DNA of 64,000 nt, from NCBI GenBank assembly GCA_013115135.1, contig JABANP010000188.1, positions 1 to 64,000 on the forward strand, read 5' to 3'. Shown in pieces: positions 1 through 64,000 of this stretch. This stretch comes from Perkinsus olseni. Lineage: Eukaryota > Perkinsozoa > Perkinsida > Perkinsidae. Numbering within the stretch: position 1 is the stretch's first letter; the number at the start of each line of letters is the position of its first letter. The notes below the pieces were generated by a model. The model searched no databases, was not told the origin of the DNA, and saw nothing but the letters and a program-made list of their open reading frames with translations. Position numbers and translations under genes: made by a program.

Positions 1-197
1 TCTGCGGGTTGACAGGCCCACCGGGTTCTAGGAATCACCTTGTTCCACTCACGGTTGCTGTGAAGCGTGTAACCGTTAGAGTACAGCACACCGTCTTTTC
101 GTACCTCCATCTCCCACGCTTTCCCCTCCCTGGTCCGTTCCTTTGGTTATTCATCCTGTTTGGATGTTATCGCACAGTAGAGGAGAGCTGTACACAG

Positions 198-1472
198 GCT
201 ACGCTGGTGCAAGACTTCTGCCTCGACCCAACGGCCAACCATGAGCAATGCGAGACCATGAGAGCCACGATTGAGATGTCGGCGGATGAGGAGGTCGGTC
301 ACTGCCAAGGTTGTCGTCATCTGAGGTCCTCCCATCGCGCAGGACCGTCAGCTGGCTATGGAGATGTGGGTCACCAACTTGGAGAAGGCGGAAGCCCGGA
401 GAGCGGTGGCATCGGGGAAGGAGTTCAGTGACCGAAGGCATCTGCCTGAACTCAGCACAGTGAATCTTGCCAGTGTCACTGGATCATCAGGGTGATCATG
501 GCAGCATTCGGCCGGGGCAGCTGCTTTGGCGTATCTCAGGCAGAGTACCCGGGCACCGTCGCCGTACTGCCCCAGTCCGGCGGCCAGCAGTCCAGCCAAC
601 TCGGCTATATACAACCATATGGCCGCCGGGGCTTTGCAACAGCAGGCTCTGAGCTGGCAGCAGCAGCAAAACGGGTAGAGGCGGCCGTCTCTGGAGAGGC
701 CGTCACAGTGGTGGTGTTAGGATCTTTCACCCTGCGGGGGGACAGCATTTCGGTAACTACTTCGCTGGCGGTGTGGCGGGCTCCTATCAGGTGGGAGAGA
801 CTACCATGAGTCGGTTGCATTTGTTGTCGTTCAGCCGATGCACTGCGCGTCTCCCGCCCCTGGAAGCCCGCAGGCTTTGTTCGGCGCTTCGCAGAGTGCC
901 AGTGGACTACAACAAGTGGAAAGTGAGATACCTTTCTCTAGGAAACCGGTATGGGTATGGCTGTAGCCAGGCGCGAGTGTTGTGAACATGTCGCTGGCCT
1001 CGCCCAATGCTGGCTCCCAGACTGCTATCGCGGACATGTCGGGTATAGCAGCTTGCCAACATCAACAGGTTAGTTCGCCCTTTCCGGAGAGGTGTAATTC
1101 GCCCTCGTCAGGCTCCTGAGCTACGCCGCCCGCAGCCCAGTCGACTCAATCCGCGGGCGCAGTCAGAGACCGGGCAGCCGAACGAGGATGTGTAGGTGTT
1201 GAGCAGACCCTGCAAGTGGCAGCCTTCTTCGCTGCAGACCGCTCGAGCTCATGCCAATGGGCACTCCGCCGTTGCCGCATAGTCGATCACCTAGCCCAAC
1301 ACTGCCTACCCCGCCCGGACAGTCGTCTATAGTGTTCAGCTCCCACAGTCAGAGTGGGCCCCAGGGGCTCATGGGCGCCACACAGCTCCGCCCTCTCGGG
1401 ACGCCCTCGCCCCCTCCTCCTCCCACGGGGATGATGATCCACATGCCCTCCCCCACCAATACTGTCGTGTAA
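198..1472 (+). CDS. Pro/Ser/Gln-rich protein, eight visible exons, 5' end unresolved
   Basis: Exons 198-293, 343-491, 540-674, 721-790, 835-922, 971-1068, 1136-1191 and 1238-1472 join in one frame across GT-AG introns of 44-67 nt, giving about 308 residues to the stop. The N-terminal part is acidic and helical. The rest is low complexity: Gln runs near 600-670, Ser/Pro/Ala stretches, then a Pro-rich tail ending in MMIHMPSPTNTVV. I recognise no domain; the composition resembles disordered tails of RNA-binding regulators, but that is a guess. The first listed exon may begin earlier, since its frame is open back to the window edge. The last two exons and the 3' flank are duplicated at 3.96 kb and 7.9 kb, so this is the apparent source copy. 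The neighbouring cysteine-rich genes run on the opposite strand. Confidence 0.6.
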
Positions 1473-2068
1473 GGCCCTTCGATGTGTCACAGTAGCGATT
1501 GTGTGGATTTCAGACATCCGAGCAGCAGTGACCCGGTGACCTCTCGATGACAGTCCGTATGCAACTCCACTGCCGAGAGTACATGTGATGTATGTAAATT
1601 GAATTCTCACTCGGTGTTGTTACTTGCTGAGTACGGTGGCCGCCAGTCGGTCGCCTTAATTCTTGGTAGTTGTAACTTAACCCTGACTTAACCCTGTAAC
1701 TTAACCCTACGTTGTAACGGCACTGAACTCACACCAATCAATGTGGTTTGAAAAGGATGACCGAAAGTGGAGATGTTCTTCAGGCGAAGCAGTGGTTTCG
1801 AACCACGTTTTGGGTCTTCGACGAACCATATACTGATTTGAGTAAATAAAAAGTCGGCCATCGTGGCCGAGGGGCAGAGTAAGTCCGTGTATGGAAGCAT
1901 ACTCCCGTAAAATGTAGGATGACCTATGTCGGCGACTGCCACTGGGCCGTGATGTGCCCCCTGAGGGATCATCCGAAAACATAATGCTCCTCATTGATTG
2001 GTCTCGACACGTATACAGTACAGTGAGTCCTCCCAGGTCGAGGGCGTGATATAGTCGTGGCGCAGATG
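1473..2068. other. 3' flank of the Pro-rich gene and conserved 3' flank of cysteine-rich gene A
   Basis: No gene seen. About 1473-1620 is the 3' flank that is also copied at 8241-8370. A degenerate triple of a TTAACCC-containing unit lies at 1674-1712. The stretch 1720-1860 is similar to 4500-4620 and 8810-8960 and lies downstream of the minus-strand cysteine-rich genes, so it behaves as a shared 3' flank of that family. Confidence 0.5.
1674..1712. repeat. three degenerate ACTTAACCCT units
   Basis: Three imperfect copies of ACTTAACCCT sit in tandem. The CCCT/TTAACCC core is faintly telomere-like, but the copy number is too low and the unit too irregular to call an interstitial telomere. Confidence 0.35.
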
Positions 2069-2365
2069 CTACAGGGGTACATATTTGGAGAACAATGCCT
2101 CCTCCTTGCGATAACAGCAGTCCTTATACAACTGGAGACTGTTGTATAGTCTCGCACACTGATAGCACATACGATAGATATGTTGATCGTGGCAGCAGAC
2201 GAACGTTTTATTATACGCAGGGTCGTCGCACCCTTCGAGTCCATTTTTCAACCGTCTCGTATTGCTTCCCTCAGGACCCCACATGGAGTGCTGCTCAGCG
2301 TAACCCAGGGTGTAGGTGAGGGTGACGTAAACCAGAGATGCGAGAGCCAGAAAAGACACGGGCAT
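2069..2365 (-). CDS. cysteine-rich secreted protein, family member A (divergent C terminus)
   Basis: 98 residues from a real ATG. Residues 1 to about 22 form a hydrophobic signal peptide (MPVSFLALASLVYVTLTY), then a polar stretch, then the cysteine module C-x10-CC-x8-C-x2-C-x12-CC. Other members continue with YDGP and a final FC 13 residues later. Here the sequence after the last CC reads YRKEEALFSK and stops, so the eighth cysteine is missing, probably through an old frameshift. It is a single-exon gene in a minus-strand array of five paralogues (A to E). The secreted location is inferred from the signal peptide; function is unknown. An even number of cysteines in the intact members suggests four disulfides in the mature form, which member A could not complete. 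Confidence 0.7.
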   Translation of the reverse strand: MPVSFLALASLVYVTLTYTLGYAEQHSMWGPEGSNTRRLKNGLEGCDDPAYNKTFVCCHDQHIYRMCYQCARLYNSLQLYKDCCYRKEEALFSKYVPL

Positions 2366-2559
2366 GACGGAGGTCTCGAAAATAGCCTAGAAGACTGAGA
2401 AAGGACATGCCTGAATTGCAAGAGGCGGTTTTATTGAAATACACGCATGCCCCCGACGAAGGGGACGGATTTCGCTCAATTGCGCACTAGCATGAGATTC
2501 TTGATAACTACGCTATAATCAGTCGTCATGCCTAGGGTCTGCATACTAACTCGTGCACT

Positions 2560-3010
2560 ATAACTCAGTACAGTGTGGCTATTTGAGACGGGGCTCAAAG
2601 AAAGGTAGAACCGGACTCGGGAGGAGTTCGGGAAACTGATCTAGTTGTTGGATTTATGGTGAACGTATGTTCCATAGCATGACGAGGAACGCACGTGTTT
2701 GCTGGGACGACCGTACGTATAACGAGCAAAAGCGCACAAAGAGCAAGGTGGGTACGTAGCAGCAATGAAGGTAGTTGTCACTATAGTGCACTCGGTTACA
2801 GAGTGGATATTTGAGGCTATAACGAGGCTTGAAGGATGGTAAAAGCGGAATCGATAGGAGTCCGGAGAAAGCTGGTCTCGGGGCAGTTCCAGGGTGAAGG
2901 TATGTTCACTACTAGTGAATCACTAGCATGACAAGGAACGCATAAAGGCGCACAAAGAGGAAGGTGGGCACAGAGCGGCAATGGAGGTAGTTGTCGCTAT
3001 AAGTCAGCGG
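2560..3010 (-). repeat. dispersed repeat with GTGGCTATTTGAGACGGGGC core
   Basis: A block beginning with a TGTGGCTATTTGAGA-type core followed by AAAGGT and GGACTCG recurs at about 2575-2640, 2800-2880, 10270-10340, 10835-10900, 13310-13360 and 53590-53650. Its reverse complement lies at about 14090-14150. A second block linked to it (GCAGCAATGAAGGTAGTTG followed by CACTATAGTGCA) is seen at about 2760-2795, 2960-3005 and 53800-53840. No open frame or clear terminal repeats were found, so it could be a MITE relic or a non-autonomous element. Confidence 0.5.
2905..2926. repeat. chained odd palindrome
   Basis: TTCACTA-c-TAGTGAA (2905-2919) overlaps CTAGTGA-a-TCACTAG (2912-2926). Both have perfect 7-bp arms and a one-base centre. 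Confidence 0.85.
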
Positions 3011-3510
3011 CAGAGATAGACGGTCATGTACCGATTGCTTCCTACTCGATTGCTATGCTAATTCAACCTACGCGAATGGCGGAGGAACGGTAGATAAACG
3101 AGCTAGAGCCACTCATATTACTCACGAAAGGCATGCTTGCACCATGAACCCGTGTATGAGAGAGGGACAGCAGAACTAAGTAGACACAATAACAGCTTAT
3201 ACGGAATAACCAACAAACAGAAATTCAACAGATTACAACCGAGTGCAGATCATATCTGACCTCACACGAAACCTCTGGTCTCCGACATGGGGCTGTGCGC
3301 GGTATCCCACTGGCGTCTGTAAGGTCGGCTGGGCCTCACGACGGCAGCGACGGCACCGCGAAGACAACCGAGGCCCGTGCTGAGGCCGAAGGCGCTGCTA
3401 CAAATGGCAGTAGCGCTTCGGCACCCGCAATTTACATCTCAGGCCAGTCAGACAGAAAAGAACCACTCAGACTTGCCTACATGTGCTTTCCCCTCCCGAA
3501 GTTTCTACTG

Positions 3511-3532
3511 AAGCCACGGTGGCTTAGCCACC
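3511..3532. repeat. chained odd palindrome
   Basis: AAGCCAC-g-GTGGCTT (3511-3525) overlaps GGTGGCT-t-AGCCACC (3518-3532). Both have perfect 7-bp arms and a one-base centre. Confidence 0.85.
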
Positions 3533-3959
3533 CCCGATGCTTTGCATGCCACTGCGGCATCCCGCACAAAGGCGGCATTGCCGCACAGGTTGCAACCTAG
3601 GTCAACTACTTGTTTAATAAACAATGTTTATCCGCTGAAGAAAAGTGTTATCAGTGCATGTGTGGGTGTAGGCGATAGTTATATTTGAGTACAGGTCATC
3701 TTTGCCCCCTCCCAGGGATACGGGCCATGGTTTGCCCAACCTGAGTTATTGCCTAACGACTCGTTAGTAACGAGCCCTAATGTGAGGTCTCAATAGAAGT
3801 GCGCGGGCGGAGACAGACTATGTGGTATGTCCATGTTTTGTGTCGTTCACCCGTACGCACGACGCTGGTGCTTGCCTCTTACACTTGAAAGATACGACTT
3901 TTCTGTTCTTCGGCCCCTTTTTCTGTTGTGTACGCCGTAGGCAGCCGAGTCTATTCCGC

Positions 3960-4250
3960 CCCTTGGGCTCTATCGGAGAACGGACAGTTGAGCGAGGATC
4001 TGTAGGTGCTGGCCTCCTACAACAAGTGACAGCTCAAGTCACTGCAGGCCGCTGGAGTCGATGCCAATGGGCACTCAACCATCACCGTATAGTCGATCGC
4101 CTAGCCCAACACTGCCTATCCCGCCTGGACAGTCGTCTATACTATAGACTATAGACTCTATAGTGTTCAGCTCCCACAGTCAGAGTGGGCCCCAGGGGCT
4201 CATGGGCGGTGCCGAACGCCGCCCTCTCGGGACGCACTCCAAGTTGTTTC
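3960..4250 (+). pseudogene. degenerate copy 2 of the last exons of the Pro-rich gene
   Basis: Similar to 1160-1410 of the first gene: it keeps the MPMGT-type start of the last exon (around 4061), the CAGTCAGAGTGGGCCCC stretch and the CTCTCGGGACGC block. The frame is broken by a tandem CTATAGA insertion at about 4138-4162. The copy ends near 4235, where the sequence diverges. It is not expected to encode protein. Confidence 0.6.
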
Positions 4251-4790
4251 CTGAGCACATGCTGTACGCTACCCTCACGCAGAAGGCAACGGGAGTTGTT
4301 GTTCCGCTCGCCTGCCGTAATCGGCGCGCACACTGACTCTTACTCGCAATTTCTAGGCCTGCGAGTCCCCGACTATGCCGTTTGCTCCCACTCTTGAGAA
4401 CACGCGAGTAGACAGTCTCTGAGCGAGGGGACGGGCTCGAGCTTCTATTCGACAGTGCCACTGTCACAGTGGGGTTAAGATTACTGGGTTAACGCTGCCC
4501 GGCACTGAACTTATACCAATCATTCGGTCTAGGAAATGATAGTGTAGAGTGGAGGAGTTCTCCAGCATGGTCTGGGTCTACGACGACCCGTAAACTGGGA
4601 TAAGAGAAAAAATGGCCGTTGACCGACCGTTGCGAAAGATACGTCCGACTGCAGGGCGCACGCAAATATGTAGTGCCCATAATTGACAGGCCTTTCATCC
4701 TGGCACCTACAATCGGTTCCCCAAGGGCCATTCGTGAATGGTGGGGGAGTGATTGGCCTCTGGCGCTGATGCCGCTTTGTTAGGGATCCT

Positions 4791-5114
4791 TCAGGCAAAT
4801 ATGAGCTCGCAAAATGATCGAACGTCATCGGACTTGCCGGGGCCGTCGTAACAGCAGTCATGATACAGCGTGAGACTGTCGTATTGTCTCCCACAGTAGT
4901 AGCATACGGCATTCACGTGATCGTCATAGCAACAGGCGAAGGTCTCACTGAACTTAGGGTCTGCACAAGTCTCCCCTTGAGCGGGCAAGCTTCTCGCACC
5001 GTATTCCTCGAGACCTGTCATGCCGTGCTGCTCGGCGTTACCGAGCGTGGCAAAGAGTATGTAAGTGAGTGTGATGTACAACAGAGTTGCGAAATCCAGA
5101 GAAGGCAAGGGCAT
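4791..5114 (-). CDS. cysteine-rich secreted protein, family member B
   Basis: 107 residues, single exon. Residues 1 to about 26 are a signal peptide (hydrophobic LLYITLTYILFATLG, cleavage probably after NAE or just before). The mature part has the full eight-cysteine pattern C-x10-CC-x8-C-x2-C-x12-CC-x13-C, including the shared GRxYDS and DCCYDGPGK segments, and ends with FCELIFA. It is the second of five minus-strand paralogues. The family resembles secreted disulfide-stabilised effectors in general form only; I know of no named family with this exact spacing, so function is left open. Confidence 0.8.
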   Translation of the reverse strand: MPLPSLDFATLLYITLTYILFATLGNAEQHGMTGLEEYGARSLPAQGETCADPKFSETFACCYDDHVNAVCYYCGRQYDSLTLYHDCCYDGPGKSDDVRSFCELIFA

Positions 5115-5713
5115 TACAGGTGTCTTATAGGCGCCTTAGAAGACTGACAACGGACATTTGTTACTTTTTGGCGGTTTCACTTGGGACGCAGGCCGTCGAT
5201 GGAGATGTACAATCTCGCTTAGTCGCGGGGTGGACTCTACTCGAGCTGCGCAATAATCGATCGTGAAGCACGGAGAGTCTGCGCCACAAACTCTGCAGGC
5301 AGAGACAGACGGTCGTGTACCGACTGCTTCCAACTCGATGGCACAGATAGTTCAACCTGCCTGTCTCATGACGAGAAGAACGCACGAACCAGAGCCAATC
5401 GTATCGCTCACAAAAGGCCCAGTCATGCGGCATGATTCGTGCCACGACCACACGGATGAGAAAAGGAATCGTGATCGGAGGTAAGGGGACACCATGACAG
5501 TGACCCGAAACTCGCCTCAGTGTCAAGCTGTCTACTTGCCGCGGACGGAGTGCAGACTTTATTTTACGGCTCGCAGAAGTCTCTGCCACTCATATCAGAA
5601 AAAATGACAGTGAAATCAGGAAAATTCATTCCTTGGTATGATATGCTTCCGTCTTGCTAGTAGCATGACGCTTAGCTCGCCGGTGAAATTTCCCGCAAGG
5701 GAGCCGCGTGCAG

Positions 5714-5735
5714 TTGTCTCAGAGACAATGTCTCT
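5714..5735. repeat. chained odd palindrome
   Basis: TTGTCTC-a-GAGACAA (5714-5728) overlaps AGAGACA-a-TGTCTCT (5721-5735). Confidence 0.85.
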
Positions 5736-6589
5736 ACCGCTGGGAGTTATTTTCGCCCCTTTTTTGGAGCATCCACACTAGTGGCAGTCAAATCACGACG
5801 TCGATGCATCATAGGTGAGCTATCGACTCCGTGTCTTTACACGTTCGGTTACCTAAGAATCTCAGAAGAGAAAGACCATCTGCTCCGCTGAACTTCACTG
5901 TGTGGAGATACAACTTCTGTGAGCAGAAGTTCGCAGAATGGCCGCAGAATGGAACTCTCACTGAGGAAGTGCAGGTTTACATAAGAAACAGCAACGCCTG
6001 AACACCATGAAGGGCGCCATCAAGTTGATGGCATCAACTGTGAGGCGTCAGCAAATAGTCGAGGCTCCTAACGCGCCGGTTCGGGAGCTTCAGGGATGCA
6101 GGAAGGAGACCGAGCTAGGGAATACGTGGTTGATGGCCTTCGTGAAATGCCGTTGATACAGCCGATGAGAGCACGACATACACTCAACTCAGCCCGACTC
6201 TTTGTCAGGATACGTCAGACTAGACTAGTCACTGCGTTATAATGGTGGCGAGGTCCGCTAAGCGTATCGCTACTAGCGACAGTCTCAGGCCTTTATACAA
6301 TTCTCAGGGCCTAGCATTCACTCGTTGGCAGTGAGGGATAGCTCGATGATGAGAAATCACGGCAAACATCGGCGAACTCAGCCTATCACATTTCGACCCA
6401 CGGCCACCATTGAATAGTCGGTCACCCGTCCATTACTCAGCATCGTCAACATCAATCGCTCATATTTCATCGGTTCGATCCGGCAGTACTGGTTCGTTTC
6501 GCGGCTGTCGTATCGCTAAGGGCGAGGGCCTCGGCCCGAGGCTCGCGCATCACGTACCGTGCTAGTGAATACGACTTGACTACCCGAGA

Positions 6590-6622
6590 GATAGTAGTTA
6601 GATAGTAGTTAGATAGTAGTTA
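6590..6622. repeat. 11-bp tandem repeat, three units
   Basis: GATAGTAGTTA is repeated three times head to tail, followed by degenerate GATAGTA copies to about 6660. Confidence 0.85.
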
Positions 6623-6948
6623 TGATAAAAGAATAAGTTAGATAGTACTGATAGAGTAGACAGTGGCGTATCGTGAGGCGAACGAGTTCCTACCACTTCC
6701 CCAATGTAGTGACATGGGACAGTTCAACTGTCACAGTTGTACACAGTCTCTTGAAGAGATTCTCTCTCGAAGGATCTTTCATGGAGGAAAGCTTGCGCTT
6801 GAGTTTACCCGGTTTACTCAGTCGAGTTCGTCCGGAGGCGCTGGGGTAGTGTCAGATGCTCATGCGTCGGCCCGCCTCACACTGCCAGTGCCGATGGTGC
6901 CGCCGGCTCGAGCCAGCAAAACGAACGCTGACTTTCTTCCCTTCAAGG

Positions 6949-6971
6949 CACTGCCAGGCAGTGACTGCCTG
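6949..6971. repeat. chained odd palindrome
   Basis: CACTGCC-a-GGCAGTG (6949-6963) overlaps CAGGCAGT-g-ACTGCCTG (6955-6971). Confidence 0.85.
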
Positions 6972-7240
6972 TGCTGTCCATACCTGCCACCGGTACAGCT
7001 GATAGAAAGAAAGGCCCTGCTATACTCCTACAGTCAAACGACCGTGAGGCACTGGGAGACACAGAAGGTAACGCATGAGCCTGCCATCTCCTTGAAGGGG
7101 AAGCGGTTCCATAGGGATTGGCAGCAGTCATAATTACGGATAGTCGTATATCGTATTCGACCCTCAGAATACCTCCTGCTCCAACGTTCCAATCTATTCT
7201 TGTGACTCTCGCGCACTGCTATGCTTGGGTCCTAATTTCA

Positions 7241-7600
7241 CGTTTCACACTTCAACCAATCAAGCAGATAGTGTGATAGTGACAGCCTGGCTTCACCTCC
7301 CTAAACTAAACTCATGGCCATCGGGCTATTTAGAAAGGCCAACTTCAATCGGAATTACCAGTTTAAGAACAATGACACGGTATGTACCGGAAAAACCTGG
7401 ACCAATGTCGGCCACCAACAGTGGGCCGCATAGCCGATGCCCTTGAACTCCAAGGCTTGAAGTATCATCGGATGATCATCGTCCGGATTGAAAATTAGGA
7501 TGTTCAAAAAATCTATTGAGCTCGGACACGTACGGAATATTCCGTCAACGATAAGGTGGTACTGGCCTCCCAAAGGCCGAATTCTGGTGTTTCTCTTCGG
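7241..7600 (-). repeat. conserved 3' flank of cysteine-rich genes C, D and E
   Basis: This block, with 9240-9600 and 12190-12560, is clearly similar across the three loci: a CTAAACTCATGGCCAT start, a long purine-rich segment, then a GATGATCCTTAAG-like block nearer the gene. It lies just downstream of each stop codon. Stops differ between copies, so I read it as shared 3' UTR and intergenic sequence carried along by duplication. Confidence 0.55.
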
Positions 7601-7611
7601 AGTCTTATCTT

Positions 7612-7923
7612 CTACCTGAACACAGCAATGCAAAACGTCCTCGTCGCCGCGTCTTTGTCGGGGCCGTCGTAGCAACAGTCAGGATAGAGTTCTCTGCTAT
7701 CATACATCCTCCCGCAAAAATAGCATACACGTTTGATATCGTCATCATGGCAGCAAGTGTTGTAGTCTTTGTAAACGGGGTCCTGGCATATATCGGTTTC
7801 AAAGACTTTCGTATCGTGTTCAGGGCGAACAGGTTTGGCTACATGGCGTACAGGCTTGTCTTCATGGCGTACAGGATGGTCATCCTCACGGCTAGACGTG
7901 TTACCGCAGCCCAGTCGACTCAA
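7612..7923 (-). pseudogene. cysteine-rich family member C, 5' end replaced by a fusion junction
   Basis: The cysteine module is intact: C-x10-CC-x8-C-x2-C-x12-CC-x13-C, with NTCCHDDD and DCCYDGPDK as in D and E. The N-terminal half is not the family signal peptide. It consists of a short degenerate repeat (PVRHEDK, PVRHVAK, PVRPEH), and the open frame runs into the antisense of the copied Pro-rich exon at 7897 onward. The first codon is TTG, not ATG, and no hydrophobic signal segment precedes the module. A duplication breakpoint near 7.89 kb appears to have removed the promoter and signal peptide. It is probably non-functional unless spliced to an upstream exon that I cannot see. Confidence 0.6.
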
Positions 7924-8345
7924 TCCGCGGGCGCAGTCAGAGACCGGACAGCCAAACGAGGATGTGTAGGTGTTGGACCCCTACAAATGACAACCTACGT
8001 CGCTGCAGACCGCTCGAGCTCATGCCAATGGGCACCCCACCGTTGCCGCATAGTCGATCACCTAGCCCAACACTGCCTACCCCGCCCGGACAGTCGTCCA
8101 TAGTGTTCAGCTCCCACAGTCAGAGTGGGCCCCAGGGGCTCATGGGTGCCGCACAGCTTCGCCCTCTCGGGACACCCTCGCCTCCTCCTCCAGCGGGGAT
8201 GATGATCCACATGCCCTCCCCCACCAATACTGTCGTGTAAGGCTTTGGTGTATTCACAGTAGCGACCGCATGCACTCAGACATCCGAGCTGTAATGGCCC
8301 GGCGACCTCTCGATGACAGTCCGTATGTAATTCCACTGCGAGTAC
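7897..8345 (+). pseudogene. truncated copy 3 of the Pro-rich gene 3' end (exons 7-8 and 3' flank)
   Basis: Homologous to 1124-1600. It retains the exon 7 acceptor, the GT-AG intron between exons 7 and 8 (about 7966-8010) and a complete last exon ending in MMIHMPSPTNTVV at 8240, plus about 130 bp of 3' flank. All upstream exons are missing and it abuts cysteine-rich gene C head to head. The last exon has stayed nearly identical to the source, so either the duplication is recent or the copy is under constraint. Confidence 0.65.
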
Positions 8346-9240
8346 ATGTGATATATGTAAATTGAATTCCATCTAAGCGTGGTCATTTGTTGAGTATAGT
8401 GACCGGCAGCTGCATGTGCGATGAAAGCGGCATGCTACATCATCTCCCGATCAATTTCCTGATTTTTCATTTCCGTTTTACACATTTTCATCTCCGTTTC
8501 AGATGATCGATTTTGTTCCACTTCCGTTCACAAATCTTGACATGGATTTGATTCATAGTGAAATGGATTCCTGAGCATGTTGCTCGACAGTGTCGAGTCG
8601 ACAAGCCACCGCAGGAGGCAGCGGCAGTTGTTGTTCCACTAACTTGCATGTCGCAGCTGGCGCACGACCTAATCCTCACTCAGACTTTTCAAGCTTACGA
8701 TTTTCCGAATACGTCATTCAGCCCTTGAGAGCACGCGGATATACGGTATGCGAGCGAAGAGATTAGCTCAAGCGTATACCTCACTGTGAGGTCAAGAGTA
8801 TTGGGGTCACGCTGACCGGCACTGCGCTCACACCAATCGATGCGTCTTGAAAAGGATGACCGAGAGCGGAGAAGTTCCCCATGAGAAGCAGTGGTTGCGA
8901 ACAACGTGGGTCGTCTGGGATGGCCCATATCCTAAGTTTGAAAAATAAAAATCGGCCAGCATTTGGCCCAGGGGAAGCGTCGCCGAAGAAGGGGTTGACT
9001 AATGGGCTTAGCTGTTTAGCCCGGTTTAGCTGAGGGCTCGTATCGCCAGTCCACACCGTGAGATGATACTATCAGGAAATGCAGTGGTCAGGAGTAAGCC
9101 ATCCCGAGTCAGCAAGTTCAGATGAGGTATATGCCATCATAGGGCGGCAGCAGTCCGACCATCCACGCAGACGGTGTGGGAGTTACAGCCCCCCTCGGTG
9201 AGAGCTTTTGTTGACGGGGCTATACGTTTGTAGACTAAAC
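8346..9240. other. gene-free stretch
   Basis: No gene seen. 8816-8962 is similar to 1720-1860 and 4500-4620, the shared flank of the cysteine-rich genes; the rest gives only short open frames. Confidence 0.4.
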
Positions 9241-9520
9241 TCAGGGCCATAAAGGCATTTAGAAAGGCTAACTTCAATCGTGGGTACGGGGGAGCTCTCC
9301 AAGAGAGCCTGCCCGCTTCCAGTCTACCATGACGGCGATAAGTCTGACCTTTCTACGAAAATAATACCAAGTTGAGTGAAAAAACAAAGGCACAGTATGT
9401 GCTGAAAAAGGTATGACCAATGTCGACCTCCACCACTCGGCCGCACAACTGATGTTCTGATGGACCATCCTAAGAAAAATTCTGATTGTTGAATAATCTA
9501 TACAAAGTAGCCCTGAAAGA

Positions 9521-9565
9521 ACGGAATAGACTATTCCGTAGTTTCAGGACTATTCCGAATAGTCC
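9521..9565. repeat. two neighbouring odd palindromes
   Basis: ACGGAATAG-a-CTATTCCGT (9521-9539) and GGACTATTC-c-GAATAGTCC (9547-9565) both have 9-bp perfect arms. The paralogous flank near 7535-7550 has a single even palindrome, ACGGAATATTCCGT, at the equivalent place. Confidence 0.85.
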
Positions 9566-9634
9566 GTTAACGATGGGAAGGGTACTGGTCTGCCAAGCAC
9601 CAAATGCTGGTGAGTCTCTTCCGCGCCGTATAGT

Positions 9635-9952
9635 CTACGGCTCCATAGCTTTGCAAAGCGTCCTCCTCGCCGCGTCTTTGCCGGGGCCGTCGTAGCAACA
9701 GTCAGCATAGACATCTCTTCTATCGTACCTCCCCCCGCAAAAATAGCATACGCGAAGAACATCATAATCGTGGCAGCAAGTGTTGTAGTCCTTGTAAACA
9801 GGGTCCTTGCATACATCGACTCCAGTTAAGATTTTCGCATTGTGCTCGTCACGACTGGGCATGGCATCGCCGCCGGAAGCCAGCATTGAGAACACTGTGT
9901 AGGTGAGTACACCATATACCACGGATCCTAAACCACGGAAGGACAGGGTCAT
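9635..9952 (-). CDS. cysteine-rich secreted protein, family member D
   Basis: 105 residues, single exon with an ATG start. It has a signal peptide of about 28 residues (hydrophobic VVYGVLTYTVFSMLAS), a short charged linker (MPSRDEHNAK), then eight cysteines in the family spacing. It is very close to member E in signal peptide, linker and the CKDPVYKDYNTCC segment, so D and E are the most recent duplicates. The C terminus after the last cysteine is KAMEP, shorter than in B or E. Role unknown; it is presumably secreted. Confidence 0.8.
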   Translation of the reverse strand: MTLSFRGLGSVVYGVLTYTVFSMLASGGDAMPSRDEHNAKILTGVDVCKDPVYKDYNTCCHDYDVLRVCYFCGGRYDRRDVYADCCYDGPGKDAARRTLCKAMEP

Positions 9953-10558
9953 AGAAGAGGTACTGAAAATATTCGGTAAAACTGAAACCGAATGAAGAGG
10001 CTCCCTGATAACCAGGATGACTCTGTCTCAAGCCAGGAGAATGCGATGATTGCTATTCAGAATACCATCATGTAGGCAATAGCCTCAGCCACTAAAACTC
10101 AAAAAGGCATAAGGTATAGAAGGCAGGGTAACCCCTCCGCCGTAGGTGGATTACGGGGAACTCTGAGAGCGCAATCAGGGATTCAGCGTGCGGAACATGA
10201 AGCTAGGGAGAAATGGTCTGTAGAACATCAATAATTGTGGCGCCACTATGTAGGGAAGACACTCAGTACCGCGTGGCTGTTCAAGACGGCGTCCCAAAAA
10301 AGGTAAAAGCTGGACTCGAGAGGAGCTCCGCGATGAACTGAGCTATAGCTGTAATCTGCAGCTTAACCTAGCACGCATACTCATGCACGCGAGTGCAAGG
10401 CGCAGAGTGAGGTGAGACGATTACTGATACTATTGGTACGCAATAGCGGTAAAGGTAAGTGCAGCGATGACATTGTGATAGTCAAGTAGGACCGGATCAG
10501 GCTACAGCTTACATAGCGCACACTATGGGCCTCACTTTGTTGTCGCTCTGGTAGAGAC

Positions 10559-10846
10559 ATGGCGCTCGTCACGTTAGCCTTTCAGCTAAGCCGCGCAGCG
10601 GTGTCACACGGCAGCAGTGTCAAGCCTGCTTCGCCAAAGCACTATGAGAAATGGCTGAAGGAGTCCGCCTATCGGCGTATATTTTTACGGCGACAGGAAG
10701 AGGACAACGAAGGCTATGTAGAGCTCGTTGGCGTCTTCGCGACGTATTCACCATGGTATCGCAGGCGACATTCGACTAGAGAATTTAAGTGGGTGAAGTT
10801 GGAAGTACTCGCCTCTACCATAGCTAAGCACAATGTGGTCATTTGA
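10559..10846 (+). CDS. small protein of a second local family, possible weak signal peptide
   Basis: 95 residues from ATG. The N terminus MALVTLAFQLSRAAVSHG has a short hydrophobic core followed by a small-residue stretch that could be a weak signal peptide. Around residue 40 comes YRRIFLRRQEEDNE, then a basic C-terminal half. A truncated copy follows at 11212-11397, and a nucleotide remnant with the same first 40 bp lies at about 13189-13240, so the start region is conserved across three loci. No known domain is recognised. The basic run followed by acidic residues looks superficially like an RxLR-EER arrangement, but the pattern is not exact and I give it little weight. Confidence 0.4.
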   Translation: MALVTLAFQLSRAAVSHGSSVKPASPKHYEKWLKESAYRRIFLRRQEEDNEGYVELVGVFATYSPWYRRRHSTREFKWVKLEVLASTIAKHNVVI

Positions 10847-11211
10847 GATCGGACTCGCGAGGTTACCAGACCCGATTCGGGAGTGGGAGAACGTAGGGGA
10901 ACCCGGCAGGTAGATCTCTAGCGTGATAGAGAACGAACTGTGAGAGCAGGACACGCGAAAGTGCCTGCAGATTCTTACCCCTCCGCAAGAGCAAACTTCC
11001 AATGCACTAGGGAGTGTTCGATGCCCATCTTGAAGTTAGACTTGATATAGTGTTCCTACGATGTTAGAACCGAGTCTTCAATATTCCGGGAAAGATAAGC
11101 GTCCTTAAAAGACGCTGGCATGCATAATATGAAGCTAGGGAGCGATGGACACGAGAGGTTCAATAACAATTACGAGCTGCGGCGCTGTCATGTAGAGAAC
11201 CCGCCCTCGTC

Positions 11212-11397
11212 ATGCTAGCTTTACAGCTGACCCACGCAGCGGTGTCACATGACTACATCGCCAAGGCACTACGAATACTGTGGACGGAGAAACGACTGCA
11301 GGAGTCCAACTATCGGCGTACGTTTCTACGGGGACAGGATGGGGCAACGAAGGCTAGAGCCCCCCTTGCGTGTGTAACATTCCCAAGTTTACTTTGA
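11212..11397 (+). pseudogene. truncated paralogue of the 10.56 kb gene
   Basis: 61 residues. MLALQLTHAAVSHD and NYRRTFLRGQDGATK match the first half of the 10559 gene, then the frame diverges and stops. The second half of the longer gene is absent. It may be a decayed copy or a shorter functional paralogue. Confidence 0.4.
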
Positions 11398-11660
11398 CAC
11401 AAGAGTGAAGGGAGGCGCCAAGAAAGCCTTGAGTGTGCGAACGACTGTGTAGGCAGCATAGGCTATGCTGCATAGCTGATGGCAAAACAGCGCAACTATA
11501 GCGAACACACTGAGGATACCGTTCTCAGCCCTCAGCATTATCACACATAAGGAAGTATCGAGGCAGCAACACTCAAAAGCCCACCCACTCATGAGTAAGC
11601 TTACACGACTCGCAGCACGACCTCGCGAATGAGAAGGGGCCTCGTAAGACTAGCAGCAAG

Positions 11661-11760
11661 TAGACAGGCTGTCTAAGGCTAGGCTGCCTAGACAGGCAAG
11701 TAGACTGTGCCGTTGTCTTAGACAGCGGCAGCTGGCAGCTGTCTCAGGCACGAATACAGA
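11661..11760. repeat. cluster of odd palindromes around AGACAG
   Basis: TAGACAG-g-CTGTCTA (11661-11675) is followed within 100 bp by CTAGGC-t-GCCTAG, a 21-nt near-palindrome centred on CTTAGACAG, and CAGCTG-g-CAGCTG. The whole 100 bp is a patchwork of one short word and its complement. Confidence 0.75.
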
Positions 11761-11977
11761 CTGTCTCTCAGACCCCAAAGAGAAGCATCAAGCACGCATC
11801 TGTTGTATCATACAACTCGTATGGGCGTTAGGTATATCCGAATACAAATAATGCTTCTCCTCCCCGAGGGCCCATGTTTATTGGCGCTGCGCCGCACGAG
11901 AATCAAGTCATCTTCGACAGAGTTCTCACTTGGCGCTCTCCCAATCTCAAATGTCCTCCATATTTGTCAACTTCATG

Positions 11978-11992
11978 GCCAGCTCAGCTGGC
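11978..11992. repeat. odd palindrome
   Basis: GCCAGCT-c-AGCTGGC, with perfect 7-bp arms. Confidence 0.85.
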
Positions 11993-12576
11993 ACGAGCGG
12001 GTTGGAGGAGCCCTACCGTTAGATGCGTAAACCTCCCACGGTGAGAGGCTACCCTTGCTTTGATCCTCCGGCCTCGCCTTGTGATTCCCCAAGCACTGCG
12101 ACGATAGGGCCCGAGTTTCACATGCCGCACTCGGACACGCACGCGACGACCGTGTGCGAGCCGCAGCATGGCTTCGTAGGCTGCACCTCCCTTGACTAAA
12201 CTCATGGCCATAAAGACATCGAGTAAAGGGTAAGTCCGATCGTGGGTACCGGAAAGCTCTCCAAGAGAGCCGGACCCAGTTACCGAATACAATGACAGCG
12301 TTAAGCCTGAGTTTTCTACGAGAATAATACTAAGTTGAGCGGAAAAACAAAGGCACAGCATGAGCCGAGAAAAGTTTGACCAATGTCGGCCATCACCGAT
12401 GGGCCTCACAGCCGATGTCCTTGAGGGATCATCCGAAGAAAAAATTCCGATGGTTGAAAAGTATACTCAGAGTAGACCCGACACTACACAAAATATCCCA
12501 TCCACAATGGGGGGGGGACTGGCCTAAGGTACTGGCCTAGGCTGAGTGGTGGTGAGTCTATTATGCGTCGCATCGT

Positions 12577-12894
12577 CTAGTTGTACACAGTTTCGCAAAA
12601 CGTCCTCATCTCAGGGATTTTGTCGGGGCCGTCATAGCAACAGTCACCATAGACCTTGATGCTATCGTATACTCTCCCACAATAATAACATACACCGTGA
12701 ACATCATCGTCGTGGCAACAAGTGTTGTAGTCCTTGTAAACAGGGTCCTTGCATACATCCACTCTACTTGAGATTTTCGCACTGTGTTCGTCACGACTGG
12801 GCATGGCATCGCTGCCAGAAGCCAGCATTGAGAGCACCGTGTAGGTGAGTACACCATATACCACAGATCCGAAACCACGGAGGGACAGGGTCAT
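12577..12894 (-). CDS. cysteine-rich secreted protein, family member E
   Basis: 105 residues if started at the internal ATG at 12894. That start aligns with member D (MTLSxRGxGSVVYGVLTYT) and gives a clean signal peptide; the frame is open further upstream to 13005, but that extension has no counterpart in D. The mature part has the full eight-cysteine spacing with GRVYDS and DCCYDGPDK, ending FCETVYN. It is the last member of the minus-strand array. The upstream and downstream flanks are also similar to those of D, so the duplicated unit is larger than the gene. Confidence 0.8.
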   Translation of the reverse strand: MTLSLRGFGSVVYGVLTYTVLSMLASGSDAMPSRDEHSAKISSRVDVCKDPVYKDYNTCCHDDDVHGVCYYCGRVYDSIKVYGDCCYDGPDKIPEMRTFCETVYN

Positions 12895-13188
12895 AGAGGA
12901 GATACTGAAAATATCAGGTAGAACTGACACCGCAAAAAGACTCTTATGATGATTGTTAATCAAAGGACTAATATTTAGGTGATAGCCTGAGCCACTAAAG
13001 CTCAAGAGGCAAAGTGTTGGTTGTAGAAGGCAGTGAAGCCCTACAGTCTACAATCTGCTAGATGGGTGTCGGAGTAATCTGAGTACACGACCAGGCATTC
13101 AGCGGGCAGAGCCTAAAGCTAGAGAAAAATGGCCACAAAAGAATCAATAATAGCTGTTGATTGCAACACCACTGTGTAGCGGCAGAGT

Positions 13189-13330
13189 CCTCGTCACGCT
13201 AGCTTCACAGCTGAGCCACGCAGCGGTTTCACAATATGAGTACTCTAGACGAAGAACCTGAAAAGGTTGTAGTGAAGCTGGGAATGATGGCCTGCACTGT
13301 GGATGAGCACAGTGTGGTCATTTGAGATCG
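13189..13330 (+). pseudogene. remnant of the second small family
   Basis: About 45 bp match the start region of the 10559 and 11212 genes (CTCGTCACGCTAGC followed by GCCACGCAGCGG), but the frame stops soon after. A copy of the dispersed GTGGTCATTTGAGATC block follows at 13310. Confidence 0.4.
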
Positions 13331-13975
13331 GGCTCACGCGACGACCAGACTCGGTTGCAGAGAGGGGAAAGAAGGGGGAACTATAGCTAGATCTCTAGAG
13401 AGATGGAGAACGAATATGATGAACGCGAGTAAATCATAGCAGAGCACACAGCTGTTGCTATGGAGCATCGTAGTGCAACGCTGCACTGCAAATGTCGATA
13501 ACAGTGAACCTGAAAGGTGCTCGATACGGTACGATATAACGCTCGTGGGCAAAGGCTCGTGCTTGCCAGAGAAAGAAGCTATCCAAGGTTGTGCTCTTTT
13601 GGCTCTCTGAATAGTGCTAGCTTCGCACGCATCAGGTAGGCGTCACTTGCCGCAGAAGCTGGACGAGGTTACAAGCCTGTAACGGGCTCTTCGAGTATTA
13701 TGCCCTTGGCTCGGTGCAGGGTATGAAAGGTGATAGCCTATCAGTGATAGGCAGCCCGATTTCAGTAGCTACTGTTTCGACGAGTAGATGCCGAGGCATT
13801 TACCGGTAGAGCAGCGGGAAACAATGTGGAGACAACATGAAAATAGCTGCACTGTAGTGACGACTATAGTGTACGCTATGTAACAACTATAGCCTTGTTC
13901 AACACTACTCAGCTGTTAGACTACAAACGCTGCACTTACTTTTACTGCTACTGTGCATCATTTATCTCAGATAAC

Positions 13976-13997
13976 CGTCTGTCAGACGCCGTCTGAC
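13976..13997. repeat. chained odd palindrome created by a 14-nt insertion
   Basis: CGTCTG-t-CAGACG (13976-13988) overlaps GTCAGACG-c-CGTCTGAC (13981-13997). The paralogous copy at 18160-18185 reads straight from ATAACC into ATCTGACCT and lacks GTCTGTCAGACGCC. Confidence 0.85.
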
Positions 13998-14101
13998 CTG
14001 ATTATGTGTCTTGCACCTTCGTGCATGAGTATGCGTTCTTGGCTAGAACTTCCGCTAAGCTAGCTCACAGTACAGATTCTCATTATCAGTGAACTCCTCT
14101 C

Positions 14102-14120
14102 GAGTCCAGCAGCTGGACTC
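14102..14120. repeat. odd palindrome
   Basis: GAGTCCAGC-a-GCTGGACTC, with perfect 9-bp arms. Confidence 0.85.
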
Positions 14121-14996
14121 CAGCTTTTCTTGCTATGTCTCGAATAGCCACACTGTACTCAGTCACAGTGCATAACCGTCCAGAAAATATTAGTTCGCTC
14201 GATTGCTGTACCAACGTCCTGTCGAAGCCTGCGACTCGCAGGCGATGGCTGGAGCTCGGTTCGTATCTCTTAGAAGTATCAAATCAAGGTTTCGCATCAA
14301 AATTGGCATCGAGCGTTCCCCCACTGAAACAGTTTCGTAAGGATCTTGGTGTGCGAAGGTTGTGAGGATTATGTGTCCTCGCATGTGTTGTACTATGCAG
14401 CTCGAGTGTGAGCTTAAAGTCGGAATCCTCTCAATTATACCCCCATCAACATGCTCATCAGCGTTTTCTGCACTGATCGATATTGAGCGAGAACTCGGCT
14501 CACGAAAACTGTAAAGGGTCTGCGCCAAGCTTCAACTAGAAGTCTGAACTGCCCTCGGATATTCTACGCTTTCACTGGTTCTCTGAGCTTGAGGTTGCTA
14601 CGTTGAAAACTGGTCTAATCCGCGAGACCTCTGCTAGTTTCGGCAAAACCTGCAAATCAAAACGTTGTATGCTTATCTGAGAGAGAACTTTTGCCTCGAG
14701 CTGTCACAGAGTAGAAATACGTCCGTAACAGCCGGACTAATTCTAGGATCGGAATCCGATATATCGTTCAAGTCGAGCGAAGAAGGTTCCACTACTGTTG
14801 CTCCTGGTCGCTCTCATAGTCAACCCAACACCTTGGTGATGTCGCTTGTGGTAGTGATAATGACAAAGGGATCAACAAAAGGTATTGCACCAAACTATCT
14901 TGTACTTGCGTGCTACAGCTAATGTAAAATGCTGATGAGAATCACAAGGTAACAAGTTGGTACCATACTGAGTCCGCGTACAGCAACACTAGCGGC

Positions 14997-15119
14997 GAAA
15001 TTGACTACCGCATTCCGCCGAAATTGACTACCGTTATCTCGGATGTTACAGGGAAATTGATAGTACTGGTCGGACGTCCTACCGAAATTGATTCTCATCG
15101 CGCGCGCTTGCGAAATTGA
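14997..15119 (+). repeat. cluster of five GAAATTGA motifs
   Basis: GAAATTGA occurs at 14997, 15020, 15053, 15084 and 15112, each followed by C, T or A and mostly preceded by C. Spacings are 23, 33, 31 and 28 bp. Two more lie in the duplicated region at 18678 and 18699. It could be decayed tandem repeats or an array of binding sites. Confidence 0.6.
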
Positions 15120-16123
15120 TTTTACTACGGCATACCCTGGCGTGACATAGCGACCCTCCCGATCTCACTAGAACCGAAAGAGGCCATTCGAGAGTGTCAA
15201 CCATGCAATAGTTTGTGCCGATGAACCCATGGAAGTATCGCTGACATTGAGAGCGAACGAGCGGAGCAAGCTCGTAGCAAATCCCGCTAGCTCCTGGGAA
15301 ACGTAAGGGCCTCACGGTTAGGCTCCGACCGAATTGCAATTCAAAATCACCGCGATGGAGATCCTGAAGCAGATTACGCGAACTGACGTATCACCGTTGA
15401 TAGCTAGAGCTCTTTAGAGAGCTCCTTGTTGGCGTTGGGCGTTTAGTAGCGATTAAATAGCTGTAATTGAAGGCTCAATTTTTCACCTCATGGGCTGCCA
15501 GTCTCGGGCAGGACCGAATCGTCGGTGATTGGCCAAAGCGCAGAAGTATTGCAGTACTTCACGATGCCGGGGAGCATAACGCAAGACACGACCAGTTGCT
15601 AATAAAGGCGCCCTTTGAGAGGGTACGCACTACTGAGACGGTATGATTCAGTGCTACGTCAGTCACTTCGAAGAAGAGAAGACGAAAAAGGACGAACCAT
15701 GCTTCCTTGGGTGAGACCCGAGTGTGGCCAGTGCCGTCTGGCTGCTTACAAAATTCACCCACGCATGACGCAGGTGGAGACGGACGTGCGGCAAACGGGC
15801 CCAACAGTGAGAAACGAGAAGTCCAGCGAATTATTCTCGGCCTAGCATTGCCGTCTAGACTGTCACAAAGCGGCTGCATACCGAAATGGCGATGAAACTC
15901 TGCGAGACCACCAATAATCTTTCCGGTACAGCAGCGCACATCGTTCATATTTCATCACAGAATCGAAAAGGCAGTACCAGGCAAAAGATATCTCTTGATG
16001 GCGGATTGATATCGATGATTCAGACTGTGAATGACAAGGGGGACGTCTAAGCAATCTATTGCCATACTCTAGAGCCAAACGTATACAGAGAACAACCACC
16101 TGTCGTCGGATAGCACTACAGAA

Positions 16124-16145
16124 ACTCCGTGACGGAGTCTCCGTC
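16124..16145. repeat. chained odd palindrome
   Basis: ACTCCGT-g-ACGGAGT (16124-16138) overlaps GACGGAG-t-CTCCGTC (16131-16145). Confidence 0.85.
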
Positions 16146-16208
16146 GGACTACAGAAAAACAGACCACTGACTGCTCACTACTCAGGTACTCAACGTAAAA
16201 AAACAGGT

Positions 16209-16916
16209 CTAGTTGGCGATCCTGTCGAGAGGCAAGAGTACTGAATTCCGGCCCGGTATCAAATAAGGCACGTAGATCCTGTCCTCGTTTGCGAAGATTA
16301 TCCCTTGAAAGAAAAAGTCACGGTCTTCGTATCCGCAGAGACCAAATACCTGCTTTTGAAAGGTCGCAAGAGAACTTTCTTCAGTATCCGCCACGGTGTA
16401 TGTCCTAGCTTGGTCAATAAAGACTTCATTCAAGCTGAACTCTGCTTCAACGCTATCAAGTCCGCGACAACCGACGTTCATTTCCACAGTTCCATCAGAG
16501 AAGACAATGTAGGTTAGCTTGTTGAGATCACCCGTGGTCTCACGATATCTGAATACGCCCGGAGACAAAGGCAAGGTATTCCAGCGGAACCCCAGATCTC
16601 GGCCTCGAAACCGAGCGTAGGCAATTCCACCATCGAAGAAACTGAGATCAGTCAAATCTCCTGCCTCAAGATCAACGCTTGAGAGGAGGAGTGAGACCGG
16701 TTCAAGGAAACTGCGCTTCCCACCAAGACCGCTGCCTTCAAAGTCGACGGTGTAATTCGAGAACAGGAATCCATCTGGCTCAAGTTGTGCATGCACTTCT
16801 TTGAGTGGATATGATTCACCGCTTGAGCGTCGCCCTGGACGTCCTGGACGCCCGTCACTTCCAGCCGGGCGTGCTGGACGCTCGACAGTTAGGCTGACAT
16901 CACCGGCATTGTCCAC
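16209..16916 (-). CDS. protein of unknown function, beta-rich, 5' part unresolved
   Basis: At least 235 residues in one uninterrupted frame, the longest open frame in the 13-21 kb region. After an extended stretch comes a short collagen-like Gly-Arg-Pro segment (RPGRPGRRS), then alternating hydrophobic strands with motifs such as FEGSGLGGKRSF, DLSFFDGGIAYARF and YIVFSDGTVEMNVGCRG. Few cysteines. The frame stays open upstream of the internal ATG at 16916 to about 17010 and reads TTTCQRSGTFTHEGLRF before it, so the true start or first exon lies further up; I could not join it. A hydrophobic ATG-led segment in another frame near 17030 (MMNLFSTSLIVTQLFC) could be the signal peptide exon. No family is recognised. 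Confidence 0.55.
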   Translation of the reverse strand: MDNAGDVSLTVERPARPAGSDGRPGRPGRRSSGESYPLKEVHAQLEPDGFLFSNYTVDFEGSGLGGKRSFLEPVSLLLSSVDLEAGDLTDLSFFDGGIAYARFRGRDLGFRWNTLPLSPGVFRYRETTGDLNKLTYIVFSDGTVEMNVGCRGLDSVEAEFSLNEVFIDQARTYTVADTEESSLATFQKQVFGLCGYEDRDFFFQGIIFANEDRIYVPYLIPGRNSVLLPLDRIAN

Positions 16917-17131
16917 AACGTAGGTCAGAGTGAAGCGTAGTCCTTCGTGCGTGAATGTGCCAGAGCGTTGGCATGTCGTGGTTACAAAAGAGTTGGGTAA
17001 CGATCAGACTGGTCGAGAAGAGGTTCATCATGGGGAGAGTGAGGTTCCTGTTACGAAAGAAGCTACAGAGAGAGACTGATTCGAGAACGATGGTACCACT
17101 CCTAAGGAGTGGCTCCTTGCTCGCAACAGAG

Positions 17132-17150
17132 CTATTATAGCCTATAATAG
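17132..17150. repeat. odd palindrome
   Basis: CTATTATAG-c-CTATAATAG, with perfect 9-bp arms. Confidence 0.85.
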
Positions 17151-17220
17151 GCGAATCTCTCTAGTACTATCTCAAGAGTGTCAATGAATCAGAGTTATCC
17201 ACCAGGCAATGGAAGCAGCC

Positions 17221-17242
17221 GTATCTAGTAGATACTATCTAC
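17221..17242. repeat. chained odd palindrome
   Basis: GTATCTA-g-TAGATAC (17221-17235) overlaps GTAGATA-c-TATCTAC (17228-17242). Confidence 0.85.
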
Positions 17243-17289
17243 CGAGCGTACTTCGTGATCGAAGTCCAACCATTTGTGAGTAGTTCCAC

Positions 17290-17345
17290 AGCCTATGCAC
17301 GCAAGTGCGCAGCTAACAACGCTATTTGCGCACTTGCGAAGACAG
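17290..17345. repeat. inverted repeat with 12-bp arms
   Basis: CGCAAGTGCGCA and its perfect complement TGCGCACTTGCG are separated by 15 bp. Confidence 0.8.
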
Positions 17346-17758
17346 CAATTGTCTCCAGTTTGGCGGGAATTAGACTGGCCCAAGGGAAGGAAGCCCCCAT
17401 GGAAGTACGGTGCATAGCATTCACCACAGGTCTACTCCAAAGGGCGCTGGAGTGGAGCGAAGGATCGGTCGAAGCACATCTTGGAAGTAGCAGCTTGCTG
17501 CCAATGAGTAGCAAGCCTCGAGCTCTCTGGGTGCGTCACGGTGACGCTGTCCCGTAGCTTCCGTGAGTGGGACACTTCGACTAGCGCAGTGAGCTGAGTA
17601 TCCCTCCCTCGGATAAAAAACCAGCTGACTGGGAATAGAGGGGCGTGATTAGAAGTAATGCTAGCATGTGCGTGAGCATCCCCATCAATGGTCTCAACTT
17701 GAGGCTCTCGAGGGCGTGAAGGCTTATGGCACGGGCACGTCAATCCCACACAGTATAA

Positions 17759-17781
17759 GCCACAGTCACTGTGGCACAGTG
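17759..17781. repeat. chained odd palindrome
   Basis: GCCACAGT-c-ACTGTGGC (17759-17775) overlaps CACTGTG-g-CACAGTG (17767-17781). Another single odd palindrome lies just upstream at 17533-17547 (GCGTCAC-g-GTGACGC). Confidence 0.85.
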
Positions 17782-17999
17782 TGGCACTGAGTGACCAGGG
17801 CACTTTTCTGTCCCCCCTGAAAGTATCACTGGGACGTCGTCTTTCTTGATAGACGATATGGAATTTTTCCTCGCTACAGCGAGCCTGCCCTGAACAACTA
17901 ATGCGCGACGCTGTTCGAACTGGGAACTCTCAGTGGACACGTTTGTGACGTGCCGTAGAGGCGGAGACGACCCTGCCTGTGTGCACTATGGTGACAACA

Positions 18000-19330
18000 T
18001 ATTGACGAGCCGTCAATGACGACTATTCTATGCAAAAGCTATCAACTGCTTCGGTACTTCTGACTCAGAAGTTCTGAGCAATAACTACTCAGGTTTTAGA
18101 CTATTATCACTGCACTAATTGCAGTGCAATTTTCCTCATTGCTACTGCGTATCATTAATCTCAGATAACCATCTGACCTCATTCTGTGCCTTGCACTCGC
18201 GTGCATGAGTATGTATTCTAGGTTACGCTGTAGATCCCCTCGTCCCCCTTAATCCTCTTTTCCCAGCTTTTCTCCTTTCTTTGGGTCCTGCGGTATTCGA
18301 GGAAGGACTCCTGCCTCGAATACCCACGCTGTACTGAAATATAGTGCACTAGCGGTAGCAGCTCCTTTTTCTTGAAGGCTATGCTTGTGCGTGGACTTCC
18401 ACTCTGGTGTCTAATCGTCTGCATGGAGATCGAGCGCGAGCTCTGGTCATGCAGCAACCTCTTCCTTGTCGATATCTCGCGTTCGGTTTCTAGCTGCAAT
18501 AGCTGTTCGGACTGTGATACGGTATCATTGATACCTCTATGACTTCGGCTTTTTATTGAGAGTAATTTATTGTTCCATCATGGTAATATTCGCAGAATGA
18601 ATACAAGAAACGAGAATCGTAGCGGGAAGATTTCGGTATGACTGAAGTTGATACCCGAAAGTGATGTCCTTATCGGCGAAATTGACTCTCTTAATCATGA
18701 AATTGAGGGCCTTACTCACGGAGTGGAATTCCTTATTTGAGGCCTGCCGCTAAAAGAACTTACCCTAAGCCGAATAGGCCAAGAGAGCACCGGGAGATAA
18801 TTTGGAGAAAACACCAAGATAGCCATCCAGAAAGTAACGATACGCTCGACCGCTGCTGTACCGACATGCTGTCGCGATGAGGATCGGAGCTCGGTTCCTA
18901 CAACGTGAAAACATCGAATCAAGGTTTGACATCAAAATTGGCATGGAGCGCTCCCTCGTATACGGGTAGATGGCTCTTGAACAGATGTGAAGGTCTTCAG
19001 GACACTTTTCCGTGTTCTGCTCTCAGAATTTGCTGCGAGCGCTGACTCTGGGACGCGCCTAACAGTGCCCTGTTGGGACGCCTCCGCCAGGGGGAGATGA
19101 TACAAGCGCCCTACCCCACTGAGACAGCCTCGTAAGGATCTTGGTGTGCGAAGGTTGTGAGGACTATGTTTCCTCACATGTGTTGTACTATGCAGCTTGG
19201 GTGTGAGCTCAACGTCGGAACCGGCTTAATTATTTTCTCATCGATGTGCTCAGCTCCCGAGAGCGTTTTCTGCACGAATCGATATGGAGTTATCATTCAG
19301 TTTACGGAAGAATTTCTCTAGGGACATCTG
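18000..19330 (+). repeat. segmental duplication, copy 2
   Basis: Second copy of 13830-14600, with extra material near 18240-18700 and 18965-19120. It contains odd palindromes of its own at 18056-18078 (chained), 18117-18131 and 18514-18535 (chained), which are absent or different in copy 1. The palindromes therefore post-date the duplication. Confidence 0.65.
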
Positions 19331-19465
19331 TTGAACCTGAGAAGCTCCCTTTCTTCGTGGAAGTGTACAATGGGAGCAAACGTCTCGACTATGCACCGAA
19401 GGGCTCTCCGATCTATCTCAATTCGGGGGCCACGGCAGTCCTTATGTCCACTGGCTATCGGGGAC

Positions 19466-19498
19466 CCTGTCGTCGACAGGATCGACAGGCTGTCGATC
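19466..19498. repeat. two chained odd palindromes
   Basis: CCTGTCG-t-CGACAGG (19466-19480) is followed directly by GATCGACAG-g-CTGTCGATC (19480-19498); both use the word CGACAG. Confidence 0.85.
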
Positions 19499-19811
19499 TT
19501 TCTCGGCGTATCTTCTGTGCGTGCGTGCTGCGAATCTTTCGGGTATCTTCCGTTTCATTTTCCGAGAAGGTTAGATTCCTCACCGTAATGTATCTTCAAT
19601 TCCATAGCTTCTTGCCTCCAGGCCCAGATTGTCCGAAGGATTCTTTCAAACTACATGTTTAGCTGAGTACTTTGTACACGTGCATCACTGATGCGTCATC
19701 AGTGATTACTGAACCCGGGTGCTGGTCTGTCTTCCAAGTCGTTCTGGGTTCGAGGCCAGACACTTCGCAGTGAGCGCCCGCTTTGTATAGTAACTGCCTT
19801 TCCTGTTCCCC

Positions 19812-20281
19812 ATGCTCGCCTCTATTATCGCCCTTCTGTTCTCCACTGTCGAGGGTCTCCGATCTATTCAAGATTGCTCCTATGGGACTACTTACTGTCG
19901 CCAGGTAGGCCACTGGTCAGGTCTTGTTGGGCTGTCGTGATTCTCTCAGATGTATGACACTTACAAAGACCCCTCCGACACTGCAGGGGCGGAAGCGTTA
20001 GAGGCCAAGGGGACCTACTGCAAGCCGTGGCAGTTTGTTGGGAACGAGCTCGGCAGTGTCTGCTACGGCCTAGCCTGGACTAATGATCTAGATTCAACGA
20101 TCTGCTACCATAGTGAGAGCTCATGGGTAGAAGGCAGTCTGTATTGCGCTCAATTTCAGGCGGAAGCTCCCAGAACTGCGATGGACTTCCAGTTAGCTGC
20201 TCCTGCACAGAGCCCACCACTACCACAACTACCTCGACTTCTACTGCCCCTCCTAGTACCACAACTGAACCTCTCACCTGA
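19812..20281 (+). CDS. small secreted protein with Cys-containing head and Thr-rich tail
   Basis: Three exons, 19812-19904, 19950-20112 and 20160-20281, join in frame across GT-AG introns of 45 and 47 nt, giving 125 residues. Residues 1-16 (MLASIIALLFSTVEGL) are a signal peptide. The mature head carries about nine cysteines (CSYGTTYC, GTYCKPW, SVCYG, TICYH, NCDGLPVSCSC). The tail is a mucin-like TEPTTTTTTSTSTAPPSTTT run ending at the stop. Without the second intron the tail would be read in a different, unlikely frame, which supports the splice. Probably a secreted or cell-surface O-glycosylated protein; no family recognised. Confidence 0.65.
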
Positions 20282-21159
20282 TTTTAATGTTTATGCTGTC
20301 ATGCCCGTCTGGGAGACAGGCGTATATAGGCTGTAAAGTACGGCCAAGACAAGTATATCTTGATATAAAGTCATGTTATGTCCATCGGACTCTGGTGATC
20401 GGAGCAAGGCTCTCGTAGTTTTTCCATCCATCGATTCATTCCGTGAATCAGGGACTTGAGTTCAGAAGTGAGTGCTGCTTTGACGGGTTGCTGATTGCCG
20501 AAGAAGTGATGGTTGTGAAGTTGTTTTTCGTGGCGAGGATGGTTTGATAACGCATCGAGCTTTGCCTGGACTTGTCTAGATTTTTTGGGAGCAATTAATG
20601 GACCTCTAGTGTGCTGGTGATGAGAGTAAAGATGATCGCGCGAAACCACATGGGCCGCGAGTTGATCCTGTCAAGGGGAATCGGCGAAGAAAGTGTCCAG
20701 AAGGGAGCTCTATAAACATCTTATAAACTATCATCTACTGTATACGGAATCTCTATGGTCCTCGATAGAGGTATCACTACGGCATGCCGATGGACACATA
20801 CTTCGATGGGGTTATCCTATGATAGATGAGAGGTTGCTGGACTCGCTACTACAGCTGCATCCAACGGACTGAGGGAAGATACTCGGGTCGTTCAATAGAC
20901 AGATCCTGAAACTGGTAACTCGTTCCGGAACTGGCTCGAGAAATTTCGAAACCATTCCTATGAACGCAGTTCTAAAAGCAGTTTTGAGAATACCGTTCTA
21001 ACAATGGCTTTGGCTATGTATGTCGGGTTGTTGATGAGTCATCATTCATCAGTCACCACTGATGACTGATGAAATCGCGAGTGATGAATTTCGGGCGAGC
21101 GCTGATTTAATTGCGCTCTGATTGTTCAGAGCATCGAGTTAATTCGTTTTGCTTTCTCA
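20282..21159. other. gene-free stretch upstream of the JmjC gene
   Basis: No gene supported. Several short inverted repeats are present, for example GATTCA-ttccg-TGAATC near 20420, TCATCAGT-cacc-ACTGATGA near 21046 and GCTCTGA-ttgt-TCAGAGC near 21113. The JmjC gene promoter should lie in the last few hundred bases. Confidence 0.4.
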
Positions 21160-22300
21160 ATGGCAAATAACAAGGTAGAGGCAGCCGTTAGCACTGTGTG
21201 CGAGGCCGCCACTGATCTCGGCTGGCTTCCGGATAAAGATACCATCAGCCGACTGGAATACAAGGATGTCAAGGAGCATCCTTTCCGCTTCTACAGAGAC
21301 TTCATATCGCAGAATCGGCCCGCTGTCATCACTGGCGTGACCCGGGCTTTGGGAATCGATAAAGTGGATTGGAGCACTGCAATCGACGCCGACAGAAAAG
21401 TTAGCGTGAACTTCACGCCCAACGGCAAGGCCGATGCTGTTTTGGAAAACAAGGTCTTTGCCAAGCCCTGTGAGGAGAAGATACCGTACGGGGAGTTCTG
21501 GGAGTACATAACGTCGCGACGAGAGGACCGGGGCGTCCCGTACCTTAGCCATCAGAACGACTCACTAAGGCAGGAGATACCGGAGCTGATAGGGAAGTAC
21601 GTTCCTGAGAGAATTGAGTGGTTGGACGAGAGTCTCGAGACCAAGGTGGATGCGGTGAACCTTTGGATAGGAGATGAGCGCTCTCACTCCTCTACTCACT
21701 CGGACTTCTACGAGAATATTTACTGTTGTCTGAAGGGCCGTAAAGTCTTCAATTTGCTGCCGCCTTGCTTTCCTACCGCAAGTAGGAGAGGGTCGGTTCC
21801 CAGCAGCGACGTATCATCGTGAAGATGACGGAGCCCTGGAGCTCCAGCCTGAAGCTGAGGATGTGGTGTGGGTGTTGAAGGAGGCCGAGGACCTTCCCGA
21901 ATGCCTGACGGTGGAGCTGGAGGCGGGCGACGCGATCTATCTGCCCAGCTTGTGGCTGCACTCGGCCACGCAGAATTGTCTCACGGTTGGTGTTAATTAT
22001 TGGTACGACATGGACTTCGACGTGAAGTACTGCTATTACTCCATGGTCCGAGCTCTGATGCCCTCACCAGCGCTAGCAGTGAAGAGCTGGCCTGAGGAGG
22101 AGGTCCGTACCTGGTTCAAGACGCACTTCCCGGAGATCGAGTTGCCCGAAAAATTCTATGCACTCGACGGTCAGGGTTTGATGGACTTGGCGGATGATCC
22201 GGAATTTTCTACTGAGGAGAAATTGCGGTTTATGGGCCTGGAGGACCAGTCCGAGATCGCGACAGTTGCAGGAGGCATTCGGACGCTGTTGGAAGAGTGA
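21160..22300 (+). CDS. JmjC-domain oxygenase, JMJD7-like, with an apparent +1 frameshift
   Basis: About 380 residues. The order of motifs is that of JMJD7-type cupin hydroxylases/lysyl oxygenases: RPAVITG near residue 47, GEFWEYI, PYLSHQNDSL, the metal-binding H-x-D in THSDFYENIY, the 2-oxoglutarate lysine region GRKVFNLLPP, FPAATYHREDDG, then LPSLWLHSATQ with the distal histidine and VNYWYDMDFDVKYCYY. The frame changes by one base close to 21765, right after LLPPC, and continues as AFLPQVGEGRFPAATY, which fits the family. A 43-nt GT-AG intron (GTAAAG...CGCAAG) would also restore frame but would delete the lysine motif, so a one-base insertion is the simpler reading: sequencing error, young pseudogene or recoding. 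Otherwise single exon. By family it is a cytosolic Fe(II)/2-oxoglutarate enzyme. Confidence 0.75.
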
Positions 22301-22434
22301 GCTCTGGCGGTTGTGTTTTCCTACCATAAGCCCGTCGAAGGGCTCATAGAACATTTTCCGTTCATCTCGAGGAGTTGAGCTTAGCGGTTTTTCTCGGTTT
22401 ACTCGAAGTTTCAGTTTTACTTTTACCAGGCCCC

Positions 22435-24178
22435 ATGGTGATTGATGATAGTGATAACGCCGTCCACCGTCCGTCACGGGACGACCTTGCTCAGGGTGAG
22501 ATCCGAGGCCCGTCGACGTCTGCTGTAGGCGATGCAGGTATGCACTCGAGTGGTACCAGCTTCTATCGCGCCCACAGCACTTCGTCGCGGTCCTTCGCCA
22601 CGGGTAATAGGGAAAGGTGTGGTATGGCTGGGCAAAGCTGGCATCGCTTCACTTATTATCTGTCGTCCGTCTTCCATTTCGAACCGAGCTCCTTAGCCTT
22701 ACCTTGGTTCATCGCGCTGACAGCGAGCATGCCATTCAGGCGGTACGATGTCGTCCTCTGTCTTGACTAATCCGTGGGCGAGAGCTGAGCAGAAAAGGTG
22801 CAGTCCCGGAGCAGATCGACCTTATCATGCGGCAATTCTCGGTGAGTGGCCAGCCCCGTCCCCTCTCCCTCCGCCAGCCGAGAGACCCTTCAGACGTTAC
22901 GGTGTATCTTTGGGTTCCATTGGCCGGAGGGGCGGTCGTGAGGGCAAACAAATGCGTAGCGAGATCGAGGCCATCTACGACGCTATGTAGTGTCGGGCGT
23001 GGGGCTCTCGTTGCAGGACGACAGGTCTGTTCTCTCTCTAGGTACGAGGCGGTTGGCCTCTATGGAATTTGGCTTTTTCGAGCGCTTTTCTGAGAAGCAA
23101 GTGAGGGATATAGTCAAAGTGCTGCAGGTAGTGAGGAGGGCTGCCTTCGTAGCACGATGGGAGGAGTCCCCTCGCCACTGGTCACTGCTGATCTCGGAGG
23201 ATTCCTCCACCTCTTCGTCTCACGAGCTCTCCCTAGATACGTCGCATGCGGGAAGGAGATGTCGTTTGTCACAAGGGCGAAGAAGGCCATGAGTTCTACC
23301 TCATATTTCGTGGCGCGGTGAAAAGTCTCTTGCCGCTGCCCTGCTCCATAGTCTGTCGTCTTAAGGTTGATATTTACCCCGAGCCCAAGGAGCCACCAGT
23401 GGCGTCCTTCGTTGCCGGTGATTCCTTCGGAGAGCTGGCCTTGATCCACGATGCCCCGCGGGCTGCAGCTGTGGTGTGCCAGACTGACTGCACCTTTGGT
23501 GTCCTCCATCGCGTGCCCTTCATACGAGCTACGTCGCCGCAGAAGTAAGCCCATCTCTCTTGGTGGTCGGAGATAGGGCCCGGCACTACCTTCGTTTCGG
23601 TTGCTTCGCTCCGCCGCAAAGAAGACACCCGATTCGGTTCGGGCTCGACGCAGATTTCGGTCCGCCGATTTTGGTTCTGACTGGCTGCGCTTCCTTTTCT
23701 CAGAGTACTGGTGGAGAGCCGCATTGTGGACTTCCTATCCTCGTGTAGCCCCTTCTGTTGCATTCACACTCGGAAGCTGTGGAAAAGCATAGGTGGGCTG
23801 TACCGTCTCCCGCCCGGCGCCATACCACAACTTGACGAACTCATCAGATACCTGGAGTCAGAAGAGGTCCCTTCCAGGAAGATGCATTTATCGATCTCGG
23901 AGTCCGTGGATGCCAATCGAAAGCCAGGGCGCAGAGGAGGCCTATGATGCCGATGTATTCATGGGGTGGGTTGGAGCTGTGCAAGGGTATCTTTCAGGTT
24001 GACATGGCCTCTGAGTTCCGCTGGTCGGAGCAGTCCTTTGAAGTCGGTAAGGTTACTTGTCACGTGTGGGGATCGAACCAGGGTTCTTGTAGGGCCAGGG
24101 GATGCACCGGTGCCCTTCATCCGGGTCACCGAACCGGAGCTGACGCCTTTGCCGTTCTTCGTGGTCATGAGAGGGAAG
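22435..24178 (+). CDS. cyclic-nucleotide-binding protein (PKA/PKG regulatory type), 3' part unresolved
   Basis: Ten exons fit: 22435-22495, 22740-22841, 22878-22955, 23042-23127, 23237-23544, 23704-23744, 23793-23866, 23928-23954, 23998-24046 and 24099-24178. Introns are 36-244 nt and frame is kept throughout. The Ser/Arg-rich N terminus is followed by a CNB domain: FFERFSEKQVRDIVKVL, then REGDVVCHKGEEGHEFYLIFRG and the phosphate-binding cassette GDSFGELALIHDAPRAAAV. A linker helix LVESRIVDFLSS leads into a second CNB start (SEFRWSEQSFEVG, PLPFFVVMRGK). The second cassette and any kinase domain should lie after 24178, but I could not join later exons. Sixth and seventh exons could also be read through. 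The intron at 24047-24098 is tRNA-like. Likely a cAMP/cGMP sensor. Confidence 0.7.
24047..24098 (+). other. 52-nt intron carrying an antisense tRNA B-box
   Basis: Donor GTAAGG and acceptor GGGCCAG keep the frame of the CNB domain. The minus strand of the intron contains CTGGTTCGATCCCC, a perfect match to the B-box consensus GGTTCRANNCC. Confidence 0.65.
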
Positions 24179-25400
24179 GTAAGGTGCCAGCCTCGCCACA
24201 TTCTTTGAGGGAGGCGAATAATGATCAATCATTGCTGACTCCGATTGCACTCCCGTTTCTCGACAAGGAGCCGGTACTAATAGAGAGCCCTATGATTGTA
24301 CCTGGTGGTCATTCGCGAGAGCATGGAGATGCTGGCATCGTTGTCGACAGCTATCAATTACTCAGAATGGACGCCCTGTCCAGGGTCCGAGTTCGACTCC
24401 CAGGTGCGGGTTCATGGTACAATAGCGATCCACGGCAAGCTGGCTGCAACTTGGAAGTCTGATGAGGGAGAAGGGCGAGAAGGGATTAGCTTTAGCTCGG
24501 AGGACTGTGTTGACTCTGATGCAGTGGGTTTGGGCTTCGTTGTGAGCTACGCCATTTCCCGATCAATAAAATTTTTCCAGCTGATTTGAAAGGGCATGGA
24601 AAACCGAATTTTATTTTAAAGAAGTTTTCATCCACTTCAAATATTCAAGCAAAGTCAAAACAACTCATGTCACGCATATCAAATCTCGCTCTCCATGCTA
24701 ATGAATAAAGTTTGGTCATGAATTCAGAATCGGTGACGTCGCGAATTGGGTTTGACAAATATTCAAGTTTGGTGAAACTCGCCAGATTGCTATCAAAATC
24801 GTCTAAGTTGACCCAAGAAAGATTTAGTTTGATCAGGAAATGGTGTAGTGTGGGGAGGAGCCCTCGGAGCTGTGGGTACCGTTTAAAACTCTCTCTCTGC
24901 ATTGGAACCTTGATTATTCTCGTTATTGTCATACCAAAATTCCGTCAACTTTCGGTATTCTCGAAGCAATACATGTTCTTAGTAGTTTCCCAACGCTATC
25001 GATAGGCTCGGTACTCCAGCCAAGTCTCTCCGCCCTCTGCATAGAGGGTCCTCGTCCAGTGGTTGAGCGTGGCCACCCATCATGCTGATGTCGGGCAGAT
25101 GGTGTATTCGGGCGTGGTGGCAGGTACGAGTGTTCGAGAATATCCCCCTATTTGAACTGTCCCAGGGAATGTTCTACGGCCAAGGAGAGTATCTCCTAGG
25201 GCCTCAGGCTAGACAGGTGCTCCTCTCGAAGTGATGGCTGTCGGTAGTACTGCTCTTCCTGTCGTCACGGTAGTAGTCACCACCAAATTCGTTAGAAGTT
25301 GTGACAAATTTCCTGACTGATAATTACCATCCCAAGTGCTCCCCAGAGGGACGGTGAAGGAACCGTACGACGGTCCACTGGTTCAATACGGAGTCGTGTT
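24179..25400. other. unresolved 3' part of the CNB gene and AT-rich intergenic DNA
   Basis: Between 24296 and 24590 there are open frames in two phases (one containing SEWTPCPGSEFDSQ) that may hold further CNB exons; a sense GAGTTCGACTC B-box lies at 24390. From about 24570 to 25010 the DNA is AT-rich with no coding signal. 25040-25100 contains CCAGTGGTTGAGCG, similar to the 5' part of tRNA-derived elements. Confidence 0.35.
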
Positions 25401-26430
25401 TTTTGCGGATCGGCCAACCGCCCTGCCTGCCGGACTTCTCGAGGCGTCGCCCGGCTCAGATCCTCTCCAACGTCTCGCTGTCCAATCTCGCGGTGGAGGC
25501 GGTGGAGGATTGCCAAACGCTGGCGATGGACAGATCACATTTTGATGCCCTCTGCCAGTACGAGGCCGAGTTCCTGTAAGTGTAGTCTTATGGGGGAATC
25601 CGAGGTCGACCCATGGAAGATACGGAGAGGTTGCACGTTTGTGTTGTCAGCGAGAGTATGAGGAGTGTATCCCAGTCGTTGAATGCCCTGGAGAAGGAGC
25701 ACTTGCTGCAGATCATCACGTTACTCGATCGAGTACGGGCTTCCCGTCTGTCGTGCGCATGCGTGCAACCTTGGTCCTCTCAGGCTGATTTTGATAGGAA
25801 ATCCTCCCACTACATGTTGCGGATCATGAATATAGTCCACGGCACTCCTGAGTTCTGGGCCTCCATACCGGATTTCGCCCAGGCAAGAACTCTTCCTTTC
25901 AACTCGGACTTCGCGCCGAGGTTTGGTCTTATCATTCTTCGGCGTTTCTGAGTCTCGGATGTCGTCTTGTCTCACCGTTGGCTTATGGCGTGATGACTTT
26001 GAGGAGGCAACTGTCTGTATTTGTTCGGGTCTTGGGTTCGGGAAATTCCAAAGCGCAAGGCCTTGGTCCGAGAGAGGGCTAGGTTTCGAAGGAGAGGCGG
26101 GTGGTTGGTGACGCTTCGCAACAATCATGATGAGATAATACACTTGACGAGCAAGTTTGGATTAACATAGGAATTTAGGAATTGCAAATCGCATGTGCAT
26201 TAACGAGTTGGAATTTTCAATACCTTGAATGCCGCTTTGAATGTCGTTTTGGATTCGGCGATAGCTGCAGTCCAGTCACCTTGTGGTCCTTCATTCAGGT
26301 GGCCCAGCGGTCCATGAAGGAGCGCAATCGTGTGGCGTTATCCCTGAAGATCGCAGATAAGGTTGAGCATGCAAATGATGAGATGAGAGGATACGTTGTG
26401 AAGCAGTGGCTTCGGAAGGCCCTCAGTTGA
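25400..26430 (+). CDS. helical, coiled-coil-like protein, C-terminal exons
   Basis: An exon ending at a GTAAGT donor at 25576 encodes PDFSRRRPAQILSNVSLS then EAVEDCQTLAMDRSHFDAL. A second around 25660-25735 encodes SVSQSLNALEKEHLLQIITL. A third (about 25787-25883) encodes ADFDRKSSHYMLRIMNIVHG then WASIPDFAQ, and the last (26300-26430) encodes VAQRSMKERNRVALSLKIAD through KQWLRKALS and a stop. The third exon seems to end at GCAAGA, which would make it a GC-AG intron of about 415 nt. All segments are alpha-helical and charged. I cannot join every exon or name a family. Possible cytoskeletal or trafficking adaptor; low certainty. Confidence 0.45.
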
Positions 26431-26529
26431 GCTGTTCCACGCTTGTTGTGATCGGTGTTCCGTAAACTGCATCGCGTGTGGCGTTCAGTGGTGGGGGCGG
26501 AGCGAAGCGATGCAGGAATGCGCATTTTC

Positions 26530-27673
26530 AGAACTCTGTAGGCTCGATGGATGTCCTAGAGCTGCTGCAGGAGGGCGGAGGAGTGGAGGCGGATAAGAAG
26601 TCGAGCGAAGTGGCGGAGGCGAGGCCCGCTGATGCCCCCGAAGAATGTCGAGGAGGAGACCAAGAAACGAAAGCGCAGTAGAAAGCGGCAGAGACGAGGT
26701 CAGTTGGCGGGGTGGCCGAGGAGGGACTGGGTGGTATAGACGACAGGAAGGAGAGAACTTTCTGGGGGGTATAGTGATGGAGAGATCGAGGTGGTTCCGG
26801 TCGTACTAGTGTCCTTCTGTCGTCGAGTACGCTGGTCGTCGGCCTCCTTTGCCACGAACTCCTAGGAGCTTTTGGTGACCGTAGGAACGTAAAGGAGGAT
26901 AGGGCATGATGTATGTTGTTGTTAGGAAGTGGCGAAGCGAAGCGGAGCAGAACTGAAGGAGAATCTGCCGGGCAGGCACCTAAGGCGGTCGATATGGAAA
27001 GAAAGTGAGCAGCTATGGCAGTAACACGGCCATGACTGCATCAGCCTTCCGTCCCCGGCGTTGCTCGTTAATCCGAGTAATCTGAGGGCGTATCGCTCCT
27101 TTGCATGTTCAGGGCCCGCAGTGTTTTTCCTCAAACAACCTTCCAGTAGAGGCCACGTCAGAGTGGATCAAGACTACGGTGCTTGCCGTCCTTCCTGAAG
27201 GCAGCAACGAGCCTGCCGTGATAGAGAGGGTGCACATCGGAAGGGACAAGAAATGTAGGTTCTCGATAACACCCTATCGCCAACGGTCTCATCGGACTCG
27301 GTGCATCGGCAGAGTGGCTGCGGACTTCACCGTAACTGGGTCGGGAGTTTGTCGTCTTCGCCGATGTACACAATAGTTTCGTCAGCCTTTCATGAGCTCT
27401 GGCCGAAGAGCGCGGCGAGGCTGTGGCTTCCTGCCGTACTGGGAATTGTGATGGTGTAACGGCTCTCCATCAGATCCTACAAGATGCGCCGGCTGGGCTA
27501 ACGTGACTTTCACCTCGGAGTCTGTAGCGAGGGATGCTGTGGGGAAGTTGGACTATCAAATGGTGGATTGCGAGGAGTTGTTGAAGGCAGCTGAGGAGAA
27601 GGAACAGCAGAACACGGCGGCTACGATGGATAGTGGAGGGCCCGTCAATAAACGTAGGCTCCCTGTTCTCTAA
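26530..27673 (+). CDS. RNA-recognition-motif-like protein with Lys/Arg-rich linker
   Basis: Pieces in order: LELLQEGGGVEADKKSSE, a 34-nt GT-AG intron, NVEEETKKRKRSRKRQRRG, a further intron, then WIKTTVLAVLPEGSNEPAVI (about 27163-27230), and a last exon GWANVTFTSESVARDAVGKL followed by DYQMVDCEELLKAAEEKEQQ to the stop TAA at 27671-27673. The last exon resembles the beta3-alpha2-beta4 half of an RRM, with GWANVTF in the RNP1 position. The basic stretch is typical of nuclear RNA-binding proteins. The middle exons around 27240-27480 are not joined, so the call rests on composition and the RRM-like exon. Nuclear RNA-processing role inferred. Confidence 0.45.
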
Positions 27674-27699
27674 CTCCTTCTCTCGGTGCGCCTCTTACC

Positions 27700-27960
27700 T
27701 GAAACTTGCACTCGTGAGGCTTATTATAAATATGGTATTAATAATATTGGGGTTTGCTTAACTAATAATACTAAATACTATTATTAATACTGTGTAATAC
27801 TGCAACCCCCTATCTATGGAGACTGTATTAACTTATGGTATCTATAAGTACTATCATTGGGTGGTAACCTACTATAGAGTATCAGGATATTTACGATAAT
27901 CTGTTCTCTTTAATAATGTATAATCTATATAGTAATATTTAATATATTAAGATCCGGGTA
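27700..27960. other. AT-rich island between genes
   Basis: About 260 bp of mostly A and T with many TAATA and TATTA words, in sharp contrast to the neighbours. There is no open frame of note. It could be an intergenic spacer, an origin-like region or an old organelle DNA insertion. Confidence 0.4.
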
Positions 27961-28262
27961 TAGATCGATCAATTGTCATGTGTGAGAGGTTGCACGGGTG
28001 CGAGAAGTGATTCTGTTGGTTCGGCGCTGTCAGTAAGGTCGGGAGTTCGGCTTCCATCCTGCTGCGGTCGTTCTATCTCAGCTTGCCAGGACTACTATGC
28101 GTTCCCAACAGGGTCTCCTTCTAGTTAGAGAGGGACTGGGATCTCTCAGGTTGTGGTGGCCATGGGCCGAAGGGCATCAGAGTTACTAGGAGGTGCCTTT
28201 ACGCGACCTCGGGCCTCCAACAGCAGCAGCAGCTCAATTCGAATGAGGGTAGGGAAGGGGGA

Positions 28263-28366
28263 CGAAGATACTCTTGGCGTATCTTATGTCGATCCGTGCT
28301 AAACATACTCAGCTCGAAGATACTCTTATCGTATCTTATGTTGATTCATGCCAAACATGCTCAGAT
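28263..28366 (+). repeat. 52-bp tandem duplication ending in a splice acceptor
   Basis: Units 28263-28314 and 28315-28366 are similar head to tail, beginning CGAAGATACTCTT and each ending with an ACAT(A/G)CTCAG acceptor-like motif. The second acceptor starts the LOTUS exon. Confidence 0.75.
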
Positions 28367-28555
28367 CACAAAGCGTCTTCCAAGTCCACAGCGAGTCAGT
28401 TCCGTCTCCCCACGGACCTCGTCGAGCAGCTGAGAAATCTCGTCCGGGAGCACAGCCTGTCGGACTCCCCCGCGGGCAGGCTGGCCGACTCCTACCGCCG
28501 TACCTTTGGCCATCGAGTGCCGGTCCAGGAGTACGGATTCAAAAACTTCGTTGCG
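28365..28555 (+). CDS. LOTUS/OST-HTH domain exon of a larger gene
   Basis: The exon after the CTCAG acceptor reads FRLPTDLVEQLRNLVREHSL, SDSPAGRLADSYRRTFG, then VPVQEYGFKNFVA and ends at a GTAGGA donor. The helix-turn-helix pattern L..LV......L..L...Y...FG......YGF is that of the LOTUS (OST-HTH) domain found in TDRD5/7, Oskar, MARF1/limkain and bacterial NYN proteins; these bind RNA G-quadruplexes or Vasa-type helicases. Further exons probably continue to about 29.7 kb (WEEKPQQIWFSWDTEEDADD at 29060-29120; an acidic Gly-rich linker follows), but I could not join them. Likely an RNA-regulatory protein. Confidence 0.55.
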
Positions 28556-29850
28556 GTAGGAGGAGGGGTGGGAGGGCTACCGTTTTGTCGTACGAAGTGG
28601 CGCGGTTGGAGTGGTAGTAGCCTCGCGCTGGTCGCCCTGAGGGCTCCAGGCTCACGCCTAGGGTCTAGAGAATAATCGTAAATCATACGAAAGTGTTATG
28701 GCAAAAACGAGATTATTTCTGTTGGAATCCCAGACTTTCGCCCGCAGCCCCCCGTAAAATTGGGAGAACAGGAGAGCTCGCGTCGCGAATCGATCAGCCG
28801 GCAAAAGACTTTCCTACCAAACGACCCCAATCGTTGAGCTCGATTCGGGACGACGAGTTCTACTCCCACACCCGCGGGTTTCATTATAGGAAGATAGATT
28901 TTGGTAGCTTTTCGAACTGGATTCAGAGACAGTGTGGTGACATCTGTGTACCCACATGTAAACCCTCAGGATGGTTAGGTGTAGCTGTCTCATTCTGCCT
29001 CGATATCTCACAGGGGTTATTTTTCCCATCCGGCAGGCCCTGAGTTCGATCCCTGGGGTGAGCACTTGGGAGGAGAAGCCGCAGCAGATATGGTTTTCCT
29101 GGGATACTGAGGAGGATGCTGATGATGACCTCTCACCCCCTCCTCCTGCTGCTGATGGTGGTGGTGGTGAGGAATCTAAACCGAGCACAACTGAGAACGA
29201 TGAAGATGTTTCTATCCACATAGCTGCTTGGGTTGCCGGCCTGGTCCTCACTGATCACGGTCATTGGATTAGGTGCCACCGCCTGTGTGTCTGAGTTTAT
29301 AGTCCACTTAGTTAGCCTCTTCCCGATGTGCTCAGTTAGGAGACTCTCGTGTAGCGATGATATGCCATGCAATCAGAATGTTCGCGAGGAAGCTTTTCCT
29401 CAGGGTTACATTCGAAAAGGGAAGCTTCTATTTACAGTGTCGTTTTCTAACAGTACACTTGGCTGGTTCTCCTATGGGGATGAATGTTCTTCGCCTTGCT
29501 CCTGAATGCAGCACGCCCTGCCCTCAGGCCAGGGCCTCTGTAGGAGCGTTCACTCTCGTACCGTCTTCCCGGTGTGAGATCCCTGGGATAGTGACTAGAT
29601 GTGGAGACACTCTTCTGCGCCTCTTCGATGAGGGTTATGGGAAGCTGTACGGGATGGTAGGGCTGCACCCCACTCGCCGAAGGCAACTCCATATCCCGCC
29701 ACCCGCTTACTCCTTACTAAATTCGCCTTACTGACCGCCGGCAGGCTGCTGTCAGACAGGGGGTCTATGGGAACGAGTAACCACTTTCTTCTCGGAGATG
29801 GTACGGATTCTGCTTTGGTGGTCCGCCCGTCCTCATCACGTGTCTCCTCA
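28556..29850 (+). other. probable remaining exons of the LOTUS gene, not resolved
   Basis: Several coding-like stretches lie here on the plus strand, including an acidic DADDDLSPPPPAADGGGGEE segment (29110-29180) and a segment near 29350-29480. A tRNA-like sense element with A-box-like GTAGCTGTCTCATTCTG and B-box GTTCGATCC spans about 28975-29060 and may be intronic. Confidence 0.35.
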
Positions 29851-29862
29851 GTCTTTTGTTAT

Positions 29863-30911
29863 ATGCCTGCCGACCCCAACCTAGTCTCGTCCCTCTGTGC
29901 CGCAGCAGCGTCAGTATTCGCTAAAGTCGGCTTTGACTCGACCGGGGATTCCCTACCGTAAGTGCAGCTGCCCTCGGCGTACCCGACACAACGCTCTTCC
30001 TACTCGATCCCCCCTCCCACCGCCATGAAGATGCTCCTCATCGGCTCCAGGTCGTCACCCGACTGTCTTTGTCTGGGAAGACATTTTAGGCGTCAAGATC
30101 TGCGCAGCTAGCGTGCCGGTGTATTTGCGATAGATTTCTCGGAAGGTTTGAGTGAATTTTTTTCGAGCATTTTCACGCTGCCCTACTGTGAGAGTATCTA
30201 ATCTATGTAACAACTGCCATTATTGGTAGTGAGTATATACACATCTAGTTAGTATTTACCCATGCGACCAATTCTGGATCCGCATCCAAGCTGTTTTCCT
30301 ACGTCACCGTGCCGCGTGAAATTGATCCTCTCGGGCCCTTTCTAGTGTAACCTGGGGCTTCGGAACCGACTATTAGGTTCATGATGTGAGTTCAGTTAGA
30401 ATGCCAGCTTTGGCCACCCCCTTGGTCTTCGATTCTGTTGGAAGGGTCGTCGTCTTTTGTGTCAGGTCGGAGGTCTCGATGAGCGTACATCCCCTGGCGG
30501 GATATTTGCTCAGGGCGATTTTTATAGCGCTCTCGTTGGCTGCCAATGCGGCTATGATGTCCTATTATATAGAAGCCTTACAAAAACGTAGGGTGCCGGG
30601 ATTGAACCGGGGACCTTCAGTAGTGGTACTTCCCAGGCACAGCCCTGCAAGCTACCGTCATGAACTTCGGCGGCAACTTCCTGTTCTCCTCTATTTTCGG
30701 CGTTATCTTCTTCGGCGAACGGATGAGTCTGACCTGGCTCCTAGGGGCAACATCCATCCTTACCGGAGTGGTAAGCTGCTGCTGGGCCGGGAGACACCGA
30801 ACGACGGAATCTGCTCTTGGTCTTGAGCGGAGCGAAGCCGCTGTAGTCGTCCTATGGAAAGCGACTATAGCCGCTTCGCTCCGCTCAGAATATGATATTA
30901 TATTACTGTAA
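29863..30911 (+). CDS. small multi-pass membrane protein, TMEM42/DMT-like
   Basis: Exons 29863-29957, 30514-30587 and 30652 onward join in frame. Translation from ATG at 29863 gives four hydrophobic segments: LVSSLCAAAASVFAKVGF, AIFIALSLAANAAMMSYYIE, TVMNFGGNFLFSSIFGVIFF and LTWLLGATSILTGVV. The order, the small-residue first helix with a Lys, and the NFGGNFLFSSIFGVIFFGE segment match one half of EamA/DMT transporters, most like TMEM42. The third exon may end at 30768 (GTAAGC donor) rather than the stop at 30911, because the tail after SCCW is encoded by a long hairpin and looks non-coding. Intron 2 is entirely tRNA-like. Endomembrane location is inferred. Confidence 0.65.
30588..30651 (+). 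other. 64-nt intron that is a whole antisense tRNA-like sequence
   Basis: Donor GTAGGG and acceptor TGCAAG rejoin ALQK to PTVMNFGG. On the minus strand the intron plus its first flanking bases reads GGTAGCTTGCAGGGCTG, then an anticodon-arm-like stretch, then GGTCCCCGGTTCAATCCC and GGCACCC, so D-arm, anticodon region and T-arm of a tRNA (Ala-like 3' end) are recognisable. Confidence 0.7.
30824..30887. repeat. 26-bp stem hairpin with GAGCGGAGCGAAGC arms
   Basis: Arms TGAGCGGAGCGAAGC plus about 11 more bases pair with two mismatches around a 12-nt loop. The word GGAGCGAAGC/GCTTCGCTCC also occurs in introns or spacers at about 23607, 26497, 26935 and 61570. Confidence 0.8.
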
Positions 30912-31330
30912 TGTTTAGTAGGAGTAGCATAGTAATACATAGTGTCTAGGGTTATCATTCTCCAAGATGCGCAATAGGTGTCCTCTTCATTTAAAGTATC
31001 GTCGCACGCGATCGCACATTCCCCCGCCGTCGATGCCCCTAAACCAGCGTGGAGGCACTCAGTGTCGTCCCCATATGTTCCCCCCCAATTGCAATCGCGC
31101 GCGCCTCACTTTAAACTCGCCCAATAAATTGACCAATCAAGCCACTGTTCATGTCTACATACGGGTATCTTCCGTAGGTGCTGGTGGCAGCGGGAGGCAG
31201 CAGCAAGCAGGCCGCAGAGAAGAAGGAACGGTGACGATGTAATCGATTGGCTTAGTTTCTGCAACCCACTGGCATTGCTTGTGTTCAGCGGAGCGGAGTT
31301 TATTCTCCTCGTGAAGATCATCATTTCTCG
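30912..31330. other. spacer
   Basis: No gene supported between the membrane protein and the next coding stretch; composition is mixed and only short frames occur. Confidence 0.35.
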
Positions 31331-32713
31331 ATGATGCCCCGATGGCTGAGGAGTCTGAGTCAAGAGGAGATCGAGGACTTGTGGGAGGTGAGCAGTCTAC
31401 ACGCGGTGAGCATGGCCCTCTCGGATCGTCGTCGATGGTCACTCTGGTAAAGCGTATGACGCAGTAGAGGTGTTTTTGGTGGATGTCGCTCCTCCGGGAG
31501 CTCAGGATCGAATCCAAGGTTGATCATAGTAAGATACGAGTGACCTCGTATCAATCCTGAGCGCCGCAATCGTTCTACTGTTCTGCGCTCTCACTATGTT
31601 AATTATAAATACGAAAGACTCATTGAATTTGGTTACCAAATTTGAGTCTTTCGTATTTATAATTTTCAAATTTTGATAGCAACCTTTTTGCCGAGGGATC
31701 GTGCTAGTTCTATCCTCCGCCTGGAACAGTCGGTGGTGTATCTCCCTTCCCTTCCGGCGTGGCATTATTCCCAACTTCGCTCCGCTGTATCTGCCTCGAC
31801 ACCGTCCAGTTTCAGTTCTATGTCCGCCATGAAGATAACAAGCCCTCCGCCGAGTGCTTGCGTGTCCGAGGTGGCTTCGCTGCTCTGCTTCGCTCTCTGT
31901 TCGAGCAGGAGGGCGTGCCCTCGCCCTCCGCCGGGCTCGTTGCATGGATTGCTTACGACGTCTTCGGGGCTGTCGAGGATGAGATCGAGCACAGGAGCTT
32001 TCTGAGGCACTTCAACGAGTAGGTGGCGAATCGAGAAACCGGGATAGCGTAGATCGATCGGCACAGGTTCTGGAGTGGCCGGGGTGATCTTGTACCGCAG
32101 TATGGCCGTCTTCGAAGCTCCTGGTCTCCTCCAGCGCATGCTGTGCTTGGTCAAAGGGAAGCCCGGTAGGAGTGGTACTAGACAAAAAGCGGAGGAGAGG
32201 GAGCTCTTGACCACGCCCTCGGCAGTGGAAGCTGCACTCAACAGGGTGTCTGCGGTGGGAACTCAAGCTCATTTGGAGGACTTCCAGAGGCTCACAGAGG
32301 TGGATAGGGGCACGTATGAGAGGGATGGGGAGCCTGCCAATGTGCGTAGGAGAACGCTTGAGAGGGATGGAGAGCCCCTAGAGGTCGGTAGGGTCACCCT
32401 TGGGAGGGGTGGGGAGCCCCTAGAGGTCGGTAGGGTCACCCCCGAAAAGGATAGGCAGCCCCTAGAGGTAGATAGGGTCTCCCTTGAGAGGGATGGGGAG
32501 GATGCGTTAGACGGTCCTGTGAAGACGCCAGACTCATTATCGGCCGCGCTCCCGGCGGCCATCAGAGAATCTGACGAGTCCTGGCCGTCGGGAGAGACTC
32601 CGGGCAATGATACACGAGCAGCAGAACGACCTGTGGCGGCTGACGAGGTCGAATGGAAGGATCTAGAAGTCGCGAGGTTGTTGAAGGAACTGGAGGCGGC
32701 GGAGGAGCGGTAG
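31331..32713 (+). CDS. protein with five 14-residue repeats, several exons
   Basis: A short exon ending at a GTGAGC donor near 31388 encodes MPRWLRSLSQEEIEDLWE. An exon ending at 32018 encodes FYVRHEDNKPSAE, FAALLRSLFEQEG and IAYDVFGAVEDEIEHRSFLR. A GT-AG intron (32019-32100) then joins HFND to MAVFEAPGLLQRMLCLVKGK. The C-terminal half carries five tandem copies of a 14-residue unit (type LERDGEPLEVGRVT, 32312-32521), followed by an acidic tail ending LLKELEAAEER at the stop. Early exon joins are not resolved. No family is recognised; the helical middle and charged repeats suggest a scaffold or regulatory protein. The start is uncertain. Confidence 0.5.
31601..31664. repeat. AT-rich hairpin with a 21-bp perfect stem
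   Basis: AATTATAAATACGAAAGACT and its exact complement face each other, extended on the loop side by imperfect AATTTGGT pairing. It probably lies in an intron of the repeat-protein gene. Confidence 0.85.
32312..32521 (+). repeat. 42-bp coding tandem repeat, five units
   Basis: Five 14-codon units of type (T/S)LERDGEPLEVGRV. The three middle units are most similar at the DNA level (GAGCCCCTAGAGGTCGGTAG). Confidence 0.8.
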
Positions 32714-32989
32714 GGGGGGGGAGTGTCCGCCACTCGAGCAGTCAAAGCGGCACCTGCCCTGTCCAGTACTAGCCGCTCGGGGTTGTTCCCCTACTCGCAG
32801 TGGTGTGGCGATATCGGGAACGGTGGGTCGTTCGAGTGCAGCGCAGACTGAGAAGTAGTGGAGGGCGTAAAAGTTAGGGAAACTCAAGAAATTGCAAGTG
32901 TGGTAAGGAATTGGTGATCAATAATGGAGCGGTTCCTAGCGAGAAGCTAGAAGGCGAAACGCTTTGTTCATGAGGGTGATGTTTCCGTC

Positions 32990-33978
32990 AGGAGGGCAGC
33001 CGCTGAGGAAGTGGCGCTGTCGCGGGCGTTGGAGGTGCAGCAGATCTCCAAGAGGCTTCGGAGGCTCGAGGTGAGCTTGGGATTGGTTACCCCGCTCCGC
33101 AGGGGGTCGGCTGCTCAGGAGGCGCTGACTGTCGAGAAGGGCATCTCGGCGAAGCTTAGGGCAGAACGGCGTGGAGGGAATGGCGATAGTGTAGTAATGG
33201 TGGGCGCTTTGAACCTTCCCTGCTGGCTTCGGTAGGGCCCGCCTCGGGTAACCGCGATGCTTCCCAACTTTGTGTTGTTCGATCTCTATGACTTCTCTTC
33301 ACAGACAGCGGCGGTTGAGGATCAACTAGCGGCTCTGCATCGTTCCAGAGCCTGTTTGGCGACAGCCGTTGCAGCAGCCTCGAGTGCAGTTGCCACCACC
33401 GAGGAGGTCTGGGACAGGCCCTCGCAGCTCACCAGCATACTCTTCGAGGTGAACCCGGGGCTGGGAATCCCAGCTTCAGTGTGGGTCGAGTCGTTACGCT
33501 GATTTCGCATGCATCTTTTGATTGGAATGTTGATTGATACATCAGTAGATTCCTCCCTTCAAAACACGCATGCACTTCGAATTTGAGACGCAACAGCTCC
33601 TTGTTAACGGGTGAGTCCCAGTCTTGGCGATTTGCACCAACGAACTGGTTGAAGCAGTATATCTTTAATCATGAAGAAGATCCACTATCTGGTACTCATG
33701 CCATGTAATGTATAATAGAAATTGGTATTAATCATGGTGTGGTATCAATACGGATTTATTTTATCCCGGGATAAACGCCCCTGCTGGAAGGGGTCTCCGT
33801 GCCATCTCCGGTCGCTCTTCAGGTCCTCGACAACGCCAAGACGCTAGCCCAGTCGGAGAGGGATGACCAGCAGTCTACTTGGCGAGACCTCTTCGTCGAC
33901 CTCTGCAACATACTGGTGCAGTTGGCCAGGGTAGACAAGAGAGCTCAGCGTCTCGTCACCACCACCACCAACTCATGA
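32990..33978 (+). CDS. coiled-coil protein, C-terminal exons
   Basis: Three coding stretches with heptad-like patterns: EEVALSRALEVQQISKRLRR with LEVSLGLVTPL (about 33000-33100), TAAVEDQLAALHRSRACLAT plus AVAAASSAVATTEE (33304-33408), and VLDNAKTLAQSERDDQQSTW with FVDLCNILVQLARVDKRAQR (33822-33966), ending TTTTNS and TGA at 33976-33978. Acceptors TTCACAG and CTCTTCAG precede the second and third. The exons are separated from the preceding gene by its stop at 32713. The upstream start is not found. Function unknown. Confidence 0.45.
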
Positions 33979-34239
33979 TACACTGACGTCTCTTCTATAC
34001 GGACCTAACTGCCTTTGCGTTAACCGTGGGCAGGCTTCTCTCGGATATTTTCGCCCATTTAGTATAATCGTTTCGGGGTTCTTCCACTGCTGTAGACGCT
34101 CAACCCACCATTCAACAGACAGAGGTGACAGATTGATCAGCAAATCCTAACGATTGCATCAATCAGGGGAAATGAGTCATTTCTGAGCTCTCGGACCATC
34201 CTCTCTTCAATTAGGATACCTCCCTCTCGCCCCCTTTCT

Positions 34240-35925
34240 GCCGTGATTTGATGCTTTCAGATGTGCCCGAGGCATCCCTTATTCTCCTTTTGAGTATGAC
34301 AAAGAGCTTAGTGTCAGCGCTGTCGACCTTTGCAGGAGACTCCACCTCCCTCTGCATCTTCGGTGGCGGAGGGGGATCTGATCAAGAGACGGCGAGACTC
34401 CTGGCGATTTCACTAGTCAGTACGTCTTCGACTCATCTCGCCCGCCGCTGACGCCCTACGGTTTCACTTTCAGGCTGCCAGAAGCATTCCCTGAAGACCA
34501 TCACTGTTATTACCGCCTTCGCCGCTCTTTATGACCGAGAAGGCGCGAACCATGAGAGGGAGATCTTCACGTCTCAATCACGGAGCCAGACCAAGAGAAA
34601 GTACCGCGCGCCACGAAATTGACTGTCCTACTGCTGCGTGCCAGGTACACTGGAGAAGCATTCAAAAGTTGGCAGAAGACCGCTTCTGGAGACTGGGAGT
34701 ATTCCCAACGGCAGCCTTCCGCGGCTTACTCGGGCAATCAGTGCGTTACATCAATTTTGAAGGACGGCTCCGATGAAGGCCTCCTGTACACTACCGCCAG
34801 CCCAGTTGTCATAGACGGCGTCACGATACAAAGGTAGGCTGCTGGCTGCTACTAATCTGGGAGGGAAAATCTCGTTGTTATACCGTACAGATTGTACTCA
34901 GAAAATTCGCTTATGCAGTTTGCCTGAGTATATGTATCTGAAGGGATTCCCCATAGTAGTCCCTTTGGCTCTCGCTAGCGTTCAATCCGAGATGGGGTGG
35001 CTGACCGTTGTATGGGGTTTTCAGGCGCTCCTCTGCGGTTGAGTCCGCTAGAAGCTTCCCTGTCTTCCACTCATTCTCTGCTTCATGTTAGTTACGGCTT
35101 GGTTGTGGTCCCGCCATCCGAGACCGAACTTTTTCCAGCTTCACGCGACCTCCTGAGGCACCTCGTTTGTCCAGCCGACCCCGACGTTGTGGAGCCGATT
35201 CTCTTAGTCGACACCGGTGGCGATGGGATGAAGTTTTACACTCAGCGGTCTTTACCACCCGTGAGTCCTTGACGCGGAGAATAGACTGTAATCTTTCCAC
35301 TCAGGGAGCGCCGCGGATGGGCGATGTAGACGTTACCGCTATCTACGGTGGTGTCAGTGACAGCAGAGACACAGATTCCCTTCGCTTGTGCCTCGACATC
35401 TCTCGAAAACGGGATGGGAAGATGGGCTTCCTAGTGGTGGGCCCCTGGTGCCGACGGCGAGAGCTCCACTCAGGTGAGCTCAGGATTTTCGTGGGAGAAC
35501 ATGACCGCCGTGCTTTCAGGGTCTCAAAAACACCCACGAACTGATACGCCAAAACGGCTCATTGATTTTGGAAGGGTCCGTGGCGGAGCTCATCGAAGTG
35601 ATGGAGGATCACACGTCCTTGCCGGAGAGGCATTTGGTATGGAAAAACGCCGAGCCCAGGGATCGAACCCGCCTCCTATTTCAGCTCAAGCTCTGGCTTA
35701 AACCACGCGAATTCAGCACGATTGCTCATATTACCGAAGCCGTGAAGCAGACGTCTTCCAGTGCAGTGGAGGGTTCAGTCGTCATCAAGCGACGCGGTGT
35801 GGCGGTAAGGTTAACCTTACAACATGCGCGCCGTTTTACCTCTTTCTCAGGTCGGGCCTCGCCCAGCTTCGTTCCTCAGCTCATTCTGGCTGATAAGCGG
35901 AGATGTTTTGGAGCAGTTCCTATGA
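34240..35925 (+). CDS. multi-exon protein of unknown function
   Basis: The 3' half is well resolved: exons ending at 35260, then 35305-35436, 35520-35636, 35685-35804 and 35851-35925 join in phase 0 with introns of 44, 83, 48 and 46 nt. They encode VVEPILLVDTGGDGMKFYTQ, VDVTAIYGGVSDSRDTDSLR, LCLDISRKRDGKMGFLV, a helical segment LIEVMEDHTSLPERHLLK, ITEAVKQTSSSAVEGSVVIK and the C terminus SSFWLISGDVLEQFL. Upstream, YTGEAFKSWQKTASGDWEYS with ILKDGSDEGLLYTTASPVV (34650-34830) and earlier exons from about 34240 are likely parts of the same gene. I recognise no domain. The intron 35637-35684 is tRNA-like. Confidence 0.55.
35637..35684 (+). other. 48-nt intron carrying an antisense tRNA B-box
   Basis: Donor GTATGG and acceptor TATTTCAG join ERHL to LKLWLKP in frame. 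Its minus strand contains GGAGGCGGGTTCGATCCCTG, a perfect B-box with flanking complementary bases. Confidence 0.65.
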
Positions 35926-36766
35926 TCGTACGATAATGATGGGGACGACGACAAGCCCACGCAGTTCACTGTCATCACATCCACTACAGCTGTTAGGCTG
36001 TGGGTTAGCTACTACTACAGCAATTCAATAATACCAAATTGACCTGCTACGGGAGTAACGCCAGCTGTTGTGTTTATAGTACCAGTTGCTCTAGGAAGGT
36101 GATGAGTTTCGGAAGATGTGGTACGTATCACCCTGAACGTAAAAGGGTTGAATGATCAGAATCCATCAGAATTATCTCTCGAAGCATACGGCCAATGACT
36201 TGAGACACACAACGTTGTGGGCATGCACTGATAGTCTCGCGGTGACACGTACAACTTCAAGGTGGCGCGGATGCCCGACCGCCGGCAGAACTCCGCACTT
36301 CATATCTGACCCTGTGTTCCATTCATATTAACTCAATCCTTGTGTATGCGTCCACACGTCATCTGAGTGATGAGTAAAAATACTTGTCTAGATTCACGCG
36401 AAAACCGACGTAAAATCATTGACCTTGCTGCTCGTTCTGGCGCAGTTCAACATCTAACCATGTGAAGCCGCGAGAAAGTACTGCAGGCCAGTAACAAAGC
36501 ACGTCACTACGCTATGGTGAGACGCCGCTCCGCTGCAACTACCCCAAACCGGCGGATACCAACCGCTTAGGCCTCAACTGCCAAAACCCCCTACCAGATT
36601 GAAAAACTCGAAAAACGACATGATCATCAGAGTGAGATGAAAATGGTATTTAATCAGACGACAAAGGCTGGAACACATAGTATCAGGACTGTCATCACCG
36701 AGGGCAGGAGAACCCTGGTGGGAGGGCAAATTTTTTTCACCATCCGTCAGGGATGCTCCCTGTCGT
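35926..36766. other. intergenic region between convergent genes
   Basis: No gene seen; both flanking genes end here, so it should contain two terminators or polyadenylation sites. Confidence 0.45.
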
Positions 36767-37449
36767 TTACTGACACAACTGCTTAACAATCTCCTCAATC
36801 TTCACTGGATCGGCACCGGTTACGCGCTGAACCTGAAATAAATGAAGCATTCATGGCGATCGCTGAGGTTGGCACTTGAATGACCGAGGGAAAGTCTGCG
36901 ATAAGGCCACGTCAAAACTGCCCTTACCTCCTTGCCATCCTTATAAAAGGCGAATGTAGGCACGGACATGACCTTGTTCTCCTGAGCCATATCATCAAAA
37001 TCGTCGATGTCGACCTTGATGAACGACACTTTATCGTTGTTCTTCGCAAGATTCTCGATCTGAGAAGGCAGAAATACAAACGACCGAAACATACTGAAGC
37101 ACGCACGCTCCCATACGAAAGCGCGACCAGAACGAAAGGGGAGGACGAAGTTGTTGCGGATGAGCTTACATAAGGAGTAACTTGCTTGCAAGGGCCACAC
37201 CAGCTAGCGGTGAACCATGCAACCTTCAGAGGAGGGTAAGGGGTCGATAATTGCTGCTTGGCAGCGGCCTCAGACCCGGCAACTGTGACCTAAGTAGGAT
37301 CAGAAATAAAACTCAACCCGCGCGACATAACCGATAGGAGCCCTCCCGGCAGCCAAACTTACTGCAAATCGACGAGCTGCAGGAGCCGCCATTCGAGCGG
37401 CAGTAGAAGCAGCGTTGGTAGCAGCAGCCTTCTGTAATGATGCGAGCAT
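36767..37449 (-). CDS. thioredoxin with N-terminal presequence
   Basis: Four exons, 37363-37449, 37170-37289, 36928-37059 and 36767-36832 (minus strand), give 134 residues with every junction in phase 0. The first exon is a presequence rich in Ala, Arg and Ser without acidic residues (MLASLQKAAATNAASTAAR and on), typical of mitochondrial targeting. Exon 2 ends with the active site WCGPCK preceded by KVAWFTAS. Exon 3 gives VSFIKVDIDDFDDMA and the cis-proline segment MSVPTFAFYKDGKE. Exon 4 gives GADPVKIEEIVKQ. The length and motif order are those of a standard disulfide-reducing thioredoxin. It should act in mitochondria as an electron donor for reductases or peroxiredoxins (family knowledge); location is inferred. 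Confidence 0.9.
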
Positions 37450-38199
37450 TCTTATATATAATCGGAAACGGTATTATCAAGTGAATTACAGCTAGTAGAT
37501 TTACTTTACTGGAGTGAAGATTCGGGCGTGCGCTAAAGCGTTTGCACAAAGCGCTCGGACGAAAATTGTGACCTGGTCCCGAAGGAAAGGGCAGAAGTGT
37601 GAGACGACGACCTGCTAGGCGTTCGAATAGGGGCGACGGTTCACTCGAAGTAGGTACTTCGACGCCGCCAAACCACGGAAACGAAAAACACCGGGCTCAC
37701 TTTGAACCACTCATGTAGAATCGTAGAAACGCCTACGGCGTGTATTACGTTGGTAGTGCCTTTGGCCAGCCAGTAATGCCGGAAAATATCTTTCTGTCTC
37801 CGAGTCTCCTGGCCAACCCCCAAACCTTCACCTGGGTCAAGGCCGATATCATCTCTGAGCGCACTAAGGCCATCGCCAAAGAGCGCGCCGAGTCGGAAGC
37901 TCACTTCAGGCAGAGCGTCGGGGGCCGTCTCAAATTCCCCCAGAGCGAATACCGGTAGGGCCTCGACGTGTCTTTCGGTGAGGCGTTGCAGCTTAAACTG
38001 AGCTCGGTTCAGTTCAGTCCCGAACTGAGGACATCCCGCCTCTCGTCCTCAGTCAGTAGCGCTGCCACCGTAGGTCCAACTTCCGTCCGCTAGACACTAT
38101 TCAACCCGACAGGTCAAGGCTGATCCTTCGGGACAGCGGCACGCCGTTCTCGGGCGCCACCTGCTCCCTGGGGATGTACAAGTCTTCTGGGATGCGGCC
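37450..38199. other. spacer with one small possible ORF
   Basis: The thioredoxin promoter should lie at 37450-37640. A plus-strand frame from ATG 37776 to 37958 encodes 60 residues (MPENIFLSPSLLANPQTFTW, then a helical charged stretch ending KFPQSEYR). It is followed by a GTAGGG that could be a donor. There is no other support. Confidence 0.35.
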
Positions 38200-38760
38200 T
38201 TATGCGGTCCTAGCCACCAGCGTAGGTCGCTCGCTGCTGTCGTAGCGATGCTGTTGGTTTCTACTGGGGACTGTCCTCAGGACGTCGGATACGATGACGC
38301 TGGCCTCCGCCCGGGCACCCTCGACCGGCACCTGCCCGGCATCAGACAGTCGAAATGTGAGCGCCGCAGCAGAGACGCGTAAGCCTTTCATTTCAGCAAC
38401 GAGTTCCTTGAGGAGGTGTGTTCGAGATGTCACGCATGCTCTCGATGTGTGATGCTCTTGCGACTGCCGTACCGCGTTCAGTTCGGGGCGTCGCTGAACC
38501 CTAGGCTGAGGCGTACCCCGTAGTATTCGCCTGGGATGGCATCAGCATTGATTCTAACGACCGCCGTAGAACTTACAGCGAGGTCTGCTGAAGAGAACTG
38601 ACCACCGAGCCCATCCCCTCTGGTGGTCGAATATCCGCGGTGAAAAGTTCGTGTGGCGCACATTGTGTGCCGGCGAAGCCAGAATCAGGCGGAGTACGAC
38701 GTAGCCGCGGAATCTCGTGATAGGAACGTCATGACTTTCTTCTAACAACGAGTGCGTAGC
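38200..38760 (-). CDS. possible gene fragment of unknown function
   Basis: Two coding-like stretches on the minus strand: VVRINADAIPGEYYGVRLSL in 38480-38580 and HLLKELVAEMKGLRVSAAAL with TFRLSDAGQVPVEGARAEAS in 38250-38430. They could be exons of one protein, but I found no splice pair that keeps both frames, and no motif is recognised. Confidence 0.3.
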
Positions 38761-39163
38761 TCACTTGCCTTTGAATTTTGTCATACCGTCGGCTCCGTAT
38801 GAGAAGCGTAAGTCCTAACGAGACCGATTGAGAAACTGCGTCACGACAGGGTCATCGAGGTGCGGAGGAATGATGACGGAGTCGTTGTGAGAAATGGTCC
38901 CTGGCCCTGGCAACAGGAACGGGCACGCAGCATGAGGATGTCCTCGGCAAGTTTGATGAATGTTCCAAGGTCGTAACTTAGGTCTCACTCCCTAGTCGGT
39001 GAGCTCGGGGCCGGTGGCACGCTGTGGACCAATCGAGGAACAGCCTGAGACTCAACTTTCGTCGCAAGTTGCGACTCGCAACCTCAGGTTACTAGAAAGG
39101 CACACTATCAACACCATCATCATCTTGCGAAGTCCTGGAAACACTGTACAACTGGGAGATCGT
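38761..39163. other. intergenic
   Basis: Nothing recognisable. Confidence 0.4.
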
Positions 39164-40064
39164 TCAGCTGTGGGTCGGCTCGTCGGCAGCCTTTTGACGT
39201 TTGGCGGCCCGCTGCCGCCTTTTCTCCTCGATCACTTGCTGCTCATACTCAGTGGGGTGCTCATATCTGTCGAGCTTCCCTCGACCCTCGTCAGTTACAA
39301 ACTTCTGACCCTTCCGCTCCGCCACGGGCATCCCAGAGGCTAGGGCGAAGTGGTGTAGTACGATCGAACCGGCTATTGCCACGTTGAGGGATGCAGTAGC
39401 CTTCGAGTATTGCTGTATGTAAGTGAACTGGTCACAGGCTGCTATCTGACAGACGAAGAAATTCCTATCAAAACGTGGACGTCTCAGAAAGAGCGTTCGG
39501 ACGTCCAACGATCGTGAAGGCGCGAGTATCACTGAGCCTACCTGCTTGTCGGTCATGCCGGTGCCCTCGTTGCCCAGCATGAAGCAAGTGTCCCCTCGCC
39601 ACTGCATGTCCTGTACAGGCTGCGAGGATGAGTGGATCTCCACCCCACACAAGGTGATGCCTCGTTTCTGCAGCTCCTCTTTGGCTTCAGCTATCGTGTC
39701 GAAGAACTCGAAGGAGGCGTGAAGCGTCGTACCTGCTACGGCCAGTGAACCCGGCCCAAACCCAGCGAGGGAGAGTTCTTGAATTGGCGATACGGAGAAC
39801 GGTCATTAGTCGAAGAAATCACCACTTGCGAGGTTTTCGCAAACTAACGACCTCAGAGCCAATTGAAAGACCAGTATGACCTTGATTCCCGAAGAGGGCT
39901 AACTCCTTCATCTTCTTGGCGCCAACGACAAACACCTCAGTGACTCCAAAAGCTGTAGCGGAGCGAAGCAGCTGACCCCAATTCTGCCGCTTCCCAACGT
40001 TGCATATGAGAAGATAACTTTTCCAGGGCCGAGATGGCCGGTCCGTCGATGCTGAGGAGGCCAT
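39164..40064 (-). CDS. SpoU-type (SPOUT) RNA 2'-O-methyltransferase
   Basis: Exons 39845-40064, 39542-39732 and 39164-39445 (minus) join to 230 residues. SpoU signature segments appear in order: LLICNVGKRQNWGQLLRSAT near residue 16, FGVTEVFVVGAKKMK, GLSIGSEVVS, GVEIHSSSQPVQ, then motif 2 FMLGNEGTGMTDKQ and motif 3 QYSKATASLNVAIAGSIVLH. Both the Arg in motif 1 and the NEGTG loop needed for AdoMet binding in the trefoil knot are present. A lysine/arginine-rich C-terminal tail (EEKRRQRAAKRQKA) probably binds RNA. By family it methylates a ribose in tRNA or rRNA; the substrate is not predictable. The first donor (GTTTGC) is weak, so the first intron could be a few bases off. Confidence 0.85.
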
Positions 40065-40127
40065 CGTTGAACTGCACTGGAAGTCGGTTACTCCCCTGAG
40101 CTGCTGGTGACACAACCACTAGTCGGA

Positions 40128-41884
40128 CTAGCAACACAACACGCTGAGGGATACGAGACCACACCAATCATCACAATGCGGAAGGCTCATGACCACCATC
40201 CATGCTAAGGGCGCTGAGGGCAAGGCTGACCACGGGCCACAGCGGCCATGAAGAGCGTAGGGAGTAGTCAAGCTGAACCGCACCAGCCGGAGACGAGGAG
40301 ATATCTGCCCACCACCGATTGGAAGGAGCTGGGCGAGTGTGCTACCGAAGGCTATGATCTCCTGAGCTGCACTGAGCAACGAGGCCCGATACTCCCGACT
40401 GTCGGTGGTGACGGCCACCTGTCACCATCAGTAGCAACACGGCACGGTCTCGCGGCGCCTACCGCAGCCAGGGCCGTGGCGAAGGGCAGAGGGTTGGCTC
40501 GAACGAAGGCGTCATCGGCGGAAGCTTCGTCAGACAGCAGCTGCTGCGAGATGATGGTCATCCCAGCAAGATCCCCAGTAGTGAGAGCTCTGAGGTGGAC
40601 ACTCGTTGACGGAGTCGATATGGCCGACTCACGTAGACAGATTGGTGTGGTAGGCCCCTATCAAGGGATGATCAAGACCGTCATTCGGGCTGACAGGAAG
40701 GCCTGTAGGGAGATTCCGTAGCTGCCACTGAGCCTGCTACCGCATCGTCTTGGCGGCCACGGCACCCAGAATATCCTCACCAGGAGTGGGAAGAACGGCC
40801 AGCCGCTGACGTGCACGTCAGCCCATGGTATGTCTACGACGAGCGTCATCAGAGGACTGTGGAGCTTCTCATTCGACACGACCGACTCGGAGACCTGATG
40901 GGCGTCAGTCCAACTGCGCTAGAATGACGTAGTACACTATCAGCTCCTAGAGTGTTGATGGCCGCCACCACGCCCATCAGCTGAGTGACGAGCCGGGCCA
41001 GTCCACAATCAGCCGTAGTGGTGAGCAGATCGACCGGCAGCGTCTCGGACACCGCCTACACAGTGATGCCAGCTGATCGACGCGCGGTGATGGCCACTTG
41101 TTCCAGAACGATAAGGTCGCTATCGCCTAGTAGTTGCAGGGATGCTTCTGGGCGCATGAGCACCGAGGCGAGCAAGCGTTTGGACTCCTGCCATCGGGGA
41201 CCGCAGGGGAGATCTAGTGCCTGGGATGGGGGACCTCTATTGGCCTCGCCTTTGCGCAAGTTTGCTTCACAAGTTGTGAATCACAACCATGTAGTGAGTG
41301 GAAATATTTTGTAAGACAGTCCGCGACGAAAGCAACCACACACGCAAGAATGAGGCATAATAACCTCATTCTTGCATGTGCCATTTTGCCGCTCTTAGGC
41401 TCCAGAAATAAAACGACGCTTTTACCTCAGACGGTTGTGGCACCGCTCCGCCATCGTCAGTTGCTTCTACTACTGGTGGCGGTGGTGGTGGTGGTGGCGT
41501 AGCTTCTACCGCTGCGACGGGCATCTGCTGAGCTGATCTGCAATGAGCACGTGCCTCAACTGACGCTATACGCCCAAGGCACACTTAGTGTCATTTTCGG
41601 AAGGGCTCCAGATGGCCCAGTCCTCTCGAAGCTGCTTGATGTCACTGACAACATACCGTTAACAGCAGAGATGGTGAGCCACCATACGTGCCAGAGCCGC
41701 CCTCCACTGTGGTTCGAGACCCGCTGCCAGACACACTACGGACGCCATCCACGTTGACCTCAGCGTAGCTGGCGCTGACAGTCTCTTGATGAACATGCCA
41801 CCTGAGCCCGGCCTGGCGCACTTTTCGCACAGTCAACTCACTCATTAGCCTTCCTATCCGCCCCATCGACAGTCGAGGCAGCAT
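40128..41884 (-). CDS. multi-exon helical protein(s) of unknown function
   Basis: From the 5' side: MSELTVRKVRQAGLRWHVHQ then VNVDGVRSVSGSGSRTTVEG; a 43-nt intron; DIKQLREDWAIWSPSENDTK; a 50-nt intron; SAQQMPVAAVEA with a Pro8 run; a longer intron; SKRLLASVLMRPEASLQLLG then DSDLIVLEQ; a 42-nt intron; AVSETLPVDLLTTTADCGLA with RLVTQ; then EKLHSPLMTLVVDIPWADVH and a possible end at 40661. Further exons TGDLAGMTIISQQLLSDEAS and VAVTTDSREYRASLLSAAQE follow down to about 40280. These may belong to the same protein if 40661 is intronic, or to a second gene. The late parts look like alpha-helical solenoid. No family is recognised. Confidence 0.4.
41344..41375. repeat. 12-bp perfect inverted repeat, 8-nt loop
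   Basis: GCAAGAATGAGG and CCTCATTCTTGC lie inside the long intron of the helical-protein gene. Confidence 0.85.
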
Positions 41885-42110
41885 CTGGCGGAGAGCTGAC
41901 CACCCCTGTAGCCCTCGCGATGCGCGTCAGCCAGTCGCTCTTGGCCGAGGTCGTAGTGGCTAGAGAGAAAACGACGAGAAATCTCATAGAAGAAACTCGA
42001 CGAAAAAGACCAACCACACCCGTCCCGTATTAAACCCGGCGCTGATCGGACAATCAGAGAAGCAATATTACGGTGACAGCAGTTAGAAGAGAGAGAGGAT
42101 GAGGGAGGTC

Positions 42111-43486
42111 TCAATCGGGTGGATGCCCGGCCGAAAATACATGGGTGAATGTGAGGACACCGAGCACTATAACAAATGCCAAATAGCATGAAAACATCAC
42201 CACAGCTCCGGTACGAGTAATGTAGGCCTTCGGGTAGCGCTTGACCAGAGCAACGCCAACAGTGAGAAGAAGCAGACCGAAGACGGATACCATAATAACG
42301 ATGGAAGTGTCGAAGAGGAAGGAGCCTCTCACATCCACGGGTATAGAGCCGCCAGCAAGGCAGGCTAGTGTCCATGGCAGACCTAGGCCGACACAGATGT
42401 TGATGATCTGGGAGCCCATGCAAGCTGATGCCGCCATTGAGCCGTAGCCACGACTGGCAACGGTGATGGCATTCACTGTGTCGGGTATCTCAGCTCCAAT
42501 GGCGACCAGTATGAGACCGAAGTAGCCCATGCTGGACGGCTGGCCAAGTAGCGTCACCCAACGGTCAACCACCGTCCCAAGCACGAAGGATGCTACTGTA
42601 ATCCACAGGAATGCAGCCACGAAGGTTATGGGGTAGAGGTCCTCTCGAGGCTGGTATATTCGACAGTCAGGACAGGTCGCGTCCACCGCCCGCTTCAAAG
42701 GGGCCATCAGCGCTACCACCACGCTCTTCGGAGAGGGTACGCGCTTCTTATGCTGATGATTGCCCTGCTGCTGCTGAAGCAAGGGCTGCGTCCGTTGGGA
42801 GTCGTACCGCTCACGGAAGATCGAGGTGGACTCCTTCGCAAAGAGCTCTCTGGGGTTGGTGCCATGACTGAGCTTCCACTGTTTGTACCAAGCATTGACC
42901 TTCCGTGCATAGCATAGGACCAGCACGTAGACAACGTAGGTGAGGAAGCTCGAAGGCGGCCAGTGCCAGGTCGACGCCTCTTCTCAGTGCCCACATTAGT
43001 ATCCCCAGGGCAATCATATAAAAGCAAATATCCCGGGCGAGGGGACGGCGCTTGAGGGCGAGGGGCCTTCCATCTACCATTACGAGCGTACACATGGCGG
43101 GGATGGCCAGGAAGGCGATGAGGCCGCTGCCAAGAATCGCTCCAACGCCCAACTCTGCTTCTGTTACATCTTCAGGGTGGTCTGTTCGAGACTGTTTGAG
43201 TAGGGACCTGACGGTCGCCACGGAGTTGACGGTAATTTCCGGCACCGCTCCGCCGAGGGCCATGAAGGTGGCACCGCCGACATCCTCAGGAACATCCCAG
43301 TGATCGCAAAGTGTCTCCATCGGAGTTGCATAGATGGTCAGCGGCAAAGGACAGGATACCAAAACAGTAGAGGAGGATGACCAGTTCCAGCACTATGCCG
43401 TACCAAGCATGGTCCACGCTGTCCAGACACATGCTCTCCTCGAAGTGTGATAGGGTACATGCTGCTGCTCTGCCTTCATCAGACAT
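42111..43486 (-). CDS. NCKX-type K+-dependent Na+/Ca2+ exchanger, with one apparent +1 frameshift
   Basis: About 440 residues. The first exon (42995-43486) starts at MSDEGRAAAC and carries TM helix VLELVILLYCFGILSFAADH. It continues as YATPMETLCDHWDVPEDVGG and the alpha-1 ion-binding repeat ATFMALGGAVPE, then GVGAILGSGLIAFLAIPAMC. A 46-nt intron (42949-42994) leads to YVVYVLVLCYARK, a cytosolic Gln-rich loop, and the second half with the alpha-2 repeat FGLILVAIGAEIPDTVNAIT then GSMAASACMGSQIINICVGL. In classical NCKX the repeats read SAPE and TSIPD; here GGAVPE and GAEIPD, so two serine/threonine ligands are replaced by Gly and Ala, worth noting for ion specificity. The frame shifts by one extra base near 43333, just after ADH. 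Without it the first TM helix is lost. Confidence 0.8.
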
Positions 43487-44640
43487 GCTCCAGCGTCCAT
43501 GGCAGAAGGAATGACGAAATATGAGATTCTTGTGAACTTGCCAACACTTGCTTTTCCTCAACTTCAAGATACCCTGGTTTCGGCGACGTGAAGAAGGTCC
43601 TACTACTGCCGTGGAGGCGCCAAAAATCCCTTGGCCCTCACCCTGGCAAGGCCCGGTAAGTAACACGCCTGACATGCTCTTCGCAATTCCTCTTTGTCAG
43701 CCCTGCTTCGATGGGGTTCGTTGTAATGAAGTCGCCTCTGGCCGTATCGAATATTCTCGCGCTGCCACAGCACACTGTGGCTGGCTGGCCCATAAGCGTT
43801 CAAGTGTTCGAGCGGCAGGCGGATAAGTCCGGTGGGGGTAGGCGGCGACTGGTCCTTGCTGTTTGTACGTCGTCTGTTCAGATTCACGAAGGTCCAGTGT
43901 TACCTCCGACTTCCTCACTTACGAATGGTCTTCCCCAGCGAGCACTGCTGCTACTCCTGCTGTCGACCGCGCCTCATTCATGCTCGAGAGTAGCAATCCC
44001 CTCGACGGAGATTGTTCGGCGGCGCTCTTTGCCGCCGAATCAGTGCTCAGAGGCCTGACAGACGACCTTCCCGGTCCAGGCGGCTCTGACCGAGTGGCTG
44101 ATTGCAAGGAATTCGTACCCTCAGCCGACGCTTCCTCGGCACTCCCCATCTCTTTTATATCACAACCGGTGAATCCGGACCATATGCCGCACTTATAATG
44201 CATATGTTATTTATAAAGGCACCGATTACTGCAAAGTCAAGTAGTTGGTGTCCTCATCGTCGGTTCATATACGCGGCTATCGCTGTGCACGTCATATCAA
44301 GGGAATGCCCCCGTGACTGTATAAACGTTTATTTTTGGATTACTGAGCGAATCTCGCTGTCATCGATTTATCCCATATATCAAAATGCTCCCAACCGGGT
44401 TGGATCCCGGCGTCCATGGTCCTCAAGTATCGCACGCTTTTCCTCTGCAGGGGAAGAAAGCGTTTCCACATTTCGTTTGTGTTGGGTTGGCTCAGTGGAT
44501 ACTACGTCTCTCCGCTACGATGAATTCTAGCCTCCGGGCGAGGTTCTCCAAGCTTGAGACTCGGTCTCGACATACCTCATCTCTCATGAGTTCTCCTGTA
44601 TTAACTGCTCAACCCCATAATCTCTTCACTAGATAAGCGT
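43487..44640 (+). other. coding-like stretch of uncertain status
   Basis: A plus-strand frame from 43711 encodes SPLAVSNILALPQHTVAGWP and ISVQVFER. A second frame from about 43863 encodes FLTYEWSSPASTAATPAVDR with LESSNPLDGDCSAALFAAES, stopping at 44198. They may be one gene, but no splice pair fits. 44395-44410 has a weak B-box-like GGGTTGGATCCCGG, and 44488-44503 has an A-box-like TTGGCTCAGTGGATAC. Confidence 0.3.
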
Positions 44641-44913
44641 TCTAGTTTGGGAGGACCGGACACACCAAAGGTAGATAACTAATCTGGGACTCATGGCCTC
44701 TCTCATGCTAGCCCTTCAATCCCTACCATATCAATGAGTGATAATTAAGAAGTATGCGGACATACAGAGTTTTTCTTAAAAGATAAAAAATATCTTGTCA
44801 ATGAAGAGGCATCACGATACGCAGATAACGAAAGTAGATTTCCAGTTGAGCAAGACATGAGTTGCCATTCATCCATGTGATGAACTACTGACGAGGCGTC
44901 CTGTCTCAAAGGG

Positions 44914-45315
44914 CTAAACCGTTGGAGGGAATGGCAGGGGGAATACCGACAGAATAATCTGATGACCATGGTATAGAATAGTAAAGGTGTCGTCAGCGCG
45001 ACAGTAGGGGATTTTCTTCCAGTCCTCGACGTTGAGGTCGTACTTCTCCGCAAAAGCCTTGAAGTTTTCATCAGTTGTCTTCAGCTCCAATACAGACCCA
45101 TCCGGGTTCACATCCCAGGGAATGTCACCCGTGACGTCGACTATGAGGGGGGTGTCCTTGGGATTTATAATGAAGATATTGACAATGTTCGGGGGCTTGA
45201 ACGACCACGTGCTCTTGAAGAATTCGTTGCCCGAGTTGAAGTATATCCTATTCGGCGGGAAGGCGGCCACCCTTTGGAGAATGGCGATCACCAACAGAAT
45301 GAGGGAGCGACCCAT
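44914..45315 (-). CDS. FPPNK-family secreted protein 1
   Basis: 133 residues if started at the ATG at 45315 (MGRSLILLVIAILQRVAA), which gives a clean signal peptide; all paralogues have an equivalent Met. The mature protein begins FPPNRIYFNSGNEF and continues with beta-rich sequence, then VTGDIPWDVNPDGSVLELKT, TDENFKAFAEKYDLNVEDW, KIPYCRADDTFTILYHGHQI and a proline-rich end. Few cysteines. It is the first of six minus-strand paralogues between 44.9 and 58 kb. Secretion is inferred. I know of no named domain with this pattern; the tandem array of divergent secreted copies is what a surface antigen or effector family looks like. Confidence 0.8.
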   Translation of the reverse strand: MGRSLILLVIAILQRVAAFPPNRIYFNSGNEFFKSTWSFKPPNIVNIFIINPKDTPLIVDVTGDIPWDVNPDGSVLELKTTDENFKAFAEKYDLNVEDWKKIPYCRADDTFTILYHGHQIILSVFPLPFPPTV

Positions 45316-45319
45316 GCGA

Positions 45320-46550
45320 AGTGGTACACTACAGAGCGGTCTGATCAACAACAAGCATTACTGCATCGGCAAATTTTGCCGGGCAAAAACTCAACTCGAA
45401 CTTCCCTGAACGCATCGACGGTATCGCATCTCTTCGTATGCGTGTTGGTGACAGGGGACGCCCTTGTCCCCCAACGAAAGTAGCGCATTCAATGCTTCAA
45501 ACCTGCAGATTCGAGGATTCTGATCGATCGTTCCTCCAAGCATGTGCCTCCTGCGAGCCTCTGGGACGGGGCGGCAGTTTCGCTATTGCAGAGGGCATAT
45601 CTTAGATGGTCGAGGGGGTTGACCCCTTTCGTTGTGTCCGGCGAAAACTGTCTACCGAGGATACAGCGAAGCTAGAACCATGGGCGGCTTGATGGTTTGG
45701 GGCACATCGGCCTTCTAGTTTTCTGAATTGCGAGTATCTTGACGACTCGCATATTGCGAGGATCAACTTTTCGTAATCTTGTTTTCGAACTGACGGAAGG
45801 GGTTCCACACTGTGATGGCTAATGCGTTGCGCCCTTCTCGCTCGACACGCACATAGTAGCGCTGCCCAGGGGAATGCTAAACGCCCTGTTCCTGGTTCGT
45901 CGAACAAAGCCGAGTTCATTACGCCGCCTGAACTCCAGGAAGCTCTTTTTGAACTACCTCGAGTCGCAATTGAATCGATTGTGATAACTGGATCGCCACT
46001 GGGTCGGTATTAAATTCGCTACTCATGTTCGCGTCGCCTAGCTAGCCACGAGAGATTCCGCGCGAGTGGTGATACGGTATGATGTCTGATCGCCACCTTT
46101 GGAATGCACATGGTATGATGAGACCTCAGGCTGAGGTCCTCAGCATCGGAGCCTTCGACAGCCTCGCATCCCGAGAAGTCCTCTCGCATTTGCTGAACCT
46201 AATCGGAACAGACAGTCTTTCAGATGTATGCGTGGATTGGAGTCACTCGATGGGGCTCCACTCGAGTGTAATTACGGCGAAAGGGACTGCACTAGCCTCG
46301 CAGGCGGGGCTCGCGGAGGAGTGAAAGGTTCTCAAACTCGAAGGACATATTCAACTACTCCGAAACTGCTCCAGCACTGCCAACGCAAGCGCACGTCGCT
46401 CAACTCTGCTCGATTCGAGCTCTCGAGGTATGCTGTGAGCAAAAAAAGTTAGCATAGAATGAATCTAAATACCTCGGCTTCTTGCTAATATTCTTCCGAG
46501 TAGACGTTAATCTCGTCCGGAGTGCGCAAAGCCTCGCATGACTGCTTGAG
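45320..46550. repeat. duplicated upstream region of the FPPNK genes, copy 1
   Basis: Matches 46960-48870 in order, including ACTCGCATATTGCGAGGATC (copy 2: GCAAGTTGCGAGG), the TTCCACACTG block, the AATGCACATGGTAT block and the CTCGCGGAGGAGTGAA block. No gene is supported in it. A chained odd palindrome lies at 46122-46144 (GACCTCAG-g-CTGAGGTC overlapping GCTGAGG-t-CCTCAGC). Confidence 0.6.
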
Positions 46551-46551
46551 G

Positions 46552-46953
46552 TTATTGCAACGGAATTGGCCCGGTATATGGCGCAAGAACGATAAGATGA
46601 CCATGGAATTGTATAGTGAAGGTGTTGTCATCAACATTAAAGGGGATGTTCTTCCAGTCCTCGACATTGAGGTGGTACTTCTCCACAAATGCCTTGAAGT
46701 TTTCATCAGTTGTCTTCAGCTCCAGTACATACTCATCAGGGCTCACATCCCAGGGAATGTTACCCGTGGTGTCGGTTACGCAAGGGAAGCGCTTGCAATA
46801 TATAATAATGAAGATATTGACAACATTCGGCGGCCCGAAAAACCACACGCTCTTGAAGAACTCATTGTCCACGTTCAAGTATGTCTTATTCGGGGGAAAG
46901 GCGGCCACCCTCCGAAGAAAGGCGATAACCAACAGAATGAGGAGGCGAGACAT
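46552..46953 (-). CDS. FPPNK-family secreted protein 2
   Basis: 133 residues from the ATG at 46953 (MSRLLILLVIAFLRRVAA). The frame is open for another 108 codons upstream, but that extension has no match in the paralogues and starts in duplicated non-coding DNA, so the internal start is chosen. The mature part starts FPPNKTYLNVDNEFFKSVW, with NIPWDVSPDEYVLELKTTDE, NFKAFVEKYHLNVEDWKNIP and TFTIQFHGHLIVL. It is closest to protein 1 in sequence and flanks. Confidence 0.8.
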   Translation of the reverse strand: MSRLLILLVIAFLRRVAAFPPNKTYLNVDNEFFKSVWFFGPPNVVNIFIIIYCKRFPCVTDTTGNIPWDVSPDEYVLELKTTDENFKAFVEKYHLNVEDWKNIPFNVDDNTFTIQFHGHLIVLAPYTGPIPLQ

Positions 46954-47540
46954 ACGAAGTGGTACACTGCATTGCGGCTTGATCAATGAACAAGCATTTC
47001 TGGGGGTGGTCAATAGACCTCCACTGAATTCCAGAAGCGCTCCCAGGATTGAATTTGACGTGCGGAAGATGATTCTGGGAGCACTCCTGAATCCAGGTCT
47101 ATTGAACACCCGGACTGCATCAGCAAAAGACCCAACTTGAGCCCCCCAGCACGCATGAACGGTATCTGCAGATCTTCGTATGCGCCTTTTGGCTCCGTCG
47201 AGGGCAGCAGATTCCATACTCCGAACCTGCAGGTTCGAGACTTCTGATAGATTTTCCTCCAAGCATGTGCCTCCCACGAGGTCGTGGATCTGGGCGGCGG
47301 TCTTGCTATCACTGCAATAGTATTGCAGAGAGCATGACTTGGATGGCCGTATGAGTTGAATCTTCTCTTTGTGTCCGGCAGAAACTGTCTACCGTGGGTA
47401 CAGTGGCGCTACCAGCTAGAATCACGGACGGCTTGATGGTTCATGACGCATAGGGCTTTTCATTTTCGGAGTGCGAGTATCTTGACGACTCGCAAGTTGC
47501 GAGGTTCAACTTCCTATAATTTCGTTTTCGAACTGCCGGG

Positions 47541-47563
47541 AGTGGTTCGGAACCACTGGTTCC
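47541..47563. repeat. chained odd palindrome created by a 14-nt insertion
   Basis: AGTGGTTC-g-GAACCACT (47541-47557) overlaps GGAACCA-c-TGGTTCC (47549-47563). The paralogous site at 45797-45812 has a single GGGGTTCCACAC and is 14 nt shorter between the same flanks. Confidence 0.85.
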
Positions 47564-48206
47564 ACACTGCGATGGCTGTCGGGTCGCGCCCCTCTTGGAG
47601 TAGCGCTGTCCCGGGGAATGCTGCACGCCCTGTTTCTGGCTCGTTGAACGAAGCCGAGTTCATTAGTAATGCTTCGGAAACTTTCCGTGGTTTCGGGAGT
47701 ACTTTTCATACACCCTGGATTCATTACGCCGCTGAACTCGAGGGAGCTTCCCTAGAGCTAACGGACGTCGGAATCGAATCGCGTTTATCTCAGGCGTCTC
47801 TGCGGAGGAGAGAAGTCATTCCGGCAGTTAATAGTGCTATTGTATTTTGCAGAGCTATTACCCCTGCACACCGCTTCCGATGCGGCTCGAGTACCTCCTC
47901 GGAGTGTGGCTGCGGCGCGCCGGTTAGGGATTTCCGTCGCGACCTGCTGTCGTGTGCGTTCTTGATACCTGCGCGGGAGGCGGTGGCTGAAGGAGTGCCC
48001 TACCATCTCTACGAGATGGTGACGGATTTGAAGCGTCGCAGGTCATTCAACCGTCCTTCAAAACTCTCTAAAAACCTCAGAAGACCGCTATTGTGTAGAA
48101 TTGGCGCGACATACAACACGGTGTATGAGGAAATCTTCCATCACCAGGCGTCTAACTCGGCAAGAGTCTAACGAAGCCGGACCCGGCGTTGGACTATGAA
48201 CTCACA

Positions 48207-48231
48207 CACACCAGCCGTGACGGCTGGTGTG
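48207..48231. repeat. odd palindrome with 12-bp arms
   Basis: CACACCAGCCGT-g-ACGGCTGGTGTG, perfect. Confidence 0.9.
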
Positions 48232-48871
48232 ACCGCTCGTGACGGCCGTCGGAATCGAAATGCTTATGATAAGTGGAGCGTCACTGGCTCGCTATCAACT
48301 TCGCTACTCATGGCCGCGAGCCCACCGCTGCTTGATAGGCTGAGCTATGCGCAACTCTTGTCGTAACTCTTGTCTTGAGGCACAGGTGAGCGTCGTGCTA
48401 CGATATAAAGTCCGATCGCTACATAGGAATGCACATGGTATAAAGGGACTTCAGTCGAAGTCCTCGAAAGTCACACATCCCGAAGAGGCCGCTCGCTTTA
48501 ACAAAACCTGGTCGAAACAGACATCGTCTTTCATATAGAGAGTGCGTAGGATAGAGTCACTCGATCGTGTTCCATTCCAGTGTAGTTTTCATACCGCGAG
48601 GGGAACTCCACTAGCCTCGCAAGCGGGGCTCGCGGAGGAGTGAAGGCTTATCAACCTCGAATAACATACTCAGCTGCTCCGCAATTGCTCCAGCACTGCC
48701 AACGCAAGCACACATCGCTCAACTGAGCTCGATTGGACTTCTCGAAATATGGTGCGAGCAAAAAAGGGCAGCATACAATGAATCTGAATATCCCGGCTTT
48801 CTTGCTGATGTTTTTCCGAGTGGGCGTTCGTCTCGTCGGGAGTACTCACGGCCTCGTTCATCTCTATGGGG

Positions 48872-49267
48872 CTACGGTGGAAAGGGTTCGGTAGACGGCC
48901 TGAGAACGATTCGTTCACCATGGTATGGTATAGTAAAGGTATCGTCGAAGGGGTCGTAGGGGATGTTCGCCCAGTCCTCGACCTTGAGGTCGAACTTCTT
49001 CGCGAAAGCTTTGAAGTTCTTATCAGATGTGTCGAGGTTCAACAGAATTCCGCAATGGTCCACCTTCCAAGGAATGGGGCCGCAAGGGTAGATTGGGAAC
49101 GGGAATCGACTTTCTGGGGTGATCGTGAACGTGGCGATAGTACCATCAGAAAAGAAGTACCACGCAGTTCTGAACTCACGGGCCTTGCTGACGTAAAGCT
49201 TATTGGGGGGAAAGGCCGCCACCTCATACAGGAAGGCCAGCAGCAACGGAGTGATGAGGTGACACAT
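48872..49267 (-). CDS. FPPNK-family secreted protein 3
   Basis: 131 residues from ATG 49267 (MCHLITPLLLAFLYEVAA signal peptide; upstream in-frame codons ignored as in the other members). The mature start is FPPNKLYVSKAREFRTAWYF. Then GPIPWKVDHCGILLNLDTSD, NFKAFAKKFDLKVEDWANIP and DDTFTIPYHGERIVLR follow. With protein 4 it forms a subgroup that has SKAREFRTAWYF in place of VDNEFFKSVW. Secreted, function unknown. Confidence 0.8.
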   Translation of the reverse strand: MCHLITPLLLAFLYEVAAFPPNKLYVSKAREFRTAWYFFSDGTIATFTITPESRFPFPIYPCGPIPWKVDHCGILLNLDTSDKNFKAFAKKFDLKVEDWANIPYDPFDDTFTIPYHGERIVLRPSTEPFPP

Positions 49268-50959
49268 AGGAAGCGATACACTGCAGAGCCACAGAGACGA
49301 TAGACTCAATCTAGTGTGGGCTCTCATCAAGATACTCGACAAGAAAGGATGTCTTCACGCACAGTCATGGTCAATACATTACACACAGTTGCACATTGCA
49401 TTGCCGCACGCGATGTGTGTCCCTAATAATTGGGGGCCTAGGGCCCCTTTCTTAGCATCGCTGAACGATTTCCCACCCATTGTCTCCGCCAAGTCTCCTG
49501 ATGCTCCCCCTGTCAATGTCCCTTTTTGCTGCGACGGATGTCGTGGTTTACAAGTCGTGACCTTTCTTCCCTCTAAGCTAACCCTCTTTCACTGTTTTTC
49601 CTCGCTAAAACGCCCGAGAAGGATGGTAATAATGTTCAGGATTTTTGATTAATGCGCGAAGGTGGCACACAGGTCCAAGCGTGCGAGTTGGCCCATAAAA
49701 TGTGACGCGATCGATCACTGTGTAGGAGAAAATCGGCCTGACTTGAGCGTTCGTTCCTCCCTTTGCCTCGCATCTATTACACTTGTCGAGTTGAACATTG
49801 ATAATACTCATCATGCGTAGGCCACGCAGTGTGGCTTTGCACTACGCTCGCCAATAGGTTCGCTAGAAGTTCTAGCCTAGCACTAGCTTCGTAGCGAATG
49901 CATAGCGTGATGAGCGTGACGTCGAGTTCAGCGAGAGCCTAAGGGGCTGCATACTGTCTGTAGCCGCGACGTTCTGTCCAATTGCCCGCTTCGAGTGGCA
50001 GCTCACTGCCGTGTACATTACGTGAGGTTAGCCTTCCTTCTCACGGACTTCTTCCTGGAGTCTTCCTGTAGTAGTAAGGCAGACTGGCGCACTCTTGATG
50101 GTAACGCAAATCATGTTTTGAAGTCGAGAACACTCCAGTCCGATGCTGATTGGTGACTGCGAAGAAGAGACATCTCGTATTTTTCATTGGTCGAAGGCTC
50201 CGGACGCCTTCGGTCAGATCGCCGTTTTCCAGCGCGGTATATGAGGTCGTCCACGACATGCATCATCACCGAGGGCGTCTTCCACAGCGGAATAGCATTA
50301 TAGCGAAATGATCGGCGATACTGGCCTCGATGGTGGCCGTGCAAGTAACCTCGGAATCGATGGTCAGCATGGCATAAATTGACCTTGAAGACCGTAATCG
50401 GTAGAACTATGATGATGAGAAACGCCCGAAATCCGAGGACTCAGGAAGTCACTTCCTGAGTTGTCTAGGACTTCCTCAGTCCTGGCGCTGGACTGTCCAG
50501 CGCCTGCTGAGTCTTGCTCCAAGGGATTGATGGATGGGGCCTTTTAAGATGCTGTGATGTTAGCTTACTTTTCGGTTGAATTATTACTTTTAACAAATGG
50601 CATCCTAATGTTATTGTTGACCATAACTTGAGTTTCAGCGTTGGATGATAGTTCGGTTGAAATTCGCAGAGTTCGTGATTCTCAAAGTGTGAATGCCGAC
50701 AAGTAGGCTACGGTAGCGGGTAGGGCGACGTCACCTATGTGAGGAAACAGGCTATGGAGGGGTTAAAACTATTCCGCTGCCCCAACACTTAAATTAAGCA
50801 CACATCGCTCAACTCAACTCGAGTTGACTTGTCCAGTTATGTAGTGAGCGAAAAGGATAGCGTATGATGAATCTGGATAACCCTGCTTCTCGCTATGGTT
50901 GCCCGGAGTCCGCATCCGTCTCATCGGGAGTACTCACGGCCTCGGTTGCCTCCATGAGG
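49268..50959. other. gene-free spacer
   Basis: No gene supported. 50439-50461 (ACTCAGGAAGT-c-ACTTCCTGAGT, 11-bp arms) and 50484-50504 (GGCGCTGGAC-t-GTCCAGCGCC, 10-bp arms) are two strong odd palindromes 22 bp apart. The last 180 bp resemble the 3' flank of protein 3. Confidence 0.5.
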
Positions 50960-51355
50960 TTACGGTGGGAAGGGCTCAGTAGACGGCCTAAGAACGATAT
51001 GACGACCTTCGTATAGTATAGTAAAGGTATCTTCGAAGGGGTCATAGGGGATGTTCTCCCAGTCCTCGACCTTGAGGTCGAACTTCCTCGCGAAAGCTTT
51101 GAAGTTCTTATTAGATGTGTCGAGGTTCAGCACAATTCCGCAATGGTCCGCCTTCCAAGGAATGATACCGCTGAAGTAGATTGGGAATGGGAATCGACTT
51201 TTCGGGGTGACCGTCATAGCGTCGAGAATACCATCAGGACTAAAGTACCACGCAGTTCTGAACTCACGGGCCTTGCTGACGTAAAGCTTATTGGGGGGAA
51301 AGGCCGCCACCTCATACAGGAAGGCCAGCAGCAACGGAGTAATAAGGTGAGACAT
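50960..51355 (-). CDS. FPPNK-family secreted protein 4
   Basis: 131 residues from ATG 51355 (MSHLITPLLLAFLYEVAA). Nearly the twin of protein 3: FPPNKLYVSKAREFRTAWYF, then a variable stretch (SPDGILDAMTVTPKS), IPWKADHCGIVLNLDTSN, NFKAFARKFDLKVEDWENIP and DTFTILYEGRHIVLR. Differences between 3 and 4 concentrate in the segment around residues 40-65, which may be under diversifying selection. Confidence 0.8.
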   Translation of the reverse strand: MSHLITPLLLAFLYEVAAFPPNKLYVSKAREFRTAWYFSPDGILDAMTVTPKSRFPFPIYFSGIIPWKADHCGIVLNLDTSNKNFKAFARKFDLKVEDWENIPYDPFEDTFTILYEGRHIVLRPSTEPFPP

Positions 51356-51471
51356 ACGAAGGGATACACTGCGGAGCCACAGGGACGATGAACTCATTCT
51401 AGCCCCGAGTCTGACTCAATTCCACGCGATAATCGCAGCGACTCCTTGCATCCCTGCGTAGTGCTTAGCAT

Positions 51472-51493
51472 GCGTAGGCTACGCAGCGTAGCT
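51472..51493. repeat. chained odd palindrome
   Basis: TGCGTAG-g-CTACGCA (51472-51486) overlaps GCTACGC-a-GCGTAGC (51479-51493), upstream of protein 4. A decayed version (GCGTAGGCCACGCAGTG) lies upstream of protein 3 at about 49815. Confidence 0.85.
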
Positions 51494-52120
51494 ATGTACT
51501 AGCTTTCCGCTAGCCTCGCCATGATCATTCTTGTGCGCGTTCCGTGATGAACGTGGAACCACGCGATTCGCGTCACCACAGGACGGAGAGAAGCCCCCGT
51601 CAACTTGCACCACCCGACCATTGTTTCAGAACATTTATGTCGATTCCGGACGAGCGGACCCGAAAAAAATCTGATTATACGAAAAAACTGATTATGCAGT
51701 ATACCAGCAGCAAATAAGTGCGTAAGACGTTGGTTCTTTCTTGGTTGATAATGTTTCTCGAATATTGAAGTATAGGGGAGAACCATTCTCCCGACCTTGT
51801 CGCATCACCATATCCATCGGTATCCTTACGCAGACCATTCTTCTTGGCATCCAAGTCGGTCCTGTCAGTTGACCTCGTCGAGCCCTGCGACGACGGCGGA
51901 AACTCAGGCCCTCATGGCCTTTTTACTATGCTCAACACAACACCACTGCGTGGCTTGAGAGGCAGAGCCTTGTTTTCTCAAACCTCAACGAAACAGTTTT
52001 GACGAATGGATTCTCTGGGTGAGCCAGGGGAGCGTGACAATGAAGCCGAATAATACAGTGCGAAGTAACTCAGCCGGAGTCGCACGGTTGAGTACTCACT
52101 GACTACTACATGGGTATAGA

Positions 52121-52885
52121 TCAGCCATACAGTGTACCATTAGCGACAACGCGAGCGACTTGGAAATGTTTGCCATTGTCTAACTGGCCTCTCGCTCCAA
52201 AATAAATTTCATAGCTCCATCCTAGTTCCACCTTTGTTATGGTCACTGCCTGCTCGGTGTTCACTTTCACTTTATTAGTGCTGCATTCGACCGGATTATC
52301 AAAGTGCAGGGCCAGTTGCTCACTGGAGGCCCAACCCTCTATATCGTACCCTCTGTTGCTCGCTCTCTCTCCGCCGGGGAAGCAGACAAATACTCTGGAT
52401 GGGATCTTGATCTCGTCGATTCTACTCACCAAACCGCGATGGACATCGATGCCGCCCGGATTCCACCAGAGGTATACCCCATCTTGCCCGGCATCCAAGT
52501 TTGCCCGGCCAGTGATACTCAGAGTAATTAGGCGATGGGGCGCGAACTGATGAACAATGAACGTACTCAACTTGATTCTCATGTCGCCGTAGCGTCCAGG
52601 CATGTCAGTCCTGATTATGATGCCGGTGCTCTCTTGGTAGAGTCCAAGCTCACCATAACCCCTCATGTTGTAGATGCAGGCGCCCTCCTGCAAGTTAATA
52701 TCGCCTCCCCCCTTCGCTGGACCGGGCCCTCCGTTGCAACCCTTCGGATAATCAGCAGTAACAACCACAGGCGGTTTAGGCGGAGGAGACGTGCGAGGGC
52801 GATGAACGGGATGAGCGGCATCCTTGGCACCACTAACCATCACCATTTGCATAATGTAGAACAAGAAGAATCGGCGGTGAGGCAT
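52121..52885 (-). CDS. 254-residue secreted protein of unknown function
   Basis: Single exon. The N terminus MPHRRFFLFYIMQMVMVSGA is a signal peptide. A Pro-rich linker (TSPPPKPPVVVTA) is followed by a globular, beta-rich part with Gly-rich turns: GCNGGPGPAKGGGDI, ACIYNMRGYGELGLYQESTG, YLWWNPGGIDVHRGLV, SRVFVCFPGGERASNRGYDI, ALHFDNPVECSTNKV and GWSYEIYFGARGQLDNGKHF. Four cysteines in the mature part. The last strands resemble a carbohydrate-binding or lectin-like sandwich, but no motif allows a call. It sits inside the FPPNK array, in the same orientation. Confidence 0.65.
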   Translation of the reverse strand: MPHRRFFLFYIMQMVMVSGAKDAAHPVHRPRTSPPPKPPVVVTADYPKGCNGGPGPAKGGGDINLQEGACIYNMRGYGELGLYQESTGIIIRTDMPGRYGDMRIKLSTFIVHQFAPHRLITLSITGRANLDAGQDGVYLWWNPGGIDVHRGLVSRIDEIKIPSRVFVCFPGGERASNRGYDIEGWASSEQLALHFDNPVECSTNKVKVNTEQAVTITKVELGWSYEIYFGARGQLDNGKHFQVARVVANGTLYG

Positions 52886-54331
52886 GTTGGAGTGAAGCGT
52901 CTAGAGGTGTAAGTCGGTAACTACTGCCAATACAGATGGTCTGCCTGGAATCACCCAATTGGGATCGATAGTTGTGTCTTGCGTTACGGCAGGAACGAAT
53001 CGCTGACCTGTTTTTGCTGCCGGCCACAAGCTCACCAGTGCTGAGCTAATGAGTCACCATCTGTCACCACCTACTCGTACGCTACTCGACCAATAGCACG
53101 CACGATAAGTATCCGTGTGTTCGTAACAAGCGTTGGTCCGTACGCTAAGCTATGCGCAATGGCTGGTTTTCGGCTGTTCCGCTGGTTTTGCAAAGCGTTT
53201 GAAGTTGAACTAAAAATTTCAACTGGAGCACCGAAAATCTGTCCATGGTTTTAGAAAGTTATCGAACTCTTAATGAATAACTCAGAAATTGAAGAAACGT
53301 CTCCGGCCGATGATATCTGCAATCAATGCAGGTCGAAGACGAACTGTGTTATACATGTTAGATGCAGGCCAAATCCCTGATTTTCGCTTCCCGATTTTTC
53401 GTTGCTAGAGTCACAGTATTGAAGGCGAACAGTGACAGCTGCGGTGTCGATGCCAAGTTTGTAGTCGAGCATTTGAATGCACTCAAATTTAGCTTCTCCC
53501 TTCAGCGGAATTAGTTGTGTTGGGTAGGCTTAGTGTATAGTATGCCGCTTGTCGAGAATTGGCAGTGTGCATTATAACTTTTAGTCTATAACTCGGTATG
53601 GTATGGCTATTTGAGACGGGGCTCAAAGAAAGGTGAGATTGGACTTGAGGGTAGCTAAGCAATACTGTGATCTACAGCTTACCAGCCTAAACTTAGTGTG
53701 GCACGTATACTCATGCACGCGAGTGCCAAGTTTAGAATGATATGAGATACTGGTAGTAAGTAAGCAGTAGCGATGGTTGTCACTATAGTGTGCAAGGTGG
53801 GCGAGCAGCAGCAATGAAGGTGGTTGGCACTATAGTGCAAGAGCCATGGGAAGAAAAGAGGGCCTCATCGGGCGTCGCCCCAAAATTAATCAACCGAATC
53901 TACTTGCGTTCTGCTAGCGCGCAATATTGAGCGATGCTGCCATCTGTCCAGTCGTGCGTGCTGTAATAACTCGGATGTCTTCGCGACCGAGAACAACCAT
54001 CATCAGACAGCATAAGAAACAAGAAGAGAGCGTCATTGAAGCTCGTTTCGGTCTAGACTAGTTGCCACTCGGTCTGAGGCTCACAGTGTAAGTACGCACT
54101 TTCCAGGGCTACCCTTAAGGTTCTCATACATTCACCACTCAAGAACTCTACAACTCTCTAGAATCAACTAGTCCAACGTGGAATGGCATTCAACGTAAAC
54201 CAGTTGTGAAAGTATCATTAAAAGTCATGAATAACGAGAGATATCGATAGAGAATGAGTAAAGAGTAGCCGCAAAGATTCTGTCCAGCATACGTTCCCAC
54301 GATGAAGTATTGAAAGTGAGAGGTTCGTCGA
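52886..54331. other. gene-free spacer
   Basis: No gene supported. 53590-53840 is a reverse copy of the dispersed repeat also found at 2.5-3.0, 10.3, 13.9 and 18.1 kb. Confidence 0.45.
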
Positions 54332-54718
54332 CTAAACTTTTGGAGGGAAAAACTTGATTGCCGACAATACAATATAATGACCATGGAATGATATAGTAAA
54401 GGTATCATCACTGCTGTCGTAGAATATGCTCGCCCAGGTCCTGACATTGAGGTCGTACTTCTTCGCAAACGCTTGGAAGTTGTCATCGTAGGTTCTCAGG
54501 TGCATCAGGGACCCATCAGAGCTGACGTCGAAAGGCATACCACCCGTGTAGTCAAGAAGAGGAGAATCATAGGGAATTATGAGGATGGAAACTTCACCGG
54601 GATCGAAGACCCACACACTTTTGAAGAATTCATTGTCCACATTAGAGTACACCATACTCTGGGGGAAGGTGGCCACCCTACGAAGGGATGCTATGAAGAG
54701 AACGAGGAGGGGAGACAT
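54332..54718 (-). CDS. FPPNK-family secreted protein 5
   Basis: 128 residues from ATG 54718 (MSPLLVLFIASLRRVAT). The mature start is FPQSMVYSNVDNEFFKSVWV, so the FPPNK motif is altered to FPQS while VDNEFFKSVW is kept as in protein 2. GGMPFDVSSDGSLMHLRTYD, NFQAFAKKYDLNVRTWASI and DDTFTISFHGHYIVLS follow. It is more diverged than 1-4 but collinear over its full length. Confidence 0.75.
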   Translation of the reverse strand: MSPLLVLFIASLRRVATFPQSMVYSNVDNEFFKSVWVFDPGEVSILIIPYDSPLLDYTGGMPFDVSSDGSLMHLRTYDDNFQAFAKKYDLNVRTWASIFYDSSDDTFTISFHGHYIVLSAIKFFPPKV

Positions 54719-54997
54719 ACGAAGTGGTACGCTGTAGGACCACAGGTACGCTCAAGCAGCAAGTCTCACCGCAACGGCGTTATCAAGCTCGAAACTGGTC
54801 GGCATGTACGCAGGATCAACAAAACTCACGTGAACTTACGCGTGCGGGTCACTTGGGCGCGCCTCACCAGTACCGATACCATTACATTAGCAACTCTCGT
54901 TCAACATATCCGAGGAAAGTGATTGATCATATCATCGAAATCTCGAACTCCGGCGGGTTCTAGAGTGCGCTGGCTTCCCGGTTGTGGGGGATATCGT

Positions 54998-55019
54998 ATC
55001 TCGGTCCGAGATTCTCGGA
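54998..55019. repeat. chained odd palindrome
   Basis: ATCTCGG-t-CCGAGAT (54998-55012) overlaps TCCGAGA-t-TCTCGGA (55005-55019). Confidence 0.85.
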
Positions 55020-55772
55020 TCGTCGAGATCGTTGATCTCAGTTCTTTTGTCAAGTAGACACTGTACACAAGGGGACCTTTTACCCAAGATCATGAACGCT
55101 ATGATTGTTCAGGGCGTATGAGGACTCGCAGCCGCTGGGGAGGAGGCTATCTTGAAGACTGATAAGTTGCAAGGATCAACCTGTGTTCCTCCTGTACCCG
55201 ACTGATGTGAGTATTGCTACACTGCAACGATCGACGTGCTGCGCCCTATCCAGCTGAGCACTCGCTCAGCAATGCTGCACTTGGGGACCCACTGTCCCCG
55301 TCTCCGCGGCCAGAGGAACGATGCCTACACCCAGGAGTTCACGAGTTGCCAAGGAATTCCACTCCGCCGACGTCATGTCTCTCACTGAGCCTTGAATGTG
55401 TTCGTGCTTGGATTTCCAACCGAGCCTCGGTGTCGGCACTGCCAACTCGGTTCATGCCATATCTTCAAACGCTGTTGCACTGATTGTACAAATGCCCTAG
55501 AAAAGCCTTAATACTGGAAGCAAGCCTATCCACAGGCATCCATACAGCGTACCAGCACCCATGACATACGCGAGCGAAAGTCTGGCGTGGCTCAGAATGC
55601 CTCAGAGGCATTGTCCGTCGCCCTATAATGGATGTGACAGAAGGAGCTCCCCTCTGCCTTCGTCAGCCCTGGGTGTTGCGAACCACCACCTCCGTGGCGT
55701 GTGACACTGGTTTCCTGTGCAAGGAAGGCCGCAGGCTTTACTGAGGGTGAAACCATCGCGGCAGGGGACGTA

Positions 55773-55796
55773 GTCACACATTGTGTGACACACAAT
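55773..55796. repeat. chained odd palindrome
   Basis: GTCACACA-t-TGTGTGAC (55773-55789) overlaps ATTGTGTG-a-CACACAAT (55780-55796). Confidence 0.85.
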
Positions 55797-57169
55797 CCTG
55801 CACTACCTAAGCTAGTCGTTTTCGATGATGATACTAGTTCTAGCTGCGTTACGATCACCGATTTCTGGAGTGGTAATTTGTGTACGGCAGTCGCGAGGAG
55901 TGGTCCTGCGGAGACGCGTGGACCACCTTCCAACTGCCTCTCTTCTCAGTTTCTCTATGCTACGTCGGCGTGAGCGGGTCTGCGACATTCCGCGTGACCT
56001 GCCCGCCGCCTTCCCGGGTGGAATTCAACCCCTCCCATCCTCAACCTAAACCGAGTCTGCGGGTGAGCCATGGTAGCCCTGGCATCAAAGGTTCCCAGGC
56101 TGGACGAGTCCAGTTTTGGGGTGCATGCGTGTTCGCACGCCCAGCACTCCGGTGCAATGGCAGACGGGCCGGCGTTGCTCCTTTGCCTGTCGTCCTCAAC
56201 AGAGGCACGTGCCACATGCCCTGTTCAGGTGTGCCATAACCGTCCCTTTCTCCCAGTCCCCGCAGTCCGAGGTTTCACTGGCAGAAACGATGGAAGATCC
56301 GACCTTCGAGGTATTTCCAAGTAAAACCAATCCAAGAGGGTCGATGAAGCTTGGACATCGGGAACTACTCCCATTCTTTCCTCGTTGTCACCACGATTGC
56401 GCCATCGTCCTCGTAATGCAGGTCGGCCGTGCAAGCAACATTGGGCGGAACCGCGCAGCTCGCCCCAAGCCTTGAATCATTACACCTTTTAACTTAAGGG
56501 GAGTAAAAGGTGCTCAAGACAAGCATCTGGTTCAGAAATAGACGGGCTGTGCAGTGAATCAACCCGTTACTGAGGATCAATCCTGGGGCAATCCAGGAGC
56601 CTTTTTCTGTTCAGTCAATACTTTTCCGACCCACTCGTTTGGGGCTGGTATAGACCGGTCATGAGGGCTCCGTGGAGCGCGAAAAGACACCAAATTACAC
56701 GGAGTCGCAGCGTTATTCACCAGGATGGTTGGTTGGAAATTTCAATTGAAATCGACCCCGGGATCGATTCTGCGAAATCTCAGGACAAGGTTCCCTGGGT
56801 TGCAAGTGGGCAAGAGCTGGCTGGCGAGTGATGACGACGAGTTGATGATTAGGCATGTGATCTGAGAGTTGAGGTTACGTCATCTATTCATTTTCCTGGT
56901 TTCGAGTGGTATCCTTGCTTTTTCAAAATCGAGCTTCAAAATCGGTCTTCAAGCAACATTTGAAACCAAGTCATGAAATCTTTTTGTTTTGCTGCCCCCT
57001 TTTCATTGGAACGTCTCAAAGGCGCATCGGAAGGGCTCGAAAGCAGACCATCGGAGGTTTTCGTTGTCATTGGCAACTTCTTCCCGAACGAGGGAAACCT
57101 CTCTGAGGGTAGACTGGGGTAGGACGTTCTGAGGAGGCCCATACGAGCGTAGTAGTACCCGCGTCCACT

Positions 57170-57193
57170 GTTCACCCGGTGAACTGTTCACCG
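57170..57193. repeat. chained odd palindrome
   Basis: GTTCACC-c-GGTGAAC (57170-57184) overlaps CGGTGAAC-t-GTTCACCG (57177-57193). Confidence 0.85.
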
Positions 57194-57465
57194 AATAGCC
57201 TATACTCCGCGGACACCGAACTCTGAACTACTTTGAGAGTATTTCCATATTAACAACTCAACCTCACAAAACTCGGCAGCATGAGTCTTATTGTACGACT
57301 TCTACTTGTAAGGCTCAGCAGAAGTTTCCCCGTCTAACCTCTGCTCGAGAAAGCCCAGCTGCAGCAAAATTGTTGGAAGAGACGCTGGGGCTGTGGGCCT
57401 GCCATCTGCAAGCACCTCAACATAGAATTGTCAAGAGTTATCGAATCAATGAAAATGATTATCAG

Positions 57466-57963
57466 TTAATAAATACTTTCATATGAGATCCCCGCCGATA
57501 GTAATAGATCCTTCAGTCGACGGAAATCTCGATCGGCATCCCTCCTCCTGGTGCCCTGTGGAGGCGGGACAGGTGGCTTACCGACGGCTTTAAGAATAAT
57601 CTCATGACCCTGGTATAGAACAGTAAAGGTATCATAGTTGCGGTCGTAGGGAATACTCTTCCAATCCTCAATGTTGAGGCTGAATATCCTCAAAAATTCT
57701 TGGAAAGTCAACTCATGAACGTGCAGCATGATAGCTTGGTCGTTGGGGCTCGGGTCCCAGTCAATGTCTCCCGTGACGTCGTGACGAAAGGGGACCTTCG
57801 ACGTGTCAGCGTCGAGAGCACAGATCTTGACCGTCAAGGGGGAATCGAAGAGAAACCCGATCCACACGAACTCGTTGTCAACATTGGCGTAGAACTGTTT
57901 AGGTCGGAAGGCGGCCAGTTCATATAGAGACGCCACCAGCAACACGTTACGGAGGTGGAGCAT
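57466..57963 (-). CDS. FPPNK-family secreted protein 6, C-terminally extended
   Basis: 165 residues from ATG 57963 (MLHLRNVLLVASLYELAA). The mature start FRPKQFYANVDNEFVWIGF is the most diverged of the six. VTGDIDWDPSPNDQAIMLHV, TFQEFLRIFSLNIEDWKSIP and YDTFTVLYQGHEIILKAVGK keep the family plan. After the usual end (PPVPPP) it adds about 30 residues of charged helix (RRRDADRDFRRLKDLLL). It is the outlying member of the array. Confidence 0.75.
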   Translation of the reverse strand: MLHLRNVLLVASLYELAAFRPKQFYANVDNEFVWIGFLFDSPLTVKICALDADTSKVPFRHDVTGDIDWDPSPNDQAIMLHVHELTFQEFLRIFSLNIEDWKSIPYDRNYDTFTVLYQGHEIILKAVGKPPVPPPQGTRRRDADRDFRRLKDLLLSAGISYESIY

Positions 57964-59265
57964 ACGGGTAGTTCACTGCAGAGAGGGGCTGATGAACCCG
58001 TTAGTTGCACCCTAGGGATTCGACATAGGCCCACACGCATACACGATATATGGGCCGCATGTTGTGCGTGCGGGTCACAGAGACGCGTCCCCTCACTTGC
58101 CATTCAAGTGCATTTCACACTTCCACACCGTATGCGTAAGGATCCTCATTAGTCGCTTCTCGCATAAGAATGTTTCGCAATCTGGCTGGCCGTCCGTCGT
58201 CGGTGTTGTCGCATGTAGGATGCTCTTTGCGTTGGCTTTTTCTCCTCGTAACTACTAGACACTGTCCACTAAGGATACAACGGCCACTGTCACCAGTTGT
58301 TCGGTGGCGCCAGGGAAGTGTGCCTTTCCAACTTCTTGAGGGTGCAAGTTCTGCGCAGCTTTCCTGTTGCCAGGCACCGATTTCGTGCATTCTCATCCTG
58401 CACTAACGGAGTGGTCGTCGACCGTGAAGATGCACAAGCTGCGCCCGCTGAAGCCGGAGCACGTGTGCAGTACCGCTCCTACAGGGAATAGCTAGCTGTT
58501 CCCAGCGTCCCCAACGGTTGGGGACGTGGAGTTCCTCGGGTTCCTGAGTTGTTGTCACAGGCGGTGGTTCGCCCGTCGTCTCCTCCTCGTGCCAGAGTGT
58601 TGATTCAAGGCGCAGTGGGTAGTCCGTCTGCCAAGGCGCCGCCGTGTTTGCCGAGGGCATGGTGAGTTGGACGTCCAGTAACGGATGCTGTAAGCTTGAG
58701 GGCTACATCCTGCGTTCCCTCATACTCCAACTCGACGACGTACAGGCATTAGTATTCGGGACCCGAGTTTTCAAGCTCAATAAGCAGAGGAAATTTCATC
58801 GCTCGAACCGCGCCGAGCTCATGTGTGGCGCGATCCCGAGTTTTCACCTCAGCTGCTGTGGTACCCTAACGTTGATGATGTTATCAACCCTTAGTGATAC
58901 ACTGTCCCTTCTTAATGTACATGGCGATTTTGGCTGTAGTTAATGATGATCGGAATGGTTACTCCTGTACCTCTTCTGCTTCACCACTGGCTGTGCTCCT
59001 GGGTTCATTCCCACATACACGGAATGAGTGATGAAGAAGGGATTACAGCAGCGTGTCGCCCTTTGTTCCGAACGTTCGTTTCCACAATGGTAGTCGCGCC
59101 GCACTGCCCCAGCAAGGCTGAACTCTCCAAACACAAGATATGGTGCGAAAAGAAAGTACACATCGGAGTGTCGAGTACGTGCCACGTACCACGTGGAGAC
59201 AGCGGTATATAACTTCCAGTGCTTCCATCGTCAGTATAAGGAGACTTCACAGTAGCCATCTTTGC
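57964..59265. other. spacer between the FPPNK array and the ATPase
   Basis: No gene supported. 58506-58526 is a perfect odd palindrome (CGTCCCCAAC-g-GTTGGGGACG). The ATPase 3' end defines the right edge. Confidence 0.45.
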
Positions 59266-62200
59266 TCATAACCCTGATCCGACCTTCTCGAGGTGCATGC
59301 ACCAACGGCCAGCGAATACAGGAAGGAGGAAATGGCAAACAACGAGGAACATTGACCATCTATGATATCCCTCGCTGTCAGGGAACCGCACTATAGAGAA
59401 CAACTCATTGAAATCCGGTGAAGCTTCACTCGCCACGAAAAGTACTGTGCTAACTGCGGCGATCAGGCCCATCCACAAGGGACGATTAGCCTTCATTGGC
59501 TTCATGGAGGGCGGACCTTCGTAGTTGGCGAGGAATGCCGAGAAGTGGCAGGCGGCTGTTTGAATGAACATCTGAGAGTTCAACAGCGTGGGCTCGAACG
59601 CGGAGTCCAAGTCGACCACTGGCTCTTCAGTCGTGTACGAAACAGCAAGCTTCCATCCAGCAAGTAACAGAATCACGTGGGTGACCAATTGGAGGGCAAG
59701 TGAAAGCTGAACACTCCAGTGGAAGATACTCGTTACTGGCTTGAACTGGGACAGTCGGCTCTCCGGCTTCGAACGCCCCATCGCCGTGAAGATGAGCGAC
59801 ACTGCAATGGCCTCTACTGCCGACTGGAAGTCTCCAAACTTCGCGCCATGCAGGGTGAGGACGGAGAGACTGAATGCACCCAGAAGAGAGTTCAAGGCGA
59901 GTATCTTGTACATCATCATCACGACTGAGTGGACAGCTCGGCCACAGCGAAGTACGAAGGGAACGCACTTGATGCACTCTCCCCGATAAGTGAAGGGAGC
60001 GGCCACGCTAGCGTCCATGCCAATCTTGGCGATAGGTGCTGCACCGTGCAGTTCGGCATCACGAAGCTGCAACTTCCTCTTCCGAGACATGGGACCAGAA
60101 TCAGAGGACAGCAAAGATATGCCCACATGCGCGGCCTTCAGGGCCCCAACATCGTTCGTGCCATCGCCACACATGAGAGTGATCTTGCCGTCAGCCACCA
60201 TACGCTTGATGACGTCCTCCTTGTGTACCGGGGACATTCGACTGAACACTGTAATCTTGGACAAGTCTACATCCGGCTTCTCGAGAAGGGCCTCGACTGA
60301 TTTCCCCTGCACGCACAGGGTGTACTGGTCGCTGTGCTCGAAGCCCCAGTCCAGCGACACTGTGTAGTCCTCAGAGTCGAACAGAGGCTTCCACTCCGAG
60401 GCGTCGTCCGACAGCAGCAGAACGCCATCAGAATCAGTCGACTTGAGGCCGATGGACTGAGCCACTTCGCAAGATGTCGATGGATGGTCACCGGTGATCA
60501 TACAGAGAGGTCTGATGACGACGAGCGATGGAGCGCGCGACGCGCGCAGCAGCAGCGACTTACACTTTCCTGCCCATCTCCTTCAAGTGCTTCACAGCCT
60601 TCAGCGTGCCAGTCTTGACTTCATTCCGGAAGGCGATAAAAGCAACGAAGTGTAGGTTCTTCTCGACTTCTCCTCTATCAGTGATCTCACTATGGTTACT
60701 AACACGCTTGTAAGCTGCAGCGATGACCCTGAGGCCCTCTCCGGCGAGGTCCTGGTACGTTCTACGATACAATGCTTCAACAGCCGAGACAGCAACAGCC
60801 ACGGGTAATACTCTTCGTAGTCCTGTGGCACCTCCTCCAGAAGCGTTTCCATCATCTCCGGACTGCCTTTGCTTAGTATCAGCAGCTCGCTTGCAGGACC
60901 ATTCTCGTGCCTGCTTAGATGATGAACGGGATTCTCAAGAAACCCGCGTGCCCACTTCATAGCGACACTCATCCGCTGCAGCTCGCTATTGAAGGGGAAC
61001 CTTGCGACCTGGGAGTACTTCTGTGTACCGAAGATTTGAAAGGTCGGAGGACCGGAACCCGGCAGGTATATGGCTGAGAGGAAGATGATAAAATAAAGGG
61101 TGTCCATGAGGGGAAGAGAAGGCCAGATAAATCCGATGAAGATAGCAGAAATGAAGGGGAAAGGTAAGTGTGCGGAGACCGACAGGGGCCTACCCGCAGC
61201 ATTGGTAGCCGTTCTCGCTGCCGTGAACATGGCCTGTTCGAGAGGGTCCCCGACAAGCACAGTCGCCAGAGGATCGACTGCGGTGAGGGAGTGGCAGCAG
61301 GACAACACCAAGTCCAGCAACCTGAAAGTTTATACTTCCCCTTAGACCTTCGGGGAGAGCGCGATCCGACCATGACGCAAGGTCGTGAACAGAGTATGTC
61401 GAGGAACCGTCCCATTAACTGCAAACCAACTCGAGCCGAAGCCTACTTTCCCGAGTCCACGCTACTCGCCCCCGGCAGCATCTTAGTCGCTTGCAGGGTC
61501 ATCTCGCCATTGGTAATCGTACCAGTTTTATCGAAGCAGCAAACGTCGACCTACATTCGAAAAAGTAGGCGGAGCGAAGCGTTTCTTTCGAGGCAGCTCT
61601 CACCTGGCCGGCGAAGGGTAGTCGGAAGGGTTCCGTGCAGTATACACCGTTCCTCATGAGATGGCCGAGGCACATCGTCACAGCAATGCTCATAGTCACG
61701 GGGAACTCGGGCGGCACTACGTTGGTTATGATATGCGTTAAAGACAGGAAGAGCTTCCACCTGAAGAAGACGTCTGTCACTACCGCAGTGGGCGGTTCTT
61801 ACTTCGAGGAGGTCAGACTGGGCTCCACAACCAACCGGTAGTAGGCAACGTATGCTGATGCTACCAGGGCTACTGCAACCAAGCCCAGCAGGAACGTAGT
61901 GGCCTCCCTACTATTGGTACCTATAGTGGACGCCTTCTGTTCTGCAGCAGGTGGCCCACTCTGTTACCAGTGACTCGCTCCGATGAGTAGAGTATAGTCC
62001 GCACGAGCTTTCCCTGTACAGTGTCGAACCCCGTCCTCAGAACGTAGCAGATGGCACCCTGCTTGTATGGTGCCTGCCAACGACGAGACTACACCCCGTC
62101 TAAAGTGAGCGGTAGTACCTTCCTTAGTATCCCAGAGTCGGGGGCAGTTGGGGGTTTGGTTAACACCAGTCTAGTGCCAGAGAACAGGATGTTGTCCTTA

Positions 62201-63470
62201 TGAGCGCCTCGACAGTCCAACTTGATGTCGGACGAGGAGAGAATAGACTCCTTCAGATTTGGAGTGGACTCTCCTGAAAGGGAACCCATCCACCCCCCCC
62301 CCCTCCTCTGCTGGCTCCCACCTGTCAGCATGGACTCATTCACTACCGCTGAGGACCCGGCAAGTATCAGCATGTCCGCCGGCACCACCTGAAGAAGCTG
62401 ACGTCGACGAGCCCAGGGCGACCGCGAGGGGCTACCGGATTGTTAGTAGTCACGCAGACGATGTCTCCTGGTAGAAGTCGGCTGGAGGGGATGAACGTCC
62501 AGCGCCCTTCTCGAAGCACTGCGAGCTCGTAGATTGGGGGCTTGATCGAGCGTATCTCGGACATGTCTCTAATGCGCCGCTTTATCTGACAACGAGACTC
62601 GCTTTTGGCCGCTGAAAGCGAGGTGGGAGGCTGGGGTACCGTCATGATCTCCAGCATCACCAAGAGGATTATCGTCATCAGAGAGTAGTACCAGTAACTG
62701 CCATAAAACATGGACCACGTTGAGCTATTCTGCATCTTACAAGCTCAACCCGAAGATTCGATATACTACTAGACTTACTCATCGAACAGCCACAGTAGCC
62801 CGCATATCATTTGGAAGACAAAGAATGGGGCGGTTACGTGTTGCAGCAGCAGCTCCTGAAACTTGGGAACCTGAGTACGTCAGTTTGCCGGGATTGAACC
62901 GGGAACCTTTCGATTACGAACTCACAGGCAGATTAAGGGTATTGTCAAAGTAAGTGCCCTCCGCTTTAGCGATCTCCTCTTCTGACAATCCGCGACTGCT
63001 ACTATAGAAATCCAGTGTGTGGTCGACAGGGTATCTGATAAGCTCTAGGTCTCGGGTTCAATTCCCGGTCACGTCACAAAACTGTACTTTCTACGCCCAT
63101 CGAACGGAGTTCCGGAAGCCCGAATTTAGTGTCTGGTAGTACAAACGCGTAGCATGGCCCGAATCTGCCGTCCATCACTCATTATGGGAACGACCAACCA
63201 AATGCGGATATACGCGACGCTTCGAACCCATTACACGGCACCGGCAGCCGAATCGACGCGCATCCGAAACGGCAGTTCCGACGGTACTAATTCTTCTCCG
63301 AGAGGTGCAGTGAACCCGACCCGCCCGCTAGGCCATGTTACTACTTTGGTCGATGGAACGTGCCATCCTTGGGGTCAAGCAAGAGCTTCTTTCTCTGATA
63401 ATCAATCCAGACCTGGTCTCCATTCCGTCGTTGTATTGGACAAAGCAACGACTTCTCAGATGTGACCACT
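59266..63470 (-). CDS. P5A-type ATPase (ATP13A1/Spf1-like), 5' end unresolved
   Basis: Fourteen exons fit without a break: 63345-63470, 62926-63034, 62779-62870, 62436-62697, 62322-62388, 62119-62273, 61968-62073, 61803-61920, 61604-61760, 61447-61550, 61194-61321, 60803-61073, 60564-60761 and 59266-60511. Motifs in order: [42 protein letters not shown]; actuator MLTGES (split by an intron after LTG); [33 protein letters not shown] (P5A-type PPE in M4); phosphorylation loop [32 protein letters not shown]; hinge [29 protein letters not shown]; and C-terminal membrane helices. P5A pumps in the ER act as dislocases for mis-inserted transmembrane helices. Introns are mostly 41-55 nt. Confidence 0.92.
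62871..62925 (-). other. 55-nt ATPase intron carrying a sense tRNA B-box
   Basis: Donor GTGAGT, acceptor TACTCAG, joining NTLNLP to VPKFQEL. In the sense direction it contains GGTTCCCGGTTCAATCCC then GGCA, the same T-arm as in the 30588-30651 intron but in the opposite orientation to its host gene. Confidence 0.7.
63035..63344 (-). other. 310-nt ATPase intron ending in an antisense tRNA-like element
   Basis: Donor GTAGTA and acceptor TTATCAG join FHRPK to [10 protein letters not shown]. On the plus strand it carries CTCGGGTTCAATTCCCGGTC at about 63051-63070, a perfect B-box within a 5-bp T-arm, preceded by tRNA-like sequence. A second B-box-like GGTTCGAAGC is on the minus strand near 63213. 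A shorter splice (63035-63077, 43 nt) is possible, but the extra exon it creates does not resemble P5A pumps. Confidence 0.6.
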
Positions 63471-64000
63471 CTGCAGAAACAATCAGATTGGACCAGAAAG
63501 CAAGCACCAATCAGAGATCAAGCCCTGCGCGATTCCGCGCGAAATTTCTAGCACTGGCTGGGCGTCAATCTACGATACCATGCGATGATTCTATTGAGGA
63601 AGAACTCTGTCGTACTCTGTCTCTCACCATAAACAGTCGAGCGAAGCCGCGGCCAAACGGCAACACGAATGAGCGGAACTAGGATATTCGACAATTACTC
63701 GATGTCCCAGATGGTCTGTTGAAGAAGTAAAGCGAATCTATCACAACCTCGCCCATAATTACTTCACATGAGTGACCTCCGAAGTGTAGGACGGTAGGCG
63801 GGTGAAGGCTATGAGGCACCGAGCTGCTACCGACCAATGGCCCATAAGATGCAGCAACAGATGAGCTAGGCCACTGAGAACCTGGCAACGTCGGAGTCAT
63901 GGGAGTGCGGTCACTGGACTCGAAGCTGAACACTCGGACGCTTCTCGGAGCAACGACGAGCTATGCCCCGCTCGGTTCTAGAGTAATAGCGTTATAAAGA
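63471..64000. other. unresolved 5' region of the ATPase gene
   Basis: The ATPase needs one or more further N-terminal exons here. A minus-strand frame 63679-63933 (MFSFESSDRTPMTPTLPGSQ and on, Ser/Pro-rich) is open, but nothing ties it to the ATPase. Confidence 0.35.

What the first reader, a model, noticed from the sequence alone, without database searches (positions are those of the whole stretch)
2905..58526. Excess of perfect inverted repeats with a single-base centre
Reading by eye I found more than 30 perfect inverted repeats with arms of 7-12 bp and exactly one unpaired central base: 2905, 3511, 3610, 5714, 6528, 6949, 9521, 9547, 11661, 11978, 13736, 13976, 14102, 14227, 16124, 17132, 17221, 17533, 17759, 18056, 18117, 18514, 19466, 46122, 47489, 47541, 48207, 50439, 50484, 51472, 54998, 55773, 57170 and 58506, among others. 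A random 7-bp-arm odd palindrome is expected about once per 16,384 positions, so roughly four in the window. The longest (48207-48231) has 12-bp arms. A one-base loop cannot be a stable RNA hairpin loop, so selection for RNA structure is a poor explanation. A DNA process that copies a strand and folds back at one base, or a protein needing dyad sites with odd spacing, fits better.
Basis: partly seen in the sequence, partly recalled or inferred. Interest (0 to 1): 0.88.

Follow-up and report, generated by a model that had tools for sequence, protein, structure and literature searches.

The report
Jumping-gene exit scars across a genome
The many tiny mirror-image sequences are mostly one kind of 22-letter scar, most likely left each time a cut-and-paste jumping gene of the hAT group leaves its place in the DNA of this single-celled organism, so the genome seems to keep a readable record of such departures.

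Summary
The spike is real: 82 one-base-loop palindromes with arms of 7 or more in the window, against 2-9 for each other loop size 0-12. Most come in overlapping pairs forming one 22-nt unit: an 8-mer T is replaced by T[1-7]·revcomp(T)·T[2-8], net +14 nt. 264 kb hold 51 exact copies and 116 with at most 2 of 14 pairings broken, 0.85 expected. T leans to the hAT target pattern nTnnnnAn. At 8 distinct sites a related copy has T once and lacks exactly 14 nt. The genome has hAT transposase domains, one element with an exact 8-bp duplication and one with a near-exact one. This is what hAT excision should leave if both flanks close as hairpins offset by one base, open far from the tip, and the tails anneal through the duplicated target. 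Rarer end-joined products with arms up to 26 nt support hairpins. The 61.5-Mb genome carries the Perkinsus spliced leader. A rough estimate is 22,000 recognisable scars (10,000-39,000, hand-picked stretches). Palindromic hAT footprints are known; so uniform and dense a set was not found in the open-access papers searched.

The parts
2905..2926 (.). exact 22-nt footprint, T=TTCACTAG
   Evidence: 14 of 14 pairings
3511..3532 (.). exact footprint, T=AAGCCACC
   Evidence: 14/14
3610..3631 (.). exact footprint, T=TTGTTTAT
   Evidence: 14/14
3753..3774 (.). exact footprint, T=CTAACGAG
   Evidence: 14/14
4135..4163 (.). rare 29-nt product: both full hairpin arms of T=GTCTATAG joined end to end (net +21); related copies at 1213-1408 and 7983-8179 lack 21 nt
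4451..4472 (.). exact footprint, T=GACAGTGG
   Evidence: 14/14
5714..5735 (.). exact footprint, T=TTGTCTCT
   Evidence: 14/14
6017..6038 (.). exact footprint, T=CCATCAAC
   Evidence: 14/14
6718..6739 (.). exact footprint, T=GACAGTTG
   Evidence: 14/14
6949..6970 (.). exact footprint, T=CACTGCCT
   Evidence: 14/14
9521..9565 (.). read as an end-joined long-arm product: two 9-nt-arm palindromes, centres 26 nt apart, same T (GGAATAGT)
11455..11476 (.). exact footprint, T=AGCATAGC
   Evidence: 14/14
13975..13996 (.). footprint with one pairing broken; a 71%-identical copy in L020 lacks 14 nt
14104..14125 (.). exact footprint, T=GTCCAGCT
   Evidence: 14/14
16124..16145 (.). exact footprint, T=ACTCCGTC
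   Evidence: 14/14
17221..17242 (.). exact footprint, T=GTATCTAC
   Evidence: 14/14
17760..17781 (.). exact footprint, T=CCACAGTG
   Evidence: 14/14
18057..18078 (.). exact footprint, T=CTTCTGAG
   Evidence: 14/14
19466..19498 (.). read as an end-joined product: two palindromes, centres 16 nt apart, same T (CCTGTCGA)
39061..39082 (.). exact footprint, T=GTCGCAAC
   Evidence: 14/14
41266..41287 (.). exact footprint, T=TTCACAAC
   Evidence: 14/14
45367..45388 (.). exact footprint, T=CGGCAAAA
   Evidence: 14/14
46123..46144 (.). exact footprint, T=ACCTCAGC
   Evidence: 14/14
47306..47327 (.). older footprint (12/14); a 71%-identical copy at 45475-45697 lacks 14 nt
47542..47563 (.). exact footprint, T=GTGGTTCC
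   Evidence: 14/14
48207..48231 (.). one-base-loop palindrome with 12-nt arms, outside the 22-nt class; read as a single long hairpin arm
   Evidence: excess of the class; the reading is inference
51471..51492 (.). exact footprint, T=TGCGTAGC
   Evidence: 14/14
54998..55019 (.). exact footprint, T=ATCTCGGA
   Evidence: 14/14
55774..55795 (.). exact footprint, T=TCACACAA
   Evidence: 14/14

Best explanation
The palindromes are excision footprints of hAT-type cut-and-paste transposons. Insertion duplicates an 8-bp target T. On excision the transposase nicks one base outside each end and each flank closes into a hairpin, so the left flank reads t1..t7, then the complement of t8, then t7'..t1', and the right flank likewise. 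Host nucleases open the hairpins about 7 or more nt from the tip, giving long 3' tails. The tails come from the two copies of T and are complementary: they anneal, gaps are filled and ends ligated, giving T[1-7]·revcomp(T)·T[2-8] (+14 nt) wherever each hairpin was nicked, as long as the tails overlap. Sometimes tails are joined without annealing, giving two longer palindromes in a row. SHOWN: the 22-nt structure with its 8-nt period and one-base offset, net +14 at single-T sites, the target preference, hAT transposase domains and elements in the same genome, and the rarer long double palindromes. INFERRED: that an element sat at each site, the hairpin intermediate, where it opens, and annealing as the joining step.
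For: Structure: the 8-mer, one-base-offset form has 51 exact hits in 264 kb (about 0.001 expected by 4^-14) and 116 with up to two pairings broken against 0.85 expected; of the other lengths and offsets tried none comes near this excess in exact hits, the next being m=10/o=3 with 6, and all 10 such sites in 325 kb are the same 22-mers lengthened by a pair. Repeats of a 6-mer with complementary outer bases: 62 at offset 14, 1-11 at each of the other 34 offsets from 6 to 40. Target: t2=T or t7=A in 107 of 244 half-sites (p=1e-11), G/C at positions 1 and 8 in 171 of 244 (p=1e-8), 122 unique sites; Hermes prefers nTnnnnAn and duplicates 8 bp (PMC10368747, passages). Insertion: 11 alignment rows at 86-94% identity show 8 distinct sites with T once and 14 nt missing, in both directions between L037 and L039. 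In 27 paralog alignments 14 nt is the commonest indel of 8 nt or more: 11 of 25, 10 of the 11 carrying the unit (some events counted against two partners). Machinery: 21 hAT dimerisation-domain matches, each over the cut-off; L027 open frame with DUF4371 and Dimer_Tnp_hAT; element L024:537-1967 with ends TAGAGATGGGC and duplication GTCCGGAG; element L012:823-1203 with a one-mismatch duplication, and a 71%-identical stretch (L051) without it. Hairpins: five exact T-matched palindrome pairs with centres 14-31 nt apart, arms up to 26. Ac/Ds footprints in Candida have inverted repeats centred on the complements of the bases bordering the element (PMC5873905, passages).
Against: No locus was seen in occupied, empty and scarred states. 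Element ends are few: 118 TAGASATGGGC matches against 30 for the reversed control pattern genome-wide, while scars are estimated at about 22,000; in the 264 kb no pair of 10-nt inverted ends with an exact 8-bp duplication was found, and 8 is not an enriched duplication length there. Only 23 of 122 sites have both t2=T and t7=A. Other hAT systems give mixed footprints, so uniformity needs an extra assumption. A Ku match is present, so loss of NHEJ does not explain it. L027 matches Hermes in the PDB only at E=0.73. In one search, 39 of 56 rows are not net 14 (10 have the scar in both copies, 6 belong to the 29-nt variant, the rest are other gaps, mostly in weak alignments), and 4 of the 17 net-14 rows are poor alignments. 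Some other structure sizes are mildly above chance (e.g. m=5/o=1 15 against 4; m=7/o=1 43 against 10 and m=12/o=5 28 against 0.85 with two mismatches allowed); the larger ones share pairings with the 22-mer, which I did not check site by site.
Confidence: 0.9

Rival explanations
1. Replication template switching: a polymerase folds back and copies its own strand twice, making the T / T' / T structure without a transposon.
For: The structure formally equals two fold-backs; short-range template switching is described in great apes (PMC7954356, search listing and start of abstract only).
Against: It would need two switches exactly 8 nt apart with a one-base offset every time and does not predict the target preference.
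Confidence: 0.04
2. A domesticated hAT transposase makes programmed or abortive cuts at 8-bp targets without a resident element, so the scars are not traces of moved elements.
For: Scars far outnumber the recognised element ends.
Against: Cut-and-paste elements that move often leave many scars at constant copy number; the decay spectrum roughly fits steady production. Neither separates the two readings sharply.
Confidence: 0.08
3. Another superfamily makes them, such as Dada (known from Perkinsus marinus) or a RAG/Transib-like element.
For: Dada has been described from P. marinus (PMC3706591, passages); other superfamilies were not searched for in this genome.
Against: Dada duplicates 6-7 bp (same passages); one-base-offset units of 6 and 7 nt have 3 and 1 exact hits against 51 for 8 nt. 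RAG/Transib: 5 bp and no central base (recalled); offset-0 units give 0 for lengths 5-13. The target preference is hAT-like.
Confidence: 0.04
4. Protein-binding dyad sites with odd spacing, or chance and base composition.
For: One-base centres are compatible with dyad sites.
Against: The sequence differs from site to site; a shuffle lacks the units; related copies lack the whole insert.
Confidence: 0.01

Closest known systems
Ac/Ds (hAT) excision footprints in yeast, Arabidopsis and Candida albicans (PMC5873905, passages seen)
   Same: Inverted repeats centred on the complement of the base next to the element; P-nucleotide palindromes; microhomology at the joint.
   Different: There, many types (28 among 128 events in Candida; arms of 3 nt or more in 66 of 140 yeast footprints, longest arm 20). 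Here nearly one recognisable product with full 7-nt arms on both sides.
Hermes hAT transposition (PMC10368747, passages seen; one-base-offset flank hairpin recalled)
   Same: 8-bp duplication and nTnnnnAn target preference; the offset hairpin would explain the one-base centre.
   Different: Transposase only remotely alike (not significant); Hermes footprints were not compared.
V(D)J coding-end P nucleotides (recalled)
   Same: Hairpin ends opened off the tip give palindromic inserts.
   Different: No central base, short palindromes, no fixed 8-nt period.
mPing repair through microhomology of the duplicated target (PMC4561436, search listing and start of abstract only)
   Same: The duplicated target guides joining.
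   Different: By its title mPing sites are repaired precisely; here hairpin tails leave +14 nt.

Membership tests
hAT excision footprint | palindromes centred on the complements of the bases bordering the element | tested here: met
   The +14 product has t8' and t1' as centres relative to the single T of unscarred copies
hAT excision footprint | 8-bp target duplication | tested here: met
   The 8-mer form stands out; element L024 has an exact 8-bp duplication
hAT excision footprint | nTnnnnAn target preference | tested here: met
   107 of 244 half-sites, p=1e-11; both positions in 23 of 122 sites
hAT excision footprint | hAT transposase in the genome | tested here: met
   21 PF05699 matches; DUF4371 and dimer domain in L027; activity not shown
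hAT excision footprint | unscarred relatives carry T once | tested here: met
   8 distinct sites with exactly 14 nt missing
hAT excision footprint | element seen at the very site before the scar | not testable with these tools
   One assembly only; no strain series
hAT excision footprint | mixture of footprint types as in Ac/Ds (usual, not defining) | tested here: not met
   Two-hairpin products with arms inside T: 83 of one type; the others 9, 7, 2, 1, 1 with 5.0, 2.5, 0.9, 0.1, 0.0 expected; trimmed products could not be recognised
Dada excision | 6-7 bp target duplication | tested here: not met
   6- and 7-nt one-base-offset units 3 and 1 exact hits against 51 for 8 nt; Dada's own cut offset is not known to me
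RAG/Transib-type hairpin ends | no unpaired central base, 5-bp duplication (recalled) | tested here: not met
   offset-0 units give 0 exact hits for lengths 5-13
Perkinsus (host) | Perkinsus-type spliced leader | tested here: met
   86 pattern hits, 85 identical to PmaSL1 less its first base

The most novel reading that the evidence does not exclude
In this lineage hAT excision repair is close to deterministic: flank hairpins are opened beyond the duplicated target and the tails anneal through it, so nearly every excision writes the same 22-nt scar, and these scars are a leading source of medium-sized insertions in non-coding DNA (about one per 300 substitutions by the steady-state fit). The genome would then be a counter of transposon exits readable from sequence alone.
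Probability: 0.45. Interest if true: 0.75.

Novelty: new variant of a known kind. Interest (0 to 1): 0.62.

Why it matters
A scar of fixed form lets single excision events be counted, placed and roughly dated without seeing the element, which is hard where footprints are short and varied. It offers a natural test of how transposon hairpin ends are opened and joined: a strong preference for one annealed product with a small end-joined minority. It also warns that one-base-loop palindromes in such a genome are scars, not regulatory sites.

Tried and rejected
Prokaryote or organelle origin: no tRNA and no Rfam match in the window; of 10 frames scanned, exon-like matches to a Na/Ca exchanger, a P-type ATPase and a cupin-8 family, in a 61.5-Mb assembly, point to a nuclear genome. 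An 18S search to name the host was sent six times and never answered. RNA structure was not pursued, since paralogs lack the insert. A separate m=10/o=3 class was rejected: all 10 sites in 325 kb are 22-mers lengthened by a pair. Perfect-excision scars (T twice in a row) are not in excess: 8-mer direct repeats at offset 8 number 6, and 6-134 at the other offsets from 6 to 40. Loss of NHEJ as the reason for uniformity: one Ku match is present, so set aside; an SNM1A/Pso2-like nuclease and a family-A polymerase with a sub-cut-off POLQ-type match (PDB matches only to Taq-type and other polymerase I) are candidates only. Search for the unoccupied and scarred states of the L012 element: one old unoccupied relative, no scarred one. 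Literature: searches, in open-access papers only, listed no description of genome-wide uniform palindromic hAT footprints or of such scars in Perkinsus; listings were capped and most subscription papers are not held.
Full report
1. Observation. The window holds 82 perfect inverted repeats with arms of at least 7 and a single central base; each of the loop sizes 0 and 2-12 holds 2-9. 31 of the 34 listed starts are exact, one is off by one, and two lie in units with a broken pairing and have no arm of 7 starting there. The same spike (113 against 9-18) appears in 20 stretches of 10 kb from other contigs. These stretches were picked by hand, several close to places listed, without looking at palindromes; they are not random. 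Density is uneven: L017 has 31, L012 21, L020 17, and three stretches have none.

2. What the unit is. In context most palindromes are two overlapping ones with centres 7 nt apart, and a direct repeat at offset 14 is found around 50 of the 82 centres. Together they are one 22-nt unit: for an 8-mer T, the first seven bases of T, the reverse complement of T, the last seven bases of T. Of lengths 4-13 and offsets 0-4, the 8-mer with offset 1 has 51 exact hits in 264 kb (window plus 20 stretches), where about 0.001 is expected. With up to 2 of 14 pairings broken there are 116 against 0.85; one dinucleotide shuffle of the same sequence had one. Other sizes are at chance or mildly above it (m=5/o=1 15 against 4, m=6/o=1 3 against 0.25; with two mismatches m=7/o=1 43 against 10, m=12/o=5 28 against 0.85, m=10/o=3 81 against 0.85). 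The larger ones share pairings with the 22-mer; only m=10/o=3 was checked, and all 10 of its exact sites in 325 kb are 22-mers lengthened by a pair. Of the 195 loop-1 palindromes counted lie outside 22-mers of score 11 or more (which skips 30 bases at stretch ends). The window has 44 hits of score 12 or more, 23 of them exact. A scan for a repeated 6-mer with complementary outer bases gives 62 at offset 14 and 1-11 at each of the other 34 offsets from 6 to 40.

3. It is an insertion of 14 nt at a single 8-mer. Aligning each unit of score 11 or more with related copies in hand gave 56 rows. 17 have a net gap of 14: 11 rows at 86-94% identity for 8 distinct sites (L021:434, L021:989, L033:1953, L036:442, L037:2289, L037:2999, L039:1824, L039:2500), two for window sites 13975 and 47306 at 71%, and four poor alignments. 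L037 and L039 each carry scars the other lacks. Of the other 39 rows, 10 have the scar in both copies, 6 belong to the 29-nt variant of paragraph 6 (net 21 or 20), and the rest show other gaps, mostly in weak alignments. In 27 paralog alignments with 1,030 substitutions, 14 nt is the commonest indel of 8 nt or more (11 of 25, some events counted against two partners), and 10 of the 11 contain the unit at score 12 or more.

4. The target is hAT-like. In 122 unique sites (score 13 or more), position 2 is T or position 7 is A in 107 of 244 half-sites (24% expected), G/C stands at positions 1 and 8 in 171 of 244, and an A before and a T after T are raised; both t2=T and t7=A hold in 23 of 122. Hermes, a well studied hAT element, prefers nTnnnnAn and duplicates 8 bp (PMC10368747, passages).

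5. The machinery is there. The genome has 21 matches to the hAT dimerisation domain, each above the family cut-off, a lower bound. L027 holds a long open frame with DUF4371 and the hAT dimer domain; its best PDB matches are Hermes, but at E=0.73 or worse. L024:537-1967 is a 1,431-bp element with ends TAGAGATGGGC and duplication GTCCGGAG. L012:823-1203 is a 381-bp element with a duplication differing at one base; a 71%-identical stretch of the same contig (L051) lacks it. TAGASATGGGC occurs 118 times in the genome against 30 for the reversed control pattern, so this end type marks at most some tens of elements; hAT families with other ends were not surveyed. In the 264 kb, exact 8-bp duplications around 10-nt inverted ends number 0.

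6. Mechanism. A hAT transposase nicks one base outside the element and the flank closes on itself (recalled from work on Hermes; Ac/Ds footprints are centred on the complement of the bordering base, PMC5873905, passages). The left flank then reads t1..t7 t8' t7'..t1', the right flank t8'..t2' t1' t2..t8. If each hairpin is nicked some way back, the two 3' tails are complementary because both come from T. Annealing and filling give the observed 22-mer whatever the exact nick positions, as long as the tails overlap. A scan for two-hairpin products with arms inside T found 83 of this type in 325 kb (near-identical loci included) and for the others 9, 7, 2, 1 and 1, where 5.0, 2.5, 0.9, 0.1 and 0.0 are expected. 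Products of opening near the tip are thus few at most; trimmed ones could not be recognised. Products joined without annealing seem to exist: five exact pairs of palindromes sharing one T with centres 14, 16, 17, 26 and 31 nt apart (window 4142/4156, window 19473/19489, L036:85/102, window 9530/9556, L012:3422/3453), arms up to 26 nt, against 89 pairs at distance 7; four further pairs have one mismatch and one arm of 5, and may be chance. Outside the 22-mers, one-base loops with arms of 10 or more are still in excess (14, against 0-6 for the other loop sizes 0-15); at arms of 12 or more loop 1 has 7 and loop 6 has 6, the latter not looked into. I infer that hairpins open 7 or more nt from the tip and that annealing is the usual joining step.

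7. Rate and number. From the 20 hand-picked stretches, exact scars scale to 8,600 (3,100-15,400) and scars with up to two broken pairings to 22,000 (10,000-39,000) in the assembly, bootstrapped over stretches. The counts at 14, 13, 12 and 11 pairings, 51, 32, 33 and 60, compare with 41, 33, 42 and 56 expected if scars form at a constant rate and decay by substitution (fitted on 12-14); more decayed classes exceed the fit (189 against 136 at 10, 705 against 554 at 9). The fit gives one scar per about 300 substitutions; the paralogs give 11 such indels per 1,030 substitutions, in loci chosen for hAT genes and in the window. Scars are rare in long stop-free frames: 3 of 116 in frames of 200 codons or more that make up 13% of the sample, 12 of 116 in frames of 150 or more (27%); as a +14 insert itself breaks frames, this is partly circular.

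8. Host. The genome has 86 matches to a spliced-leader pattern, 85 identical to P. marinus SL1 less its first base, some evenly spaced in arrays (PMC3101222, passages). For the window's ATPase frame the best hit that bears an organism name is Symbiodinium; the nine better hits bear none (8000 candidates scored, 120 of 374 listed). So the host is very probably a Perkinsus species; P. marinus has about 86 Mb (same passages), so this assembly is likelier a relative. Repair genes: one Ku match, one DRMBL match in an SNM1A-like frame, a family-A polymerase with a weak POLQ-type match. Mutation of Pso2, of the same nuclease family, lowers Ds excision in yeast (PMC5873905, passages).

9. Known and new. 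Palindromic hAT footprints are long known. The near-uniform annealed product, the density and the host were not described in what searches listed. In rice, 94 putative excisions of DNA transposons gave mixed outcomes with eight perfect ones (PMC4423477, passages).

Noticed in passing
window 44927-54591: Five diverged copies of a segment of 250 nt, spaced 1.6-3.4 kb: a tandem gene or repeat array, useful for comparing scarred and unscarred copies.
   Followed up: partly
window 1208-13381: Further repeated blocks, e.g. 1208-1435 / 7979-8206 (91%) and 7582 / 9605 / 12547.
   Followed up: partly
L012:3396-3448, L028:1270-1316, L040:1784-1828: Very long perfect palindromes with one central base (arms 26, 23, 22); of these only the first has a matching second T copy within 100 nt.
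   Followed up: partly
window 57170-57193: Two overlapping palindromes with centres 8 rather than 7 nt apart; perhaps a scar with one extra base.
   Followed up: no
window 59266-61329, minus strand: Frames of a P-type ATPase like ATP13A1.
   Followed up: partly
L027:3-758, plus strand: Frame that looks by eye like a retroelement reverse transcriptase next to the hAT gene; not tested.
   Followed up: no
L012:1211-1232: An older 22-nt-like unit (11 of 14) directly beside the 381-bp element, suggesting repeated use of one spot.
   Followed up: partly
sample of 325 kb (window, L001-L040): Palindromes with arms of 12 or more and a 6-base loop number 6, nearly as many as with a one-base loop (7); some may be copies of one repeat.
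   Followed up: no
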